From Larkinella rosea (lineage in GTDB: Bacteria; Bacteroidota; Bacteroidia; Cytophagales; Spirosomataceae), in assembly GCF_003858635.1 (NCBI RefSeq), contig NZ_RQJO01000007.1, forward strand, positions 559,941 to 623,940: a DNA stretch of 64,000 nt, in the 5' to 3' direction. A model generated the notes under the pieces. The model searched no databases. It worked only from the letters and a program-made list of their open reading frames with translations, and was not told where the DNA came from. This document shows, piece by piece, positions 1 to 64,000 of this stretch. Each line of letters opens with the position of its first letter. Within the stretch, counting starts at the first letter, position 1. Both the position numbers and the translations under genes were made by a program.

Positions 1-775
1 AAGGTAATTTGGGGAGCAGCACCGCAGGCTTCAACAGGTTTTTAACGTCCTGATTCCCGGTTTCCCAGTAGTCGATCAGCAGCAAAACAAAGGGCAGCAC
101 AACCGCCATTGCTTTTGACAGGCAGGATAAAATAAACAATAGAAAGGTGACAGTCAACCAGCTGAATGCACCGGTTTTTCGATACCGCAGGTAGGTCAGG
201 CAAGCAGACAAAAAGAAAAAAGTATAGAGCACGTCCTTGCGCTCCGAAACCCAGATGACTGATTCGACGTGCATCGGATGCAAGCCCCAAAGTGCAGCGA
301 CAAAAAGCCCCACCCACTGGTTTCGATGGCTTAACTGATAAGCAAAGAAGAAAACCAGAACCGTATTGAGCAGATGGAGGAGCGTATTGGTAACAATGAA
401 CGACGTGGCTCCGGGGCCAAAAAAAGCTGAATTGGCCGCCAGCGATGCCATCGTGAGCGGATGGAAATTCAAGGCGACTACCGACTTCAGGAGGGTTTGA
501 ACGTGGGCAGCAGTGGGTTCGAGAACGTACGGATTGCCAAATACATATTCCGAATCGTCCCAATCGACGAAGTCATTCTTAAAGCCCAGTGCATAAATGA
601 CAAAAATCGCCAGCAATGCCAGTCCGAGCCACAAATACATTGTATACCCCGGCCGTTCTGCCGACTTAGGGTTTGACTGAATGGGTTTTCCCGTTGCGGA
701 AACCGGTTGTTCGGAATGCTGGGTGGTAAACGGCCGTTGAACGGATCGTTGCCTGGTGGATTTGTGTTTTGCCAT
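1..775 (-). CDS. TMTC/PMT-like multipass membrane protein, 3' end outside the window
   Basis: The reverse strand is open from an ATG at 773-775 to the window edge (258 codons visible, no stop), so the gene is partial. A basic N-terminus precedes a membrane helix at about residues 45-63, then the acidic D-W-D-D loop (about 71-74) and further hydrophobic segments. The stretches LHPMHVESVIWVSERKDVLY (about 165-184) and LSKAMAVVLPFVLLLIDYW are typical of the DUF1736/TMTC family. These are multipass proteins related to protein O-mannosyltransferases, and they usually carry C-terminal tetratricopeptide repeats, which would lie off the window. By analogy the acidic loop is catalytic. The substrate is unknown. 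An apparent 173-codon frame at 42-563 is an antisense-frame shadow of this gene. Confidence 0.8.
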   Translation of the reverse strand, partial: MAKHKSTRQRSVQRPFTTQHSEQPVSATGKPIQSNPKSAERPGYTMYLWLGLALLAIFVIYALGFKNDFVDWDDSEYVFGNPYVLEPTAAHVQTLLKSVVALNFHPLTMASLAANSAFFGPGATSFIVTNTLLHLLNTVLVFFFAYQLSHRNQWVGLFVAALWGLHPMHVESVIWVSERKDVLYTFFFLSACLTYLRYRKTGAFSWLTVTFLLFILSCLSKAMAVVLPFVLLLIDYWETGNQDVKNLLKPAVLLPKLP

Positions 776-815
776 ACAAGAAAGATGTATTACAGGTAAT
801 CCACAAAAGACATAC

Positions 816-857
816 CATAAAAAAGCCCCGCCAGAGGAAATGCGGGGCTTTTTTATG
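816..857. terminator. Bidirectional rho-independent terminator
   Basis: A perfect 15-bp inverted repeat (816-830 and 843-857) with a 12-nt loop has a GCCCCG core flanked by A-runs and T-runs on both sides. It lies just downstream of the THX gene, which is read leftward, and upstream of the truncated membrane protein, so it separates the two transcripts. Confidence 0.85.
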
Positions 858-868
858 GAAAGAGCGGT

Positions 869-985
869 TTATTCTTTGACAACCTTCTCGACTTTCCCTT
901 GTTGATCTTTCAATTTTGGACGTTTTACGCCGTAGGAACCGCGCCAGATTTTACCGCGCCTGGTTTTAACATCTCCTTTTCCCAT
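869..985 (-). CDS. 30S ribosomal protein THX
   Basis: This 38-codon reading frame begins [19 protein letters not shown] and ends in a lysine-rich tail (KVEKVVKE). It matches the small basic THX (Thx/S31e-like) protein, which in Thermus sits in the head of the 30S subunit and is common as a stand-alone gene in Bacteroidetes. A GGAG-like purine run is absent upstream, as is usual for this phylum. The gene is followed at once by a strong hairpin terminator and so is probably a monocistron. The identification rests on length, charge and the conserved GKGDxKTxRGKxxxGSYG signature. Confidence 0.9.
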
Positions 986-1190
986 GTTCAAGTAGTTAGT
1001 TACACAGTCTTAACAGACTCATTAAACCGATTAAAAATCAATAAGAAATCATAATTAATCATTTAATCGCAATAATCAAAGGTCGTAAGCGCTATTCTTC
1101 GTTTCTGAATTGTTGTTCCGCTACCTCATATTTCCAAACATCTGTCTGAAACGGCGGTTTACCGGTACAGGAATTAACGCAAAAAGAGTC

Positions 1191-1982
1191 ATGACAACTA
1201 AGAACACACCGGTTTGGGACAAACCCGGAATCGGACAGCTGGAACCGGAAATCAGCGGCTCGAGCCGTATTAATGTAGGAGAAGAAGAGCGGGTTTGGTC
1301 GACCGTTGGCGGAGGGCTGCTGCTGACGTACGGCCTGAAAAGAGCTTCCATTGGCGGTATGTTGATTGCTGCAGTGGGGAGTTATCTGACGTATCGGGGC
1401 ATGTCGGGCAACTGTCCCATCAGCGAGGCCATCGGGCGCAATACGGCGGACGGCGAAACGACGGCCATCAAACCGATCGAAATTTCGGTTAGTCAAATTG
1501 TGTATAAACCCCGGAATGAAGTGTATCAGTACTGGCGTCAACTGGAAAACCTGCCCCGGTTTATGTCACATCTGAAGGAAGTCCGTCAACTCGATTCGAC
1601 GCACTCGCACTGGATTGCCCAGCTTTCGGACGGTGCCGTAGCCGAAGCCATTGGCGCGGTGGAGTGGGACGCGCAGATCATTCACGAGGTTCCGAACGAG
1701 CGACTGGTCTGGAAGTCGGTGGAAAACGCCCGGATCGATAACGCCGGCGAAGTTCAGTTTTCGGATTCGCCGGACGGTTTTGGTACGCAGATTCACGCGA
1801 CGATTCAATACCGCCCGCCCGTCGGACATTTGGGCAATGCGGTTATGAAACTATTCAATTCAACGTTTACGCAACTGATCGAAAAAGACCTGCATCGGTT
1901 TAAAGAAGTCATGGAAACGGACGAATCGAAAGCAGTTCAGGGCTTACTTCCGGCCGCTTCATCCGAAACCGCACAGCTTTAA
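1191..1982 (+). CDS. SRPBCC-domain protein with N-terminal DUF2892-like membrane segment
   Basis: The 263-residue frame is best started at the ATG at 1191 (MTTKNTPVWDK); an in-frame ATG at 1110 would add an atypical leader. Residues about 35-75 contain two short hydrophobic, glycine-rich segments and the motif GNCPISEAIG, as in DUF2892/YgaP-type membrane domains. From about residue 90 there is a START/SRPBCC fold typical of polyketide cyclase/dehydrase-like proteins (VYKPRNEVYQYWRQLENLPRF, then FGTQIHATIQYRPP). Such proteins bind hydrophobic ligands, but the ligand is unknown. The gene is flanked by a long intergenic region upstream and a hairpin-forming repeat downstream. Confidence 0.8.
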   Translation: MTTKNTPVWDKPGIGQLEPEISGSSRINVGEEERVWSTVGGGLLLTYGLKRASIGGMLIAAVGSYLTYRGMSGNCPISEAIGRNTADGETTAIKPIEISVSQIVYKPRNEVYQYWRQLENLPRFMSHLKEVRQLDSTHSHWIAQLSDGAVAEAIGAVEWDAQIIHEVPNERLVWKSVENARIDNAGEVQFSDSPDGFGTQIHATIQYRPPVGHLGNAVMKLFNSTFTQLIEKDLHRFKEVMETDESKAVQGLLPAASSETAQL

Positions 1983-1992
1983 TACAGTGAAG

Positions 1993-2056
1993 AATGAACA
2001 GTTCATCCTGAACTGGTAGTGGATCAGCTTTCATTGTTCATTGTGAATTGTTCATT
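1993..2056. repeat. Intergenic inverted repeat (AATGAACAGTTCA family)
   Basis: AATGAACAGTTCA (1993-2005) pairs with TGAATTGTTCATT (2044-2056) at 12 of 13 positions, and a T-run follows. It lies between the SRPBCC gene and the desaturase gene. It could terminate transcription or be a dispersed palindromic repeat. Confidence 0.55.
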
Positions 2057-2092
2057 TTTTTAAAAGAGAAGTAGGGGGAAAGCTGTCGATGA

Positions 2093-2953
2093 ATGTCATT
2101 AGTCCGAACAGTAAACAACGAACTAATGGATTTGCAACAGCTGGAGCGGGAATTACTCCCCTTGACTGCCTATGCCGCCCCGGTGGTGTTGGGCTCCGTA
2201 CTTCTGGAATTTTGGCTGACCCGTCACGATGAAGAACACCGGTACCAAAGCCGGGATTTCTGGTCGTCGGTCGGAATTGGCGCGGGCAGTTTGCTCATCA
2301 ATGCCATTCTTAAAACCGGTGTTTTTGGAATGGCATTGTTTTTTTACCGAATCATTCCCTGGCGCATCGAAACGCAGTGGTGGACGTGGCTGATAGCCTA
2401 TGCGCTGATCGATTTCTGCAATTATTTTGCGCACTTTATTGCCCACAAACAAAGGGTCTGGTGGGCAACACACGTGACGCATCACTCGTCCGAACACCTT
2501 AATTTCACGACGGCTTTCCGCAATTCGTGGACGCAACACCTCAAGCTGGTGTTCTTCATTCCGGCCTGGCTAACGGGCATTAATCCGGTGGTTATCCTGA
2601 CCTGCTATCAGATTGACCTGCTGTATCAGTTCTGGATACACACGGAAATGATCTACAAATTGCCGCGCTGGTTTGAGTTTTTCTTCGTTACGCCCTCTCA
2701 CCACCGGGTCCATCATGGCAGCAACGACCGGTATCTCGACAAAAATTTCGGCTCGTCGCTCATCATCTGGGACCGAATTTTCGGTACGTTCCAGGAAGAG
2801 GACGAACCCCCGGTATACGGCCTGACCAAACCGGTCGAATCTTTCAATCCGGTGTACCTGAACTTCCACGTCTGGGTCGATATTGGCCGGGATTTACGAA
2901 AAGCAAAATCCGTAAAGGAGGTTTGGTCCATTCTGTTTGGCCCCCCGGTTTAG
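2093..2953 (+). CDS. Sterol desaturase / fatty acid hydroxylase family protein
   Basis: This 286-residue integral membrane di-iron enzyme shows the family's histidine clusters: HFIAH (about 123-127), HVTHHSSEH (about 136-144) and HHRVHHG (about 206-212). Hydrophobic helices precede and separate them. Family members insert oxygen or a double bond into lipids such as sterols, carotenoids, alkylglycerols or sphingolipid precursors; the substrate here is not evident. An internal ATG at 2126 (MDLQQLERELLPL) is an alternative start. A short-chain dehydrogenase and an epimerase/dehydratase follow in the same direction, suggesting one lipid-modifying unit. Confidence 0.88.
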   Translation: MSLVRTVNNELMDLQQLERELLPLTAYAAPVVLGSVLLEFWLTRHDEEHRYQSRDFWSSVGIGAGSLLINAILKTGVFGMALFFYRIIPWRIETQWWTWLIAYALIDFCNYFAHFIAHKQRVWWATHVTHHSSEHLNFTTAFRNSWTQHLKLVFFIPAWLTGINPVVILTCYQIDLLYQFWIHTEMIYKLPRWFEFFFVTPSHHRVHHGSNDRYLDKNFGSSLIIWDRIFGTFQEEDEPPVYGLTKPVESFNPVYLNFHVWVDIGRDLRKAKSVKEVWSILFGPPV

Positions 2954-3014
2954 CTCCCAAAGTCTGAGCATTCGAAGCCCGATACGAGTAACAACTCATT
3001 CTGTCTATAGTATC

Positions 3015-3809
3015 ATGAAAAAGTACGTTTTGATTACCGGTGCCAGCGCCGGATTAGGGAAAGCCATGGCCATTGAACTGGCGCGGCAGGGCCATCATTT
3101 GATTCTGGTGTCGTTGCCCAACGAAAATCTAGGCGACCTCGCCCATCAGATTCGGATTTCCTGCAATGTTCAGGTGGCTTATTACGAAACTGATTTGTGC
3201 GAACGACCCAATATTGAAGCCTTGATTGCCTGGATTCAGACCTCGCAGCTCGCGGTTTTTTATTTAATCAACAATGCGGGAATTGGCGGTTCGCAGGCTT
3301 TTGAGCAGTCTGACACCGGCCACATCGAGCGGATTATTCAACTGAATATCATCGGAACGGCATTGCTGACCCGATTGCTGCTGCCTTTTTTGTTGAAATT
3401 TCCGCAATCCTATATCCTGAATGTATCGAGCATGGCGGCTTTTTCTCCGTTTCCGTATAAAACCGTCTATCCGGCATCCAAAGCATTTATTTACTCCTTT
3501 TCGCTGGGGCTGCGCGCCGAACTCCGGGCGTTTGGCGTCCAGGTGAGTGTGGTTCATCCCGGCCCGATGCCGCACACCCCCGAAAATCAGGCCCGGTTGC
3601 AAAAACACGGCCGCCTGGGTCGCATGCTGACGGTTCCGCTCGAATTCATTGCCCAAACCGCGCTTGAACGTGTTGAGCAGGGGCAGTCGGTTATCATTCC
3701 GGGCTGGACGAATAAGATGGGTTACTGGGTTTCGCGCTGGGTTCCGTGGTCGTGGCGCCGACCGTTGATGGTGTCGATGCTGCGGAAAGAAGTAACTCCA
3801 ACGCTATGA
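3015..3809 (+). CDS. Short-chain dehydrogenase/reductase (SDR)
   Basis: The start is taken at 3015 (MKKYVLITGASAGLGKAMA), because the longer in-frame extension to 2937 would overlap the previous gene and place the Rossmann motif far from the N-terminus. Classical SDR features are present: TGASAGLG for NAD(P) binding (about 8-15), NNAG (about 87-90), a catalytic Ser in NVSSMAAF and YPASK (Tyr/Lys). The hydrophobic C-terminal region (MGYWVSRWVPWSWRRP) resembles membrane-associated SDRs acting on lipids. The stop overlaps the start of the next gene by four bases (ATGA), so the two are probably translationally coupled. Confidence 0.88.
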   Translation: MKKYVLITGASAGLGKAMAIELARQGHHLILVSLPNENLGDLAHQIRISCNVQVAYYETDLCERPNIEALIAWIQTSQLAVFYLINNAGIGGSQAFEQSDTGHIERIIQLNIIGTALLTRLLLPFLLKFPQSYILNVSSMAAFSPFPYKTVYPASKAFIYSFSLGLRAELRAFGVQVSVVHPGPMPHTPENQARLQKHGRLGRMLTVPLEFIAQTALERVEQGQSVIIPGWTNKMGYWVSRWVPWSWRRPLMVSMLRKEVTPTL

Positions 3810-4786
3810 AAGTGCTATTAACGGGTGCAACGGGTTTACTGGGCGTTCATCTGGCCGGAGAATTGCTGAATCAGGGATACGACGTAAGAGCCATGTACCG
3901 TTCGTTGCCGCATCAGTTCAACCAACTGCCGTGGTTCAGGGAAATCGATTGGATAAAGGCGGCCATTACAGAACCGGCTGATTGTGTGCGGGCAATGAAA
4001 GGGTGTCAGGCCGTGATTCACGCGGCTTCGCGCACGGAGCCGTATCCCACCCAACTGGCGGCTTATTACGAAGCCAATATTGCCGGTACGGATCACATTC
4101 TGGCGGCCGTTCGGCGCTGTGACGTTTCGCGCCTGGTTTACGTCAGTACCGCTTCGGTTTTCAGACCGGGAACGCTGGAAAATCCCGCGACAGAAGAAAG
4201 TCCCTACGCCTTTCACCTCATGAGTTCGGGCTACATCGCCAGTAAATACGAAGCCCAGCAACGGGTTTTATCGGCTGTTGATCAGGGTGTTAATGCCGTC
4301 ATTGTCAATCCGGCGTTTATGTTGGGGCCTTATGATTTCAAACCGAGTTCGGGGGCAGTGATCAAGTACGCCATGAAAAACCGCTTGCTGTTTTACCCCG
4401 GTTCGGGCGGAAAAAGCTTCATCGATGTCCGCGATGCGGCCCGGGCCACGGTCAAGGCATTGCGTTTGGGACAACCCGGAGCGAGTTATTTGCTGGCGAA
4501 CGAGCACTTACCTTATGAGCGGTTTTTCCAGATGCTGGCCCGCTTGTCCGGAAAAAGGAAGACGCTGGTTCCGATTCCCGCTCCCTTGATTCGAATGGCT
4601 GGAACGCTGAGTTCAGCGGGCGAATGGCTGTTTCGAAAACCGGTGCCACTCAACCGCATCAATGCGACTTTATTGACGCAGGACAATTACTATTCCGGCG
4701 AAAAAGCTAGAAGGGAGTTGAGGATGCCGGTTTCGCCCGTGAGTCGGGCTATTGAAGAGGCTATGGAATGGTTTGATAACCGTTAA
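3806..4786 (+). CDS. NAD-dependent epimerase/dehydratase (extended SDR, DFR/3beta-HSD-like)
   Basis: Starting at 3806 (MKVLLTGATGLLGVHLAGEL) the protein has 326 residues. TGATGLLG is the extended-SDR nucleotide-binding motif, HAASRTEPYP follows the usual strand beta-4 region, and YIASKYEAQ supplies the YxxxK catalytic pair. The overall pattern (AxIVNPAFMLGPYD, SFIDVRDAARA) is that of dihydroflavonol-reductase/3-beta-hydroxysteroid-dehydrogenase-like enzymes. The ATG overlaps the stop of the preceding SDR. With the desaturase-family gene this suggests sequential oxidation and reduction of a lipid or isoprenoid. Substrate unknown. Confidence 0.85.
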   Translation: MKVLLTGATGLLGVHLAGELLNQGYDVRAMYRSLPHQFNQLPWFREIDWIKAAITEPADCVRAMKGCQAVIHAASRTEPYPTQLAAYYEANIAGTDHILAAVRRCDVSRLVYVSTASVFRPGTLENPATEESPYAFHLMSSGYIASKYEAQQRVLSAVDQGVNAVIVNPAFMLGPYDFKPSSGAVIKYAMKNRLLFYPGSGGKSFIDVRDAARATVKALRLGQPGASYLLANEHLPYERFFQMLARLSGKRKTLVPIPAPLIRMAGTLSSAGEWLFRKPVPLNRINATLLTQDNYYSGEKARRELRMPVSPVSRAIEEAMEWFDNR

Positions 4787-4789
4787 ATG

Positions 4790-5500
4790 TTACAATCCCA
4801 ACGCCTTCAAAAAGCCCTCGCGGTAATTACTGCCGATCGGTATTTCCGTCGTACCGATGAAAACCCGATTGCCTTCGATGTGGTTGATTCTGGATTTGTT
4901 GACGATAAACGATCGGTGGATGCGCAGGAAAACTGATTTGGGAAGCAGTTCTTCAAAACTGGAAAACGTCATGCCGGGCAGGAGGGTGTTCTGGGTGGTT
5001 ACAATTTTGGTGTAATTGCCACTGGCTTCGGCGAAAAGCAGGTCGGAATGCTGAATTTTAAAAATTTTTCCGTCGGTTTTGATGAATAAAAAATCTTCCG
5101 GATTTGATTCAGTAACTGGATAAAGACGGATTGGGGACGGTTTTAGTCGATCCAGTGCTTTGTCGACGGCAATGATAAACCGTTCGAGCGAAAAAGGTTT
5201 TACTAAGTAATCGATTGCGGATAATTCAAAGGCATCGAGTGCGTATTCTTTGTACGCCGTTGTGAAAATAACCTGTGGTTTAGGGTTAACTGTTTTTAAA
5301 AATGAAATACCGTTTAAAACCGGCATATTGATGTCCAGAAAAAGAATATCGATCCGGCTTTTTTGAAACTCGGCTTTGGCTTCGAGCGCATTTCCACAGG
5401 AGGCCACCACGTTTAGGTCCGGCAAATGTCCGCAATAGGTTTGGATAATTTCCCGGGCAATAGGTTCATCATCCACTATCAGGCAATTGTATTGGTTCAT
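4790..5500 (-). CDS. LytTR-type response regulator
   Basis: This 236-residue protein has an N-terminal receiver domain (acidic DDEP near residue 10, phospho-acceptor Asp at about 56 in FLDINMP, conserved Lys in TTAYKEYALDAF). The C-terminal LytTR DNA-binding domain begins near residue 135 (FLFIKTDGKIFKIQ, FLRIHRSFIVNKSRI). Its start overlaps the stop of the upstream sensor kinase by four bases, so kinase and regulator form an operon. The pair is divergent from the outer-membrane barrel gene at 6789, which is a natural candidate target. Confidence 0.92.
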   Translation of the reverse strand: MNQYNCLIVDDEPIAREIIQTYCGHLPDLNVVASCGNALEAKAEFQKSRIDILFLDINMPVLNGISFLKTVNPKPQVIFTTAYKEYALDAFELSAIDYLVKPFSLERFIIAVDKALDRLKPSPIRLYPVTESNPEDFLFIKTDGKIFKIQHSDLLFAEASGNYTKIVTTQNTLLPGMTFSSFEELLPKSVFLRIHRSFIVNKSRINHIEGNRVFIGTTEIPIGSNYREGFLKALGL

Positions 5501-6534
5501 TTTACTTTGAGTTGAAGCATGACCTTGTATTCCTGTTCGTGATCCTGAATGTTTAAATCGTGGGCGTTTGGGTATAAAAGATCCAGTCTTTTTTTTACAT
5601 TTTCCAAACCAAAACCGCTGTTGTTTTCCAGCTTATTCGTTTCATCGTTTTCGCTCCCGCGTGAATTTTTTACCGAAAACAGGATGAAATTTCCCCAGGT
5701 CCTCAAGCTAATGTCGATCAGGATACGATGCTCAAGGCTGTTTTTGGCGTGCTTAAAGGCATTTTCAATAAATACAATCAACAACATCGGCGCAATCCGG
5801 ATGTTGGTATGACTTAGATCCTCAATGGAGGTTGTCAAAAATAACCGGTTGCCAATCCGTATTTTCTCAAAGTCGATGTAATTGTGAATATACGCCAGTT
5901 CGTCTTTTAAAGGAACAAATAATTCCTTGGCGTCATAGACCGAATATCGCAATAAATCAGAAAGTTTCAGTAATAAGATCGGGATTTTATCGTGTTGCGT
6001 GATCGATATTCCGTATAGGTTATTGAGGGTGTTAAACAAAAAATGAGGGCTCAACTGGGATTGCAGTAAATGCAGTTCGCTCTGACTTTGTACGGCCTGG
6101 GCTTTCGCTTCCTGCACCTGATTTGCGACAGATAAACGTCCCAATTTAATCAACATGCCGATGGCTACGCTGACAATAAATAGCGGAAGATAAAAGAGCA
6201 ATAGATTGAGGAAAATCCGGCTTTCCTGAAGCGGAAAATCGGCATGGAAAAAGATCCAGATAATGCAAAGGATACTGACAGCCGATAAAACCGCGAATAG
6301 CCAGCCCGGAATGTTTTTTGACACCCACAATTGAGCAATATACCGGCCAATATAAACTCCTCCTAAAAAGAAAACAGTGGCAGCAAGGGCCGCTTCTTCA
6401 TCGTCTTTTGAAACAATGGTTTTGGTGTACAAGGCCGAAGCGAGGTAGATCGGTAGTGCGGCCAATAGACCGATGAGAAGGTGTTTGGTCGTGCCGGATA
6501 AGCCATCCCAACCGGTTTTCTGATCCTTTTTCAT
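5497..6534 (-). CDS. LytS/YehU-like sensor histidine kinase
   Basis: The 345-residue protein has four predicted membrane helices (about 18-37, 49-71, 77-97 and 107-129) with short loops. A coiled linker and the His_kinase domain follow (LQSQLSPHFLFNTLNNLYG near 155-175, phospho-accepting His in SPHFLFN). A HATPase region is seen in LIVFIENAFKHAKNS and FGLENVKKRL. It lacks a large periplasmic sensor domain, as is typical of this class. It overlaps the LytTR regulator by four bases. The 254-bp gap before the divergent barrel gene at 6789 should contain the promoters for both. Confidence 0.9.
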   Translation of the reverse strand: MKKDQKTGWDGLSGTTKHLLIGLLAALPIYLASALYTKTIVSKDDEEAALAATVFFLGGVYIGRYIAQLWVSKNIPGWLFAVLSAVSILCIIWIFFHADFPLQESRIFLNLLLFYLPLFIVSVAIGMLIKLGRLSVANQVQEAKAQAVQSQSELHLLQSQLSPHFLFNTLNNLYGISITQHDKIPILLLKLSDLLRYSVYDAKELFVPLKDELAYIHNYIDFEKIRIGNRLFLTTSIEDLSHTNIRIAPMLLIVFIENAFKHAKNSLEHRILIDISLRTWGNFILFSVKNSRGSENDETNKLENNSGFGLENVKKRLDLLYPNAHDLNIQDHEQEYKVMLQLKVK

Positions 6535-6788
6535 ACTGCTTTATTCCGTCGTGTATCGATTCAACTGACAAAACTGAGCAATCAAAACCACATCGCCACA
6601 CGACGCGGACGAATACCCCAAAACCACTGACGGAAAACCGCTCAGCCGTTACGAACTCGTTTGACCGCCCGAAACGTCATTCTGTCACCCAAATCGCCGG
6701 GTACGACCTGATTTGTTGCCAGCTCTTTCTTACAAATCCACATTTGTGCATAAAGTATTGAAAAGGTCGTTGACAACCGCTGAAAATC

Positions 6789-9233
6789 ATGAAATCATTT
6801 TTTGGTATTGCCTTGCTGGCGGTGTTTCATGCCCCGGTTTTCGCCCAGACACTTCACAAAACCATTACCGGAGTGGTGAAAGACAGTCAGAACGAAACCA
6901 TTCCGGGCGCTACGGTTACCTTATTGAAATCGACAGATTCTACGCTCATTGCGGGGGAACAGACCAACGGCAATGGGAAATTTGAATTGAAAAATCTGGG
7001 TGACAATTCCTATATTCTCCGGGTGTCGAGTGTCGGATGCGTTCCTTATGTGAGCGCGAAACTGACCATCGATGATCAACATCCGCTTATTTCCTTACCA
7101 GTGATTATTCTAAGCCCTTCAAAAACAACGCTTAAGGAAGTTGTTGTAGTGGCCAAAAAACCGTTGCTGGAGCAGGATATCGACAAAACCATCGTAAATG
7201 TGGACGCCATGTTGGGGAGCGCGGGCAGCAATACACTGGAAGTGCTGGAAAAAACGCCGGGTGTTACCGTTGACATCAACGGCGAGATCAGTTTGAACGG
7301 GAAAGGTGGGGTGCTGGTGCTGATCGATGGTCGGCCCACATATCTGTCGGGTCAGGACCTGGCGGCTTACCTGAAATCGTTGCCCGGTGGCTCGCTCGAC
7401 AAATTGGAATTGATGACCAATCCACCGGCCCGCTACGACGCGGCTGGTACGTCGATTATCAACATTCGGCTGAAAAAGAACCGGATACAAGGCTTTACCG
7501 GGGATGTTTCCGTGAGTTATAACCAGGGCGTTACTGCGCGAAGCAATGACGTTGTTAACGTAAATTACAACCGTAGAAAAGTGAATCTTTTCGGGAGCTT
7601 TGGTTATAATAAAGATGCAAATTATTCGAATGATACGTATAACCGGACGTTTTATACTGAAAATCAGGCAATAAATTCGTCGGTTTTTTTGGATAATCGG
7701 TATCGAAATAACAACCATGGCCTCCTGACCCGATTGGGAATGGATTATGCGGTTTCCCCCAAAACAACCTACGGTTTTGTGATTAACTTACAGAGCAGGC
7801 CCCGCACCGATAAACTGGATTACCTGAGCCGGAATTTTAATAAAGGGTATGCATTGGATTCGATTGGCAGGGGCCAAACCGTTGGCGATTACACCTGGAA
7901 AAGCGCGGGCGCCAATTTTAATTACCTCCACAAGTTCAATCCTACGGGTCGGGAATTAACGGCCGATCTGAATTACATCAATTACCGCTCAGACGGAAGC
8001 CAGACGTTACTGAATCGCATTACGTTACCAGATGGTGCATTGGTTAGACGGACCGATTTCTTGTACAGTATCCCGTCTGATATTTCCATTTACAGCGCAA
8101 AAGCAGATTACGTTCATCCATTTAAAAACAAGGCGAGTCTGGAAGCCGGGTTTAAATCCAGTCTGGTTAATACGGATAACAAGGCTGATTATTTCACCCT
8201 AAACGGGTCTGTCCAGCTCCCGGATTTTGGCAAATCCAACCATTTCATTTACCGGGAGAACATCAATGCTGCCTATGTCAACTCCCGGAAGCAATGGAAG
8301 CGGTTGGGAGCCCAACTTGGTTTGCGTCTGGAAAATACGTTGGCGGATGGCCATCAATTGGGAAATTCGGAGGTGAAAGCAACCTCGTTTACCAGAAAGT
8401 ATACGCGTTTCTTTCCGTCAGCTTTTGTGAATTATAAACTGGATAGCTCGGGAAATAATACGTTGACAATCAGCGTTGCCCGACGCATCAACCGACCCAA
8501 TTACCAATTGCTAAATCCCTTTTTATTTTTCCGGGATACCTATTCGTACACTTCGGGAAATCCGCTGCTGAAACCGCAATTTCACGTTCAGTATGAGCTA
8601 AAATACCAGTATAAAAATCAATTGGGGCTGGCCTTGCAATACAACCGGTTTACTGATGTGATCTTCCAGACTACGCAGGCTGTGGGCAATCTTTTTATCA
8701 CCAGTCCGAACAACGTTGCCCGCGGTTATATTCTGGCGCTTGCAACCAATCTGTCTCTTGCACCGGCCAGGTGGTGGCGGTTAAATGCCAACATAACACT
8801 GGCGAAACTGGGCCTGATGGGGATGGCTTATTCAGAAAAATTAAACCCGAGTATTGTCCATTCCCGACTCAACGTAATGAACCAATTTACTTTTGCCCGA
8901 AAATGGAATGGCGAATTATCCGGCTATTTCGCTACGAAAGATCTCGCTGGGCAGACAATTACGAACCCACGGTATCGAATCAATGCGGGAATTCAAAAGA
9001 AGGTGTTAAACGACAAAGGAACCGTTCGTTTTACGATTGAAGATGCATTTCACTCCTGGAAACCGACCGATAAAACCGTCAGTCTGAACCGGGCGGATGC
9101 TTTTCATACCAACGTGACGGACAGCCGCCGGATTGGCGTGGCTTTCACCTACCGGTTTGGCAAAGAAACGTTCGCCCGCAAACGTCGCCATTCCGACAAC
9201 GCAGCCGATGCGGAGAAGGGGAGAGTGGATTGA
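6789..9233 (+). CDS. Outer-membrane beta-barrel protein with carboxypeptidase-like N-terminal domain
   Basis: A 20-residue signal peptide (cut after PVFAQ) precedes a CarboxypepD_reg-like beta-sandwich (ITGVVKDSQNETIPGATVTL). A plug-like region follows (LLEQDIDKTIVNVDAML, VLEKTPGVTVD, VLVLIDGRPTYLSGQDL), then a long C-terminal barrel rich in alternating aromatic strands, about 814 residues in all. This is the 'outer membrane beta-barrel family' seen widely in Bacteroidetes (TonB-receptor fold, often without a clear TonB box or SusD partner). It stands alone, divergent from a LytTR two-component pair. The ligand is unknown. Confidence 0.88.
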   Translation: MKSFFGIALLAVFHAPVFAQTLHKTITGVVKDSQNETIPGATVTLLKSTDSTLIAGEQTNGNGKFELKNLGDNSYILRVSSVGCVPYVSAKLTIDDQHPLISLPVIILSPSKTTLKEVVVVAKKPLLEQDIDKTIVNVDAMLGSAGSNTLEVLEKTPGVTVDINGEISLNGKGGVLVLIDGRPTYLSGQDLAAYLKSLPGGSLDKLELMTNPPARYDAAGTSIINIRLKKNRIQGFTGDVSVSYNQGVTARSNDVVNVNYNRRKVNLFGSFGYNKDANYSNDTYNRTFYTENQAINSSVFLDNRYRNNNHGLLTRLGMDYAVSPKTTYGFVINLQSRPRTDKLDYLSRNFNKGYALDSIGRGQTVGDYTWKSAGANFNYLHKFNPTGRELTADLNYINYRSDGSQTLLNRITLPDGALVRRTDFLYSIPSDISIYSAKADYVHPFKNKASLEAGFKSSLVNTDNKADYFTLNGSVQLPDFGKSNHFIYRENINAAYVNSRKQWKRLGAQLGLRLENTLADGHQLGNSEVKATSFTRKYTRFFPSAFVNYKLDSSGNNTLTISVARRINRPNYQLLNPFLFFRDTYSYTSGNPLLKPQFHVQYELKYQYKNQLGLALQYNRFTDVIFQTTQAVGNLFITSPNNVARGYILALATNLSLAPARWWRLNANITLAKLGLMGMAYSEKLNPSIVHSRLNVMNQFTFARKWNGELSGYFATKDLAGQTITNPRYRINAGIQKKVLNDKGTVRFTIEDAFHSWKPTDKTVSLNRADAFHTNVTDSRRIGVAFTYRFGKETFARKRRHSDNAADAEKGRVD

Positions 9234-9241
9234 GGCATGCG

Positions 9242-9338
9242 GTTTTCGGTATACGGTTTTCAGTTTACGGTGACTAACGCGTTCTTTCCATCATTCTGAA
9301 TAGCGTGCGCCAGCCACCGTAAATCGTATACCGAAAAC
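9242..9338. repeat. Intergenic inverted repeat, TATACGGTTTTCGG family, copy 1
   Basis: The left arm 9242-9272 (GTTTTCGGTATACG, an 8-nt insert, then TTTACGGTG) pairs with the right arm 9315-9338 across a loop of about 42 nt. It sits exactly between two convergent genes and abuts the stop codon of the ABC-F gene. The same sequence family recurs at 15087-15199 and 45572-45673. It probably acts as a bidirectional terminator or a REP-like dispersed palindrome. Confidence 0.7.
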
Positions 9339-11024
<1,686 letters not shown>

Positions 11025-11034
11025 TTAAAAATGA

Positions 11035-11071
11035 AAACCCTGACAGCGGCCTTCAGGCCCTGTCAGGGTTT
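11035..11071. terminator. Hairpin terminator
   Basis: Twelve bases (AAACCCTGACAG, 11035-11046) pair with 11060-11071, and the stem is extended by an inner GGCC/GGCC around TTCA. On the reverse strand a T-rich run follows, consistent with termination of the leftward DUF2807 gene. CTGTCAGGG recurs at 11163-11171, spanning that gene's stop codon, so the hairpin arm may have duplicated. Confidence 0.7.
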
Positions 11072-11165
11072 GTACACATTCCCCTCATTAATGAAGCAGA
11101 CGGAAACAACTTACGCTATTACTTGCGATAACGTTGAAAACCGCTGACCGGGTCTTCGACCGCTG

Positions 11166-11918
11166 TCAGGGTTCATTTCGCTCAATTTTGCTGCCTCCCG
11201 ATGCACGCTGGTTGACCTGGGTCGGATTGCCCTTGTAATTGATCTTGCTGGCACCGCTGGCGTCGGCGGTCAGGGATTTCCGGGCGGTTATTTCGGCGTG
11301 GCTCGCACCCGATGCTTTTACATTGACGTCATTGGCCGCGTAGTCAAAGGCTTCGACATGAGCGCCACCGGAAACGTCGAGGGTGAGCTGGTTGATCAAA
11401 CCGGCGATTGAATCGTCATTGGTAGTTGCTTTGGATTCAATCAGTTGCAGTTTTGATCCACCGGACACCACGGCGTTGGTATGGGTGGCAATCACGTCCC
11501 AGGTTCCGTGCGTGCCGCCGGACAGCTCAATGTTCAGATCGGACAGGTTGGTGAATCCTTTGACGCTGGCGTGAACTCCGCCCGAAAAATTAGCGGCCCG
11601 GAGTGTAGGCATTGTAATGGTAAAACCCGTGGTATACTTCCGGTTTTTGTGCGTGCGGTAACTGGCGGTAAGCGTGCCGTTACGGACGGCAACATCCAAT
11701 TCATCGAGGTTGCGTTGATCCCCTTTGGCCATAATTTTGAAACCCGGTCCGGCTTCAACGGTGATGTCAAAACCGCTGCCCATTTCCAGCCGGTCGAATC
11801 CGGTGAGTAGGAACGCTTTCTCTCCCTCCTGAATCGGGCCGATGTCCTCCCGGTTACAACTGGTTAAAAAGGGCAGTACAGCCGTTAATGCGGCCAATAA
11901 AATCACAAAACGTTTCAT
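11166..11918 (-). CDS. DUF2807 (head-GIN domain) lipoprotein
   Basis: Starting at 11918 (MKRFVILLAALTAVLPFLTSC) the protein has a lipoprotein signal with Cys21 as the acylation site. The rest is a repetitive beta-structure of the DUF2807/head-GIN family: repeated S-G-G/S-G-A units (NFSGGVHASV, VSGGSKLQLIES, VSGGAHVEAF, KASGASHAEI, DASGASKINY) predict a right-handed beta-solenoid. Bacteroidetes genomes carry several copies, usually of unknown role at the cell envelope. It is probably monocistronic. A CACCTTTG sequence about 25 nt upstream resembles a -7 box. Confidence 0.87.
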   Translation of the reverse strand: MKRFVILLAALTAVLPFLTSCNREDIGPIQEGEKAFLLTGFDRLEMGSGFDITVEAGPGFKIMAKGDQRNLDELDVAVRNGTLTASYRTHKNRKYTTGFTITMPTLRAANFSGGVHASVKGFTNLSDLNIELSGGTHGTWDVIATHTNAVVSGGSKLQLIESKATTNDDSIAGLINQLTLDVSGGAHVEAFDYAANDVNVKASGASHAEITARKSLTADASGASKINYKGNPTQVNQRASGGSKIERNEP

Positions 11919-12087
11919 CAGTTCTCGTTGTTTAATTCGCAGCAAAGGTGGGCCGGGTCCGGCGATTGATCAATGAAGAATCGTTTCAACTGGAGATTTT
12001 GGGTTCTGAAGCGTACAATAGTAGTTCTTAAAACAAATTCGCTTAAGTTGGTAGTAAATTGAAAATTGATTTATAGAAAGAATTTAT

Positions 12088-13194
12088 ATGACCCGGAAAA
12101 CCATGTCGCGTCGCTACCTTCTACTGATTGCCGTCTTATTCTTCAGTTTTAATGCCGGGGCACAGTCGCCCTACAAACCGTGGATGATTGGCGAATTTTC
12201 CAAACAAAATGCCGCCAACCCGGTTTTGAACGCCAAAAACACGACGACATTCAACTGTCCGGTGCGGGGCGAATCGGTGCGCTGGGAAGAGAAAGACGTC
12301 TTTAATCCGGCGGTGGTGGTTCGCAACGGCAAAATTTGCCTCATCTACCGGGCGGAGGACACCGTTGGAAAACACGCCGGCACCTCGCGGCTCGGACTGG
12401 CTACCAGCACCGACGGGATTCACTTCAAGCGGTTACCTAAACCGGTTTTTTACCCCGACAACGACGCCATGAAAACGTATGAATGGGAGGGCGGTTGCGA
12501 AGATCCGCGGATTGTGGAAAGCCCGAATCGCGTGTATGTCATGACCTATACCTCCTACGACGGCGACAAAGCCCGCCTTTGTGTGGCAACTTCCAAAAAT
12601 CTGGTGAACTGGCAGAAGCAGGGACTGGCGTTCGATGATTTAAAATACCGCAACGGATGGTCGAAATCGGGTTCGATTGTCTGCAAACGGGTTGGCAGCC
12701 GGATTGTGGCGCAAAAAATCAACGGGAAGTACTGGATGTATTGGGGTGATCAGCCGCAGCTTTACTGCGCGTCGTCGCCGGATCTGATTCACTGGACGCC
12801 CGTGGAAACCGCCGACGGCAAGCTGTTTGCCGCGGCCGAATACCGAAAGGGCAAACACGATTTCCGTTTACTGGAACCCGGCCCACCCGCTCTTTTAACC
12901 AGAAACGGGATTGTGCTGTTGTATAATGGGATGAACAACGGCAAGGATGGCGACCCGGATTTGCCGGACGGAACCTATGCAGCCGGTCAGTTGCTGTTCG
13001 ACGCCAGCGACCCCACCAAATTGCTCGATCGATCAGAAACATATTTCATGAAACCGGATCAGCCGTACGAGATAGTCGGGCAGGTCAATAATGTTTGCTT
13101 TATCGAAGGGATGGTTCCATACAAAGGCAAGTGGTTTTTGTATTACGGAACTGCCGATTCCAAAATTGCGGTGGCCACAGCCCCTGCGAAGTAA
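12088..13194 (+). CDS. Secreted GH130-family glycoside phosphorylase/hydrolase
   Basis: The 368-residue protein has a signal peptide (cut near FNAGAQS) and a five-bladed beta-propeller of the GH130 type. Diagnostic stretches are DVFNPAVVVRNGKICLIYR, TSRLGLATSTDGIHF, GGCEDPRIVE and YNGMNNG near the C-terminus. Family members phosphorolyse or hydrolyse beta-mannosides. The signal peptide suggests a periplasmic enzyme, where hydrolysis rather than phosphorolysis would be more natural. An ATG at 12103 (MSRRYLLL) is an alternative start. No SusC/D pair is adjacent. Confidence 0.85.
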   Translation: MTRKTMSRRYLLLIAVLFFSFNAGAQSPYKPWMIGEFSKQNAANPVLNAKNTTTFNCPVRGESVRWEEKDVFNPAVVVRNGKICLIYRAEDTVGKHAGTSRLGLATSTDGIHFKRLPKPVFYPDNDAMKTYEWEGGCEDPRIVESPNRVYVMTYTSYDGDKARLCVATSKNLVNWQKQGLAFDDLKYRNGWSKSGSIVCKRVGSRIVAQKINGKYWMYWGDQPQLYCASSPDLIHWTPVETADGKLFAAAEYRKGKHDFRLLEPGPPALLTRNGIVLLYNGMNNGKDGDPDLPDGTYAAGQLLFDASDPTKLLDRSETYFMKPDQPYEIVGQVNNVCFIEGMVPYKGKWFLYYGTADSKIAVATAPAK

Positions 13195-13267
13195 CTTGAG
13201 CCGGTTACCGGTTACAGCGGTCATCACGTAAATTCAAGACCCAAAGCGTTACGCTCTCTATCTGATT

Positions 13268-13482
13268 TTAAACCTTATCCAATGACTTTTCGAGGTGGGA
13301 GTGAAAATCCGGGTGATAGCTGCCAAAATGAATTTCCCGGGTGTTGGAAAAAAGATCGTGGCCGACAACTCCTCCCGGTCATTTTCGTCGTTCAGCAAAT
13401 CCATCTGCCGATGCAGTGGCTCTTTAATTCGGCTAAAACAAGCGGTTTTCAAGTATTCTTTCCCGGCGTAATACCCCCACAT
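13268..13482 (-). pseudogene. Frameshifted remnant of an unrecognised small protein
   Basis: Reading leftward from ATG at 13480-13482, the frame begins MWGYYAGKEYLKTACFSRIK and stays protein-like until a T6 run at about 13350-13356. Past the run the original frame becomes unnatural. If the run is shortened by two bases, the reading continues as ATIFSNTREIHFGSYHPDF and ends at a stop at 13268-13270. This implies a single indel in a homopolymer. I do not recognise the family. It may be a decayed gene or a sequencing error. The region otherwise holds no better gene. Confidence 0.35.
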
Positions 13483-13500
13483 GAAGTCTGAAATGGTATT

Positions 13501-13530
13501 CTCCGCTTAACTCTTTTGTGTTCCGCGAAA
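13501..13530. repeat. Half copy of the CTCCGCTTAACTC repeat
   Basis: CTCCGCTTAACTC followed by TTCCGCGAAA matches pieces of the long inverted repeat at 44204-44303. It lies just past the 3' end of the ABC ATPase gene, which is read leftward. Confidence 0.5.
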
Positions 13531-13534
13531 CAAC

Positions 13535-15046
13535 TTAGTACCTATTCTCAATCGTACCTTTCCCCGCATCCAGCCGCAAAACCTGCGTTACACAGGCCGG
13601 AATTTCTTCGGCATAGTGGGAAACATACAACAGCGTTCGCTCGGACGACTGACACAATTCATCGACCAGATCCCGAAAGCGGGCGATGTGGGGCGGGTCC
13701 AGATTCTGGCAGGGTTCATCCAGCACCAGTAGGGGCGGGTTTTTGGTCAATGCCCGGGCCAGCAGCACCCAGCGTTGTTCGCCCGTAGAAAGTTGCGCCA
13801 GGCGTTTGTCGCGGAGGTGCTGGATGCGCAGCAAATCCAGCATGAAATTCAGCTGGTCGGCTTGTTCCGTCGTCAGTTTCCGAAACAAACCTGCCGTATC
13901 GAACAGCCCGGACGCGACGACTTTCCACACCGGTTGCTCACGCGGGAAATACAGATGAAGTTCCGGCGACACAAAACCGATGTTGCGTTTGATGTCCCAG
14001 ATGCTCTCGCCGGTTCCGCGTTTTCGGTCAAACAGCACGAAATCATTGCGGTAACTCTGCGGATTGTCCGCCGTAATCAAGCTCAGCAGGGTCGATTTGC
14101 CCGAACCGTTGGGTCCCAAAACCGCCCATTTTTCGCCCCGCCGAACCGCCCAGTCGATCGAATCGAGCACCACTTTTTCGCCGTAACTGACCGTCACATC
14201 CTGCATTCGAACCGCATATTCAAACGGAATGGCGGAGGTGTTCAGCCAGCGTTGGAGCAGGGTTGGGTCAGTCAGGGTTTCCGGCGCGGATTCGGGTCCG
14301 GAAGGCCTCTCGTCCCTGGCGCCCTGCCAGCTGATCTGTCCGTCGGTCAGTTCAACCACGTGCGTGATGCAATCCGGTAGTTCACGGGGCGTCGTCACCA
14401 GCACCAGTGTGGTATCTTCGGCTGCAATCCGGTTTAAAATGCCGTGGAGACGTTCGCGGCTGCTGGTGTCCAGACCGCCAAAGGGGTTATCGAGTAATAG
14501 GATTTTGGGTCGGCGCAGCAACGAACGCGCCAGCAGCGTCCGCCGGGTTTCGCCGTTGGAAAGTGAAGTAAGGTGGCGATCCAGCAAGTGCGTAATGTGC
14601 ACCCAGCCCGCCACTTCGGCCAGCCATTCTTCCGAATAGGCCGGAGGAGGGAGGGAAACCGAATGCTCATTGACGGTTCCGGTGGGTTTGATCCGGTGCT
14701 GCAAAACTTCCCAAACCGTCGGGGATTCCCCGGCCGAATCGGCGTTGAACCGTTGCTGGTAATACCGGGCCGACGAAGCCACCTGACGATCAAACTGGTA
14801 GTCGTTGGCCACCTGCTCAACCATGTCGCGCAACACGCCGACGGGATGGGTATAGTGTCCGCCCGAAACCGGCAGCCGACCGCTTAAGGTATCGAGAAAC
14901 GAGCTTTTTCCGGAACTGGTGGGTCCTAAAACCGCCCAGTGTTCACCCGTTTTCAGGGTCCAGTCAATGTGTTGGAGAACAAGGCCGGTGGGTCGGCGAA
15001 CCGTGGCATTTTGTAAGGTAAGCAGGGGAACAATTGACATTTGCAT
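13535..15046 (-). CDS. ModF/PhrA-like protein with two ABC ATPase domains
   Basis: This 503-residue soluble protein has two fused ABC ATPase domains and no membrane segment. NBD1 has the Walker A variant GPTSSGKSS (about 40-48), signature LSNGE and Walker B ILLLDNPFGGLD. NBD2 has GPNGSGKSTLLSL, LSTGEQR and LVLDEPCQNLD. The order and the phrase WAVLGPNGSGKSTLLSLI are typical of ModF/YlmA/PhrA proteins, whose role is unclear despite links to molybdate and photorepair genes. A molybdoenzyme cluster lies about 18 kb away but is not linked. A TAAGTTTG -7-like box lies at 15061-15068. Confidence 0.85.
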   Translation of the reverse strand: MQMSIVPLLTLQNATVRRPTGLVLQHIDWTLKTGEHWAVLGPTSSGKSSFLDTLSGRLPVSGGHYTHPVGVLRDMVEQVANDYQFDRQVASSARYYQQRFNADSAGESPTVWEVLQHRIKPTGTVNEHSVSLPPPAYSEEWLAEVAGWVHITHLLDRHLTSLSNGETRRTLLARSLLRRPKILLLDNPFGGLDTSSRERLHGILNRIAAEDTTLVLVTTPRELPDCITHVVELTDGQISWQGARDERPSGPESAPETLTDPTLLQRWLNTSAIPFEYAVRMQDVTVSYGEKVVLDSIDWAVRRGEKWAVLGPNGSGKSTLLSLITADNPQSYRNDFVLFDRKRGTGESIWDIKRNIGFVSPELHLYFPREQPVWKVVASGLFDTAGLFRKLTTEQADQLNFMLDLLRIQHLRDKRLAQLSTGEQRWVLLARALTKNPPLLVLDEPCQNLDPPHIARFRDLVDELCQSSERTLLYVSHYAEEIPACVTQVLRLDAGKGTIENRY

Positions 15047-15086
15047 GCGGTTTTGGTCCCCAAACTTACAAAGACTGGCACAATAT

Positions 15087-15199
15087 GCGGTTTTCAGTTT
15101 ACGGTTTTTGGTATTCGGTTTTCAGCGTGCAATCCAATTCATAAGGAGACCCCATAATCGGTTATACCGAAAACCGTAAACCGTATATCAAAAAACCGC
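15087..15199. repeat. Intergenic inverted repeat, TATACGGTTTTCGG family, copy 2
   Basis: The left arm 15087-15125 (begins GCGGTTTTCAGTTTACGG) pairs imperfectly with the right arm 15159-15199 around a loop of about 33 nt. It fills most of the gap between two leftward genes. Its sub-blocks GGTTTTCAGTTTACGG and TTTTCGGTATA are shared with copy 1. Confidence 0.65.
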
Positions 15200-15206
15200 A
15201 CACCGT

Positions 15207-15917
15207 CTACACTTCCGCTTTTGCTGGCTTTTTCTTCTTTCGGGAACTCCGTTTGGCCGAAACCGCAGCCCGTTGCAGGCCCCGGGTCAGGGCAAAGGCT
15301 ACCGGAACCGGCAGCGCCGACAGCAGAACTTCGTCGAATCGGCGGGCAATATCGGCAATGGTTTGGGCTTTATCCGTGCCGTTGATGATGCCGCGCGCTT
15401 TTTCGTATTCCGGCGGGAGGTTGTCTTTAATGAATTGACCGAGCCGTTTGCCGGTAAACCAGCCTTCCTTCATGCCCTGTACCGCAATCCGGTACGCCAG
15501 ATCCGGTTTTTTAGCCAGATCCGGATGGGCAATCAGATCGACATGGAGAAACTGACTGGCCCGCGCGTAATTGGTGCGCCCGGTCAGCTGCACGTAGCCC
15601 CGGCCCTTGAAGCGGGCGCCGTCGCCGGGCTGCGTATTGCCCAGAACTTTCCCGACGGTGGTTCCCGGCCCGTAGAGTTTATTGAAACGGTCGTCGGTGC
15701 CAAATTCGTCGATGGGTTCCATTGTGTGGGCGGTTTCCCATTTGAAAGTGGCCAGGCAGTACGCCAACTGCCGACGGTCTTTCTCGGAATCGGTAAAGCG
15801 ATCGTCCTGTTCAATCTGGTCGATCAGGAAGTCGATGGCATCGACCAGCGGCTGCGTTAATTTGCCGAAACGGGTGCGGTAAGCGTCGAAGAATTTTTTG
15901 CGATTGAAGGGTTGCAT
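15207..15917 (-). CDS. GH19-like chitinase/endolysin-type muramidase
   Basis: The 236-residue protein contains the lysozyme-like fold of phage-type GH19 enzymes: FKWETAHTMEPIDEFG (catalytic Glu, about 59-74), then GARFKGRGYVQLTGRTNYA (about 99-117) and ANNxR-like downstream positions. There is no obvious signal peptide, and the C-terminus is a basic tail (KRSSRKKKKPAKAEV). Such proteins occur as phage lysins, but similar stand-alone genes are common in Bacteroidetes. No other phage gene is adjacent, so a prophage is not supported. Confidence 0.78.
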   Translation of the reverse strand: MQPFNRKKFFDAYRTRFGKLTQPLVDAIDFLIDQIEQDDRFTDSEKDRRQLAYCLATFKWETAHTMEPIDEFGTDDRFNKLYGPGTTVGKVLGNTQPGDGARFKGRGYVQLTGRTNYARASQFLHVDLIAHPDLAKKPDLAYRIAVQGMKEGWFTGKRLGQFIKDNLPPEYEKARGIINGTDKAQTIADIARRFDEVLLSALPVPVAFALTRGLQRAAVSAKRSSRKKKKPAKAEV

Positions 15918-16008
15918 GAGTCAAAATCAATTGAGAGTGAGTCAAACGAATACCCCCCTAAGTTGACGCAAATTCAACGGATTACGGCAAGATTTTTATT
16001 TAACGGTT

Positions 16009-19000
16009 TTACTGCAAAAGTCGAAGTAAGTCGTTCTTAGTCAATGATTTCAACAGGGCCGTATCGGTTTTGACGAGATGATCGGCCAGTTCTTTTTTGG
16101 AATCCTGCAACGCCAGAATTTTCTCTTCAATCGTATCGGGACAAATCAGGCGCACCGCCACTACGTTTTTCTTCTGGCCAATGCGGTAACTCCGGTCGAT
16201 GGCCTGGTTTTCCACCGCCGGATTCCACCACGGATCGACCAGATAGACGTAGTCTGCCTGCGTCAGATTCAGACCCGTACCACCGGCTTTCAGGCTGATT
16301 AAAAACACCCGAACCGAGCTGTCTTCCTGAAACCGATTCACGCTGGTGGCCCGATGCGTGGTTTGTCCAGTGAGGTATTCGAAGCGGATGTTCCTGAACT
16401 CCAGTTCTTTCCGGATCAGGTCGAGCATGGAAACGAACTGCGAAAAAACCAGGATTTTGTGCTGGGGCGATTTGCTTTCGATCTGTTCCACCAGCATCTC
16501 GATTTTCGCTGACGCATTGCCATAGAATTCGTCGTCGTTGAGCAAAACCGGGGAGTTGCAGATTTGCCGGAGCTTGGTAAGTCCCTGGAGTACGTGCAAA
16601 CGGGACCGGGGAATGTCGCCTTCTTTCGTGCTCAGTAGAAAATTGCGAAATTCCTGTTCGTACGCGTCGTAAACTTTGCGCTGTTCCGGGCCCATTTCGC
16701 AATGAATGATCATCTCGGTTTTGTCGGGCAATTCGGTGGCTACCTGAGCCTTGGTCCGCCGTAACAGGAATGGCCTGATTTTCTGCTGGAGTTCGCGGGC
16801 GCGTTTCCGATCATCAAACTTGTCGATCGGTGTCGAATAATGCGCCCGGAAATGGTGGAAATTTCCCAGCAAACCGGGGCAGGCAAACGAGAGCTGACCG
16901 AACAAATCGAAGGTATTGTTTTCAATCGGCGTTCCCGTCAGCACCAGTTTGTTGCGCGACTGGAGCAGCCGGGCGGCATGATACCGCTGGGATTCCGGAT
17001 TTTTAATGGCCTGCGATTCGTCCAGAATAATGTAGTTAAAGGTGCATTCTTTCAAAAAACGCACACTGGAAACCAGCGTACCGTATGACGTCAGGATGAT
17101 GTCGAACGAATCGAGATCCGTTTCTTTCAGGATGCGATTGGCGCCGTGGAAGGTATACAACCGGAGCGTTGGCGCAAACTTCGCGACTTCGGCCTGCCAG
17201 TTGAACAATAGCGAGGTCGGCACGATAATCAGGTTGGCACCGGAGCGGTTTTTGGCTTTCTGAATCAATAGAAACGCGATGATCTGAAGCGTTTTGCCCA
17301 GCCCCATGTCATCGGCCAGGCAGCCGCCAAAACCGATTTCGTCCAGAAAATTGAGCCAGTTCAAACCCTCTTTCTGGTAGTCGCGCAGGGTCGCCCGTAA
17401 CTCGGCCGGTATTTCCACCGGGCGGATGGATTGAAAATCAGCAAATTGAGTCGTTAGGGTCTGCAACTGGTTTTTCGCATCGGAGCTGAGCTGGCCTTCG
17501 TCGTACAATTCCTGCATTTGTGAAAAACCGATGCGGGGTGTTCGAATCCGCTCTTCTACAACCTCACCCGCCAGAAAATAGCCGGAAAACCGTTCCAGCC
17601 ACTCGACGGGCAATACGCCCAGGGTGCCGTCGTCGAGCGGCACAAACCGGCTCTTGTTTTTTACGGCTTTGTGCAGGTGTTTCAGCGTGACTTTCTGCTT
17701 GCCGAACGACAGCCCGAGTTCCGTTTCGAACCAGTTCAAACCGCTGTTCACCACGACGGAAACCTTCGCTTTGTACGGATTCAGGCGGTTATTTTGCAGA
17801 GAATTAAAGCCCAGAATCCGAATGTCCTGATTGTGCCAGGCTTCAAACGCGTTCAAAAACCAATCTTCATCCAGCACGTGCTTCCGGTGTAAATAAAAAT
17901 AGGTCTGGCCGAGCTGGTTCTGAAAATCAGGATGTTGAGCCGCCACGGCCATGGTGAACTGGATTTCGGCGGCATCGTCGCGGGCTACCGAAAACGGTTT
18001 TCCCCGGCTATCAGTCGAATAAATCGGTTTTTTGGACATCACCGGCACTTCCACTTTTCCGTATTTCATCACCGGCGTCAGAATGACGTAATCTTCGGAC
18101 GCGCTCAGGTAAAGAAGCCGCTCGTATTGCTGATGAAAACCGCCCTCTTCGAGTTGCGCGGGCGTTGCCGGTTGCAGGTGTGCGTAGTCGATTCGGATCG
18201 TGTCCTCCAAGGGGGCTAAAACCGCCTGCCGGAAGTCTTCAAACTTCGACTCATGAATAACAATTTTATCGTTTTTCCGGCTGAAATAATCGATAACGCG
18301 CAGGGAATCAGGTTTGTTGATTAGATGTAACTCGTCGTTGAGGAAGATGAAATAATCGTATTTCAGAACGAGGTTGTGGATCGACTGCGGTTTTTCGATG
18401 GTTAGATGGCCTTCGAGCTCATAGAAATGATGAACCGGACGGACCAATAAATGCAGGTCGGTCGAGAGCGTTTTCACCGACACCGGCACAAGTGAATGGG
18501 ACGTAATGTTTTCGGAAACGCGGGTGTCGTGGTAATAAAATGCCAGTTTGGCGGGATTTTCGACCACCAGCTGCAAATCTTTCAGATCGGTTTCTTCCTT
18601 TTTCGTTCGATGCGGATTCTGGAATTTCGCCAGTGCCGAATAAAACTTCAGTTCGCTCACTTGGTCCAGTTGGGTGAGCAATTCGAGTGGTTGCAGGGGC
18701 GTCAGCGGGCTCTTGATTTTGCCATCCCGGGCCGTTGGGGCCTCAAACAGTTCCAGTGAGAAATTGTCGTTGTACCGGTGTTTGGTAAAAACAACAATGC
18801 GTTTTTGCGGGGACGGTTGTCCATCCGAAACCGGAACTAGCGACCGGGGCTTCGCGATCAGTTGGGTAGTCAGGGCCTCTTTATCGCCTGAAGTCAACCG
18901 AAGCAGGCCGGGTTGTCTGGGCCGGATGGTGAACGACCGGGGCTCGTAGTCGACACGGAAATAATCGTCCAGACAAGGTTCATTTTCCAGACCGTAATCC

Positions 19001-19368
19001 CGCGCAACCGATTTGATCGCTTCCTGCCGGAGCTTGGGGTCGAAGAAAATCCGGAATTCTTTTCGTCGCATAATCGCCGACAACACCAGGGCCTGATGCT
19101 CGCACAAGCGGTTTTTGGGCGACAAACAGGGGCAGCTGATCCACAGACTCTGATCGGATTGTCTGACACTGACCGGCGGAAAATCCAGGTCGCGGGTTGC
19201 GCTCGAAAAAATGCCCTGATCGACGGCAATATCGAGCACGTGGATGTTCGAATAGCTGGCGGTTGGGTAGGCCGACGCGAAACTATGCTTTAACAGAAGC
19301 GCGTCGGTCAGGGTGGGAATTGTGATCATTTCCAGACAATACTCCTCAGGAGTAAGCGGATTCGGCAT
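16009..19368 (-). CDS. SNF2-family DNA-dependent ATPase with SWIM-like zinc finger
   Basis: The protein is 1119 residues as drawn; an internal ATG at 19329 (MITIPTLTD) is possible. An N-terminal CPCLSPKNRLCEH motif (CxC...CxH, about residues 98-110) is a SWIM-type zinc finger. After a long middle region of beta-rich sequence, the SNF2 core begins near residue 665: DDMGLGKTLQ (motif I), ILDESQAIKN (II), LTGTPIENN (III), ISLKAGGTGLNL and DPWWNPAVENQAIDRSYRIGQ (V/VI). These proteins translocate on duplex DNA and remodel nucleoprotein. The bacterial role is unclear. The gene is solitary and all motifs are intact. Confidence 0.92.
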   Translation of the reverse strand: MPNPLTPEEYCLEMITIPTLTDALLLKHSFASAYPTASYSNIHVLDIAVDQGIFSSATRDLDFPPVSVRQSDQSLWISCPCLSPKNRLCEHQALVLSAIMRRKEFRIFFDPKLRQEAIKSVARDYGLENEPCLDDYFRVDYEPRSFTIRPRQPGLLRLTSGDKEALTTQLIAKPRSLVPVSDGQPSPQKRIVVFTKHRYNDNFSLELFEAPTARDGKIKSPLTPLQPLELLTQLDQVSELKFYSALAKFQNPHRTKKEETDLKDLQLVVENPAKLAFYYHDTRVSENITSHSLVPVSVKTLSTDLHLLVRPVHHFYELEGHLTIEKPQSIHNLVLKYDYFIFLNDELHLINKPDSLRVIDYFSRKNDKIVIHESKFEDFRQAVLAPLEDTIRIDYAHLQPATPAQLEEGGFHQQYERLLYLSASEDYVILTPVMKYGKVEVPVMSKKPIYSTDSRGKPFSVARDDAAEIQFTMAVAAQHPDFQNQLGQTYFYLHRKHVLDEDWFLNAFEAWHNQDIRILGFNSLQNNRLNPYKAKVSVVVNSGLNWFETELGLSFGKQKVTLKHLHKAVKNKSRFVPLDDGTLGVLPVEWLERFSGYFLAGEVVEERIRTPRIGFSQMQELYDEGQLSSDAKNQLQTLTTQFADFQSIRPVEIPAELRATLRDYQKEGLNWLNFLDEIGFGGCLADDMGLGKTLQIIAFLLIQKAKNRSGANLIIVPTSLLFNWQAEVAKFAPTLRLYTFHGANRILKETDLDSFDIILTSYGTLVSSVRFLKECTFNYIILDESQAIKNPESQRYHAARLLQSRNKLVLTGTPIENNTFDLFGQLSFACPGLLGNFHHFRAHYSTPIDKFDDRKRARELQQKIRPFLLRRTKAQVATELPDKTEMIIHCEMGPEQRKVYDAYEQEFRNFLLSTKEGDIPRSRLHVLQGLTKLRQICNSPVLLNDDEFYGNASAKIEMLVEQIESKSPQHKILVFSQFVSMLDLIRKELEFRNIRFEYLTGQTTHRATSVNRFQEDSSVRVFLISLKAGGTGLNLTQADYVYLVDPWWNPAVENQAIDRSYRIGQKKNVVAVRLICPDTIEEKILALQDSKKELADHLVKTDTALLKSLTKNDLLRLLQ

Positions 19369-19456
19369 GGGCTTCGTGATGACTATTGCGTTGAAAATTC
19401 TCCCGCAATTTACGTCATAACCCTTGCTTACGCTACTCGGAGCGAAGCCGGATCGA

Positions 19457-19486
19457 TTGAATTAAGGAGATAAGACGCTATTTTTG
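19457..19486 (+). promoter_or_regulatory. Bacteroidetes-type promoter of the GH127 gene
   Basis: TTG (19457-19459), a 19-nt spacer, then TATTTTTG (19479-19486) match the sigma-ABfr pattern TTG-N17-23-TAnnTTTG. Transcription would begin near 19491-19494, after the ATG at 19489, so the downstream ATG at 19528 is the likely start. Confidence 0.6.
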
Positions 19487-19527
19487 GAATGCATGTACCC
19501 ATACTAAACCCCATTCGCAACCCACTG

Positions 19528-21498
19528 ATGAACTTCCGATTTTTGGGCCTTGCTGCGGTAGCCGCAGGAGCGCTTTCACTTGACGTCGACGCGCAGATTC
19601 CGGTCAGGCGGTTTGAGCCGGTGAGCTTTTCTCAGGTCGATATTACCGACCACTTCTGGCGCCCGAAGCTCGATAAAGTGGCCACCACCACCTTGCAGGC
19701 CTGTATTTACCAGACCGAAGAAAAGACGGGGCGTATCCGGAATTTTGAAAAAGTAAAGCGCGGGCAACACGAGAAACACGAGGGCATTTACTACGACGAC
19801 AGCGATGTGTACAAAGCGCTGGAAGCCATCGCGTATTCCCTCAAAAACCGCCCCGATGCCGAACTGGAAAAGAAGGCAGATGACTGGATTGATAAGATTG
19901 CAGCGGCCCAACAGCCTGATGGTTACCTGAATACGTATTATTCGCTGGTTGGTTTGGACAAACGCTGGACCGACATGGAGAAGCACGAAGATTACTGCGC
20001 CGGTCACCTCATCGAAGCGGCTGTGGCCTATTACAACACCACCGGGAAACGGAAATTACTGGACGTGGCCATCCGGTTTGCCGATCACATCGATGCGACA
20101 TTTCGGCTCCCGAACCGCCCGTGGGTCAGCGGGCATCAGGAAATTGAACTGGCGCTGATGAAACTCTATCACCAGACAAAGAACGACCGGTATCTGAAAC
20201 TGGCCGACTGGTTTCTGGACCAGCGCGGGCGGGGATTTGGCAAAGGAAAAATCTGGGATGACTGGAAGAATCCGGCGTATTGCCAGGATGCCGAGCCGGT
20301 GAAGGCCCAGAAGGAGATTACCGGACACGCGGTTCGGGCCATGTATCAGTATACCGGTGCGGCCGATGTGGCCGCCAGCACCGGCGACGCGGGATACATG
20401 ACCGCCATGAAAACCGTTTGGGAAGACGTCGTTTACCGGAACATGTACATCACGGGCGGTATCGGATCGTCGGGGCAAAATGAAGGATTTTCCATCGATT
20501 ACGACTTGCCGAACGAAACCGCCTACTGCGAAACCTGTGCGTCGGTCGGGATGGTGTTCTGGAATCAGCGTATGAACCTGCTTACGGGCGAGGCCAAGTA
20601 CGTCGATGTGCTGGAGCGGAGTCTGTACAATGGCGCGCTGGACGGCCTGAGTTTGAGTGGCGACCGGTTTTTTTACGGTAATCCGCTGGCTTCCAGCGGG
20701 AAGAACGCCCGAAGCGAGTGGTTCGGAACCGCCTGCTGCCCATCGAATATTGCCCGGCTGGTGGCGTCGCTCGGGGATTATATTTACGGAAAAAACGACT
20801 CCGGCATCTGGGTGAATCTCTACATCGGAAGCAATACAACGCTGAAAATTGGCAAAACCGAGGTGCCGGTCAAACTGGAAACCAATTATCCCTGGGAAGG
20901 CAGCGTACGATTGACGGTGAATCCGGCCAAAAAAACACCTTATGCCCTTCATTTGCGGATACCGGGTTGGGTCAGTAATGTGCCGGTCCCCGGAGATTTA
21001 TACCACTTTACGGAAGCCGGAAAAACCACCCCAATTTTGAAGCTAAACGGAAAACCGGTTGCGTACCGGGAAGAAAATGGATACGCAGTTCTGGCACGGA
21101 CCTGGCAAAAAGGCGATGTGGTTGAATTGGAATTACCGATGGAAGTGAAACGGGTTGTCGCCAAAAAAGAACTGGTGGCGGCCAACGATCGGGTGGCTAT
21201 TCAACGCGGACCGCTGGTCTACTGCGTGGAAGGTATTGACAATAACGGCCAGGCCTGGAATCTGTTAGTGCCTGATCAAACGATATTTACAACGCAATCG
21301 TATCAGGTGAGCACCGAACCGGTAGTAGCCGTTCAGGCCGATTTGCCGGTCATTGGACCGTCTGCCGATGGATCGAGTGTGGTGACGGAAAAGAAAAAAG
21401 TAACGGCCATTCCGTATTACGTCTGGGCCAATCGGGGCAAAAGCCCCATGCAGGTCTGGTTACCGACCAAAGCCAAACAGGTGAAGCTCGTCGATTAA
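19528..21498 (+). CDS. GH127 beta-L-arabinofuranosidase family (DUF1680) protein
   Basis: The start at 19528 (MNFRFLGLAAVAAGALS) gives a clean signal peptide and 656 residues, and the promoter position excludes the ATG at 19489. The (alpha/alpha)6-barrel family signature is complete: the zinc-binding E-T-C in NETAYCETCASVGM and the tandem Cys of FGTACCPSN, which in HypBA1 hold the zinc and include the nucleophile. GHQEIELALMKLY is also typical. It should release L-arabinofuranose (or a related sugar) from plant glycans in the periplasm. It stands alone between leftward genes, so it is probably monocistronic. Confidence 0.9.
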   Translation: MNFRFLGLAAVAAGALSLDVDAQIPVRRFEPVSFSQVDITDHFWRPKLDKVATTTLQACIYQTEEKTGRIRNFEKVKRGQHEKHEGIYYDDSDVYKALEAIAYSLKNRPDAELEKKADDWIDKIAAAQQPDGYLNTYYSLVGLDKRWTDMEKHEDYCAGHLIEAAVAYYNTTGKRKLLDVAIRFADHIDATFRLPNRPWVSGHQEIELALMKLYHQTKNDRYLKLADWFLDQRGRGFGKGKIWDDWKNPAYCQDAEPVKAQKEITGHAVRAMYQYTGAADVAASTGDAGYMTAMKTVWEDVVYRNMYITGGIGSSGQNEGFSIDYDLPNETAYCETCASVGMVFWNQRMNLLTGEAKYVDVLERSLYNGALDGLSLSGDRFFYGNPLASSGKNARSEWFGTACCPSNIARLVASLGDYIYGKNDSGIWVNLYIGSNTTLKIGKTEVPVKLETNYPWEGSVRLTVNPAKKTPYALHLRIPGWVSNVPVPGDLYHFTEAGKTTPILKLNGKPVAYREENGYAVLARTWQKGDVVELELPMEVKRVVAKKELVAANDRVAIQRGPLVYCVEGIDNNGQAWNLLVPDQTIFTTQSYQVSTEPVVAVQADLPVIGPSADGSSVVTEKKKVTAIPYYVWANRGKSPMQVWLPTKAKQVKLVD

Positions 21499-21501
21499 CG
21501 A

Positions 21502-22800
21502 TCAGTAAACCGGGTCGGTGGGCAAAATCAGCTCACTGGTGAATGTACACGATTGCCAATTTAAATGGAGAGTTCCGCCCAGCAGACTAGTTAACCGGTG
21601 GGTGATCCAGAGGCCCAGTCCGTGGCCTTCCTTGAGCGGATCGGCGCGGAAGTACGGTTGTCGTAAGTCGATCGTTGGGCCACTTTCGTGCAGGGTACGG
21701 TTTTGAATCTGAATGATCCAGTTTTCCTCCTGGAGCAGTTTTACCGTAACTACGCTGCCGGAAACGGCGTATTTTACTGCATTTTCGATCAGATTCAGAA
21801 GAATGTGTTCCAGTTTGAGCGCGTCAGTTGTCAGGGGCGATTCGGAAAAAACCGCTCGCTCAAACGTGGTCGTAACGTTGTAATCGGTAGTGAGTGACGC
21901 GAGTTGCGCCAGGCATTTCGCAATCAGATCCGATAAAATGACCTGGCTTTTTTTCAACACCGGCGTCAGGTTGTCGGGTTGGCTCAGGGTCAGAAACTCG
22001 TTGATCAGTCGGGTCAGGCGGCTGACGTCTTCGAGTTGCCCCGTCAGAAATTGATGCGTTTGCGGGTCTGCCTGCCCCCGGTGGAGCGTCACTTCAAGAC
22101 CGGTTTTCATGACCGTCAGTGGGGTGCGAAGTTCGTGCGCGGCTGCCCCGAAAAAATGCCGCTGGCCCTCGGCACTTTCCCGAATTCGCGCCAGCATGCG
22201 GTTCAGGGTTTCGGTCAGCCGATACAATTCATCCCGGGTTTTCGGTAAGGCAATTGGTTCTGCATGTTCGGCGGTTTTGATGGCTTCAGCTTGATTGACA
22301 ATGTGTTGAATCGGTCGCAACAGCCAACCCGCTATGCCGTAACCCGCGCCAAAAGCCAACAACAAACTCAGCAGCCAGCTCAACCCGAATACGTTGCGCA
22401 GGTTCTCGATATCCGTGCGCAGACTTTTGTCGGGAACCGCCAGCGTGAGGCTCAGCTGTCCGCTGGGGTATTGCTCGGGCGACGACTGAACGGTGATCGA
22501 CCGGTAGGAGGGCGTTTGGTTACCTTCCGGATTGGGAAAACCGGGGCTGCGGAAAAGCTCGCGCGTTTGACCGTAACTTTGGTAGGTTACAAGCATCCGC
22601 TCGGTTCCGTTGGGGAGCGGAATAATGATCGGATCGACGCTGACGAGGGTCAGCAACCAGCCCGCCCGTACCTGCGTGGCCCGGTCGAAGGCCTGCTGTA
22701 GACCGGTTTCGGCCCGCAGTAGCATCAGGTAGCCTGCCAACCCGCTCACGACGGCGAAAACCGCCAGCACCGCCAGCACGATGCGGCTCCGCAGACTCAT
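21502..22800 (-). CDS. OmpR-partner sensor histidine kinase
   Basis: Two membrane helices (about 7-27 and 140-160) enclose a periplasmic domain of roughly 110 residues, followed by a HAMP domain (WLLRPIQHIVNQAEAIK). The HisKA box is FFGAAAHELRTPL, and an ATPase domain with NLIENAVKYA and GHGLGLWI follows. All catalytic motifs are intact. Its start overlaps the stop of the response-regulator gene by four bases, so it is translated from the same mRNA. The signal is unknown. The secreted DUF5666-like gene directly upstream of the pair may be functionally linked. Confidence 0.92.
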   Translation of the reverse strand: MSLRSRIVLAVLAVFAVVSGLAGYLMLLRAETGLQQAFDRATQVRAGWLLTLVSVDPIIIPLPNGTERMLVTYQSYGQTRELFRSPGFPNPEGNQTPSYRSITVQSSPEQYPSGQLSLTLAVPDKSLRTDIENLRNVFGLSWLLSLLLAFGAGYGIAGWLLRPIQHIVNQAEAIKTAEHAEPIALPKTRDELYRLTETLNRMLARIRESAEGQRHFFGAAAHELRTPLTVMKTGLEVTLHRGQADPQTHQFLTGQLEDVSRLTRLINEFLTLSQPDNLTPVLKKSQVILSDLIAKCLAQLASLTTDYNVTTTFERAVFSESPLTTDALKLEHILLNLIENAVKYAVSGSVVTVKLLQEENWIIQIQNRTLHESGPTIDLRQPYFRADPLKEGHGLGLWITHRLTSLLGGTLHLNWQSCTFTSELILPTDPVY

Positions 22801-23468
22801 TGGATTTTCAGCCGGTAGCCCCGACCGACCAGCGTTTCAATCAGCCCGGTTTGGCCGGTGGCATCCAGCTTTTTGCGCAGTTGGTAAATGTGGACTTCAA
22901 TGACATTGCTGCCCATGTCGTAGTCGGCCGACCAGACTTTTTCCGCGATTTCATTTTTGGTAACCAGTTGTCCGGCCCGGCGCATCAACAGTTCGAGCAG
23001 GGCAAATTCGCGGTTGGTCAGGTTCAGTGTCGTTCCGCTTTTGATTATTTCGTGCGAAATCAGTTGCATTTCCAGATCGGCCACGCGCAACACCACACTG
23101 TCGCCGGTGGCGGTCCGGCGTTGCAGAATCCGGATTCTGGCCAGCAATTCGTCGAAATCGAAGGGTTTGCGAAGGTAATCCACCGCGCCCAGATCCAGCC
23201 CTTGCACCACCGTGGCCGGATCGCTCAGGGCCGAAAGAATCATGACCGGTACCGCCAGTCGAAAGGCCCGCAGGTTTTTCAGCACGTCGAAACCGGTTTG
23301 GCCCGGCAGCATCAGATCGAGCAGCACCAGGTCGTAAAGACCACCGGCGAGCTGGTCAAGCCCTTCGGAGCCGGAATGGGTCAGATCGGCGACGTGGCCG
23401 TGCTGTTCGAGGCCCTGTTTGATAAAACGGCCCAGTTTACGCTCGTCTTCGATCACTAGAATTTTCAT
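22797..23468 (-). CDS. OmpR/PhoB-family response regulator
   Basis: Beginning at 23468 (MKILVIEDERKLGRFIKQGL), the 223-residue protein has a receiver domain with the phospho-acceptor Asp at about 51 (LLDLMLPG). The conserved Lys is in YLRKPFDFDELLARI. A winged-helix DNA-binding domain follows (LNLTNREFALLELLMRRAG, SNVIEVHIYQLRKKLD). The longer in-frame ATG at 23501 lies inside the preceding terminator hairpin and is rejected. It is coupled to the downstream kinase by a four-base overlap, a CusR/CusS-like arrangement. No metal-resistance genes adjoin it. Confidence 0.93.
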   Translation of the reverse strand: MKILVIEDERKLGRFIKQGLEQHGHVADLTHSGSEGLDQLAGGLYDLVLLDLMLPGQTGFDVLKNLRAFRLAVPVMILSALSDPATVVQGLDLGAVDYLRKPFDFDELLARIRILQRRTATGDSVVLRVADLEMQLISHEIIKSGTTLNLTNREFALLELLMRRAGQLVTKNEIAEKVWSADYDMGSNVIEVHIYQLRKKLDATGQTGLIETLVGRGYRLKIQ

Positions 23469-23481
23469 ACATTGATGACAA

Positions 23482-23515
23482 AACCGCTCCGGATCGGTCA
23501 AAATCCGGAGCGGTT
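23482..23515 (-). terminator. Rho-independent terminator of the secreted DUF5666-like gene
   Basis: AACCGCTCCGGAT (23482-23494) pairs perfectly with 23503-23515 around an 8-nt loop, and TTTTGTC follows on the reverse strand. It separates the upstream secreted-protein gene from the two-component operon. Confidence 0.82.
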
Positions 23516-23527
23516 GTTGGCAGGTGA

Positions 23528-24379
23528 TTACCGGATCAGGTATTGCTGACCGTTGATAGTCAGAATCGTCGGACGCAAGATATTCACTTTTTCGAGTTGA
23601 ACCTGCCCTTCCCGCAGGATTTTGGGATAGCCCTGCACGGTAATGGTGCTGCCTTTGGTCGCCAGATTTGTCAGCTGGTAGGCCACATGGGCCGGAATGC
23701 GGACAATTGTTTTGGCGTCACCGGAACCCGTAAGCGTAAATCCATTAACGCGACCCTCGCGATCGAGCTGATAATCGGCTATTTTCCCGGTCAGGGTCGA
23801 GGCCACCGGAGCGGATGGTGGTGTGGATGGCAGAATTGGCGGGGCATCCAGAATGGTTGTTTTGCCCGCTGTCAAGCTGGTCATCCGGAAAATAGTTTCA
23901 CCGCCCCGTCCGGTATCTGAAATACCGCTCACGCTCACCGAATTGCCGGCTTTAACGGCCTGCTGAACCGATTGTCCGAGGTGAGCCGGAAACTTGACAA
24001 GGGTGGTTGACCCGGCAGCGGTTTTCAGCGTGAAACCATCCAGAATAAAATCGTCGTTGCCTTTTAACTCACCGACTGTTCCGGTCAGGGTCGTCAGGGC
24101 AGTTAAACCACCGCGATTGTGCGGGCCGCGTGGTTCGCGGGGGGGGCGCGGTTCCTGCAGCCCATCCCGCCGATCCGAAGAATGTCTGAAGTCACGGAAC
24201 GGACCGCCGGGACGGTCACCCCGATGACCGCGGTCAGCCCGTAATTCGATAGGGGGAGCGGGTGCTGCCGCATCCGGGGCGCTGGCAGGAGGAGTCGGGG
24301 CGGTTTGGGCGTGAATCCGGGGCGTAATCAGGCTACCCATCAGCAACAGGCCGGTCATCAATTTTGCGTTGGTTTTCAT
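23528..24379 (-). CDS. Secreted protein with two DUF5666-like OB modules
   Basis: Starting at 24379 (MKTNAKLMTGLLLMGSLITP) there is a signal peptide cut near IHAQT. A proline/alanine linker and a strongly basic R/G/P/H-rich stretch (about 45-90) follow. Two similar beta-barrel modules come next (LTGTVGELKGNDDFILDGFTL and LTGKIADYQLDREGRVNGFTL), each followed by a TTLVKFPAHLGQ/KTIVRIPAHVAY-type segment. This is the DUF5666/OB-fold arrangement of unknown function. A TACTTTTG -7-like box lies at 24410-24417. It precedes an OmpR-type two-component pair but has its own terminator. Confidence 0.7.
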   Translation of the reverse strand: MKTNAKLMTGLLLMGSLITPRIHAQTAPTPPASAPDAAAPAPPIELRADRGHRGDRPGGPFRDFRHSSDRRDGLQEPRPPREPRGPHNRGGLTALTTLTGTVGELKGNDDFILDGFTLKTAAGSTTLVKFPAHLGQSVQQAVKAGNSVSVSGISDTGRGGETIFRMTSLTAGKTTILDAPPILPSTPPSAPVASTLTGKIADYQLDREGRVNGFTLTGSGDAKTIVRIPAHVAYQLTNLATKGSTITVQGYPKILREGQVQLEKVNILRPTILTINGQQYLIR

Positions 24380-24486
24380 TAGCAGTGTCATTTACTGTTG
24401 ATTATGAAACAAAAGTAGAAACACGTTCTGAGCCCGGCCTGAAACTGAAATTAATTTTTCTTCATACGGATAGGAGCCGGTGTTGA

Positions 24487-25398
24487 TCAGAATTCCTCGC
24501 TGAGTAGTTCCCGAAAAATCCCCAGAGCCGCTTTCATTCCGTTGGAGGCCGCAATCACCACCTGGCGCATCATCGTTTGCGTGTCCCCAGCCGCGTAAAC
24601 GCCGTCGACGCTGGTTTTACCCAAGCCGTCGGTGATCACAAAGCCTTTTTCGTCCAGCTGGCAACCTAATTGCGCGGCCAGATCACCGGTCTGACTGAGT
24701 GTCGAGTGGCTGTATAGGGCATCGATGGGAACGGTTTGCTGGTCGGCAAGTTGCAACGCTTTCAGCTGCCCATGCTGGTGTTGAAGAGCCCGAATTGGTG
24801 TTTCAATCATCGGAATACCGTGTTGCCGCAATTTCGCGGTTTGTTCGTCCGTCAATGTAGATGGGCCATTGGTGTACAACGTCATACCCGGACTCCAGTG
24901 GTGAATGAGTTTGGTCATTTCAAAGCCGGTTTCTCCATTCGCTAAAACGCCCACCACCTTATCTTTTACTTCGTAACCGTGACAAAATGGGCAATGCAAC
25001 ACCGAAATGCCCCAGCATTCGGCAAAACCGGGCAGGGGCGGAAAACCGTCGGTCAGACCCGTTGCCAGGATGATGCGTTTGGCAAAGAAAGTCTCCCCAG
25101 CCTGCGTTGCTACGCGAAAACCGGTTTCATCACGCGACGCCGTTGTTGCCGTCGCCGTTAAAAACCGCACGGTAGGATACGCCAGCGCCTGTTCGCGGGC
25201 AATCGCCGACAGATTGGCGGGCGTTTCACCGTCACGGGTCAGGAAACTGTGGGAGTGGGGCGTTTGCCGGTTGGCGGGCTGGCCGCTGTCGAGCACCAGA
25301 ACCGTTCGCAGGGCACGGCCCAGCAGCAGGGCCGCGCTAAGTCCGGCATAACTGCCGCCAATAATAATAACATCGTAAAAATTCTCAGAGGTTGCCAT
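24487..25398 (-). CDS. Thioredoxin-reductase-like NAD(P)/FAD flavoprotein
   Basis: The 303-residue protein has an FAD-binding GGSYAGLSAALLLGR at the N-terminus, a redox-active CPFCHGYE, a second nucleotide-binding region (VVGVLANGETGFEMTK) and the closing FAD motif VDGVYAAGDT. This is the small TrxR/AhpF-type fold. Without an adjacent thioredoxin or peroxiredoxin, its electron acceptor is unknown. Its promoter carries a perfect 27-bp dyad related to the one in front of the upstream CobW gene, so both are probably controlled by the same regulator. Confidence 0.85.
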   Translation of the reverse strand: MATSENFYDVIIIGGSYAGLSAALLLGRALRTVLVLDSGQPANRQTPHSHSFLTRDGETPANLSAIAREQALAYPTVRFLTATATTASRDETGFRVATQAGETFFAKRIILATGLTDGFPPLPGFAECWGISVLHCPFCHGYEVKDKVVGVLANGETGFEMTKLIHHWSPGMTLYTNGPSTLTDEQTAKLRQHGIPMIETPIRALQHQHGQLKALQLADQQTVPIDALYSHSTLSQTGDLAAQLGCQLDEKGFVITDGLGKTSVDGVYAAGDTQTMMRQVVIAASNGMKAALGIFRELLSEEF

Positions 25399-25462
25399 GC
25401 TAATCAGCGTTGTACAGTTAAATTCTTCTCATTCAAAAAGCGGTCGCTGCTTAAAAAGTTCC

Positions 25463-25512
25463 TAATTTTGCAACAACGTTGCAAAATTAAAATAGATAAT
25501 GTTAAAGTTCAA
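25463..25512 (-). promoter_or_regulatory. Promoter with overlapping perfect dyad operator (site A)
   Basis: A perfect 12+3+12 inverted repeat spans 25463-25489: TAATTTTGCAAC, AAC, then the reverse complement. On the reverse strand its outer arm supplies the -7 box TAATTTTG (25482-25489). A TTG -33 element lies 20 nt upstream (complement of 25510-25512). A bound protein would cover -7 and the start point, implying repression of the flavoprotein gene. Confidence 0.65.
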
Positions 25513-25572
25513 AAAGCCGGTTCGCCGATTTAAAACCGACGAGAGAACAGGAAAATTGTTCCTGCCCGTAGC

Positions 25573-26787
25573 CTATTCCCAAACCGGAAATGGATCGTAA
25601 AACCGCCCACCACCGTTCAGGTGTTGCAGTTCCGGCTCCGTGCACAGGCATTCCCGTAATTCGCCGGTGATTATTTCCGGATTCAGATCCTGACCGATTA
25701 CAACCAGTTCATTCTGCCGGTCGCCAAATCGGGGGTGCCAGCGCGCTTCAATGGAAGCCTGATTCTCAACAAAACCGGCGTAACCAATGCGTCTGCTAAA
25801 TGGCATCGACGCCCACCAGACACCCGCCCGTTCAGCCCGCAAACTCCCTCCGGCCTGACTGAAATTCAGCGCATCGTTGGGGCGGGATGCGAGCCAGAAC
25901 AGACCTTTACTTCGAATGATCGTTGCCGGAAAATTCTCACTCAGGTAGGTCCAGAACCGGGCCGGATGAAACGGTCGGCGGTCGCGGAAGACGAACGAGC
26001 CAATCCCGTACGTTTCCGTTTCGGGCGTGTGACCCAACCCGTTTTTATGATTTTGTAACTCCTGAATCCAGCCCGCCGATTGCGAAACTTCATCGAAATT
26101 GAAACGTTTGGTATTCAATATATGCACCGGATCGATCCGGCCAAACTGGCTTTCAAGCAAGATTGCTTTTGGGTTGAGTTTTTGCAGAATGGCCTTCAGT
26201 TCCCCCACCTGGTTGTGGCTCAGCTGATCGGTTTTGTTCAGAACCAGTACATTGGCAAATTCGATCTGATCGATCAGCAGGTTGACAATGGTACGCGAAT
26301 CGGCCGCATCTTCGTTCAGTTTCCGACCATAAACGGTATCAATACTGCCAAAATCACGACCGAAATTCAGGCCGTCAACGACTGTTACCAATGTATCCAG
26401 CCGGGAAAATCGGGACAAGTCGATACCATCAGGCAAGTCGGACCGGAAGGTAAACGTTTGGGCGACCGGCAGTGGCTCCGAAATACCCGACGATTCGATG
26501 AGCAGGTAATCGAACCGGTTTTCGGTCGCCAGCCGTTCCACTTCCAGCATGAGATCTTCGCGCAGCGTGCAGCAAATACAGCCATTGGAAAGTTCGACCA
26601 GTTTTTCTTCTGTTCGGGATAACGTGTTTTCGGCGCGTACCCATTGGGCGTCGATGTTAACCTCACTCATGTCGTTGACAATGACGGCAACTTTTAACCC
26701 GGCTTTGTTGTGCAGGATATGGTTAAGCAATGTGGTTTTGCCGGCTCCCAGAAAACCGCTCAAAACCGTAACGGGAAGTTTTTTCAT
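25573..26787 (-). CDS. CobW/COG0523 family GTPase (putative zinc metallochaperone)
   Basis: The 404-residue protein has Walker A GFLGAGKTTL (about 11-20), the diagnostic CxCC metal site GCICC (Cys70, Cys72, Cys73), an NKTD-type guanine-specificity motif (VLNKTDQL) and a C-terminal CobW_C domain (SFVFRDRRPFHPARFW). Family members bind GTP and zinc and deliver metal to client enzymes, often under Zur control when zinc is scarce. The dyad operator upstream fits that pattern, though the regulator itself is not in the window. Cobalamin synthesis genes are absent, which argues against a CobW role proper. Confidence 0.9.
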   Translation of the reverse strand: MKKLPVTVLSGFLGAGKTTLLNHILHNKAGLKVAVIVNDMSEVNIDAQWVRAENTLSRTEEKLVELSNGCICCTLREDLMLEVERLATENRFDYLLIESSGISEPLPVAQTFTFRSDLPDGIDLSRFSRLDTLVTVVDGLNFGRDFGSIDTVYGRKLNEDAADSRTIVNLLIDQIEFANVLVLNKTDQLSHNQVGELKAILQKLNPKAILLESQFGRIDPVHILNTKRFNFDEVSQSAGWIQELQNHKNGLGHTPETETYGIGSFVFRDRRPFHPARFWTYLSENFPATIIRSKGLFWLASRPNDALNFSQAGGSLRAERAGVWWASMPFSRRIGYAGFVENQASIEARWHPRFGDRQNELVVIGQDLNPEIITGELRECLCTEPELQHLNGGGRFYDPFPVWE

Positions 26788-26877
26788 GCTGGTAAGAAGG
26801 AAAATTGTTCAGTAAGCGAAGCGGTGGGGGCGTTTGAAGTTGCCATAAGCGAGGGGTTATAGGGCGTTTATTGGGAG

Positions 26878-26917
26878 CAAAAGTAACTTGAAAATCAGTA
26901 AATGCAACAATGTTGCA
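26878..26917 (-). promoter_or_regulatory. CobW-gene promoter with dyad operator (site B)
   Basis: On the reverse strand TACTTTTG (26878-26885) is a full -7 match. The -33 TTG lies 19-22 nt upstream, inside the palindrome TGCAAC-AAT-GTTGCA (26903-26917). The same TGCAAC-N3-GTTGCA core is found at site A. Here the operator covers the -33 element instead of the -7. Confidence 0.65.
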
Positions 26918-27062
26918 AAAATAAAACTCGCTGTCATTTTTCTCAAAATTGAGCTGGTTTAGCTACCGGAAAGAGGTGCTGGCCGAAAGTACGGGAAGGT
27001 TAAACCACTATTTTTAAGTAACTCGGGCAGCAATTCACAACTCGCTAATTTTAGTTGATAGC

Positions 27063-27677
27063 ATGATTACAACCATCATTTTTGATCTCGGTGCGGTTTT
27101 AATTGACTGGAGTCCCAACTATTTGTACAGTAAAGTCTTTCGGGAAGAAGAGATGCGGTTTTTTCTGGAAACCATCTGTACACCTGCCTGGAATGAAGAA
27201 CAGGATGCCGGGCGACCTTTGCAGGAAGCGACGGATTTATTGGTGGCCCAATTTCCCGAGCACGAAGCCAATATCCGGCTGTTTTATGATCGCTGGTCGG
27301 AAATGCTGCAGGGCGAAATTCCCGGAATGATTGATCTGCTTCGGGTGATTAAAGCCAGCGGTAACTACAAGTTATACGCACTGACGAACTGGTCGGCCGA
27401 AACGTTTCCCATTGCGCAGGAGCGGTTTGAGTTTCTGGGCTGGTTCGATGGAATTGTCGTTTCCGGCGTTGAAAAAGACCGGAAACCGTTTCCTTCCTTT
27501 TACAACACCTTGTTGAATCGGTATGCCATAAAACCGGACGAAGCCCTGTTCATCGACGACAACCTGCGGAATATCAGGGCCGCCGAGCAACTGGGGATTA
27601 ACGCCATTCATTTTACCCATGTCGATGCGTTAAAACCGCAGTTGATCGACTACGGTATTCCGGTTGGAACGGTTTAA
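27063..27677 (+). CDS. HAD-superfamily phosphatase (YihX-like)
   Basis: The 204-residue protein shows the four HAD motifs: FDLGAVLIDW (nucleophile Asp near residue 8), LTNWSAE (motif II), KPFPSFY (motif III Lys) and FIDDNLRNI (motif IV acids). The DLG form of motif I and the LTNW phrase resemble the YihX group, which dephosphorylates sugar phosphates such as glucose 1-phosphate. The cap domain lies between residues of about 15 and 90. It is a single gene with no clear operon partner, so the substrate is undecided. Confidence 0.86.
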   Translation: MITTIIFDLGAVLIDWSPNYLYSKVFREEEMRFFLETICTPAWNEEQDAGRPLQEATDLLVAQFPEHEANIRLFYDRWSEMLQGEIPGMIDLLRVIKASGNYKLYALTNWSAETFPIAQERFEFLGWFDGIVVSGVEKDRKPFPSFYNTLLNRYAIKPDEALFIDDNLRNIRAAEQLGINAIHFTHVDALKPQLIDYGIPVGTV

Positions 27678-27789
27678 AAAGGAGGCTTCCGGTGGGTAGA
27701 TGTGCATGAGGCCAGTGCTTATAACGATCAATTCTGTCAAGTCCTTCATTGTACCCACGGTTTAATCCACAGCCCTATTCCACGCAAAT

Positions 27790-29868
27790 ATGAAAAAATA
27801 CCTCTTCTGTCTGATTGCTTTTGCGGGGTCGGTTGCTCAGGCACAAATGCGGGTAAATCTGACCGGTTTTCAGAAACAAAACGGCACCACCGTCGTCAGC
27901 CAGGGCCATAATCTGGTGGTGAACTGGCCGGCAACTGCGACGGAAAAAGGGAAGCTGGTGATTAATCTGGAAAAAGAAAAACCGCTTTTCAACAGCATTC
28001 AGCTCTCGCAGCAGGGGGCGTTCAAAGAGATCGCCAAAGCGCTCGACCCGGCGTTTGTGCTGACCGTAGGCAAACGGGATTTGATTTCCCAGAATGGCTG
28101 GAACATCTTTTTCGACAAGACGAACAAGCTGCCCCACAAGTCGTACGCCGTTGCGTTGGACAAACGGAGCGCGAGCGTCACGACCGTCGGAACCCGCACC
28201 GTCGTCCGGATTTCCGAAGTTCAGGCAGCTACGTTCAAGGGCGACATTGAAATTACAGTGTACAACGGTAGCCCGCTGTTCAACGTGGCCGCCGTAATGG
28301 CGACAGAGGTGGATTCGACGGCCATTTTGTACGACGCCGGTCTGGTTACGAAAGTGCCGGTCTGGAAAAATATCGCGTGGTCGGATACTGAAAATAAGTT
28401 ACAAAGTATTCCGGCCGATTTAAAAGAACCCAATAAGGCGCAGACGGTCAAATACCGCACCATCATCGGCGTCAGCAATCAGGGTAGCCTGGCGGTTTTT
28501 CCGGCGCCCCACCAGTATTTCTATCCGCTGGACGAAGCGTATAACCTGGATTTTACCTGGCACGGTTCGGGGTATCGCAGCCTCGTTCCGGATTTCGGGA
28601 TCGGGATTCGGCAGGATCTGATGGGCGACCGGCGCTGGGTTCCCTGGGTCAATGCTCCGCCGAAAACCCGCCAGCGGCTCAACTTCTTCTGTCTGTTAAG
28701 CACCGGCGACCCAGGCAAAACGCTGGACGAAGTCAAGAAATTTACGCACAACGACAAGTACCCGACGGTGGCCGGTTACAAAACCATGTCGAGCCATTTT
28801 CACAATGAGTTCACGATGAGCGTGGTACTGGCAAACAAACCGATTCCCGAAAAACCGGCATTCGTAGATGTGTTCAAAAACGCGGGGGTCGACATCGTGC
28901 ACCTGGCGGAATTCCACGGCCCCGGCCACCCCAAAGGTCCGGACAGCTTGCGACTGCGGGAATTGAAAGCCCTGTTTGAACAGTGTAAACGATTGTCTAC
29001 CAAAGACTTTTTGTTGTTACCGGGCGAGGAGCCCAACAACTTTTTCGGTGGTCACTGGCTGGAGTTTTTCCCCAAACCGGTCTACTGGATCATGGCCCGA
29101 AAAGCGGAAATGCCCTTTGTGACGCAAGACCCGACCTATGGAAAAGTGTACCGGATTGCCGACAAAAACGATATGCTGAAGTTGCTGCAGCTGGAAAACG
29201 GCCTGGCCTGGACGGCCCACGCCCGCACGAAAGGCTCGACCGGGTATCCGGATAAATACAAGGAAGAGGAGTTTTTTAAATCCGATCATTTCTTCGGGGC
29301 CGCCTGGAAAAACATTCCGGCCGATTTGTCGGAACCGCGCCTAAGCCGCCGGGTGCTGGATTTGATGGACGATATGGCGAATTGGGGCCACAAAAAACAC
29401 GTCATCGCCGAGTCGGATATTTTTACAATGGAACCGGAAAATGAAACCTACGCCCACCTCAACGTCAACTATTTGCAGTTGGATAAATTGCCGGATTTCA
29501 GTCAGGGCTGGCAGCCGATTCTGGATGCAATGAAGCAGGGTAAATTTTTCGTGACCACCGGCGAGGTGCTGTTCCCGGCGTTTTCAGTGAACGGAAAAGG
29601 TGCCGGTGAAACCATAAAACTGCCGGAAGACGGAAAAACCGCCATCGCGCTGGACGTGGACTGGACCTTCCCGCTGACGTTTGCCGAAATCGTTTCCGGC
29701 GACGGCAAAGCGGTTTTCCGCGAGCGAATCGACCTGACCAAAACGCTGCCGTTTGGCAAGCAGAAATTCACGTTCAACACCAACCTGAAAGGCAAAAAAT
29801 GGGTGCGCGTGGAAGTCTGGGATGCCGCTGTGAATGGCGCGTTTACGCAGCAGGTGTGGTTGGAGTGA
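27790..29868 (+). CDS. Secreted PHP-domain-like protein of unknown function
   Basis: The 692-residue protein has a signal peptide (cut after SVAQA). The N-terminal half is beta-rich and resembles a carbohydrate-active sandwich. From about residue 330 it contains spaced histidine and acidic motifs of a PHP-type metal site: SSHFHNEF, VHLAEFHGPGHP, LLPGEEPNNFFGGHW and AWTAHARTKGS. A C-terminal beta-sandwich (about 600-690) ends the protein. PHP domains hydrolyse phosphoesters or related bonds using a trinuclear metal centre. The substrate cannot be read from sequence. The GH78-like gene follows 117 bp downstream in the same direction, suggesting work on a shared glycan. Confidence 0.6.
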   Translation: MKKYLFCLIAFAGSVAQAQMRVNLTGFQKQNGTTVVSQGHNLVVNWPATATEKGKLVINLEKEKPLFNSIQLSQQGAFKEIAKALDPAFVLTVGKRDLISQNGWNIFFDKTNKLPHKSYAVALDKRSASVTTVGTRTVVRISEVQAATFKGDIEITVYNGSPLFNVAAVMATEVDSTAILYDAGLVTKVPVWKNIAWSDTENKLQSIPADLKEPNKAQTVKYRTIIGVSNQGSLAVFPAPHQYFYPLDEAYNLDFTWHGSGYRSLVPDFGIGIRQDLMGDRRWVPWVNAPPKTRQRLNFFCLLSTGDPGKTLDEVKKFTHNDKYPTVAGYKTMSSHFHNEFTMSVVLANKPIPEKPAFVDVFKNAGVDIVHLAEFHGPGHPKGPDSLRLRELKALFEQCKRLSTKDFLLLPGEEPNNFFGGHWLEFFPKPVYWIMARKAEMPFVTQDPTYGKVYRIADKNDMLKLLQLENGLAWTAHARTKGSTGYPDKYKEEEFFKSDHFFGAAWKNIPADLSEPRLSRRVLDLMDDMANWGHKKHVIAESDIFTMEPENETYAHLNVNYLQLDKLPDFSQGWQPILDAMKQGKFFVTTGEVLFPAFSVNGKGAGETIKLPEDGKTAIALDVDWTFPLTFAEIVSGDGKAVFRERIDLTKTLPFGKQKFTFNTNLKGKKWVRVEVWDAAVNGAFTQQVWLE

Positions 29869-29870
29869 AT

Positions 29871-29898
29871 GACCATTGACGATGGACCATTGACGATG
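29871..29898. repeat. Tandem 14-bp repeat
   Basis: GACCATTGACGATG occurs twice back to back, followed by GATGGTC/CCATCGTCCATG fragments in inverted orientation up to about 29933. It lies in the gap between the PHP-like and GH78-like genes and could form a hairpin terminator. Confidence 0.55.
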
Positions 29899-29985
29899 GT
29901 CGGCGATCGATGGTCAGCCGCCCATCGTCCATGTTTACCAATTATTTTTGTTCCTTAATTTGAAAAATGCCCTTAAGTAAGTACC

Positions 29986-31737
29986 ATGAAAAAAACGTAT
30001 ACCTTCCTTTTCCTTTTTTGCTTTATTCTGAAAGGGTTTTCGCAGGCCCAGCTTCCGCCCATTTTTGAAACCGCGCGCGCCCAGCAGGCGCAGTCGGAAG
30101 CCACGGTTCGGCGGTTTTTGTCGCCCGTTCGCATTTTGTGGCAAACCGGAACCATTCGCAATGCCGAACGACTGCTGAAAACCGGGAACGGTCAGGCCGA
30201 TCTGTCGGGGAAAGACCTGTGTTCGCTGAAAAGCGACGGGAATGGCAAACCGAGTCTGCTGCTCGATTTTGGGCGGGAATTGCACGGCGGTTTGCAGATC
30301 GTGACGGGGCAGTGGAAAGAAAGCAAACCGATTACGGTGCGCATCCGGTTCGGCGAATCGGCCAGTGAAGCCATGTCGACCATCGAACCAAAACAGAACG
30401 CGACCAACGACCACGCCATTCGGGATCTGACGGTGCAGGTACCGTGGCTGGGCAAACTCGAAATCGGGAATACCGGTTTTCGTTTCGTACGCATCGATCT
30501 CGTGGATGGCGATACGGAACTGTTATTGAAAGAGTTACGCGCGATTTTTGTTTTTCGGGATATTCCGTACCTTGGCTCGTTTCACTCCAGCGACGACCTA
30601 CTGAACAAAATCTGGGCGACCGGAGCCTACACCGTGCACCTCAACATGCAGGACTACCTCTGGGACGGCATCAAGCGCGACCGGCTGGTGTGGGTAGGGG
30701 ATATGCACCCCGAAGTCGCGACCATCAATGCGGTTTTTGGGTACAACGAAGTGGTGCCGAAAAGCCTGGATCTGGCGCGCGACATCACGCCCTTGCCCGG
30801 TTGGATGAACGGCATCAGTACGTATTCGATGTGGTGGATTCTGATTCAGAAAGACTGGTATCAGCACAATGGGAAGCTCGATTACCTGAAACAGCAGCAG
30901 CCGTATCTGGTGAAACTGGTGGATCTGCTGGTTCAGAAAATTGACGATAAAAATAGCGAAAAACTGGACGGAACGCGGTTTCTGGATTGGCCGTCGAGCG
31001 AAAATCCGAAGGGGATTCACGCCGGTTTGCAGGCGATGATGGTGCTTTCGCTGAATGCCGCCGGGGAGTTGAGCCGCATGTTGAACGATCCGGCAACGGC
31101 CAAAAAATGCACGGACGCCGTTGCCCGGCTGAAGCAATACGTTCCTGACCCGAACAACTCCAAGCAGGGCGCAGCATTGCTTGCGCTATCGGGTCTGGTG
31201 CCCGCCGAAAAAGCCAACAGAGAAGTGCTGGCCGTTAACGGTGCCCACAACTTTTCGACCTTTTACGGTTATTACATGCTGCAGGCGCAGGCCCAGGCCG
31301 GAGAATACAAAACCGCTCTGGCTAACATCCGCGAGTTCTGGGGCGGCATGCTCAAGCTGGGTGCTACCACGTTCTGGGAGGACTTTAACCTGGATTGGGT
31401 GAAGAATTCGGGTCGTATCGATGAGCTGGTGAAGGAAGGGCAGAAAGACATCCACGGCGATTGCGGGGCCTACTGTTACGTCGGTTTCCGGCACAGTCTG
31501 GCACACGGCTGGGCGTCCGGCCCGACACCCTGGCTGACGGAACACGTGCTGGGCATCAAGGTGGTGGAGCCTGGTTGCAAAGCCATCAAAATTGAGCCGC
31601 ATCTCGAAGATTTGACGTTTGCCGAAGGCACCTTTCCGACGCCGTACGGAATCGTCAAAGTGAAACACACCAAACTGGCCAGCGGTAAAATTCAGTCGGA
31701 GGTGTCGGGGCCGAAGGAGGTTCGGATTATTCGCTGA
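29986..31737 (+). CDS. GH78-like alpha-L-rhamnosidase family protein
   Basis: A signal peptide (MKKTYTFLFLFCFILKGFSQ) leads into a beta-sandwich with LLLDFGRELHGGLQIV. An (alpha/alpha)6 barrel follows in which YLWDGIKRDRLVWVGDMHPE (about 222-241) matches the catalytic-acid region of GH78. HSLAHGWASGPTPWLTEHVLG (about 505-525) is the usual late motif, and a C-terminal beta domain ends the protein. At 583 residues it is shorter than many GH78 enzymes, lacking extra N-terminal modules. It should cleave L-rhamnose or a related terminal sugar in the periplasm. The PHP-like gene lies directly upstream. Confidence 0.82.
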   Translation: MKKTYTFLFLFCFILKGFSQAQLPPIFETARAQQAQSEATVRRFLSPVRILWQTGTIRNAERLLKTGNGQADLSGKDLCSLKSDGNGKPSLLLDFGRELHGGLQIVTGQWKESKPITVRIRFGESASEAMSTIEPKQNATNDHAIRDLTVQVPWLGKLEIGNTGFRFVRIDLVDGDTELLLKELRAIFVFRDIPYLGSFHSSDDLLNKIWATGAYTVHLNMQDYLWDGIKRDRLVWVGDMHPEVATINAVFGYNEVVPKSLDLARDITPLPGWMNGISTYSMWWILIQKDWYQHNGKLDYLKQQQPYLVKLVDLLVQKIDDKNSEKLDGTRFLDWPSSENPKGIHAGLQAMMVLSLNAAGELSRMLNDPATAKKCTDAVARLKQYVPDPNNSKQGAALLALSGLVPAEKANREVLAVNGAHNFSTFYGYYMLQAQAQAGEYKTALANIREFWGGMLKLGATTFWEDFNLDWVKNSGRIDELVKEGQKDIHGDCGAYCYVGFRHSLAHGWASGPTPWLTEHVLGIKVVEPGCKAIKIEPHLEDLTFAEGTFPTPYGIVKVKHTKLASGKIQSEVSGPKEVRIIR

Positions 31738-31793
31738 GGGGAAATTTGACAGAATCGTTCCTTTCTGCCATTTAAAGTAGGTTCTAACCGTGA

Positions 31794-31919
31794 TTAGCCG
31801 CGTAGCGACAGAATGTTTGTAGCCCATAGTCAATGCATCCCACAATTTAGATCGCTACGCGACCATTGTAAAATAAATAGACTTTATTTTCTACAAACAT
31901 TCTGTCGCCACGCGGCTAA
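31794..31919. repeat. Long inverted repeat with 29-bp arms between convergent genes
   Basis: The arm at 31794-31822 (starts TTAGCCGCGTAGCGACAGAA) pairs with 31891-31919 with a single mismatch over 29 bases. The 68-nt loop contains a further CGCTACGCG. It lies between the GH78-like gene and the leftward lipoprotein gene, so it could terminate both transcripts. Confidence 0.75.
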
Positions 31920-31938
31920 AAAGATTCTTTGCAAGATA

Positions 31939-32778
31939 TCAATCGCAGTCCGCCAGCATAAACGTATTCACGCGTTTGTTGCTTCCTTCTTCAATCGTCT
32001 GGGAGGTGACAATATTATGCTTGTTTTTAACGAGGTTGGTGATCTGATACGATTTGGCTAAAACCGGTTTGCCGGTTTTGTCGAAGGAATAGGAGTCGTA
32101 TTTTTTTAGATTGTACGTCCGCCAGGGAATCAGGTTGAAGAAGTCGAAAACAAGCCCCCGGTTAGCCAGAAGCGATTCGGCACTTTGGCTGGTTTTATCG
32201 ACGGAAATGTTATCATAATCCAGTTTTACGCCGTCGTCCAAGTAATAATACTTGAAATTTTCGTCGGCATCGTACGTATACGTTTTTTCAAACGAAGTCT
32301 GACTCCGATCGGCTGGTTCACAAAGTAGTCGGGTGATTCGTCCCGCGGCATCGTACGTGAGCGAGGTGGTAAAATAGACTTCCTCGCCAACCATATCCCG
32401 AACCTGAGTCAGTTTGCCGTTCGTCCAGCGGCATTCCATTCTGTTCCCGATTGACCATTTGCTTATCTCGTCAGGGGATTTCCCGTCAATTGTAATTTTT
32501 GCTCCCGTAATCTGCTGGTTGCTATTGTACTCGGGCTGATAGATAATAGTGTGTTTTCCAGTGGATTCTGTAAAGTTGATCGTCCATTTACTGACAAACC
32601 CGGCCGCGTTGTATTCGTATAGCTGCCTGGTGCCGTTGCCCCGGTCGACTTCCGTTAGTTTGCAACTCGTAGCCGGATCGGGCGGGCCAATTTCGGTTTT
32701 TTTGCAGTTGGTAACGCTCAGTGCCGCAAGGCCGATCAGCAGGCTGGCGACTGCTTTTTTTAGGGAATACATTCGCAT
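31939..32778 (-). CDS. Hypothetical lipoprotein with YD/RHS-like repeats
   Basis: The start is at 32778 (MRMYSLKKAVASLL) or 32772. The longer in-frame ATG at 32808 overlaps a TAGGTTTG -7 box (32806-32813, reverse strand) and is excluded. A lipobox LSVTNC gives an acylated Cys near residue 25. The mature protein shows repeated short beta-hairpins of the kind Y-D/N-A-A-G (YEYNAAGFVSKW, LTYDAAGRITRL, YTYDADENFKYY, YSFDKTGKPV), similar to YD repeats and to DUF4595-type lipoproteins. The function is unknown. It is probably outer-membrane associated. Confidence 0.75.
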   Translation of the reverse strand: MRMYSLKKAVASLLIGLAALSVTNCKKTEIGPPDPATSCKLTEVDRGNGTRQLYEYNAAGFVSKWTINFTESTGKHTIIYQPEYNSNQQITGAKITIDGKSPDEISKWSIGNRMECRWTNGKLTQVRDMVGEEVYFTTSLTYDAAGRITRLLCEPADRSQTSFEKTYTYDADENFKYYYLDDGVKLDYDNISVDKTSQSAESLLANRGLVFDFFNLIPWRTYNLKKYDSYSFDKTGKPVLAKSYQITNLVKNKHNIVTSQTIEEGSNKRVNTFMLADCD

Positions 32779-32890
32779 GGATGGTGTGAGTTGTGTTGGT
32801 GAACACAAACCTACATCCCGTCATGTGAACCCGTCGAACCCGTTTATGCGAACGGCCAAAACCGTTATTTGAATGAGCTGATCGCTGATG

Positions 32891-35128
32891 TCACACCAGC
32901 TTATCCACTGTGATTGGCAATTGCCGAACCCGCTTTCCCGTCGCGTGAAAAACCGCGTTGGCCACCGCAGCCGCCACCCCAACAATGGCGATTTCGCCCA
33001 GCCCTTTGGAGCCAATCGGGTTCACGTACACATCCGGCTGGTCGACGTAATACACTTCAATTTGTGGAATGTCGGCGTGAACGGGGATGTGGTAACCGGC
33101 AAAATCGGTATTGATATATCGCCCAAACCGGTGATCCATCACGGATTCTTCCATCAATGCCATGCCGATTCCGCCCACAATGCCGCCGATGGACTGGCTG
33201 CGGGCGGTTTTGTAATTGATGATTTTGCCAACGTCCGCACAGGTCACTACCCGCGAAACGCGCACCTCATCCGTCAGCGGATTCACCTGTACCTCCACGA
33301 AATGACAGCCAAACGAATACATGGAGTACTGGTCGCGCTCCGGCCCCGGTTTTGATTCTTCCGTAACCTCCACCTGCGGAAGCTGGTGGTATTTTAAAAT
33401 ATCCGCGTAAGAAATACTCGCTGAAGGATTCGCTGTCGGAAAAATCCGACCGGTTTTTGCGGTGATGTCTTCAAAACGGCTATTGGCCAGTGGCGAATTG
33501 GGCATTGCAGCTGCCAGCGTCAGCAGCTTTTTCTTCAGGGCTTCACAGGCTACGTGAACGGCGGAACCGACGCTCGTGATGGTCGCCGAACCATTCTGGC
33601 CGGGTGCGTCGGGCAAGCTGGAATCGCCCAGGTCAAACCGGATTTTGTTCGGACTCACGCCCAGCATTTTCGCGGCAATCTGCGTCATGGCCGTACCAGT
33701 CCCGGGCCCAATGTCCATCGTGGCACTCTGCATCACTACCGAACCGTCGGTCCGCATCACGGCTTTTGCTTTGGAAGGATGGCGGTGAAAACCGTACAGA
33801 CTCGACGCCATACCGTAACCCACCAACAGGCCATTGGCTTGCATCGAACGCGGTTCGGATGTCCGTTTATCCCAGCCGAATCGTTCGGCACCGGTGCGGT
33901 AGCATTCCTTCAGCGTTTTGGCCGACCACGGCAAATTTCGCTCGGGATCGGTGTCGGCATGGTTCCGGATCCGGAACTCCAGCGGGTCGATTTTAAGTTC
34001 GTGGGCCATTTCGTCGAGGGCCGACTCCAGGGCAAACATGCCCGTCGCATCGCCGGGGCCGCGCATCCAGGTCGGCGTGTTGACATCCAGGTTGAGCAGG
34101 CGGTAACGGGTCGACACATTGGGGCAGGCATACATTGCCCGCGTCGCCAGAATTGTGCGTTCCAGGTGTTCTTCGTAGGTGGACGTCTGACCGATTCCTT
34201 CGTGTGTAATGGCTGTTAACTTACCGTCGCTGGAAGCGCCAATTGCTATTTTTTGTACCGTAAAGGGGCGGGACCCAACCGACATTTGCATCAATTCACG
34301 GCCTAGAACCAATTTCACGGGCCGTTTTACTTTTTTTGCCGCCAGAACAGCAGCAATGGTGTGTGGCCAAACCCGGATGCCCGATCCGAAGGCCCCGCCA
34401 ATAAACGGTGAATTGACCTGCACATTTTCGCGCGGTAGCTTAAACGCCGATGCCAGGTTTCCTTGTGCCGATTTAACCCCCTGATTTTTATCGTAAATCG
34501 TCAGTTTGTCGTCGGTTTCCCAAACCGCAATGATCGCGTGGGGCTCCAATGGCTGGTGATGCTGCGTCGGAAAAACGTAGGTGGATTCGAGTTTAACGTC
34601 AGCGGTTTTGATCGCGTCGGGATTGCCCCGGTCATAGTCCTGAAAAGGCGACGTTTTGTTGCGCTGAACACTCAGCGCAACGGCGGCTTTCGATACGTTC
34701 GCTTCGAAATCCGTTTGGTGTTTCTCTGTCTGGTAATTGACCTGGGCCAGCGAAGCAGCATGCCGGGCCTGCTCCAGCGTTTGGGCAACCACCACCGCAA
34801 CGGGCTGGCCGCTGAAATAAACGAAATCGTCGTAAAACACCCGAAGAGCCGTTCCGATGGGCGCCCGTTCGGCCGGTTGTTTGACGGGCGGGTAGCCTGG
34901 GACGCCGGGAGAGTTCAAATGACTGATGACGGCAAGCACACCCGGCACCGACTCGGCTAATTTAAAATCCAACCCGGTAATTCGACCTTTGGCAATCGTG
35001 CTCGTGACCAAAACCGCATGCGCCAGATTCTCCAACGGATATTCCGCCGAATAGGTAGCGGTTCCCGTCACTTTCAGTCGGCCATCGACGCGATCTAAGG
35101 AGGGCTCGGGTAATTTGGCGTTGAACAT
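32891..35128 (-). CDS. paoC: Aldehyde oxidoreductase, molybdenum-cofactor subunit (PaoC-like)
   Basis: The 745-residue large subunit of a xanthine-oxidase-family enzyme shows the Moco-binding segments GGAFGSGIRVWPHT, the substrate-pocket region around TWMRGPGDATGMFALESALDE and QSATMDIGPGTGTAMTQIAA. The catalytic Glu is in SKGLGEIAIVG near the C-terminus. Size and order match the periplasmic YagR/PaoC group, which oxidises aldehydes, often aromatic, to acids. The subunit has no signal of its own; such subunits are exported together with the Tat-signal-bearing FeS partner. The FAD gene lies 77 bp upstream. Confidence 0.88.
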   Translation of the reverse strand: MFNAKLPEPSLDRVDGRLKVTGTATYSAEYPLENLAHAVLVTSTIAKGRITGLDFKLAESVPGVLAVISHLNSPGVPGYPPVKQPAERAPIGTALRVFYDDFVYFSGQPVAVVVAQTLEQARHAASLAQVNYQTEKHQTDFEANVSKAAVALSVQRNKTSPFQDYDRGNPDAIKTADVKLESTYVFPTQHHQPLEPHAIIAVWETDDKLTIYDKNQGVKSAQGNLASAFKLPRENVQVNSPFIGGAFGSGIRVWPHTIAAVLAAKKVKRPVKLVLGRELMQMSVGSRPFTVQKIAIGASSDGKLTAITHEGIGQTSTYEEHLERTILATRAMYACPNVSTRYRLLNLDVNTPTWMRGPGDATGMFALESALDEMAHELKIDPLEFRIRNHADTDPERNLPWSAKTLKECYRTGAERFGWDKRTSEPRSMQANGLLVGYGMASSLYGFHRHPSKAKAVMRTDGSVVMQSATMDIGPGTGTAMTQIAAKMLGVSPNKIRFDLGDSSLPDAPGQNGSATITSVGSAVHVACEALKKKLLTLAAAMPNSPLANSRFEDITAKTGRIFPTANPSASISYADILKYHQLPQVEVTEESKPGPERDQYSMYSFGCHFVEVQVNPLTDEVRVSRVVTCADVGKIINYKTARSQSIGGIVGGIGMALMEESVMDHRFGRYINTDFAGYHIPVHADIPQIEVYYVDQPDVYVNPIGSKGLGEIAIVGVAAAVANAVFHATGKRVRQLPITVDKLV

Positions 35129-35205
35129 GAAAGTTAGATTTACGGTTTAAATGTTCTTGGTTGTAATGGTCTTGAATTCAATCTGTTATCAGCGATTTTC
35201 TGACT

Positions 35206-36204
35206 TTAAACCAGAGCTGCCGCAGATTTTAGGGCCTGAACGATGGCGTTTGGGACTAATTTCAACTTATAAGCATTGTGTGCAAACGCTTTCGCGCTTG
35301 GCATGGCCAGTTCGGCGGCTTTCTGAAAGGTGGTTTCGGAAACCGGCTGGCCAACCAGCGCTTTTTCGGCTTCGAACAACCGCCAGGGTTTATGAGCAAC
35401 CCCACCCAGGGCGAGTCGCGCGGCTTTGATGCGGTTATTTTCGAGGTCGAGGGCGGCCGCCACGGAAACCAGGGCAAAGGCGTACGACGCCCGGTCACGG
35501 ATCTTCAAATAATGGACGTGTTTCGTGAAAACCGCATCCGGTATTTCAACTGCAAGAATCAACTCGTCTTTTTCGAGGTTCGCATCCAGGTCGGGGCTGT
35601 TGCCTGGCAGCCGATGAAAGTCACCAAATGCAATCCGACGTTCCCCTTTCGTACCGACGACCAAAACCGTTGCATCCAACGCCGATAGCGCGACGCAAAA
35701 ATCACTCGGATGAACGGCAATACAGCTTTGAGCCGGGTCGTTTTCGCTAAGGCCAAAAATGGCGTGCGTGCGGTTGATGCCTTCCAGTGCCCCGCAACCC
35801 GTTCCCGGTTTTCGCTTGTTACACGGGAAAACCGGGTCATAAAAATAGGGGCAGCGCGTTCGCTGGAGAATGTTGCCGCCAACGGTCGCCATATTGCGCA
35901 GTTGACCCGATGCGCCCGCGTTCAGGGCCTGAGCCAGCAACGGGTGGTTTTCGAGAACCAACCTGTGCTGAGCGACTTCGCTGTTAAGCGCCAGGGCACC
36001 GATGCGGAGAAAACCGGTTTTTTTCTCAATCTTTTTGAGCGGTAACCCATTAATATCGACCAGTTTTTCGGGACTGACGATGCCACGCTTCATCAAATCG
36101 ATGAGGTTGGTGCCACCCGCTATATAGCGGGCGTTGGGGTTGGAAGCCACGGCTTCGATGGCGTCCTTCAACCGGGTGGGGCGGATATACTGGAACGGTT
36201 TCAT
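35206..36204 (-). CDS. paoB: Aldehyde oxidoreductase, FAD subunit with extra FeS cluster (PaoB-like)
   Basis: The 332-residue medium subunit has the FAD-binding motif ARYIAGGTNLIDLMKRG and NMATVGGNILQRTRCPYF. The insertion CPYFYDPVFPCNKRKPGTGC carries the cysteines of the additional [4Fe-4S] cluster that distinguishes PaoB from ordinary xanthine dehydrogenase FAD subunits. The CO_deh_flav_C domain follows. The start overlaps the stop of the [2Fe-2S] subunit by four bases. The 77-bp gap to the Moco gene shows no terminator. Confidence 0.9.
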   Translation of the reverse strand: MKPFQYIRPTRLKDAIEAVASNPNARYIAGGTNLIDLMKRGIVSPEKLVDINGLPLKKIEKKTGFLRIGALALNSEVAQHRLVLENHPLLAQALNAGASGQLRNMATVGGNILQRTRCPYFYDPVFPCNKRKPGTGCGALEGINRTHAIFGLSENDPAQSCIAVHPSDFCVALSALDATVLVVGTKGERRIAFGDFHRLPGNSPDLDANLEKDELILAVEIPDAVFTKHVHYLKIRDRASYAFALVSVAAALDLENNRIKAARLALGGVAHKPWRLFEAEKALVGQPVSETTFQKAAELAMPSAKAFAHNAYKLKLVPNAIVQALKSAAALV

Positions 36205-36836
36205 ACAGGATCACCACCGGTTTTGACGTCCAGAATGGCTTTCACGATGTTTGGATAAGCCCCACACCGGCACAGGTTGCCGCTCATGTATTCCTGAATT
36301 TCCGCTTCGGAACTGGCATGTCCTTCGCGGATGCACGAAACCGCCGACATTAGCTGGCCGGGGGTGCAATACCCGCATTGAAAACCGTCGTGTTTGATGA
36401 AGGCTTCCTGCAGGGGATGCAGTTGAGTGCCGTTCGAAAGCCCTTCCACCGTGGTGATTTTTCTACCCTGTTGCATGACCGCAAAACTTAGGCAGGACAA
36501 CGTCCGCTGCCCGTCGATGTGAACGGTGCAGGCACCACACTGGCCAAAATCGCAGCCTTTTTTAGTGCCCGTGAGGCCGAGTTGTTCGCGGAGTAAATCA
36601 AGAAGTGTGCTCCGGGGATCAATGGAAAGCCGCCGTTGGGTACCGTTGATGGTGAGCGCTATTTTTACTTTGTCCGCCGGATCGATGGGCGTATCCAATT
36701 CCGCAGCTTGTAGAAAGGAGACGGGCGCAAAAGTTAATCCGGCAATGGCCAGCGATTGCTTCAGAAAAAAACGACGGTCTTCCTGGTGATCGTCGCCCGG
36801 GCGAGAGACTCCGTCTGGAAATTCGTCCATCCTCAA
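36201..36836 (-). CDS. paoA: Aldehyde oxidoreductase, Tat-exported 2Fe-2S subunit (PaoA-like)
   Basis: The 211-residue small subunit begins with a twin-arginine signal ([17 protein letters not shown], about 20-36). The plant-type ferredoxin cluster [18 protein letters not shown] follows, then the helical second cluster domain QCGYCTPGQ and [10 protein letters not shown]. The Tat signal implies export of the assembled, cofactor-loaded complex to the periplasm. It is the first gene of the paoABC-like operon. A TACCTTTG -7 box lies at 36866-36873 on the reverse strand. Cofactor-maturation genes such as paoD are not adjacent. Confidence 0.9.
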
Positions 36837-36894
36837 TTTCAGGTTTAGGAAAAAGTGTGATTAACCAAAGGTAGCAACAAACTTGATGGGAACA

Positions 36895-36962
36895 CGGATT
36901 GAACGGATGAAAAGGATCAGAACGGATTTTAACGTACGAATCCGTTGCATCCGTTCAATCCG
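36895..36962. repeat. Inverted repeat, CGGATTGAACGGATG family
   Basis: CGGATTGAACGGATG at 36895-36909 and AACGGATT at about 36921-36928 pair with 36939-36962 as an interrupted stem. It lies between the divergent paoA-like and lacI-like genes and may insulate the two promoters. Confidence 0.6.
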
Positions 36963-37013
36963 CATTTCGATCCAAATTCAAATAATAAAACTAAATAAAA
37001 AAAATATACCATT

Positions 37014-37047
37014 TTGTTTTTTGTTTAATCGATTAAACATACATTTG
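37014..37047 (+). promoter_or_regulatory. lacI-type promoter with 18-bp palindromic operator
   Basis: TGTTTAATCGATTAAACA (37022-37039) is a perfect palindrome of the LacI/CcpA operator type with a central CG. The -7 box TACATTTG (37040-37047) follows immediately, and a TTG at 37014-37016 (spacer 23) or 37021-37023 (spacer 16) supplies -33. The operator fills the spacer, predicting autorepression. Confidence 0.72.
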
Positions 37048-37067
37048 AAACACCCGTAACTGCACGC

Positions 37068-38105
37068 ATGAACAAGAAGAAAGTTTCCCTGAAGGACATC
37101 GCTGAAAAAGCCCAGGTTTCTACGGCCCTGGTATCCTATGTGCTGAACGGGAAAGAAAAAGAAAGTCGGGTGGGGCACGAGATTGCCGTCAAGATCAAGC
37201 AGATTGCCAAGGAACTGAATTACCAGCCGAATTACCTGGCGAAAAGCCTGCGGAGTGGAAAAACCCAAACGATCGGGTTGATCATTGCCGATATTTCGAA
37301 CCCGTTTTTTGCCAATATTGCCCGAATCGTGGAAGACGAAGCCAAGAAAAATGGCTACACGGTGATCATCGGGAGTTCGGACGAGACGGCTGAGAAATCC
37401 TGGGATTTGATTACGGTTTTTCTGAACCGGCAGGTTGACGGTTTTATCATCGTTTCGTCGGAAAATACGGAAGAACAGATTCAGTACCTGCTGGAGCGAA
37501 ATGTGCCGTTTGTGTTGCTGGACCGGCATTTTCCCGAAATACCCACGGATTTTGTCTCATTGAATAGTTTCAAAGCGGCTTATGATGCGGGTTCGCATCT
37601 GGTCCGGGGCGGATATAAAAACATCGGGCTGATTGCCTATAAATCACAGCTTTTTCACATGCAGGAGCGAATCCGGGGCTACCGGTTTTCGCTGGAAGAT
37701 AACCAGATTCCGTTTCGCCCGGAATGGCTGAAAGAAGTCGGGTTCAACACCATTGAAGAGGAAATAAAAGTCGGCATCGACGACATGCTGGCTTCCGGAT
37801 TTGCCGTGGACGCCCTGATTTTTGCGACGTATCGATTGGCTATAACGGGTTTGAAATACATCAATTCATTGGGCCTGAAAGTTCCGGATGATCTGGCTAT
37901 TGTCAGTTTTGGTCAGGCCGAAGCATTCGATTTATACTATTGCCCGATTACGTATGTGTTGCAACCCATGGAAGAGTTGGGGAAAACCGCGGTCGAAATT
38001 CTCATTCAAAAACTGAAAAAACCGGATAGCAATAAGAAACAAATTCTGATGGAAGCGAAGCTGATGGCCCGGAATTCGTCCCGACCCAAAGCATCGGTTT
38101 TCTAA
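37068..38105 (+). CDS. LacI-family transcriptional regulator
   Basis: The 345-residue protein has an N-terminal helix-turn-helix (SLKDIAEKAQVSTALVSYVL, about 7-26), the hinge helix LAKSLRSGKT and a periplasmic-binding-protein-like effector domain (IGLIIADISNPFFANIARIV through IVSFGQAEAF). All regions are intact. Two matching palindromes, one in its own promoter and one 20 bp after its stop in front of the dehydratase gene, indicate autoregulation and control of the downstream sugar-acid locus. The inducer is probably a sugar acid or its 2-keto-3-deoxy derivative (inference). Confidence 0.92.
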   Translation: MNKKKVSLKDIAEKAQVSTALVSYVLNGKEKESRVGHEIAVKIKQIAKELNYQPNYLAKSLRSGKTQTIGLIIADISNPFFANIARIVEDEAKKNGYTVIIGSSDETAEKSWDLITVFLNRQVDGFIIVSSENTEEQIQYLLERNVPFVLLDRHFPEIPTDFVSLNSFKAAYDAGSHLVRGGYKNIGLIAYKSQLFHMQERIRGYRFSLEDNQIPFRPEWLKEVGFNTIEEEIKVGIDDMLASGFAVDALIFATYRLAITGLKYINSLGLKVPDDLAIVSFGQAEAFDLYYCPITYVLQPMEELGKTAVEILIQKLKKPDSNKKQILMEAKLMARNSSRPKASVF

Positions 38106-38125
38106 TGGTTATTATTTTTACCAAG

Positions 38126-38143
38126 TGCTTAATCGTTTAAACA
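38126..38143 (+). promoter_or_regulatory. Second LacI-type operator, upstream of the dehydratase/SusCD locus
   Basis: TGCTTAATCGTTTAAACA differs from the lacI palindrome at two positions of one half each and keeps the central CG. It lies 35 bp before the first catabolic gene. A TATTTTTA box just upstream (about 38112-38119) is a possible -7 element, so the operator would cover the transcription start. Confidence 0.6.
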
Positions 38144-38177
38144 AGTCCCATTCCCTTTCCACTTTAACCTGGATTCT

Positions 38178-39419
38178 ATGTTACGACGAAATTTTCTAAA
38201 ATCTGCGGTGCTTGGCTCCGGGGCCGTGCTAACCGGTTTTCCATTTTTGAGTGAAGCGGCTATTCCTAAACTGAAGATTACCAAAATCCGGTATTACGCG
38301 GCTCCCGGCTACAACAAACCGCTTTTCAATCAGGCCCGGGGGATTGTTGAAATTGAAACCGACGGCGGGATTGTCGGTGTTGGCGAGGGTGGTTCGAAAG
38401 ACATGATCGAGCAATGCGCCCAAATGATGATTGGTGAAAACCCGTTCCGCATCGAGCACATCTGGCAGAATCTGTACCGGGGGATGTTTTACCCGCCCGG
38501 CCGCGAGAAACTGCACGCGCAGGGCGCGCTGGACATGGCGCTCTGGGACCTGAAAGGCAAGGCAATGGGGGTTCCGGTGTACGAATTACTCGGGGGAGCT
38601 ACCCGCGATTATGTCGAATGTTACGCGACCGGTTTTCGGGCGTCGAAAGCGACCACGGAAGAAGGCCGGGCGCAGGATTGCATCAAGGCGGGATTGCGAG
38701 CCTACCGGATCGGGCCCACCGGCGGAAACGGTCCTGAACCGTTTGATTTTTACGATAACGCCAAGAAAACCATTGAGTTGTGCAAGCGCATCGATGGCGC
38801 GGTGGGCGGTGGCGGCAAGTGGGCCATCGATTTACACACCCGGTTTGACACGACGGAGGGCATCAAAATCTGCAAGGCACTCGAATCACTGGAACCGTAT
38901 TTTGTGGAAGACATTGTGCGTTCCGAAAACCCGGATGTGTACAAAACCGTACGCCAGATGACCAACGTGCCGATTGCCGTGGGCGAACAATTCGGCGACC
39001 GCTGGGACAGCAACACCTTCATCGAGCAGCACCTGATCGATTACACCCGCTTCACGATTCCGAATACCGGCGGTATTTCCGAGTTCAAGAAACTGGCTTC
39101 GATGTGTGAAACGCATTACGTGGGCATGATTCCGCATTTTACCGGTCCGCTGGCTACGGCGACGCTGGTTCACGTACTCGGTTCGAGCAGCCCGATGCGC
39201 TGTCTGATGGAACTCGGTGGAGGAGAACCCGAACGACCGCCCTACTTCAACGACGATTACATCAATTTCAAGAACGGCAAATTATACCTCAATCCGGAAC
39301 CGGGGCTGGGCGTCAAATTTGATCCGAAGAAAGCCACATTTGTCCTGGAAGTCGCGGAAAAAACGAAGTTTCCGCACCCGATCCTGAAAGCACCGGATGG
39401 CTCGATCCATAACTGGTAA
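38178..39419 (+). CDS. Tat-exported mandelate racemase/muconate lactonizing enzyme-family protein
   Basis: The 413-residue enolase-superfamily member has a twin-arginine leader (LRRNFLKSAVLGSGAVLTG). Metal ligands are visible as Asp218 (AIDLH), Glu244 (FVEDIV) and Glu270 (AVGEQFGD). His320 in MIPHFTGP is a likely acid/base, and His220 is a second. The usual KxK after the second barrel strand is replaced by AYRIG (about 175-179), so the chemistry may differ from classical racemases. It probably dehydrates a sugar acid. It is the first gene of the LacI-controlled locus, and SusC follows after 59 bp. Exact substrate unknown. Confidence 0.82.
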   Translation: MLRRNFLKSAVLGSGAVLTGFPFLSEAAIPKLKITKIRYYAAPGYNKPLFNQARGIVEIETDGGIVGVGEGGSKDMIEQCAQMMIGENPFRIEHIWQNLYRGMFYPPGREKLHAQGALDMALWDLKGKAMGVPVYELLGGATRDYVECYATGFRASKATTEEGRAQDCIKAGLRAYRIGPTGGNGPEPFDFYDNAKKTIELCKRIDGAVGGGGKWAIDLHTRFDTTEGIKICKALESLEPYFVEDIVRSENPDVYKTVRQMTNVPIAVGEQFGDRWDSNTFIEQHLIDYTRFTIPNTGGISEFKKLASMCETHYVGMIPHFTGPLATATLVHVLGSSSPMRCLMELGGGEPERPPYFNDDYINFKNGKLYLNPEPGLGVKFDPKKATFVLEVAEKTKFPHPILKAPDGSIHNW

Positions 39420-39478
39420 TTCAGGTGCGTTTGCTTGTATTGTCCATCTCTCACTTCATAAATCATCCTATTCCCGAC

Positions 39479-42400
39479 ATGAAAAAACTTGTAAAAATCC
39501 TTGTACTGCTGTTAGTAGGGCATGGCTTCGGCTTTGCCCAGAATAACCGAATAACCGGTAAGGTTACGGGTTCCGACAACAAAGCCCTGCCCGGCGTGAA
39601 CGTACTGGTGAGCGGTTCCACGCTGGGCACGGTGGCCGACGCCGACGGTAATTACGCGATCAATGCACCGGCAAATGCGTCGCTGGTGTTTTCCTACATC
39701 AGCTACATCAGCCAAACCGTGGCGGTTAACGGTCGTTCGGTGATCAATGTGCAGTTACTGGAAGATACCAAGAACCTGAACGAAGTGGTCGTAACGGCGC
39801 TCGGGATCAAACGCGAATCCAAAACGCTGGGGTATGCCACGGCGACGGTCAACGCCGACCAGATTTCGACCAACCGCAGCCCGAACCTGATGACCGGTTT
39901 ACAGGGTAAAATGGCGGGGGTCAACATTTCCACGATGTCGACCGGGCCGGGCGGAAGTTCTAAAATCCGGATTCGCGGGCAGTCGTCGTTCAGCGGGCAG
40001 AACAATCCGCTGATTGTGATCAACGGGGTGCCGGTCGATAACTCCAACTACGCCATCGGCGGAAATTACGGTGCGCGTTCGGCCAACAACTCCGACGGGG
40101 GCGACGGTTTGTCCAGCATCAACCCCGACGACATTGAAACCATGACGGTTTTGAAAGGGGCCACGGCGGCAGCCTTGTACGGTTCGCGCGCGAAGGACGG
40201 CGTGGTGATGATCACGACTAAAAACCGGGGTGCGGGCAAAGGATTCGGCGTGGAATACAACACCAACTTCACGACCGACACACCCCTGGATTTCACGGAT
40301 TTTCAGTATGAATACGGACAGGGCGAAGGAGGCATTCGGCCAACTGCGCCCAACCCGACCTCGGGGGTCTGGAGTTTTGGAGAGAAATTCCAGCCAGGCA
40401 TGACGCAGGTTCTGTTTGGTGGAGAAACGTATCCGTACGAGCCGGTGCGCAACCGCGTTCGGCAGTTCTACAACGTTGGAACCAACTTCACGAATACGCT
40501 AACCGTCTCTAATAACGGCGATAACGGCGGTTTCAGCTTGTCGTTTTCGAACACCGACAACAAAGCCATCACGCCCAATTCGGACTTTAACCGCAAAACG
40601 ATCAACATTGGGTTTACGCAGAATATCAATAAAAACCTGGTGGCATCGGGGAATGTCAATTACTCCAACGAATATAACCGCAACCCGACGCAGCTCAATG
40701 CCCAGGATTTTGCGACGCCAACGGTGGTGATGACGCTGGCCAATTCGATGCCGTTTGAAGCGCTGAAGAAGAATCAGGTGCTGCCCAATGGCGATGAATT
40801 TGTATTCTCCCGGTTTCTGGTGCGGAACAACCCGTATTATTCCGTCAATTACCACTTTGAAAACATCAAGCGCGACCGGCTGTTTGGCAACGTGGCGCTG
40901 AAATACCAGTTCACGAAATGGCTGTATTTGCAGGGACGACTGGCGCAGGATTTGTATACCCGGAATCAGGATTACAACATTCCGAACGGCTACGCGCCGA
41001 TTGCCAAAGCGCCGGCAGGTTACGTAAACGGGTCGTATACGCAGGATGTCCGGAAGTTTGTGGAGCGAAATTATGACTTCATCCTGGGCGGAAATCACAC
41101 CTTCGGAAACATTGGGGTCGATGTGACACTGGGTGGAAATCAGCGGTTTGTGCGCATGGACTACAACAGCGTAACGGTGCAGGATTTTGTGCAACCGGGC
41201 CTGTATACGGTTATGAACGGCCGCGTGAAAAACCCGCTGTACAGCTTATCGGAACGGAAAATCAATTCGTTGTACGCAGCTGCGACCATCTCCTACAAAG
41301 AGTTTTTATACCTGAACGCGACGGCCCGGAACGACTGGTTTTCAACGCTTTCACCCGAAAACCGGAGTATTCTCTACCCGTCCGTTACCGGAAGTTTTGT
41401 GTTCTCGCAAGCCTTCAGCAACCTGCCCACCTGGCTGACATTTGGTAAAATCCGGGCGGCTTACGCGCAGGTGGGCGACGACAACGTGAGTCCATACTCG
41501 AACGCATTGTTTTACGCGGTCAACAACAACAACTTCCCGACGCCTACGGGCCAGCTGGTTCCGGTAGGTGGGATCAACGCGTCGTCGGTGCCTAACCGCA
41601 ACCTGCGACCCCTGCGGGTTTCGGAAGCTGAAGCGGGCGTCGAACTGAAGTTCTTCAATAACCGTCTGGGCTTGGACTTTACCTATTACCGGAAAATTAC
41701 GGAAGACCAGATTCTGGCGACGCAGGTTTCGGATGCATCGGCGTATACCAACAAACTGATCAACGTCGGCAAAAGTATGAACAAAGGGATCGAGTTGTTG
41801 CTGACCGGTTCTCCGGTGAACACGGCAAATTTCCGGTGGGATGTCAGCGCAAACGTTGCCTATAACACCTCCGAAGTGTTGACCCTGGGGCTGGGCGTGG
41901 CGGATACAATGATTACCGTCGGCGGATCGGGCGGGAGTACGCTGCGGCAGGTGGTCGGCAAACCGATCGGTCAATTGTTCACCTTCAACTACTTACGTGA
42001 TGCCCAGGGTCGGCAGGTGTTCGACAAGGGCAGCGGACGGCCCTTGCGCAACGACACGCCGGTGAACGTTGGCAATGCATTGCCCAAATATTTTGGCGGT
42101 TTTACCAATACCTTCAATTACAAAGGAATAACCCTTTCGGCGCTGATCGATTTCAAACTGGGTTTCAAGATGATCGGTGGGCAGAACATGAATTATTTGC
42201 GCCACGGTTTGCACAAAAAGACACTGGACGGTCGGGCAGAAGGATACGTCATCGGCAAAGGTGTCAATCCGGACGGCGAAGTAAACACCACGCGGTCGGC
42301 GGTTCAGCCCTTTTACGAAACGCCCAACGTGCTCGGTATTTACGAGGACTTTATCTACAACGCCGGTTTCTGGAAACTGCGCCAGATTACGCTCGGGTAC

Positions 42401-42610
42401 GATTTTACGAAGCTGTTGCCGCAGAAGTTTTTCATCAAGGGCATTCGCCTGAGCGCGGTAGCCAACAACGTGGCGGTTTTGAAAAAATGGACCGAAAACA
42501 TGGACCCGGAAATGGTGAACAATGCGTCGGATAATGCCGCCGGTCTGGATTTCTGGCCGAGCTTGCCACCGACCCGCAGCATGGGTTTCAACCTGAACAT
42601 CAAGTTTTAG
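39479..42610 (+). CDS. susC: SusC/RagA-family TonB-dependent transporter
   Basis: The start at 39479 (MKKLVKILVLLLVGHGFGFA) gives a normal signal peptide; the in-frame ATG at 39425 does not. A CarboxypepD_reg domain (ITGKVTGSDNKALPGVNVLV) is followed by the SusC hallmark NEVVVTALGIKRESKTLGYA, the plug (TVLKGATAAALYGSRAKDGV) and a complete 22-stranded barrel ending MGFNLNIKF, 1043 residues in all. With the following SusD homologue it forms the outer-membrane glycan-import complex of this locus. The substrate is probably a sulfated or acidic oligosaccharide, judging from the neighbouring sulfatase and sugar-acid enzymes. Confidence 0.95.
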   Translation: MKKLVKILVLLLVGHGFGFAQNNRITGKVTGSDNKALPGVNVLVSGSTLGTVADADGNYAINAPANASLVFSYISYISQTVAVNGRSVINVQLLEDTKNLNEVVVTALGIKRESKTLGYATATVNADQISTNRSPNLMTGLQGKMAGVNISTMSTGPGGSSKIRIRGQSSFSGQNNPLIVINGVPVDNSNYAIGGNYGARSANNSDGGDGLSSINPDDIETMTVLKGATAAALYGSRAKDGVVMITTKNRGAGKGFGVEYNTNFTTDTPLDFTDFQYEYGQGEGGIRPTAPNPTSGVWSFGEKFQPGMTQVLFGGETYPYEPVRNRVRQFYNVGTNFTNTLTVSNNGDNGGFSLSFSNTDNKAITPNSDFNRKTINIGFTQNINKNLVASGNVNYSNEYNRNPTQLNAQDFATPTVVMTLANSMPFEALKKNQVLPNGDEFVFSRFLVRNNPYYSVNYHFENIKRDRLFGNVALKYQFTKWLYLQGRLAQDLYTRNQDYNIPNGYAPIAKAPAGYVNGSYTQDVRKFVERNYDFILGGNHTFGNIGVDVTLGGNQRFVRMDYNSVTVQDFVQPGLYTVMNGRVKNPLYSLSERKINSLYAAATISYKEFLYLNATARNDWFSTLSPENRSILYPSVTGSFVFSQAFSNLPTWLTFGKIRAAYAQVGDDNVSPYSNALFYAVNNNNFPTPTGQLVPVGGINASSVPNRNLRPLRVSEAEAGVELKFFNNRLGLDFTYYRKITEDQILATQVSDASAYTNKLINVGKSMNKGIELLLTGSPVNTANFRWDVSANVAYNTSEVLTLGLGVADTMITVGGSGGSTLRQVVGKPIGQLFTFNYLRDAQGRQVFDKGSGRPLRNDTPVNVGNALPKYFGGFTNTFNYKGITLSALIDFKLGFKMIGGQNMNYLRHGLHKKTLDGRAEGYVIGKGVNPDGEVNTTRSAVQPFYETPNVLGIYEDFIYNAGFWKLRQITLGYDFTKLLPQKFFIKGIRLSAVANNVAVLKKWTENMDPEMVNNASDNAAGLDFWPSLPPTRSMGFNLNIKF

Positions 42611-42645
42611 TCTGTTGAACTTTCCTTAAAAGACAACAATCAGTC

Positions 42646-44193
42646 ATGAAAACGAAACTGAAATATATCCTCGGTTTGCTGACAACCTTCAGTCTGTTAA
42701 CCGGTTGCGACGATAAATTCGACGAAATCAATACCAATAAAGTGGATCCCACTTCGTTGGCACCTTCGTTTGTAATGAACAAAGCGATCATCGATGCTAC
42801 CTACCTCGACGGTTTTGGAACGCTCGAAATGCTGTGTTACGAGTTCGGCATTGTGCAGCAGATCATTACGCCGTACGGAAGTTCGCTGGCCGGGGCCAAT
42901 TACAACCAGAACAACGTGAGCAACACGCCCCTGGTCTGGCAAAATTTCTACCGGAACGTCCTCAAACAGATTGTCGATGTGGTAGAAAAAACGAAAAGTG
43001 ACGCCAACCGGACCAATCTTTACCACTCGGCCCGTATCTGGAAAGCCTATTCGTTCATGATTCTGACGGATACCTACGGCGATATTCCGTATACCGAAGC
43101 GGCTAAAGGCTACATCAGCGAAATTACGTCGCCGAAATACGATTCGCAGGAGGTGATTTACAAGGATTTGCTGAAAGAACTGGACGAAGCTTCGGCCGCT
43201 CTGGATGCGACGAAAGCCATTGAGACTACCGATATTTTATACGGCGGTAATATCACAAAGTGGAAGCGGCTGGGCTATTCCCTGATGCTCCGGGCAGCCA
43301 TGCGCCTGACCAAAGTTGATCCGACAACCGCCAAAAATTACGTCACCAAAGCGGTTGCGGGTGGCGTCATGCAATCCAACGACGACAACTCGGTGATGCG
43401 CCACACGGCACTGTATAACAACTGGATTGCCAACCACTTGCAGGCTCGCGAAAAAACGAATTTCTACCTGACAGCGCCGTTTGTCAATTACCTGAAAACC
43501 AACAACGACCCGCGATTGGGCTCGATCGCGGTGCGGTATGTAGGCGCTAAAGGCGGCCCGGAGCAGGTCGCTTCCCGCGCGTCAACCGATCCGAAAGTGC
43601 AGATTGGAATGCCAATGGGCTACGACAACGTGACGGTTTCAACGCCAGCGGTTTTGGCTCAAAATGGCGTGGTCAGTCTCTGGGATTTTACGCAGGTCAA
43701 CCTCAATACGGTTTTGAAACTCGACGCGCCTGAATTTCACGTCACGCATTCGCAGACGCAATTGCTGCTGGCCGAAGCGGCTTTTCGGGGTTGGGTGACA
43801 GGCAGTGCCGCGGATTATTTTACGAAAGGCGTCCGGGCCAACCTGGAACAAATGGCGGCTTATGACCCCGCAGCCGCGATCAAAGAAGATGCCATTGTGG
43901 CTTACCTGGCAGCTCATCCGCTCACGGCCGGGAAAGAACTGGATCTGATCAATACCCAATACTGGGTGTCGTCGTTCCTGAACGGCCCCGAATTGTTCGC
44001 TAATTTCCGCCGAAGCGGCTTTCCGACTTTATCCAAAAACCCGTATCCCGCTTCCGAAATCACGGAGGACTTTATCCGCCGGATGCCGTACCCGGACAGC
44101 GAAAAAGTAGTCAACCTGCAAAACGTCAACGAAGCCATCGCCCGGCAAGGCCCGAATACGTTGAGCACGCGGGTTTGGTGGGATAAGAAGTAA
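42646..44193 (+). CDS. susD: SusD/RagB-family outer-membrane lipoprotein
   Basis: The 515-residue protein has a lipobox LLTGC with acylated Cys21, followed by DDKFDEINTNKVDPTS. This opening is typical of the SusD-like_2 (PF12771) subgroup. The helical TPR scaffold regions (YRNVLKQIVDVVEKTKSDAN, YHSARIWKAYSFMILTDTYG) and the late motif SFLNGPELFANFRRSGFP are present. It sits on the cell surface as the lid of the SusC transporter. It starts 35 bp after susC and is followed by a long inverted repeat, which may reduce transcription into the downstream cytoplasmic genes. Confidence 0.93.
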   Translation: MKTKLKYILGLLTTFSLLTGCDDKFDEINTNKVDPTSLAPSFVMNKAIIDATYLDGFGTLEMLCYEFGIVQQIITPYGSSLAGANYNQNNVSNTPLVWQNFYRNVLKQIVDVVEKTKSDANRTNLYHSARIWKAYSFMILTDTYGDIPYTEAAKGYISEITSPKYDSQEVIYKDLLKELDEASAALDATKAIETTDILYGGNITKWKRLGYSLMLRAAMRLTKVDPTTAKNYVTKAVAGGVMQSNDDNSVMRHTALYNNWIANHLQAREKTNFYLTAPFVNYLKTNNDPRLGSIAVRYVGAKGGPEQVASRASTDPKVQIGMPMGYDNVTVSTPAVLAQNGVVSLWDFTQVNLNTVLKLDAPEFHVTHSQTQLLLAEAAFRGWVTGSAADYFTKGVRANLEQMAAYDPAAAIKEDAIVAYLAAHPLTAGKELDLINTQYWVSSFLNGPELFANFRRSGFPTLSKNPYPASEITEDFIRRMPYPDSEKVVNLQNVNEAIARQGPNTLSTRVWWDKK

Positions 44194-44203
44194 TTAATAC
44201 GTA

Positions 44204-44303
44204 TTATTTCGCGGAGTTAAGCGGAGTAAAATAGAGTTACGCGGAGATTAACGTAAAAAACTTCGCTTAACTCTTTACTTCTCCGCTTAACTCCGCGAAA
44301 TAA
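44204..44303. repeat. 100-nt inverted repeat with perfect 23-bp arms
   Basis: The arm at 44204-44226 (TTATTTCGCGGAGTTAAGCG...) is the exact reverse complement of 44281-44303. Inner blocks (GAGTTACGCGGAG against CTTCGCTTAACTC) also pair, so the whole gap could fold into one hairpin. It lies between susD and the dgoD-like gene, and a half copy occurs at 13501-13530. Confidence 0.75.
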
Positions 44304-44329
44304 CCCTCTTAAACTCTTGACCAATCCAT

Positions 44330-45562
44330 ATGAAATCATCGAAAATTTCCCGACGCAATGTCATCCAGTCCGTTTTGGGGGTGGCAGGCACCGGGCTTCT
44401 GTTACCGCAAACATCCTACGCCAGCAATCCCGGCCAGTTTCGGGATTACAGCAAAGTGAAAATCACCAAACTGGAAACCTTTCTGGTCAAACCGCGCTGG
44501 ATTTTCCTTAAAATACACACCGACGTTGGCGTGGTCGGCTTGGGCGAGCCACTGCTCGAAGGCCGCGCGTTGACGATACAAACCGCCATCAAGGAAGTCG
44601 AGCCGTATCTGATTGGCAAAGACCCCCGTGCGGTTGTACACCACTGGCAGGCCATTTACCGCCACGCTTTTTACCGCGGTGGCCCGATTTTAACGAGTGC
44701 ATTGAGCGGCATCGACCACGCGCTGTGGGACATCAAAGGCAAATTGCTGAACGTACCGGTTTATGAATTGCTCGGAGGCCCGACCCGCGACCGGGTGCGG
44801 ATTTACGGGCGGGCCAGCAACGCGGAGGACATGAAAAAACGCAAGGCGGAAGGGTATACGGTGATCAAAACCGGGGTTGCTAAAAAAAATCCGGCCAATA
44901 TTGTCGAGAACCCGAAGTTTATCCAGTACGCGATCGATAATTTTGCTTCGTTGCGGGAAGCCGGTGGCCCCGATATGGACATTGCCATCGACTTTCATGG
45001 CGCCATTGCTCCACAGACGTCCAAGCTGCTGATTAAGGAATTGGAACCGTATAAACCGATGTTTGTGGAGGAGCCGGTGCAGGCTCAGAATGTGGACGTG
45101 CTGGTGGACATTGCGCGGGGAACGCATTTGCCCATTGCCACCGGCGAACGGATTTTTACGAAATGGGGTTTCCGCGAAATTCTGGAGAAAAGGGCCGCCA
45201 GCATCATTCAGCCGGATTTGTGCCACGCGGGCGGAATTACCGAAGGGCGCCTGATCGCGGGAATGGCCGAAGCGTATTACGTGCCGATTGCTCCGCACAA
45301 TCCGATGGGTCCGATTTCGCTTGCGGTGGGTTTGCACCTGGCCGCCAGTGTGCCCAATTTTCTGGTACAGGAGCAGGTTTCGTTGGGCGAGGGCTACCTC
45401 AAAAAACCGTTCAAGCTCGAAAAAGACGGTACGGTTTTGATTCCGACGGGGCCAGGGCTTGGCATCGAACTGGATGAAGCGCAGATGAAAGATAAAATCG
45501 GTCACGACTGGAAAAACCCGGAGTCTTACAATGCGCTGGATGGCTCCGTTGTTGATTGGTAA
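44330..45562 (+). CDS. dgoD: D-galactonate dehydratase-like enolase-superfamily enzyme with Tat leader
   Basis: The 410-residue protein matches DgoD over its catalytic core: Asp221/His223 (IDFHGA), Glu247-Glu248 (FVEEPV), Glu273 (TGERIFTKWGF), the PDLCHAGGI segment (about 295-303) and His323 (APHNPMGP). DgoD converts D-galactonate to 2-keto-3-deoxy-D-galactonate with Mg2+. Unlike E. coli DgoD, it begins with a Tat-like leader (KISRRNVIQSVLGVAGTGLL). This predicts an extracytoplasmic location. The kinase and aldolase for the next steps follow. A related aldonate (gluconate, fuconate) could be the true substrate. Confidence 0.86.
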   Translation: MKSSKISRRNVIQSVLGVAGTGLLLPQTSYASNPGQFRDYSKVKITKLETFLVKPRWIFLKIHTDVGVVGLGEPLLEGRALTIQTAIKEVEPYLIGKDPRAVVHHWQAIYRHAFYRGGPILTSALSGIDHALWDIKGKLLNVPVYELLGGPTRDRVRIYGRASNAEDMKKRKAEGYTVIKTGVAKKNPANIVENPKFIQYAIDNFASLREAGGPDMDIAIDFHGAIAPQTSKLLIKELEPYKPMFVEEPVQAQNVDVLVDIARGTHLPIATGERIFTKWGFREILEKRAASIIQPDLCHAGGITEGRLIAGMAEAYYVPIAPHNPMGPISLAVGLHLAASVPNFLVQEQVSLGEGYLKKPFKLEKDGTVLIPTGPGLGIELDEAQMKDKIGHDWKNPESYNALDGSVVDW

Positions 45563-45571
45563 CTGAATGAA

Positions 45572-45673
45572 GGTATACGGTTATTGGTATACGGTTTTCG
45601 GTGGCTGATGCGCGCTTTCGCAAAACGAATAGGATGCCATTCACCGAAAACCGTATACAAAAAGCCGTATACC
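45572..45673. repeat. Intergenic inverted repeat, TATACGGTTTTCGG family, copy 3
   Basis: Two 32-base arms (45572-45603 and 45642-45673) pair at 29 positions. Each contains two TATACGG units, and the inner end reads GTATACGGTTTTCGGTG. The 38-nt loop begins GCTGATGCGCGCT, similar to the reverse complement of the copy 1 loop (GCTGGCGCACGCT), so loops as well as stems are related. Confidence 0.78.
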
Positions 45674-45702
45674 CTACACCTAAACTTAAACCGCCTTGGT
45701 GA

Positions 45703-46701
45703 ATGAGTAACTATTTATTATGCTGTGACTGGGGGACATCTTTTTTTCGATTGCGTTTGGTGAATAGCGCCGATTATCGATTGATTGAGGAAGTTACTTC
45801 GCAGCAAGGTATCGCAAGTATTTTTAATGCCTGGAAGGCGAACGGCGAACGGGCCGGGGTTGCCCGGGAGCAGTTCTTTCGGGAAGAACTCATCAAACAG
45901 ATTGAACTGGTAGCCCACAAAGCCGCCATTAAGCTGGATCAGGTACCCATTGCGGTTTCCGGCATGGCCTCATCTTCCATCGGCATGGACGAAGTTCCGT
46001 ATGCGACCTTACCGTTTGCGATGGACGGGAGCCGGGCAAGTTTCCGCCATTTTGACGCCAGCGAATCGTTTCCGCACGAATTGATTCTCATTTCCGGGGT
46101 CAAAAGCGAAGAGGATGTGATGCGCGGGGAAGAAACGCAACTAATCGGATTGAGCGCCCTGCTCGATTCGGCAGGAAACCGGCCGGATGAAGCGATCTAT
46201 ATTTTCCCCGGAACACATTCCAAACACATGTACGTTCAGGCCGGGCAACTCCTGAATTTTGAAACGCATATGACCGGCGAGGTTTTCAATCTGATGGCTT
46301 CGACCAGTATTTTAAGAGATTCGGTCGATGTCAGTGCTTTCAGCGATTTTTCAACTGAAAATCTGTCGGCGTTTAAACTGGGATTAAAAGAAGCTAACTT
46401 CCCTCTTTTGAATCGGCTGTTTACGGTTCGGACCAATCAATTGTTCGGGAATTTGACCAGGCAGCAAAATGCTTTCTTTTTAAGCGGGTTACTGATTGGT
46501 GCCGAATTAAAACCGCTGCTGGAAAAGGCTCAATGGCACCTGGTATTGTGCAGCGGGAGCAATCTGTTTCCCTTCTATCAACAGGCGATTGAAGATCTGG
46601 ATCTGTCGAACCGAACGACGATCATTCCGGCCGGATTGATTGATAAAGCCGCCATTGCAGGGCAGATTATCTTGTTTCAAAATCAGAATTTAAAAGTATA
46701 A
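45703..46701 (+). CDS. dgoK: 2-dehydro-3-deoxygalactonokinase
   Basis: The 332-residue protein begins with the DgoK phosphate-binding motif CCDWGTSFFRLRLV (about 7-20) and carries ASSIGMDEVPYA, the ATP-site region IYIFPGTHSKHMYV, MTGEVFNLM and the late CSGSN segment. It has no signal peptide, so phosphorylation of 2-keto-3-deoxygalactonate takes place in the cytoplasm. The aldolase gene begins 11 bp downstream. It follows an intergenic inverted repeat, so this kinase-aldolase-transporter-sulfatase block could have its own transcript. Confidence 0.9.
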   Translation: MSNYLLCCDWGTSFFRLRLVNSADYRLIEEVTSQQGIASIFNAWKANGERAGVAREQFFREELIKQIELVAHKAAIKLDQVPIAVSGMASSSIGMDEVPYATLPFAMDGSRASFRHFDASESFPHELILISGVKSEEDVMRGEETQLIGLSALLDSAGNRPDEAIYIFPGTHSKHMYVQAGQLLNFETHMTGEVFNLMASTSILRDSVDVSAFSDFSTENLSAFKLGLKEANFPLLNRLFTVRTNQLFGNLTRQQNAFFLSGLLIGAELKPLLEKAQWHLVLCSGSNLFPFYQQAIEDLDLSNRTTIIPAGLIDKAAIAGQIILFQNQNLKV

Positions 46702-46712
46702 GTCGTTGGAAT

Positions 46713-47354
46713 ATGTCAAGTACGAATTTTTCGTGGGAATTATTTAAAAAAGCGCCGATCATTGGAATTATCAGAAATCTGGCGGTTGATGATGTGATTC
46801 AAATTCTGCCCGTATACCGGGCGGCCGGGCTGACAACGATTGAAATAACCCTGAATACGCCCGGTGCCGAAGACCTCATTCAACATGCAATAACGAACGA
46901 AAATACGGGATTGAACATTGGAGCCGGAACGGTTTGTACGGAAAAAGATCTGGAAAAAGCACTTTCAGCCGGTGCGCAGTTTATCGTTACACCGATCATC
47001 AACGAAAAGGTGATTAAGACCTGCGTGGATCGCGGGATTCCCATTTTTCCGGGCGCATTTACCCCTTCCGAAATCTACAATGCCTGGTCGTTGGGCGCGA
47101 CAATGGTCAAGGTTTTTCCGGCAGCTTCATTGGGGGTCAATTACATCAAAGAAGTCAAAGGACCGCTGGATCAGGTTAAACTGGTGCCAACGGGCGGAGT
47201 CGGCCTTGCCAACATGGTTGACTTCTTAAAAGCGGGTGCCGACGGATTGGGCGTTGGGGGACACCTGTTTGATAAAAGCTTCATCGAACAAAAAGATTGG
47301 CCCGGTTTAAAAGCACATTTTGAAAAATTTGTCGCCCAATTACCAGCGGTTTGA
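46713..47354 (+). CDS. dgoA: KDPG/KDPGal aldolase (class I)
   Basis: The 213-residue TIM-barrel enzyme has the family residues: the catalytic Glu in TTIEITLNTPGAE, the substrate segments GAGTVCTEKDLEKA and FPGAFTPSEIYNAW, the Schiff-base Lys in TMVKVFPAASLG and the phosphate-binding LVPTGGVG. It cleaves 2-keto-3-deoxy-6-phospho-galactonate or -gluconate to pyruvate and glyceraldehyde 3-phosphate. The dgoK neighbour favours the galactonate form, but sequence alone cannot decide. Its TGA overlaps the start of the transporter gene. Confidence 0.9.
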   Translation: MSSTNFSWELFKKAPIIGIIRNLAVDDVIQILPVYRAAGLTTIEITLNTPGAEDLIQHAITNENTGLNIGAGTVCTEKDLEKALSAGAQFIVTPIINEKVIKTCVDRGIPIFPGAFTPSEIYNAWSLGATMVKVFPAASLGVNYIKEVKGPLDQVKLVPTGGVGLANMVDFLKAGADGLGVGGHLFDKSFIEQKDWPGLKAHFEKFVAQLPAV

Positions 47355-48712
47355 TGACCATAACCCGATTAAATTCCTGCAACTATTCACCGAAGACCCT
47401 TACCCTTGTGTTTGATTATAAAATTAAGTACTACCGCTGGATTGTTGTTGCACTGGTTTTTTTAGCGACGACGATTAATTACCTCGATCGCCAGATTATT
47501 GGTCTTTTAAAGCCCATTCTCGAACTGGAATTTAACTGGACCGAAACCGATTATGCCCGCATTGTGATGGCATTTACGGCGGCCTATGCCATCGGTTTAA
47601 TTCTATCCGGCTGGCTGATTGATAAAGTAGGTACCAAACTGGGTTATACCATCACCATTGTTTTCTGGAGTGTGGCCGGGATGTTGCACGCGGTGGCTCG
47701 TGGCGTGTTAGGCTTTGCCGTGGCGCGTGTTGGTTTGGGTTTGGGCGAAGCCGGTAATTTTCCGGCTGCCGTCAAAACCGTGGCCGAATGGTTTCCCAAG
47801 AAGGAGCGGGGGCTGGCGACCGGTATATTCAATTCCGGCACCAGTGTTGGTGTCGTTCTGGCGTTGATGATTGTACCCTGGATTTTACGGAATTACGGCT
47901 GGCAGGAAGTGTTCTGGATCACCGGCGGACTGGGTTTTGTCTGGTTGATTTTTTGGTTGATTTTTTACGACGTTCCGGCAAAACAGAAGCGACTGACAAA
48001 TCAGGAATTTGAATTCATTACCAGCGGTCAGGAGAAGACCGAAACGGCTGTCGAAGATACGGTTTCGATCAACTGGTTTAAATTATTTGCATTGCCCCAA
48101 ACCTGGGCGTTTATAACCGGAAAAGCGCTCATTGATCCAATTTTCTGGTTTTTTTTATTCTGGCTGCCATCCTATTTTTCGTCGACCTATCACCTGAATT
48201 TAAAGATAATGAGTCCGGAATTATTGATTATTTATACGGCAACTACAGTAGGTAGTATTGCAGGAGGATTCTTTTCTTCCTTCTTAATTAAAAGTGGCTG
48301 GCCAACGTTAAAAGCCCGAAAAACCGTGCTTTTTATTTTTGCTATTTTAGAAATTTCGATCATTCTGGTGCAGTTTGCTTCCAATGTCTGGATGGTGGTT
48401 GCGCTGATGAGTCTGGCGGTTGCGGTGCATCAGGCCTGGGCAACGAATGTCTTTACGATTGCTTCCGATCTGTTTCCTAAACAGGCTGTCAGCTCGGTGG
48501 TGGGCATCGGCGGCATGGCCGGAGCGGTTGGCGGTATTTTTTTTCCGATGCTGGTGGGGTATTTACTGGATACCTACAAAGCCGCCGGAAACTTGCCGGG
48601 GGGCTATAATCTCCTGTTCACCATTTGCGGTTTTACGTATTTATTTGTCTGGACCATTATTCATTTGTTAACCAGAAACTCTAAATTGGTCGATCTTAAT
48701 CAATTGACTTAA
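47354..48712 (+). CDS. MFS transporter of the hexuronate/aldonate (ExuT/DgoT) type
   Basis: The ATG at 47354 shares its A with the aldolase TGA; a TTG just before it is also in frame. About twelve membrane helices start with WIVVALVFLATTINYLDRQI, which carries the anion:cation symporter family motif NYLDR. GWLIDKVGTKLGY is the loop 2-3 motif, and GLGEAGNFPAAVKTVAEWFP is highly characteristic of the ExuT/GudP/DgoT group. It imports acidic sugars or 2-keto-3-deoxy acids with protons. If the dehydratases are periplasmic, the transported molecule would be the dehydrated product. Confidence 0.9.
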   Translation: MTITRLNSCNYSPKTLTLVFDYKIKYYRWIVVALVFLATTINYLDRQIIGLLKPILELEFNWTETDYARIVMAFTAAYAIGLILSGWLIDKVGTKLGYTITIVFWSVAGMLHAVARGVLGFAVARVGLGLGEAGNFPAAVKTVAEWFPKKERGLATGIFNSGTSVGVVLALMIVPWILRNYGWQEVFWITGGLGFVWLIFWLIFYDVPAKQKRLTNQEFEFITSGQEKTETAVEDTVSINWFKLFALPQTWAFITGKALIDPIFWFFLFWLPSYFSSTYHLNLKIMSPELLIIYTATTVGSIAGGFFSSFLIKSGWPTLKARKTVLFIFAILEISIILVQFASNVWMVVALMSLAVAVHQAWATNVFTIASDLFPKQAVSSVVGIGGMAGAVGGIFFPMLVGYLLDTYKAAGNLPGGYNLLFTICGFTYLFVWTIIHLLTRNSKLVDLNQLT

Positions 48713-48723
48713 TTCAGACGGTG

Positions 48724-50184
48724 ATGACCCGGTTTCGTACGCGTACGTTCTCAAAAATTATCTTTTCAATCGCATTTTTTGCTGGTATCTGGTTCGCACT
48801 CAGCGGATGGGTGAGTAAACCCAAAGCCTCCCCACCCAATGTCGTCCTTTTTTTTATCGATGACATGGGCTACGGAGATTTATCCTGCAATGGAGCCGCT
48901 GGTTACACCACTGCCAACCTCGACCGCATGGCCGCCGAGGGCACCCGGTTTACGAGTTTTCTGGCCGCTCAGGCGGTTTGCAGTGCTTCGCGGGCGGCTT
49001 TGTTGACGGGTTGTTACCCCAATCGGCTTGGCATTTCTGGCGCGTTCGGCCCCAATTCACCCATTGGGTTGAATCCTGACGAAGAAACCATTGCCGAATT
49101 GTTGAAAGAAAAAGGGTATGCTACGGGCATTTTCGGCAAGTGGCATTTGGGCAGTCAGAAGGCGTTTCTGCCTCAACAACAGGGATTTGACGAATATTTT
49201 GGCGTTCCGTATTCGCACGACATGTGGCCGCTGCACCCCAATCAGACCAAAGCCAACTATCCCCCTTTGTATCTGATTGAAGGCAACACACCCGGTAAAG
49301 AAGTGAAAACGCTGGAGGATGCGAGCCAGTTGACCCCCGCCATCACCGAACGCGCCGTCGGTTTTATCCGGAAACACAAAAAAGAACCGTTTTTCCTGTA
49401 TGTGCCTCATCCATTGCCACACGTTCCGCTGGCAGCTTCGAGCCGGTTTCGGGGCAAAAGCGGAGCCGGTTTGCTCGGCGACGTGATGCTGGAACTGGAC
49501 TGGTCGGTGGGTCAGATTTTGCAGGAACTGAAGCAGCAGGGGCTCGACAAAAATACCATTGTAATCTTCACCAGTGACAACGGCCCCTGGCTGAATTACG
49601 GCAATCATGCTGGTTCGGCGGGCGGTTTTCGCGAAGGGAAAGGCACATCCTTCGAAGGGGGGCACCGCGTTCCGTGCATCATTCGCTGGCCGGGCGTGGT
49701 TCCGGCGGGTCGGGTGTGTAATAAGCTGCTGACGACGATGGACATTCTGCCCACATTATCGAAACTCACCGGCGCTCGCTTACCGAAAAAACCGATCGAC
49801 GGAGTAGACCTGGTGGCGTTGTTGAAGGGGGATGATACCGTAAATCCCCGCGATCATTTCTATTATTATTACCGCCAAAACAGCCTCGAAGCCGTACGGA
49901 AGGGTGACTGGAAACTGGTGTTTCCGCATCCGGGACGCACGTACGAGGGGTTTCTGCCGGGCGTAGATGGAAAACCGGGACCGAGTACCGAAAACCACGA
50001 TTTTCCCCAAGCGTTGTATAACCTCCGCCGTGATCCGGGCGAACGGTATGACGTTCGTGAGCAAAACCCGGACATCGTAGCGGTTTTGGAAAAATTAGCC
50101 GAAGAAGCCCGCGCCGATCTAGGTGACGATTTGCAGAAACGAACCGGAAGCAATGTGCGTCCGGCAGGACGGGTTGAGAAGTGA
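48724..50184 (+). CDS. Family S1 sulfatase
   Basis: The 486-residue exported protein has a single N-terminal membrane or signal segment (about 10-30). Metal-binding aspartates are in VLFFIDDMGYGD, and the formylglycine signature VCSASRAALLTG follows (Cys at about 86). The second position after the Cys is Ala where Pro is commoner (CxPxR), a variant that anaerobic-type maturases accept. GIFGKWHLG and FTSDNGPW complete the active site. It would remove sulfate esters from the imported glycan. Maturase genes are not in the window. It is the last gene before a strong terminator. Confidence 0.9.
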   Translation: MTRFRTRTFSKIIFSIAFFAGIWFALSGWVSKPKASPPNVVLFFIDDMGYGDLSCNGAAGYTTANLDRMAAEGTRFTSFLAAQAVCSASRAALLTGCYPNRLGISGAFGPNSPIGLNPDEETIAELLKEKGYATGIFGKWHLGSQKAFLPQQQGFDEYFGVPYSHDMWPLHPNQTKANYPPLYLIEGNTPGKEVKTLEDASQLTPAITERAVGFIRKHKKEPFFLYVPHPLPHVPLAASSRFRGKSGAGLLGDVMLELDWSVGQILQELKQQGLDKNTIVIFTSDNGPWLNYGNHAGSAGGFREGKGTSFEGGHRVPCIIRWPGVVPAGRVCNKLLTTMDILPTLSKLTGARLPKKPIDGVDLVALLKGDDTVNPRDHFYYYYRQNSLEAVRKGDWKLVFPHPGRTYEGFLPGVDGKPGPSTENHDFPQALYNLRRDPGERYDVREQNPDIVAVLEKLAEEARADLGDDLQKRTGSNVRPAGRVEK

Positions 50185-50303
50185 AAAGGACAATTTAGTT
50201 TTTATTAGATGTAGAGTAAATAAAACGTTATACTTTTTTCGAATAGATTGCCGTGGCATCTAAAAATGGTATAAATCCACTACAATTAATGATGTGAAAC
50301 TTG

Positions 50304-50329
50304 TAAAAACGGGATTTTTCCCGTTTTTA
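50304..50329 (+). terminator. Rho-independent terminator of the sugar-acid operon
   Basis: TAAAAACGGGA (50304-50314) and its exact complement (50319-50329) enclose a TTTT loop, giving an 11-bp stem with a trailing T-run. It ends the dgoD-sulfatase transcript and marks the border to the AT-rich island. Confidence 0.85.
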
Positions 50330-50433
50330 TTTGCTTAAGCAATCCATAAATTGCTAAATATAAAGTTTAGCATCTAATTCGTTTGTACGCTAAAGCTCCT
50401 TTTGTTTTTTCTCAACCTTAAATTTAATTAATA

Positions 50434-52425
50434 ATGGTTACAGGTTTTACATCATGGTTATTAGTTTCATTTGACTGGTTCAGAGATAATTCAAAGACGA
50501 TTGGTATATTCTTGGAGGCCTTAGTGAAAAGAAAACCAATGGTTATCGCTATAATCATTTTATTGTTAATTGGAACAATAGTTTTTGGTAAGATTTATTG
50601 GGATTTAAATAATAAATACCAGGAAGTTTTTCTAAATACTTTAAAATCTGAATCTGAACCTACACCTCAGAGCTACAAAGGAATGGAATCATTCATTCTT
50701 TCACATTTAAATTCTAGGATTGATAGCACGTTAAAAAGCTCGAAATTAAGAGATTCGTTCGTAGACGAATGGCATCTATTGGAGGCTGAGATAGTAAGAA
50801 TGGCTTTTAAGGCGAAATCTCCTCTACCTAATATAAAAATCGCAAAAACGACAACTAAAAAACAGCAGGGCGAAGTATTAACTGACGGGCATCGACCCGG
50901 GTTTCTGTTTTTACCTGTTAACATATTGGGAAAATCGTTAAGCAAAGATGAAAAAGATGCCTTTAAAAATTTAGATTATAGGAAAAGTGCGAGTATTTTA
51001 AAAGAAATATTCAAATCGGAAAATGGTATGAATAGAGATATTGAATTTACAAAGGGTATTTCATCGGTTTTGAAAAATTTTATGAATATTAGATTTTGGG
51101 AAAATAATATTGATTACTTATATAATACTCCTTTTCAAGTATACATTGTAACACATAATGGCATAAATAGAATATTTAATAATGATTTAGAAAAGAGCAA
51201 CAAGATAGAAGAATACTATGCAACGCAATTTCCTTCTACGACTTTTTTTCCATCAAGACCTTATTTTTGGTCTCCATTAGAAAAACCAGAATTGACAGAA
51301 CGATTCATTATCAGCAACGGCAAGATTAATCGTGAAAGATTAGATAAAGAGAATGTAACAGTCCAATCTAAAGTTGAAGATATTTTTTATGTTTCAAAGC
51401 CATATATGGATTTAGCAGGCGGTGGTTTTGTAATTACAGTATCAAGAGGAATAGAAATAGATGGGCAAATAAAAGCTGTAGTGTGTTTTGATTTTCAGCT
51501 TACTAAAGGGATAAATAAAGATAATAGCAATACTTTTATTCAGTTTATTAAAAGTAAATTTTTTGATATGGATGATATTTACCCCAATGAAGATAAGTTC
51601 TCAATTAATTCGGTATTAAAGCATATAGAACATGATGTTGATGGAATTCAATCCGAATTATTGGATTGTGAACTAAAGGCTGGGGGATTACTTAACGATG
51701 ATTGTTATAAAGGTAATATGATAAAAGAAGAATTTGAAAAATACTATGATAAAAGGAAAGATAAAAGATCTGATGTTTTAGGTAACATTCAAGTTTATTC
51801 TGAAAATAAATCTGCTTTACAGGTCTCGATACCTTTAGGTAATAGCTATAATTCTGGGTCCCAAGAAAATCAGGTAAAACTGAAGTTAATTAAAATTGAT
51901 ATTGAAAACTTTCGGAAGAAGATATTTTTTGTCGCACTATTAGCCTTTTTTTGTTTAGGCTGTATGCTGTCTGTCTTGTTCTATTCATGGAATGAAACAA
52001 TTCGGAAATCGAAAGATTATGAAGAGGCATTAAATGTTATTGATTTAATTTTAAATAAAGCCTCTATTCCCTATTGTCGGCTGGATACGGAAGATTATAT
52101 CAAAGATTCAAATCCTAAATTTAGAGAATTATTCACCAAATCTACTGTTGATAAAATTCCTCATAAATCTTTATCATTTAATAGTTTGTGTACCTCTGAT
52201 TATCTTGAAAAATATGATCAGATTCAAGATAATAGAAAAAAGAATAAGAAGGTAAATCCATATACTCTGAAAATGCGCACGGAATATGGTGACAAACTTT
52301 TCTTTGTCGTCAGCGGTTATAGCCCTGCGAGCACCTCAGATAGTTTTCCGGAAACATTTGGAATACTCATTGATACGGAAGATGAAAATCAAATGAAATA
52401 CTTCGAATTAGGTAGAAATATTTAA
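50434..52425 (+). CDS. Orphan two-TM protein with extracytoplasmic sensor-like and PAS-like domains
   Basis: I do not recognise this 663-residue protein. An N-terminal amphipathic stretch precedes TM1 (PMVIAIIILLLIGTIVFG, about 35-52). A large lysine- and asparagine-rich extracytoplasmic region of about 470 residues follows, containing a Cache-like passage (FYVSKPYMDLAGGGFVITVS, then AVVCFDFQLT). TM2 is at about 515-535 (FFVALLAFFCLGCMLSVLFY). The cytoplasmic tail of about 125 residues resembles a PAS fold (VIDLILNKASIPYCRLD, FRELFTKSTVDK). It has no kinase, cyclase or methyl-acceptor output. Base composition and codon use are far more AT-rich than the neighbours, suggesting acquisition by transfer. 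Confidence 0.7.
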   Translation: MVTGFTSWLLVSFDWFRDNSKTIGIFLEALVKRKPMVIAIIILLLIGTIVFGKIYWDLNNKYQEVFLNTLKSESEPTPQSYKGMESFILSHLNSRIDSTLKSSKLRDSFVDEWHLLEAEIVRMAFKAKSPLPNIKIAKTTTKKQQGEVLTDGHRPGFLFLPVNILGKSLSKDEKDAFKNLDYRKSASILKEIFKSENGMNRDIEFTKGISSVLKNFMNIRFWENNIDYLYNTPFQVYIVTHNGINRIFNNDLEKSNKIEEYYATQFPSTTFFPSRPYFWSPLEKPELTERFIISNGKINRERLDKENVTVQSKVEDIFYVSKPYMDLAGGGFVITVSRGIEIDGQIKAVVCFDFQLTKGINKDNSNTFIQFIKSKFFDMDDIYPNEDKFSINSVLKHIEHDVDGIQSELLDCELKAGGLLNDDCYKGNMIKEEFEKYYDKRKDKRSDVLGNIQVYSENKSALQVSIPLGNSYNSGSQENQVKLKLIKIDIENFRKKIFFVALLAFFCLGCMLSVLFYSWNETIRKSKDYEEALNVIDLILNKASIPYCRLDTEDYIKDSNPKFRELFTKSTVDKIPHKSLSFNSLCTSDYLEKYDQIQDNRKKNKKVNPYTLKMRTEYGDKLFFVVSGYSPASTSDSFPETFGILIDTEDENQMKYFELGRNI

Positions 52426-52567
52426 GCTAAAATAAAGTTAGAACATAAAAGCGCTCCAATTGAATACTGATAGCATTAAGGCTGCCACCCAGGTGAAGAT
52501 GCAGTAGGCTGGAAGCCGGAAAATTAAAGCAGGGGCGAGGAGTAAAGGAAACGATGTCAAATGGTAC

Positions 52568-52765
52568 TTACCGCGCATGAGTTAATTTTCTCCGTACGGT
52601 TTCGGCCGTTCGCAAATCCTTCAAGCTGACCTTCGTCCGATCCCGCAACACCTTGCTTGCGTAGAACTGATCAGTCGCCGTATGCAATAGGAATGCAATC
52701 ATTTCTGCTTCGCTTTCGGTGAGTTCGAGGGCAAATTTCTTTTTCACGGTATCTGTTGTTGACAA
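52568..52765 (-). CDS. Small hypothetical protein, 65 aa
   Basis: The frame reads MSTTDTVKKKFALELTESEA and continues as an amphipathic helical protein (MIAFLLHTATDQFYASKVLR). The first codon is TTG at 52765; no in-frame ATG exists before an upstream stop, and a GTG at codon 7 is the alternative. Composition is natural for a soluble helical protein, but no family is recognised. The initiation signal is weak, so the start is uncertain. Confidence 0.45.
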   Translation of the reverse strand: MSTTDTVKKKFALELTESEAEMIAFLLHTATDQFYASKVLRDRTKVSLKDLRTAETVRRKLTHAR

Positions 52766-53069
52766 GGTTGAGCGTAACCAACACCTGACCCTGGCTCAAA
52801 AACCGCATCCGCACTGAGGCAATTCAGGAAGGCCAGTCACCATTGGAGGTTACTACAGAATAACAAAATAATGCCACATTTAGATCGCGAATGAACCGGC
52901 TTTGCTGCAAATAATACTATTTTTCTGGCAACCGGCAGGAGGGAGGTAACACCGGTTTTTGAAGTTGCATTTTAAAAAAACGGGTCCTAATCGAGGGCAT
53001 CATTATCAATGAAATTGCAGGATGGGAAACCGGTTGCGCACCATCGGAAAAATCGTTCTTCCAATAAAA
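52766..53069. other. Intergenic stretch without recognisable gene
   Basis: This stretch lies between the 65-aa frame and a terminator. It has no long frame with natural composition, no tRNA-like fold and no promoter I can defend. It contains two copies of the frequent CGGTTTT/AAAACCG word, so it appears to be native DNA. Confidence 0.5.
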
Positions 53070-53099
53070 AGCGGCCAACTCAAGTAAGAGTTGGCCGCT
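53070..53099 (-). terminator. Rho-independent terminator
   Basis: AGCGGCCAACTC (53070-53081) pairs perfectly with 53088-53099 around AAGTAA, and a TTTTTATT run follows on the reverse strand. It terminates the leftward secreted-protein gene, whose stop is at 53145. Confidence 0.85.
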
Positions 53100-53144
53100 G
53101 CCGGTGGATACAATCGGAGGTAGCTATGGAGGTAGTGGGTATGA

Positions 53145-53552
53145 TTAGTTAACAGCGACAAGTCGAACCGGTGCTACCGGTTTTGACTGTTGGGTGGCCA
53201 GCGTCAATTCCTGGGTAGCGGTATCAACGCCGTTGGAAATGGCAACTTGATAAACACCATCCGGCAGTGAGCTAACATCCAACCGGAAACGGGCAGCTTC
53301 CTGGCGTTTGCCAACCTGTTGAACAAAGAACGCCTGACCGGCATGATTGGTCAATCGAATTTCAACAGTACCACCGGTTTCCTTCTGCACCGCAATCTGA
53401 ACCTTTCCGTCGATCGTAGTGAACAGGCTACTTTGAAAAGCCGCAGCATTTTTGGGTTTTCTGGCGGGATTGCTGGTTTCAGCGACTGAAGCGGAGAAGG
53501 TAACGGCCGTTAATGTAAATGCAACGAGCAGGGATTTGATGAGCGTTTTCAT
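53145..53552 (-). CDS. Secreted hypothetical protein with beta-sandwich (T9SS-type-A-sorting-like) domain
   Basis: Starting at 53552 (MKTLIKSLLVAFTLTAVTFS) the protein has a signal peptide cut near ASVAE and about 110 mature residues. The mature part resembles the C-terminal beta-sandwich of Bacteroidetes secretion and sorting domains: VEIRLTNHAGQAFFVQQV, FRLDVSSLPDGVYQVAISNG. However, it is a free-standing domain and lacks the usual KxxxK end. A role at the cell envelope is inferred. The strong terminator downstream indicates a monocistronic, well-expressed gene. Confidence 0.75.
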   Translation of the reverse strand: MKTLIKSLLVAFTLTAVTFSASVAETSNPARKPKNAAAFQSSLFTTIDGKVQIAVQKETGGTVEIRLTNHAGQAFFVQQVGKRQEAARFRLDVSSLPDGVYQVAISNGVDTATQELTLATQQSKPVAPVRLVAVN

Positions 53553-53882
53553 AGCGTATGACGTTTGATGTGTGTGTCTGTTTGAATGAATCAAAGGTCG
53601 GGGTCATCCGCTGGAATGGCTGTCACAAATGAGTCAATCGCTGACACTTTTGGGAAATGATGCTGGAAACGACCTTGTAGGCTTCTGATTTTCTCAATCA
53701 GACATTCGATTCAGTCAGGAAATGATTTGAGAACACCACTCTGCACGCAGGAGAAAAAAGTACCTGTTATATCGTAGTTAACTGACATTATTCCAGAATA
53801 AGGGCAGGGAAAGTGCCTGATCAATTGGACCTTGTAAACTTTACTGCCTGAAAAGGGTTGTGATCAGATACTTGCTCAGACT
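53553..53882. other. Divergent promoter region without recognisable gene
   Basis: This stretch of about 330 bp separates the leftward secreted-protein gene from the rightward BrkB-like gene. A GACCTTTG sequence on the reverse strand near 53595 is one mismatch from a -7 box. Otherwise I see no coding frame, RNA gene or strong dyad. Confidence 0.5.
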
Positions 53883-54770
53883 TTGAAAAATATCTTTCCT
53901 TTTTTTAAATTATTCAGCCAGGCCTTTACCAACCTGAAGGACAATGATCCGATACGAATGGCTGCCGCAACCGCATTCTTCACTTTTTTTGCTTTACCAC
54001 CGATTGTGATCATCTTAGGAACGGTTTTCAGCCCTGTTTTTAACCAGCAGCAGGTACGCGGTCAGGTCTTCCAAGAATTGGGTCAATTGTTTGGAAATCA
54101 GAGTGCTAAACAGTTAAAAGATATTTCAACTCAATTGCAACCTGACCGTTCGCATCTCCTTTGGACCGTTTTAGGTAGTGCTTTGTTACTGATCGCTTCC
54201 ACCGCTTTATTTATGGTCATCAAAAATTCACTCAATCAACTCTGGAATGTCAAAGCAGCAGCTGACCGAACGATTCTCAATACGCTCAAAGACCGGGCAA
54301 TAGCCTTCGGCCTCATTGTCTTTTCTGGTCTGTTGATGACTGGTTCTCTGGCGCTGGATCAGGTGATGACACCCTATAGTAGCATTGGGATTCTCAATTG
54401 GACACTGGATCAGCTTTCGTCGACGGTATTCATTGCGATTTGGTTTTCCACCCTATTCAAATTCCTGCCTGACCTGCGGATTTCCTGGAAAGCGGTCTGC
54501 GTAGGCGCTGTCGTTACCAGCCTGCTGTATGAACTTGGAGAAGCAATTCTAAGCCGGTTGCTCATTCACGGCCTGATCAGTTCCCGATATGGCACATCGG
54601 GGGCATTTATTCTCATTCTGCTGTTTGTGTTTTACGCGTCCCTGATTTTCTATTACGGAGCTGCGTTTACCTGGCAGTATGCCCATTGGATCCACCTGGA
54701 CGCAAAACCCAAAAAAAGCGCGGTTCTTTACGAGATTACCGAAGTAGACGACCCTAAAGGAGAAGCATAA
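53883..54770 (+). CDS. YihY/BrkB-family inner-membrane protein
   Basis: The 295-residue protein starts at TTG (MKNIFPFFKLFSQAFTNLKD); no in-frame ATG precedes it, and the TTG sits exactly at the family N-terminus. Six membrane segments carry the family marks: NDPIRMAAATAFFTFFALPPIVI, LLIASTALFMVIKNSLNQLWNV, the late ISWKAVCVGAVVTSLLYELG and a GTSGAFILILLFVFYASLIF stretch with YYGAAFTW. Once called ribonuclease BN in error, these proteins have no established biochemical role. It is flanked by unrelated genes and probably transcribed alone. Confidence 0.85.
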   Translation: MKNIFPFFKLFSQAFTNLKDNDPIRMAAATAFFTFFALPPIVIILGTVFSPVFNQQQVRGQVFQELGQLFGNQSAKQLKDISTQLQPDRSHLLWTVLGSALLLIASTALFMVIKNSLNQLWNVKAAADRTILNTLKDRAIAFGLIVFSGLLMTGSLALDQVMTPYSSIGILNWTLDQLSSTVFIAIWFSTLFKFLPDLRISWKAVCVGAVVTSLLYELGEAILSRLLIHGLISSRYGTSGAFILILLFVFYASLIFYYGAAFTWQYAHWIHLDAKPKKSAVLYEITEVDDPKGEA

Positions 54771-54956
54771 CAGCATATCAACAGCCCACCTGTTTACGGT
54801 AAGCGAAAGGATTCCGGAACATAGAACGCACCAGCTTTCAGCCGTATACGTTCAATCTTTCTTCGTTGGATAGGTACTTTGGAAGGCCGCTTTCAGTAGT
54901 TGAAAGTTGCCGGATTCTTTTCTAGCCAAACTGATCAACTTTCCCTGAACCGACCC

Positions 54957-55892
54957 ATGAACCGAAGAACATTCTCCAGTAACCTCCTCAGTGTTTCAAC
55001 CGGTTTGCTCTGTATTCCCAATGCAATAGGGTCTTCCGAAAATGCGGATGACCGATCCGGGAAAATACCCAAAACGGATACACACGTACATTTATTCGAT
55101 TTGAAAAATTTATCCTACGGTTGGTTAAAAAACTCACCCACAATCAACCGTACTTTTGATTTACAGGATTACAAAGAGGCAACGAAAAGTTCGAACATCG
55201 GAAAAATGGTTTTCATGGAAAGCGGAGCGGACGCCCATTTAGGGCTCAAGGAAGCTACCCTGGTAAGTCAGTTGGCCCGATCCGAACCAAAAATCAAGGG
55301 AATCGTGGCCAAGGCGGATCTTACGCAGGGATCCGGTACCGAAAAATCCTTGGAGCAGCTTTGTGAACTCCCCTTGGTGAAGGGCATACGGGCAGATTTT
55401 CCGAAAAATGAGGTCACTTCCAGCGGTTTTTTAGCGGGCTTCAAAGCCTTGGCTAATCGCAAGTTGAGTTTTGACCTGTTGATCTCTCCGCCATTGATGG
55501 CCGAAGCAGTCAAGTTGGCCAAAAAATTTCCAAATACGATTTTTATCCTTGATCACCTGGGAAATCCAAACGTTGGGGAGGTAGATTCAACGCAATGGCG
55601 GAATGGAATCGAGAAATTAGCGGAACTGCCCAACGTAAACTGTAAAATTTCGGGTATTATTACCCGTTTCGGGAAGGATTGGTCGGTCGAAAAAATCAGG
55701 CCCTATATTCTATATGTCATCGAAAAATTCGGGATGGACCGTTTGGTCTTCGCCGGAGATTGGCCCGTAGTCCTGCTGGCCGACTCCTACAAAAGCTGGT
55801 CTGAGGCTTTTGAAAAAATTACCGCCCAATTTTCCGATGAAGAATTACACAAGATCTACCATAAAAATGCCGATCACATTTATAGATTATGA
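54957..55892 (+). CDS. Exported amidohydrolase-2 family protein (sugar-lactonase-like)
   Basis: The start at 54957 (MNRRTFSSNLLSVSTGLLCI) gives a twin-arginine-like leader; the ATG at 54900 would bury it. The TIM-barrel metal motif is DTHVHLFDLKNLSYGWL, followed by MVFMESGAD, FILDHLGNP (His and Asp ligands) and LVFAGDWPV. DTHxHLFD...YGWL resembles L-fuconolactonase and L-rhamnonolactonase type enzymes, which open aldonolactones. The stop overlaps the next gene by four bases (ATGA). The frequent AAAACCG word of the host is rare here, hinting at foreign origin. Confidence 0.8.
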   Translation: MNRRTFSSNLLSVSTGLLCIPNAIGSSENADDRSGKIPKTDTHVHLFDLKNLSYGWLKNSPTINRTFDLQDYKEATKSSNIGKMVFMESGADAHLGLKEATLVSQLARSEPKIKGIVAKADLTQGSGTEKSLEQLCELPLVKGIRADFPKNEVTSSGFLAGFKALANRKLSFDLLISPPLMAEAVKLAKKFPNTIFILDHLGNPNVGEVDSTQWRNGIEKLAELPNVNCKISGIITRFGKDWSVEKIRPYILYVIEKFGMDRLVFAGDWPVVLLADSYKSWSEAFEKITAQFSDEELHKIYHKNADHIYRL

Positions 55893-57055
55893 AAAGCAAA
55901 AACGACATGAATTTTCGGGAAGGTCATCGGGCCTGGTTGTTTTTCCTTTGCTATTGGTTGCTCCATACGTCGATTGCAACCGGCCAGTCAACCCCAGTCT
56001 ACAAAACGGCCAGAAACGGGCGGGTATTTCAGATTTTTCAATTCCCCAGAACTCAAATGCCGCGCATCGATGGGAACAAAAGCGATTGGGCAATCGTACC
56101 TGAAAAGTATACCTACGGTACGGATCTCCTAAGCGATACCGAAGACGGTAAGGGTACTAACATCGACCCCAAAGACCTGGATGTAAAAGTGACCATCGGA
56201 TGGGTCAAAGGGATGAATCGTCTTTATTTTCTCTACGAAGCCTACGACGATTTCTGGGATTTTGGCCGTTTCAACCCCGAGGGGTATATGAACGATATCT
56301 TTGAGCTCGTGGTCGATGGCGATCTTTCAGGAGGTCCTTTTATTCAAAACCCCTTGTATGATCCCGAGCAGATGAAGTGGCAACCGCAGACCGCTGCTTA
56401 TATCGAAAACCATTTTAATTTTAGTGGCGTACACGCACAGAACTACCACATCTATACCCCGCCGGTCAACAATGCATGGGCATTGGTGTGGGGATGCCAG
56501 CCCTGGGTAGCGGAGTTTCCGCACGCAAACTATGCCTATGATTATCATTTTAAACACGGAGAAAGCGGCACCTTGATTTTGGAAGGCTGGATCACCCCCT
56601 ATGACTACGCGCCCCATGAAGGGCCGCAAAAGGCCGTGGAATCGGAACTAAAGGAAAATAAGGTGATCGGCCTCGCTTGGTCGATTTTAGATTTCGACGG
56701 GGGGAAACGGGAGGGCCATATCAACCTCGCCCACAACACCAAAATGGTCAGCAATGCCTCGTATCTCTGTGCCTTTCAACTGATGCCGTTGGAAAAAAAG
56801 TTTTTGGAGCCTATTAAAGCCGCCTGGTCGTTCAAGGTGGTGGACGAAGAAAAAGGAACTGTGGCCTTCAACGATGAATCCATTGGAGTGATCACAAAAT
56901 GGACCTGGGATTTCGGCAATGGGGATACCTCGACGGAACAAAATCCGATTTACCGGTTTACGGCTAAAGGGGTACGTACGGTCATTACCTTAACGGTTGA
57001 AGGGCCCGAAGGCCGTTCCAAACGCACCCGGTATTGGGAAGTGATGATCCGGTAA
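55889..57055 (+). CDS. Secreted CBM9-like / PKD-domain protein
   Basis: The 388-residue protein has a signal peptide (cut near IATGQS). A domain opening with MPRIDGNKSDWAIVPEKYTYG and containing TIGWVKGMNRLYFLYEAYDD is characteristic of CBM9-like carbohydrate-binding sandwiches. A C-terminal PKD domain (about 310-388) is marked by WTWDFGNGDTSTEQNPIYRF. It has no recognisable catalytic site. It probably binds a glycan at the cell surface. It is translationally coupled to the amidohydrolase gene and converges on the beta-helix gene, whose stop is 12 bp away. Confidence 0.78.
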   Translation: MKSKNDMNFREGHRAWLFFLCYWLLHTSIATGQSTPVYKTARNGRVFQIFQFPRTQMPRIDGNKSDWAIVPEKYTYGTDLLSDTEDGKGTNIDPKDLDVKVTIGWVKGMNRLYFLYEAYDDFWDFGRFNPEGYMNDIFELVVDGDLSGGPFIQNPLYDPEQMKWQPQTAAYIENHFNFSGVHAQNYHIYTPPVNNAWALVWGCQPWVAEFPHANYAYDYHFKHGESGTLILEGWITPYDYAPHEGPQKAVESELKENKVIGLAWSILDFDGGKREGHINLAHNTKMVSNASYLCAFQLMPLEKKFLEPIKAAWSFKVVDEEKGTVAFNDESIGVITKWTWDFGNGDTSTEQNPIYRFTAKGVRTVITLTVEGPEGRSKRTRYWEVMIR

Positions 57056-57067
57056 GGCAATCCCTGA

Positions 57068-59086
57068 TCAGCGGTAGAACTCCTGACCCTGCTTGAGGCC
57101 GCGCACGCCGTAGATCACGGAAGGACCACCTACCTCGAGTGCCCCCAAATCCGGCGCTTTTCCGGTAAAATTATCATTTACATTTGGGATGAAAACGCCT
57201 GCATCGACCGCTTTCCCCTTCGGATTAAGTTTAAAATTAAGATCGACTGCGTGATAAACGGGACCCGGCATATTCCCCAACGGTGTACCGGACTTTGCTT
57301 GAACCGGTTTTTGAAGATCTTCAAAAACATCATAATCGACTGTTCTGCCATGGGCTTCAAGACCACTCGCCTTGGTCAGGCTCGTCAAGTTCTTAAATCC
57401 CGCCAGCTTCCCATTGGGTGACAACCAACTGAATTGATTTTCAGGACTTTCAGGACCTTGATTGGGGCGATACCCGTTATAATCAGCCACGGAATAGGCG
57501 GTGGTAAAGGGGAAAGCAGCCACGTTTACCGGCCCGTCCGTACCCAGAATCAAATTATTTCGGTAGTTTGAGTTTGGGTAACTGGCACCCGCGTTACTTT
57601 CCGTAATGAACGTGTTATGATACGCGGTGAGACCCGGTACCCCCCCGTGAATTTTAAGCGCCCCTCCCTGGGGTACATTGTAGAGGATATTCCTGATATA
57701 GTAGGCTGGCCCACCAAACACGGGTTGGGCACTTATGCCATTCTCGGCAGCGTTCACACCCCGATTCCGCATGATGCGAATGTTGTGTACACCGCCGTCA
57801 GCCTCAATAAAGTCATCGACCATCAGGTGGAGATCGTTGTTGTAAATATCGATCGACACCGCTTTTAGCTCCTGTTCTTTCTCAGGAGTGCCGTAGGTTG
57901 AGATACCAATGGCATCGTGGAAGAAGGCAATGGAATTATGGGCAATTACATGTCCGGGACCATACACTTTGATGCCATAGTAAGAATCCAGTAGATGCGT
58001 CCCGTACGGAATCAGGCCTTCCCGGTGAGCCGACCAACCGTACAATCGATACCGATCATCCCGGCCAAGCAGGACGTTATCCTGAATAAGAAAGTTTTTT
58101 GAACCGGCGTATTCGGTCACAATACCTTCACCCACATTCTCAAACCGACAATTCCGTATGGTCAAATCACTTGCTCCGGCCAAATGCTTCCGGCCGGCAT
58201 CGAAAACTCGGCCGGCATTCCGAAAGGTAAGCCCCTGAAAAATATGATGTTCGGTGGCCATGACATTAAACAGAATAGCGGCTCCTGCGCCATCAAAAAT
58301 GACCTCGCCATCCCCGGCTGCTTCGATGACAATCGGGCGCTCCGCCGTGCCTTTTGCCGTGAAAAAATAAGTGCCGTCGAAGGGGATGTTATGCCAATCG
58401 GGATAGTTAAGAAGCACTCCCTGATAGAGCCCTCCGTGTATTTTAATAATATCGCCGGGCTGCACCACATCCTCAGCGACCACGTTCCAGTCTCCCTTTG
58501 TATTTTCAGAACCGCCGTAGGCAGAAACCAGACCGGGGTAATTCGGCTTTTCTTTCTCACCCGTATAATACTGGGAATAGACATGCCGTACCCTTCCTCC
58601 ACGGGCAGCCTGTGGCTCGGTACGGGTGGAAACGTTAATTACCTTGACCGCTTCCCCTTCGACCCCATCCGGATCTTCTAATGTAAAACGAGCTTCATAC
58701 CTGGTACCGGGCTTAACGTCCAATATGCTTCCGGCAAACATCGGGGGCGTTGTGTAATCAATTCCCGCCCGTTCGATATGCTCCCCCCCAATTCGGAGGA
58801 GCGGCATTCCCTTTTTCCATTCATTGCCCGATCCCGCGATTCGGTACTCGACCTTTACGGTGGCATTCCGGTTTGCGTCACCATCGATGTACCATTCAAA
58901 CCCCAAATTTTCAAGGGTTGGGGGTTCAACGATAAATTTTTGGCCCTGAACCTTGTTTTGGGCGGCTGAAAGGTGCGGGAGGAGAAAGAGTAGGACGACA
59001 AACCCTCCGATCAGGGTCTGTAACCCGTTTCCTTTCAAGTAGGCGGTTTTTCTGACGTCTTCCCGTTGGAAATAATACGTTTGCAT
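57068..59086 (-). CDS. Secreted right-handed parallel beta-helix protein
   Basis: The 672-residue protein has a hydrophobic N-terminal segment (about 25-43, GGFVVLLFLLPHLSAAQ) after an unusually long basic leader; a later start is possible. An Ig/FN3-like region (about 55-160) precedes coils of a pectate-lyase-type beta-helix (GDIIKIHGGLYQGVLL, IFQGLTFRNAGRVFDAG, FLIQDNVLLGRDDRYRLYG, HVIAHNSIAFFHDAIGIS, NIRIMRNRGVNAAENGISAQ). Such folds are found in polysaccharide lyases, GH28 and epimerases. I cannot assign the catalytic class. With the neighbours it suggests attack on an acidic glycan. Confidence 0.8.
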   Translation of the reverse strand: MQTYYFQREDVRKTAYLKGNGLQTLIGGFVVLLFLLPHLSAAQNKVQGQKFIVEPPTLENLGFEWYIDGDANRNATVKVEYRIAGSGNEWKKGMPLLRIGGEHIERAGIDYTTPPMFAGSILDVKPGTRYEARFTLEDPDGVEGEAVKVINVSTRTEPQAARGGRVRHVYSQYYTGEKEKPNYPGLVSAYGGSENTKGDWNVVAEDVVQPGDIIKIHGGLYQGVLLNYPDWHNIPFDGTYFFTAKGTAERPIVIEAAGDGEVIFDGAGAAILFNVMATEHHIFQGLTFRNAGRVFDAGRKHLAGASDLTIRNCRFENVGEGIVTEYAGSKNFLIQDNVLLGRDDRYRLYGWSAHREGLIPYGTHLLDSYYGIKVYGPGHVIAHNSIAFFHDAIGISTYGTPEKEQELKAVSIDIYNNDLHLMVDDFIEADGGVHNIRIMRNRGVNAAENGISAQPVFGGPAYYIRNILYNVPQGGALKIHGGVPGLTAYHNTFITESNAGASYPNSNYRNNLILGTDGPVNVAAFPFTTAYSVADYNGYRPNQGPESPENQFSWLSPNGKLAGFKNLTSLTKASGLEAHGRTVDYDVFEDLQKPVQAKSGTPLGNMPGPVYHAVDLNFKLNPKGKAVDAGVFIPNVNDNFTGKAPDLGALEVGGPSVIYGVRGLKQGQEFYR

Positions 59087-59179
59087 TCTTTTTTATTTTA
59101 AATAGGCGTATGTCTAACTAATTTCTCCACGTCGTGAAAAACCGCTTGTTTTCCAGTCAATCCATTCTAAACCAATTTA

Positions 59180-60913
59180 TTAAGGTTTGCCCTTCAGTTG
59201 ATTCCGCACATTAGCTACCTCTTTTTCAAGGATGGCGCCTGCGTTATTGTTGAAATTTAACCGGATGTAGGAGGTTACTTTGGAAATATCGGCATCGCTC
59301 AAAAAATCATGCTTGGGCATTTCGCCATTGAAGAGCTTGCCATTGACTCGAATCGGCCCCTTAAGACCCTCTAATAATACGGTGATTAGCCTCTTTTTAT
59401 CGCCGGTTACCCAGTCCGATCCTTCTAGGGGAGGAAAACGACTCCCGTCTCCCTTGCCGTTTTCCTGATGGCAGGAAATACAATAAACCGTATAGATTCT
59501 CCGACCGTCATCCGCTATGCCTTTGACCAGGTTATCTTTGACTTTATCCGGAGTCTTCAGGTGGGTTAGCATCTTACGATTTTCCATTTTTGCCAACTGA
59601 TCCCTTCCGAAATTATCTTTGTTTCCCTTAAACATGATTCGCCATATCTTTCCCGTAGTAATATCGCTTACGTACAGGGAGCCATCAGGGCCCATTGCAA
59701 TTCCCATCGGGCGATGAGCCGCTTCCGATGAACTTACAATCGTTTCAAGCTCCGCAAATCCATCGGCAAATACTTCCCAGGAACCTGACGGCGCACCGTT
59801 TTTGAACGGAACAAAACCAATAAAAAAACCGGATTGCGGGTAGGGGGCCCGGTTACTGGATCCGTGAAAAGCGATAAACGCGCCATTTTTATAATGGTCA
59901 GGGAATTGGTCGCCCGTATAAAAGAAAAGATCATTCGGTGCCCAATGCCCCGGGAAGCCCATAATCGGATCGGCAGGTTTATCCACCGCTTTTAAATCGA
60001 CCCCACGGTATTCGGGAGCAACCATTTTTTTATTTTGCAGCTGGTCATAATAATAGTACGGCCACCCACCGTTCATTCCTTTTTTCACTTCAAAAAATTC
60101 TTCAGACGGTAATACGGTACTTTCCCATTCTGAATAAAGGGAAGGCCAGGTTTGATGTAAACCGTCCCGGCCGTGTTCTACAGCGAATAACGTATGCGTG
60201 GCATGATTCCAGTCCATCGCAATCCCGTCCCGGAGTCCGGTGGCATACCGAACGCCGTCCTTTTGAGTCTGATTAAGTTTATTCGCGTCAAACATCCAGA
60301 TACCGGCGTGTTCAGCGAGTTCAGCGCACGGATATTGACCCGGGCTTCCGGGAATCCGGTTATCAATCTGACAATTATTGCTTATGGAGCCAAAATTGAC
60401 GTACATGTGTCCATCGTCGTCAAAAGCAAGTGATTTGCCAATGTGCTCAGTGAGGTAATTGTCGGTAAGCACAAGTTCAATTTTGCTGTCGGGAAGTAGT
60501 TTATCCGGACTTAGTTTCTGCCGATAGACAGCCCCCTTCGTACTAAAATATAGATAATCCTTATAAATTCTCATGCCGGTGGGGCCATAACCGCTCTCCG
60601 CTTTGTAGTCTCCAAAATAAGCGATCTGGTCAGCCTTACCGTCGTTGTTGCCGTCCCTGATCGCAACATTTCCGGAATCTTGCTTCGCGTAGGTAAGTTT
60701 TACATAAATGTCTCCGTTTTTATTCACGGCCAGATGCCGGGCATGGCCAATGCTATCCGCAACAACCACCGCTTCAAAGCCAGCGGGTAAGAAAAGACCG
60801 CCATTGTTACGATCTCCTGCCGGAAGATTTGATTTTTGAACACATCGGGAGAGGAAGGCACTGGGTATAAAAATCAATAATAGTAGAGAAAAACACGTTT
60901 TCGATAAATTCAT
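59180..60913 (-). CDS. PQQ-type sugar dehydrogenase-like lipoprotein with C-terminal cytochrome c
   Basis: The 577-residue protein has a lipobox AFLSRC (acylated Cys about 24). A six-bladed propeller of the sorbosone/glucose dehydrogenase type follows: FEAVVVADSIGHARHLAVN, GDIYVKLTYAK, GYGPTGMRIYKDYLYF, FAVEHGRDGLHQ, RPMGIAMGPDGSLYVSDITTGKIWR. The C-terminal cytochrome c domain has heme motif CISCH (about 480-484) and a Met-bearing KLFNGEMPKHDFLSDADI segment. It likely oxidises a sugar at the cell surface and passes electrons to a periplasmic carrier. PQQ synthesis genes are absent, so cofactor supply is an open question. Confidence 0.83.
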   Translation of the reverse strand: MNLSKTCFSLLLLIFIPSAFLSRCVQKSNLPAGDRNNGGLFLPAGFEAVVVADSIGHARHLAVNKNGDIYVKLTYAKQDSGNVAIRDGNNDGKADQIAYFGDYKAESGYGPTGMRIYKDYLYFSTKGAVYRQKLSPDKLLPDSKIELVLTDNYLTEHIGKSLAFDDDGHMYVNFGSISNNCQIDNRIPGSPGQYPCAELAEHAGIWMFDANKLNQTQKDGVRYATGLRDGIAMDWNHATHTLFAVEHGRDGLHQTWPSLYSEWESTVLPSEEFFEVKKGMNGGWPYYYYDQLQNKKMVAPEYRGVDLKAVDKPADPIMGFPGHWAPNDLFFYTGDQFPDHYKNGAFIAFHGSSNRAPYPQSGFFIGFVPFKNGAPSGSWEVFADGFAELETIVSSSEAAHRPMGIAMGPDGSLYVSDITTGKIWRIMFKGNKDNFGRDQLAKMENRKMLTHLKTPDKVKDNLVKGIADDGRRIYTVYCISCHQENGKGDGSRFPPLEGSDWVTGDKKRLITVLLEGLKGPIRVNGKLFNGEMPKHDFLSDADISKVTSYIRLNFNNNAGAILEKEVANVRNQLKGKP

Positions 60914-61115
60914 TTTACATCATCGGATAAAAAGATTTTTCCATGCATTCGGGTAAAATTACCAAGGGTTTTATAAAATCCTACGTTTTCCTCGAATCTA
61001 ACCATTTTGTATCCGTTCCCAGGCGAAATACGTTCACACTTTGCTGACAATAAATCAGTTATTTATAAGCGATCCGGGTTTGGATTCTGATCTGAATGAT
61101 TTTTAGAGAATTTAT

Positions 61116-61583
61116 TCAGAACGGATTCTGGAGGATAAAACCGTTCCAGTCGAGCGCGGATTGGTAGAAATATTCCCGCCAGTTGCCGATCAGGCCTTCC
61201 CGGATTTTGACACTGACCATGCCGTGCGTCGTGGAACCGTAGGTCATCGAAAATTCGCCGGAACCGACCTGCGTTTGCTCGTCGAAGGTGAGGTGATGCC
61301 AGACCATTTGCACCACTTTCGGTCGCCCTTTCCAGCCACCGAAAAACTCGAAAATCCGGTCGCGACCCCGGTAAATCTGCTTATTGGGTGGTTCGGAATA
61401 GATGGCGTCCAGCGTAAAACAGTCAGCGGCTTTGCGACCGTTGTTTTCGTTCAAGCCGGCCGCAACCGTCTGCATCAGATGAATAAACTCTGCTCGATTG
61501 ATCGGTTTTCGGTTGGATAACTGCGCTCGGGAATCGATCAGAAAACCCAAAAAGAAAGTCAGAACAAGTACGGTTTTTTTCAT
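61116..61583 (-). CDS. Secreted NTF2-like (SnoaL) protein
   Basis: The 155-residue protein has a signal peptide (cut near LIDSRAQ) and an NTF2/SnoaL-type cone fold: NNGRKAADCFTLDAIYSEPP, IYRGRDRIFEFFGGW and VQMVWHHLTFDEQTQVGSGEFS. Proteins of this fold range from enzymes to ligand binders, and no catalytic residue can be picked out with certainty. A TATTTTTG box at 61627-61634 on the reverse strand may be its promoter. It lies 56 bp downstream of the oxidoreductase gene. Confidence 0.78.
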   Translation of the reverse strand: MKKTVLVLTFFLGFLIDSRAQLSNRKPINRAEFIHLMQTVAAGLNENNGRKAADCFTLDAIYSEPPNKQIYRGRDRIFEFFGGWKGRPKVVQMVWHHLTFDEQTQVGSGEFSMTYGSTTHGMVSVKIREGLIGNWREYFYQSALDWNGFILQNPF

Positions 61584-61639
61584 TTCAACGAACGGAAAGC
61601 GCTATAGATGGAGCAACGACGCGCTGCAAAAATACATTG

Positions 61640-63298
61640 TCAGGCGGCATCATTTTGTTCGAGTATTTCTTTAGCCGCCCGAATGCCCTGGTAAAATGCT
61701 TCTTCAAAAATCGAAATACCGCTGAGGTCGGAATGGGCAAAAAAGAGCTTGCCGTTGATTGGCTGAGCGGCTTTCCGACGCGACTCGCCCCAGATAAAAC
61801 CGGGTGCAGGTACAATCATGCCGTGTCCCCAAATCCAGCAATCGACGGCGTGAATGTAGGGCATTACGCCCGGATGAGCCGTTTCCAGCTCGGTCAGTAG
61901 CTGCTGAACCCAGGTTTCGTAGGCCGTCTCGTACGCTTTTTGCCGGGCCGTCGCGGGCGGTCCCTGAACGAGCGGCCAGTAAACCGTGATCACTTTCTGA
62001 GGCTCCGCAATATTTAAATGCTGGTGAGTAGCGGTAACGTAACCGACCGACGGGCTTCCGTAAATAACATTATCCCAGCACAACGGCAAACCGCGTCCCT
62101 GCGGTAAACCACTGACGGTCAGATTCGCTACGAGCCAGGGTGAATACTGAAAATCGGCTGAAACCCGATTTTTAAGCAGATTCTGGGTAATGAACTGGGG
62201 AGTGGCCAGCAGAACCTTCCGGGCTTGAATCGAAACCGTTTCCTTATTCAGGACATCATAACACAAAACCTGAACCCCGCGCTCGTTTTCCTGAACCGAA
62301 AAGACCAGCCTATTTGAATGAACGGGTGATTGTGCCTGCTGTTCCAACTGCCTGACCAGAAAGTTGTTGCCTTCGGGCCAGGTCAGCACCGCGTTCGGTT
62401 CGGCATTGGCCGCAACGCCTTTTCGGGAGGCAAAATAATGCAGTCCCGCCCAGGCCGAGGTATTCTCCAGCGTGCTGCCGTAATCATCCTTGCAGCCGTA
62501 TTCCAGAAACCAACGCAAATACGTTGAGGTAAATTGCTGCTCGTTCAGGTAGGTTTCAAAGGAAACCGCATCCCACTTTCGGTAGTTCTCGTCGGTTGAG
62601 GAGTTGCCGAGTGGGATGGCAAATGCATCTTTGCCGTCACTCCCTCTGGCATGTTTCAGTTGTTCGATCAGTTTGAAAAACCGGGTGATTTGCTGTTTGT
62701 CGGCTTCCGGGACACCTACTTCAGGCACCAGACCCGCCTGCCAGTGGCCGTTGATAAAAAGCCGTTCTTCGGGATCGTGGCATAGGTAGTACTCATTGTA
62801 AATCGGCAAACCGGCCGGATCAAAACCGGTAATGGCATGGCATTCTTTCAGAAAATCAAGCAGTTCCCGATTACGCAGGTCTGGAATGGGCAGGTAATGC
62901 GCGCCCCAGGGATAGGCCGAAATCGCATTCTGACCACTGACGGAGTTGCCGCCGGTCTGATTGTCCATTTCGACCAGCAAAACATCGCGCAACCCGTGTT
63001 GCCACAACCACCGCCGGGCCGACAACCCGGCGATTCCACCTCCCACAATCAGGACTTCCGTTTCCAGCGATCGGCTCGGTAAAGGCAGTTTTTCGGGATT
63101 TCGCAGCAAATGCCCGGTCTGGTGATTGGCACCGGCCATGCCACCTTGAATGTGGTTATGGGAATTTATTGAATGGCAGGCGTTTAAGCCAGTTGAGGTG
63201 GCCAGCAAGGCGGTAAATCCCAAACCGGCGGCCTGTTCGAGAAACTGCCGGCGTCCGGGTGATTCCGGCGAATCAGTGGGCGTAGGGGGTCCAGTCAT
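61640..63298 (-). CDS. Tat-leader FAD-dependent amine-oxidase-like protein
   Basis: The 552-residue protein has a leader with twin arginines (GRRQFLEQAAGLGFTALLA) followed by LNAC, possibly a lipobox. The Rossmann FAD motif is VLIVGGGIAGLSARRWLW, with VLLVEMDNQTGGNS after it and a C-terminal LFFAHSDLSGISIFEEAFYQG closing the flavin site. The overall plan is that of amine oxidase/protoporphyrinogen-oxidase-like flavoproteins. It overlaps the spermidine synthase gene by 26 bases, so a role in polyamine oxidation or export-linked metabolism is plausible but inferred. Confidence 0.8.
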   Translation of the reverse strand: MTGPPTPTDSPESPGRRQFLEQAAGLGFTALLATSTGLNACHSINSHNHIQGGMAGANHQTGHLLRNPEKLPLPSRSLETEVLIVGGGIAGLSARRWLWQHGLRDVLLVEMDNQTGGNSVSGQNAISAYPWGAHYLPIPDLRNRELLDFLKECHAITGFDPAGLPIYNEYYLCHDPEERLFINGHWQAGLVPEVGVPEADKQQITRFFKLIEQLKHARGSDGKDAFAIPLGNSSTDENYRKWDAVSFETYLNEQQFTSTYLRWFLEYGCKDDYGSTLENTSAWAGLHYFASRKGVAANAEPNAVLTWPEGNNFLVRQLEQQAQSPVHSNRLVFSVQENERGVQVLCYDVLNKETVSIQARKVLLATPQFITQNLLKNRVSADFQYSPWLVANLTVSGLPQGRGLPLCWDNVIYGSPSVGYVTATHQHLNIAEPQKVITVYWPLVQGPPATARQKAYETAYETWVQQLLTELETAHPGVMPYIHAVDCWIWGHGMIVPAPGFIWGESRRKAAQPINGKLFFAHSDLSGISIFEEAFYQGIRAAKEILEQNDAA

Positions 63299-64000
63299 CT
63301 TCGAAATAATGCACCAGCACCTGGTTGTTGAGTTTGTTGATTTCGGTCGGAACCTCGGCCATGTCGGGCGGAAAATTCAGCATGTCGTGAATTGTTTTCG
63401 ACGTAATAAACCGCAGACCGGGCGGCAACGGCCCGTCGCCCCGCCAGTGGCGGTTGCGCAAAAGCATCACGTACCCCCATTCGCCAAACGAGGGGATATA
63501 GGCGTGGTACGGAATGGTTTGAAAACCGCAAGCTGCAATGGTGTTTCGAATGCACCAGAATGATTGCCGGGCAATGTAGGGCGAGGTCGATTGCACCACC
63601 GCCAGCCCCCCGGTTTTTAGCAGGCGGTTTAACTCCTGATAAAACGAGGTACTGTATAATTTGCCGATGGAATAATTCGATGGGTCGGGAAAGTCCACCA
63701 CGATCAAATCATACTGACTGGTGTCCTGACGGACAAAATTGTAGGCATCGGTATTGATTATCTGTACGTTAGGCGACAGTAACGAGCGGTGATTGAGCTT
63801 CAGCAGCAGTTCATTTTCCCGAAAAAGCGTGGTCATACCCGGGTCGAGATCAACCAGCGTGACCGACTGAACGGTTTTGTACTTCAGGATTTCACGAACC
63901 GCCAAACCGTCGCCACCGCCCAGAACGAGCACCCGGTTTGCGTTGGGAAGCGCCTGCATCGCGGGGTGGACGAGGGCTTCGTGGTAGCGGTATTCGTCGG
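63273..64000 (-). CDS. Polyamine aminopropyltransferase (spermidine synthase-like), 5' end outside the window
   Basis: The frame is open to the window edge and the residues before the first internal ATG read DEYRYHEALVHPAM, the conserved active-site entry of spermidine synthases. The gene therefore continues past position 64000. The SAM-type fold is visible in VLVLGGGDGLAVREIL, VDLDPGMTTLF, INTDAYNFV and DLIVVDFPDPSNYSIGKLYS. C-terminal residues resemble long, membrane-anchored variants rather than the soluble SpeE, so the missing part may hold membrane helices (inference). The 3' end overlaps the flavoprotein gene. Confidence 0.88.
   Translation of the reverse strand, partial: DEYRYHEALVHPAMQALPNANRVLVLGGGDGLAVREILKYKTVQSVTLVDLDPGMTTLFRENELLLKLNHRSLLSPNVQIINTDAYNFVRQDTSQYDLIVVDFPDPSNYSIGKLYSTSFYQELNRLLKTGGLAVVQSTSPYIARQSFWCIRNTIAACGFQTIPYHAYIPSFGEWGYVMLLRNRHWRGDGPLPPGLRFITSKTIHDMLNFPPDMAEVPTEINKLNNQVLVHYFEDDWTPYAH

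Follow-up and report, generated by a model that had tools for sequence, protein, structure and literature searches.

AAAACCG, a genus-specific seven-base word that is over-represented throughout the genome of Larkinella rosea and conserved site by site between species

The window, which is the whole 64,000-nucleotide stretch analysed here (1..64000), contains 46 genes called by a greedy longest-ORF rule and 166 copies of the word AAAACCG/CGGTTTT, 82 on the forward and 84 on the reverse strand. The copies lie in genic as well as intergenic DNA at one per 386 bp, and the dinucleotide composition would predict 26.6. The preliminary description had pointed to two dense stretches, 13973..18394 and 27864..31315. 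Its by-eye counts of about 24 copies between 13.9 and 19.1 kb and about 11 between 27.8 and 31.7 kb were close to the actual 23 and 11, and all of its 16 example positions lie no more than 23 bp from a copy, 15 of them no more than 10 bp. Three intergenic inverted elements of the window also hold copies of the word. The element at 9240..9338 has arms of 7-bp units (CGGTTTT, CGGTATA, CAGTTTA and others), that at 15088..15183 is likewise made of 7-bp units, and that at 45572..45673 is an inverted repeat whose 32-nt arms are 91% complementary and carry GGTATACGGTT units. Such repeat arrays were rejected as the source of the word, as only 24 of 1482 copies were located in heptad arrays. The Rfam scan of the window gave no match and the tRNA scan found none. 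The word GMGGCG was almost absent, as was GAGGCG in four genera, and no paper on the missing GMGGCG was found in the open PMC literature.

The excess is real and genome-wide. In the 8.17-Mb genome, 19,544 copies were counted (9738 and 9806 on the two strands; 2.39 per kb), compared to 2,984 (1501 and 1483) for the reversed word, so that the proposal of a genome signature word also holds outside the window. With a trinucleotide expectation the excess was smaller, 154.9 expected versus 500 observed in 204 kb of this genome. An order-5 Markov model, which had been suggested as a way to overturn the claim, did return an expectation of 150, near the 166 observed. However, this model is built from the 6-mers of the word itself and is thus no test of the excess, so the claim was left untouched.

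Codon usage was considered as a cause. After synonymous shuffling, 358±17 copies were expected in genes and 1,301 were observed; in the 46 genes of the window, 146 copies were present versus 39.7±5.2 (500 shuffles, maximum 56). Genes containing N were left out of the later shuffle scripts and of the realised-fraction scripts. Among the sites where the protein sequence permits the word, 1283 of 2428 (53%) carried it in the genome of the window (G000), whereas 34 of 426 (8%) did so outside the genus, in 160 kb drawn from three genomes; by hand arithmetic, this corresponds to odds approximately 13 times as high in G000 as outside the genus. Letter-permutations of the word were drawn to a total of 45 scored, each offering 200 or more opportunities (AAAACCG itself included); the median realised fraction was 0.055 and the runner-up to AAAACCG reached 0.226. 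All six frame and strand classes were enriched, the sense classes (568 versus 225.3 expected) less than the antisense classes jointly (733 versus 132.4), and the density was higher in intergenic than in coding DNA (2.93 and 2.40 per kb). The earlier statements that the word occurs in both orientations, in every frame and between genes, and that codon use does not suffice to explain it, are therefore borne out. AAAACCG can code for six dipeptides (KT, NR, KP, RF, VF and GF), and with composition taken into account each of them is somewhat more frequent in G000 than outside the genus, as a bias in codons, codon pairs or translation might produce. With the six enriched classes, the higher intergenic density and the far lower shuffled counts against it, such a bias is scarcely credible as the origin of the excess, and the shuffling result excludes it as the main cause. 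The raised frequencies of these dipeptides would also be expected from a force acting on the DNA.

AAAACCG was in excess in all nine genomes of the genus, which are Spirosoma relatives, and none of the 213 other genomes of the family matched their density, as judged by eye from the family and order tables with ratios and densities calculated by hand. The synonymous-shuffle excess was 3.2 to 3.7-fold in G242, G245 and G247. In other members of the genus a variant, AATACCG, was prominent (3.4-fold in G244; 2.7 to 3.3-fold in G241, G243 and G246). The open-access (PMC) literature held nothing on point for AAAACCG or a similar signal in Spirosoma relatives.

Conservation between species was examined with G242 as the reference, over 260,779 aligned bases for G247, 175,659 for G244, 105,340 for G000 and 47,694 for G245. 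Compared with codon-matched expectation, the word was kept at 360 of 411 sites against G247 (279.5 expected, z 8.9), 153 of 213 against G244 (82.8 expected, z 10.4) and 85 of 115 against G000 (40.6 expected, z 9.0). For random words, 1500 were drawn and those with at least 20 sites were scored, leaving 764, 346 and 89; the 764 words scored against G247 had a mean z of 0.45 (sd 1.16) and a maximum of 4.7. The loss rate of AAAACCG was 0.39-0.46 times the codon-matched value, with a ratio below 1 in each of the six frame and strand classes. Single random words with few sites reached lower ratios, namely 0.26 on 38 sites (G247) and 0.38 on 23 and 25 sites (G244 and G000). Since all six classes are enriched and retained, a signal oriented by transcription was rejected. 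Intergenic copies were clearly conserved against G247 (40 of 49); against G244 the result was not clear (8 of 25, background 0.27). Between G242 and G000, synonymous third-position identity was approximately 0.60 in the flanks and 0.84 within the 7 bp, compared with 0.62 to 0.79 inside seven control words. An earlier, uncorrected protein-pair comparison, superseded by the codon-matched test, pointed in the same direction; AAAACCG was retained at between 25 of 63 and 31 of 68 sites against G244, G242, G247 and G245, compared with about 0.20 for all 7-mers.

In a small polarised test, the loss ratio was 0.51 and the gains (8 versus 5.9 expected) were not significantly raised. Among the 32 control words, three unrelated ones fell below AAAACCG in this test (CTGGAAA 0.33, CATCGAC 0.37 and CGACAAA 0.44), as did the overlapping words AAACCGT (0.35) and CAAACCG (0.47). 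In the close trio, losses exceeded gains by 39 to 11, so the system is off equilibrium there. These results bear on whether the seven bases simply mutate less, being protected or better repaired, and the word accumulates passively. The loss ratios of 0.39 to 0.51 and the unraised gains are what such a coldspot would give. Nevertheless, a loss ratio between 0.4 and 0.5 would by itself yield only a 2 to 2.5-fold excess, short of the shuffle excess in G242, G245 and G247, and the high odds of use in G000 and the stronger conservation of each of the seven positions than of the immediately adjoining bases also count against it. A coldspot that arises through deamination or very-short-patch bias should deplete the C-to-T neighbours, but AAAATCG and AAAACTG stood at 0.99 and 1.14 of expectation (AAAACCA at 1.47), and this form was rejected. 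Passive accumulation is on the whole rather improbable.

The spacing of the copies was random (exponential, CV 1.02) and neighbouring copies had the same orientation in 711 cases and opposite orientations in 381 and 380, so regular spacing and paired orientation were rejected. Against G247 and G244, conservation did not detectably vary with spacing or with the presence of neighbouring copies; the loss ratios for short, middle and long gaps were 0.39, 0.43 and 0.35 for the former and 0.38, 0.52 and 0.48 for the latter. The preliminary description had offered an uptake-like word, and the thousands of copies in both orientations and the species dialects, as described for the Neisseriaceae DUS in PMC3630211, would suit a word of the DUS/USS type that is spread by preferential uptake. 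In that case, isolated copies should be kept best, because kilobase fragments already carry copies at the spacing of about 400 bp. However, dense and sparse copies were kept about equally and the footprint is just 7 bp, which disfavours the proposal; we regard uptake as quite improbable. A recombination or segregation motif had also been put forward. Chi and KOPS are short motifs that occur in excess and are recognised by DNA-processing machines, and seven bases is a usual length for Chi. In G243, the one complete, single-contig genome sampled, 221 of 428 sampled copies were on the leading strand as assigned by GC-skew side, with forward to reverse counts of 103 to 103 at positive and 104 to 118 at negative skew. 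This balance, together with the lack of spacing dependence, led to the rejection of a replication-oriented motif and makes a Chi-like or KOPS-like role very improbable.

A repair or recombination system that preferentially preserves or copies AAAACCG could spread it without any usefulness, and it predicts the same site-by-site pattern, free of spacing, strand and frame. A precedent is the methylation-directed mismatch-repair ratchet proposed for HIP1 of cyanobacteria in PMC4390886. Yet none of the four methyltransferase families searched was present in all nine genomes of the genus (PF01555 in seven, six of them over the cut-off; PF07669 in eight; PF00145 and PF02086 in four each), and the HIP1 model, as set out in PMC4390886, saturates near one site per 1000 nt, well below 2.39 per kb. 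We consider this explanation unlikely, although it is the likeliest of the alternatives.

The best reading is that evolution keeps AAAACCG in the genome through a selection-like advantage of each copy. We infer, with a probability of about 0.42, a genus-specific word maintained site by site by a factor that would read double-stranded DNA and give each copy a small, independent advantage, probably comparable in size to selection on codon usage (a scaled strength of approximately 1.2 to 2.6 by hand arithmetic). The gains of 8 versus 5.9 count against it, since selection predicts a rise. The simplest candidate reader would be an abundant sequence-specific DNA-binding protein of the nucleoid type, and a putative nucleoid-protein-like site, as earlier proposed, is possible. 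Side preferences that differ between species, such as that for AATACCG, are as expected if the specificity of such a factor drifts, and the force now appears to be weaker in the G242, G245, G247 and G244 lineages than in that of G000. More tentatively, a previously undescribed genus-specific DNA-reading factor may have reshaped the genome until the word occupied roughly half of the places where the proteins permit it, with copies favoured regardless of spacing, strand, frame or transcription and with dialects evolving between species. If true, the whole chromosome would be densely marked with a code of a different kind from the words of uptake, Chi or segregation systems. The synonymous sites of the genus are far from neutral. 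HIP1-type iterated words are still without a settled function; a comparison of nine species that differ in strength and dialect, and of relatives in the family that lack the word, offers a way to measure the force and to look for the factor.

Among known systems, AAAACCG resembles Chi and KOPS in being short and over-represented, but it lacks strand polarity (G243). It resembles the DUS and USS of Neisseriaceae and Pasteurellaceae, as described in PMC3630211 and PMC1939737, in copy number, strand symmetry and species dialects; in contrast to them, density dependence was not detected and the footprint is shorter. A further likeness is to HIP1 (GCGATCGC), which is described in PMC4390886 as a short word iterated genome-wide, limited to a lineage, unsettled in function and variable in strength and form between species, and AAAACCG shows the same strong, genome-wide and lineage-limited over-representation. 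Nevertheless, the HIP1 of that account is an 8-base palindrome at about one per kb, associated with GATC and CGATCG methyltransferases, whereas AAAACCG is a 7-base word, not a GC-rich palindrome, at more than twice that density.

The word AAAACCG and its complement CGGTTTT occurred 166 times in the window (82 forward, 84 reverse), compared with 26.6 copies under a dinucleotide expectation. Copies were present at or near all 16 positions that the preliminary description had given as examples, and its by-eye counts for two stretches held on recount. The window, which carries SusC/RagA, GH127, rhamnosidase-like and ABC transporter genes, appears to be typical Bacteroidota DNA. The sole named match found for a window protein was 68% identical and came from Spirosoma telluris; the records closest to the window may have been excluded from that comparison. 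Across the Larkinella rosea genome (8,174,678 bases in 18 contigs), 9738 forward and 9806 reverse copies were counted, compared with 1501 and 1483 for the reversed word; the enrichment outside the window that had been proposed as a check is thus present, and the excess is not local. The distances between copies were exponentially distributed (CV 1.02), with 0.115, 0.217, and 0.395 of them below 50, 100, and 200 bp, respectively, versus 0.116, 0.219, and 0.390 for an exponential. The orientations of neighbouring copies paired at about the random expectation. The density in 5-kb bins was somewhat over-dispersed relative to Poisson (variance/mean 1.49), and none of the 120 bins was empty.

Synonymous codons were permuted within each of 465 L. 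rosea genes sampled from 604 kb. The genes contained 1301 copies, compared with 358±17 after shuffling, and the observed count exceeded the expected one in all six frame/strand classes. Furthermore, the intergenic density (2.93 per kb) was above the coding density (2.40 per kb). Codon use is therefore ruled out as the main source of the excess, which bears out the earlier claim that codon-pair bias is insufficient. The codon-shuffled control proposed with that claim likewise gave an expectation far under the observation in the window genes alone (146 copies versus 39.7±5.2). Where the amino acids allow AAAACCG, 1283 of 2428 L. rosea sites (53%) carried it, versus 34/426 (8%) outside the genus; over 45 letter-permutations scored in L. 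rosea, the word itself included, the median use was 5.5%, and the next best after the word reached 22.6%. All dipeptides encodable by the word were somewhat commoner in L. rosea than outside the genus (relative to composition, KT 1.30 versus 1.02 and RF 1.32 versus 0.95). As a set, they were not the most raised, ranking 2, 6, 16, 27, 47, and 48 of 269.

By hand computation, the density in the nine genomes of the genus (L. rosea and G241 to G248) ranged from about 775 to about 2391 copies per Mb, or 3.3- to 6.5-fold that of the reversed word. The ratio of observed to synonymously shuffled counts was 2.3 to 4.0 in all nine. Allowed sites carried the word in 156/273 cases in G248, 416/875 in G242, G247, and G245 together, 104/283 in G244, 517/1899 in G241 and G243 together, and 53/281 in G246. 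A family table of 222 genomes, 213 of them outside the genus, was read by eye. The densest outside-genus genome found in it, with about 627 copies per Mb, was G313. The highest outside-genus ratio to the reversed word was 3.1 in G396 (3214 versus 1038), near the genus minimum of 3.3; the reversed word serves as a crude control, as its other biases are not those of AAAACCG. In an order search of 241 genomes with L. rosea as the sole genus member, L. rosea alone stood out. For stretches of three outside-genus genomes, the shuffle ratios were 0.57 (G351), 1.35 (G233), and 1.02 (G402), and a 23-kb stretch of S. telluris had 8 copies versus 6.8 expected.

Among the 21 single-base neighbours of AAAACCG, 16 were at 0.65 to 1.55 of the synonymous expectation. 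The other five, namely any first-base change and A-to-T at positions 2 and 3, were at 1.8 to 2.5; A-to-G at positions 2 and 3 (0.68 and 0.65) and AAAACGG (0.70) were depleted. Other species of the genus also prefer variants: AATACCG was raised 3.4-fold in G244 and 2.7- to 3.3-fold in G241, G243, and G246, and AAAGCCG 2.0- to 2.4-fold in G241, G243, and G244.

Several other words and repeats were observed. CATCGAC was also in excess over synonymous shuffles (261 versus 109 in L. rosea genes) and in other genus genomes, and its loss ratio (losses relative to codon-matched expectation) was low, 0.37, in a small polarised test. The palindrome GTATAC was found at 25 places in the window (both-strand count 50 versus 10 expected). 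It also appeared as a unit within dispersed hairpin elements with arms of 7-bp units, which lie at window positions 9240-9338, 15088-15183, and 45572-45673. The arm units were CGGTTTT, CAGTTTA, CGGTATT, and others, including AAAACCG/CGGTTTT and its variants, and many of the elements surround a GGCTGACGC / GCGTCAGCC core. Twelve such elements were found in 604 kb of L. rosea, and over 380 kb there were 8 in G242 and 7 in G247; 25/27 were intergenic. The pattern was absent from the stretches of G241, G243, G244, G246, G248, G402, and G233; a looser one-arm pattern matched once each in G248, G244, and G402. Two other long imperfect inverted repeats, with internally repeated short units (GCGGAGTTAA-like and ACGGATTGA-like), lie at 44204-44303 and 36885-36972. 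GMGGCG (GCGGCG and GAGGCG) was nearly missing, with 0 copies in the window versus 69 of GKGGCG, and with 10 GAGGCG and 16 GCGGCG in the 8.17-Mb genome versus 4006 of the control GCGGAG. GAGGCG had at most 78 copies in 48 of 51 genomes of the genus with AAAACCG (g1) and three other genera (g3, g7, g111), the exceptions being G423 (426), G414 (205), and G406 (147), and was near zero in none of the tabulated genomes from other genera. GCGGCG, counted genome-wide in nine g1 genomes only, had 7 to 121 copies. GMGGCG thus appears to be forbidden across a clade broader than the AAAACCG genus.

AAAACCG is conserved as a word between species. With G242 as the reference, synonymous third-position identity to L. 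rosea was about 60% on either side of the word and 84% within its 7 bases; the corresponding values were about 64% and 85% for G244 and about 84% and 94% for G247. Seven control words had internal identities of 0.47 to 0.80 against G244 and L. rosea. The copies kept were 360/411 against G247 (279.5 expected after codon correction; loss ratio 0.39), 153/213 against G244 (82.8; 0.46), and 85/115 against L. rosea (40.6; 0.40), and the ratio was below 1 in all six frame/strand classes. For random words, the mean z was 0.45, 0.68, and 0.89 against G247, G244, and L. rosea, respectively (standard deviations 1.16 to 1.30), and the maxima of 4.7, 4.4, and 3.9 each came from a word overlapping AAAACCG (GAAAACC, AAAAACC). 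Individual words with a small number of sites had lower loss ratios than AAAACCG, down to 0.26 on 38 sites. Intergenic copies were kept in 40/49 cases against G247 (background about 0.56); against G244, 8/25 were kept (background 0.27), with no conservation signal.

In the G242/G247/G245 trio, AAAACCG had 39 losses and 11 gains, and letter-permuted words were even (356 and 355). G242 and G247, polarised by G244 or L. rosea, gave 51 losses and 12 gains. Losses and gains were 20/2 (third genome L. rosea) or 118/48 (with G242 and G247) on the G244 branch, and 23/15 or 15/12, according to partner, on the L. rosea branch. Requiring agreement with an outgroup favours stable words, so that some loss excess is to be expected, and words with CCG were generally under loss in the trio (loss/gain 1.7 to 2.0). 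We read the remaining excess as a force weaker today in those lineages than during accumulation of the word. In the polarised codon-matched test, losses were 38 versus 74.8 expected and gains 8 versus 5.9, the gains being too few to separate selection from a coldspot; 5 of 32 other words (CTGGAAA, AAACCGT, CATCGAC, CGACAAA, and CAAACCG) had a lower loss ratio.

The data are compatible with a putative factor that would recognise AAAACCG as double-stranded DNA, each copy having a small, independent effect of its own. By hand arithmetic under mutation-selection-drift at an assumed equilibrium, the standing odds of use (about 13 times the outside-genus value) imply a scaled strength near 2.6, with about 1.3 from the shuffle excess and about 1.2 to 1.6 from the loss ratio. 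The same pattern would be expected from a bias in conversion or repair that acts like selection. The loss ratio was similar for near- and far-neighboured copies, crowded copies being lower if anything. An origin in DNA uptake drive, in line with the uptake-like word of the preliminary description, is disfavoured, since conservation lacks density dependence. A Chi-type motif, its recombination idea, is disfavoured by the same absence and by the lack of polarity: in G243, whose genome is a single contig, 20 sampled places gave forward/reverse counts of 103/103 where GC skew was positive and 104/118 where it was negative. None of four methyltransferase families searched occurred in all nine genus genomes, which makes a HIP1-like methylation cause less likely. 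No paper on AAAACCG itself was found in the open PMC literature. The nearest known system in kind is HIP1, the iterated cyanobacterial genome word, whose palindrome and density features AAAACCG lacks (PMC4390886), and the nearest in variation is the dialects of DNA uptake sequences (PMC3630211, PMC1939737), from which AAAACCG departs in density dependence, an expectation that we set ourselves.
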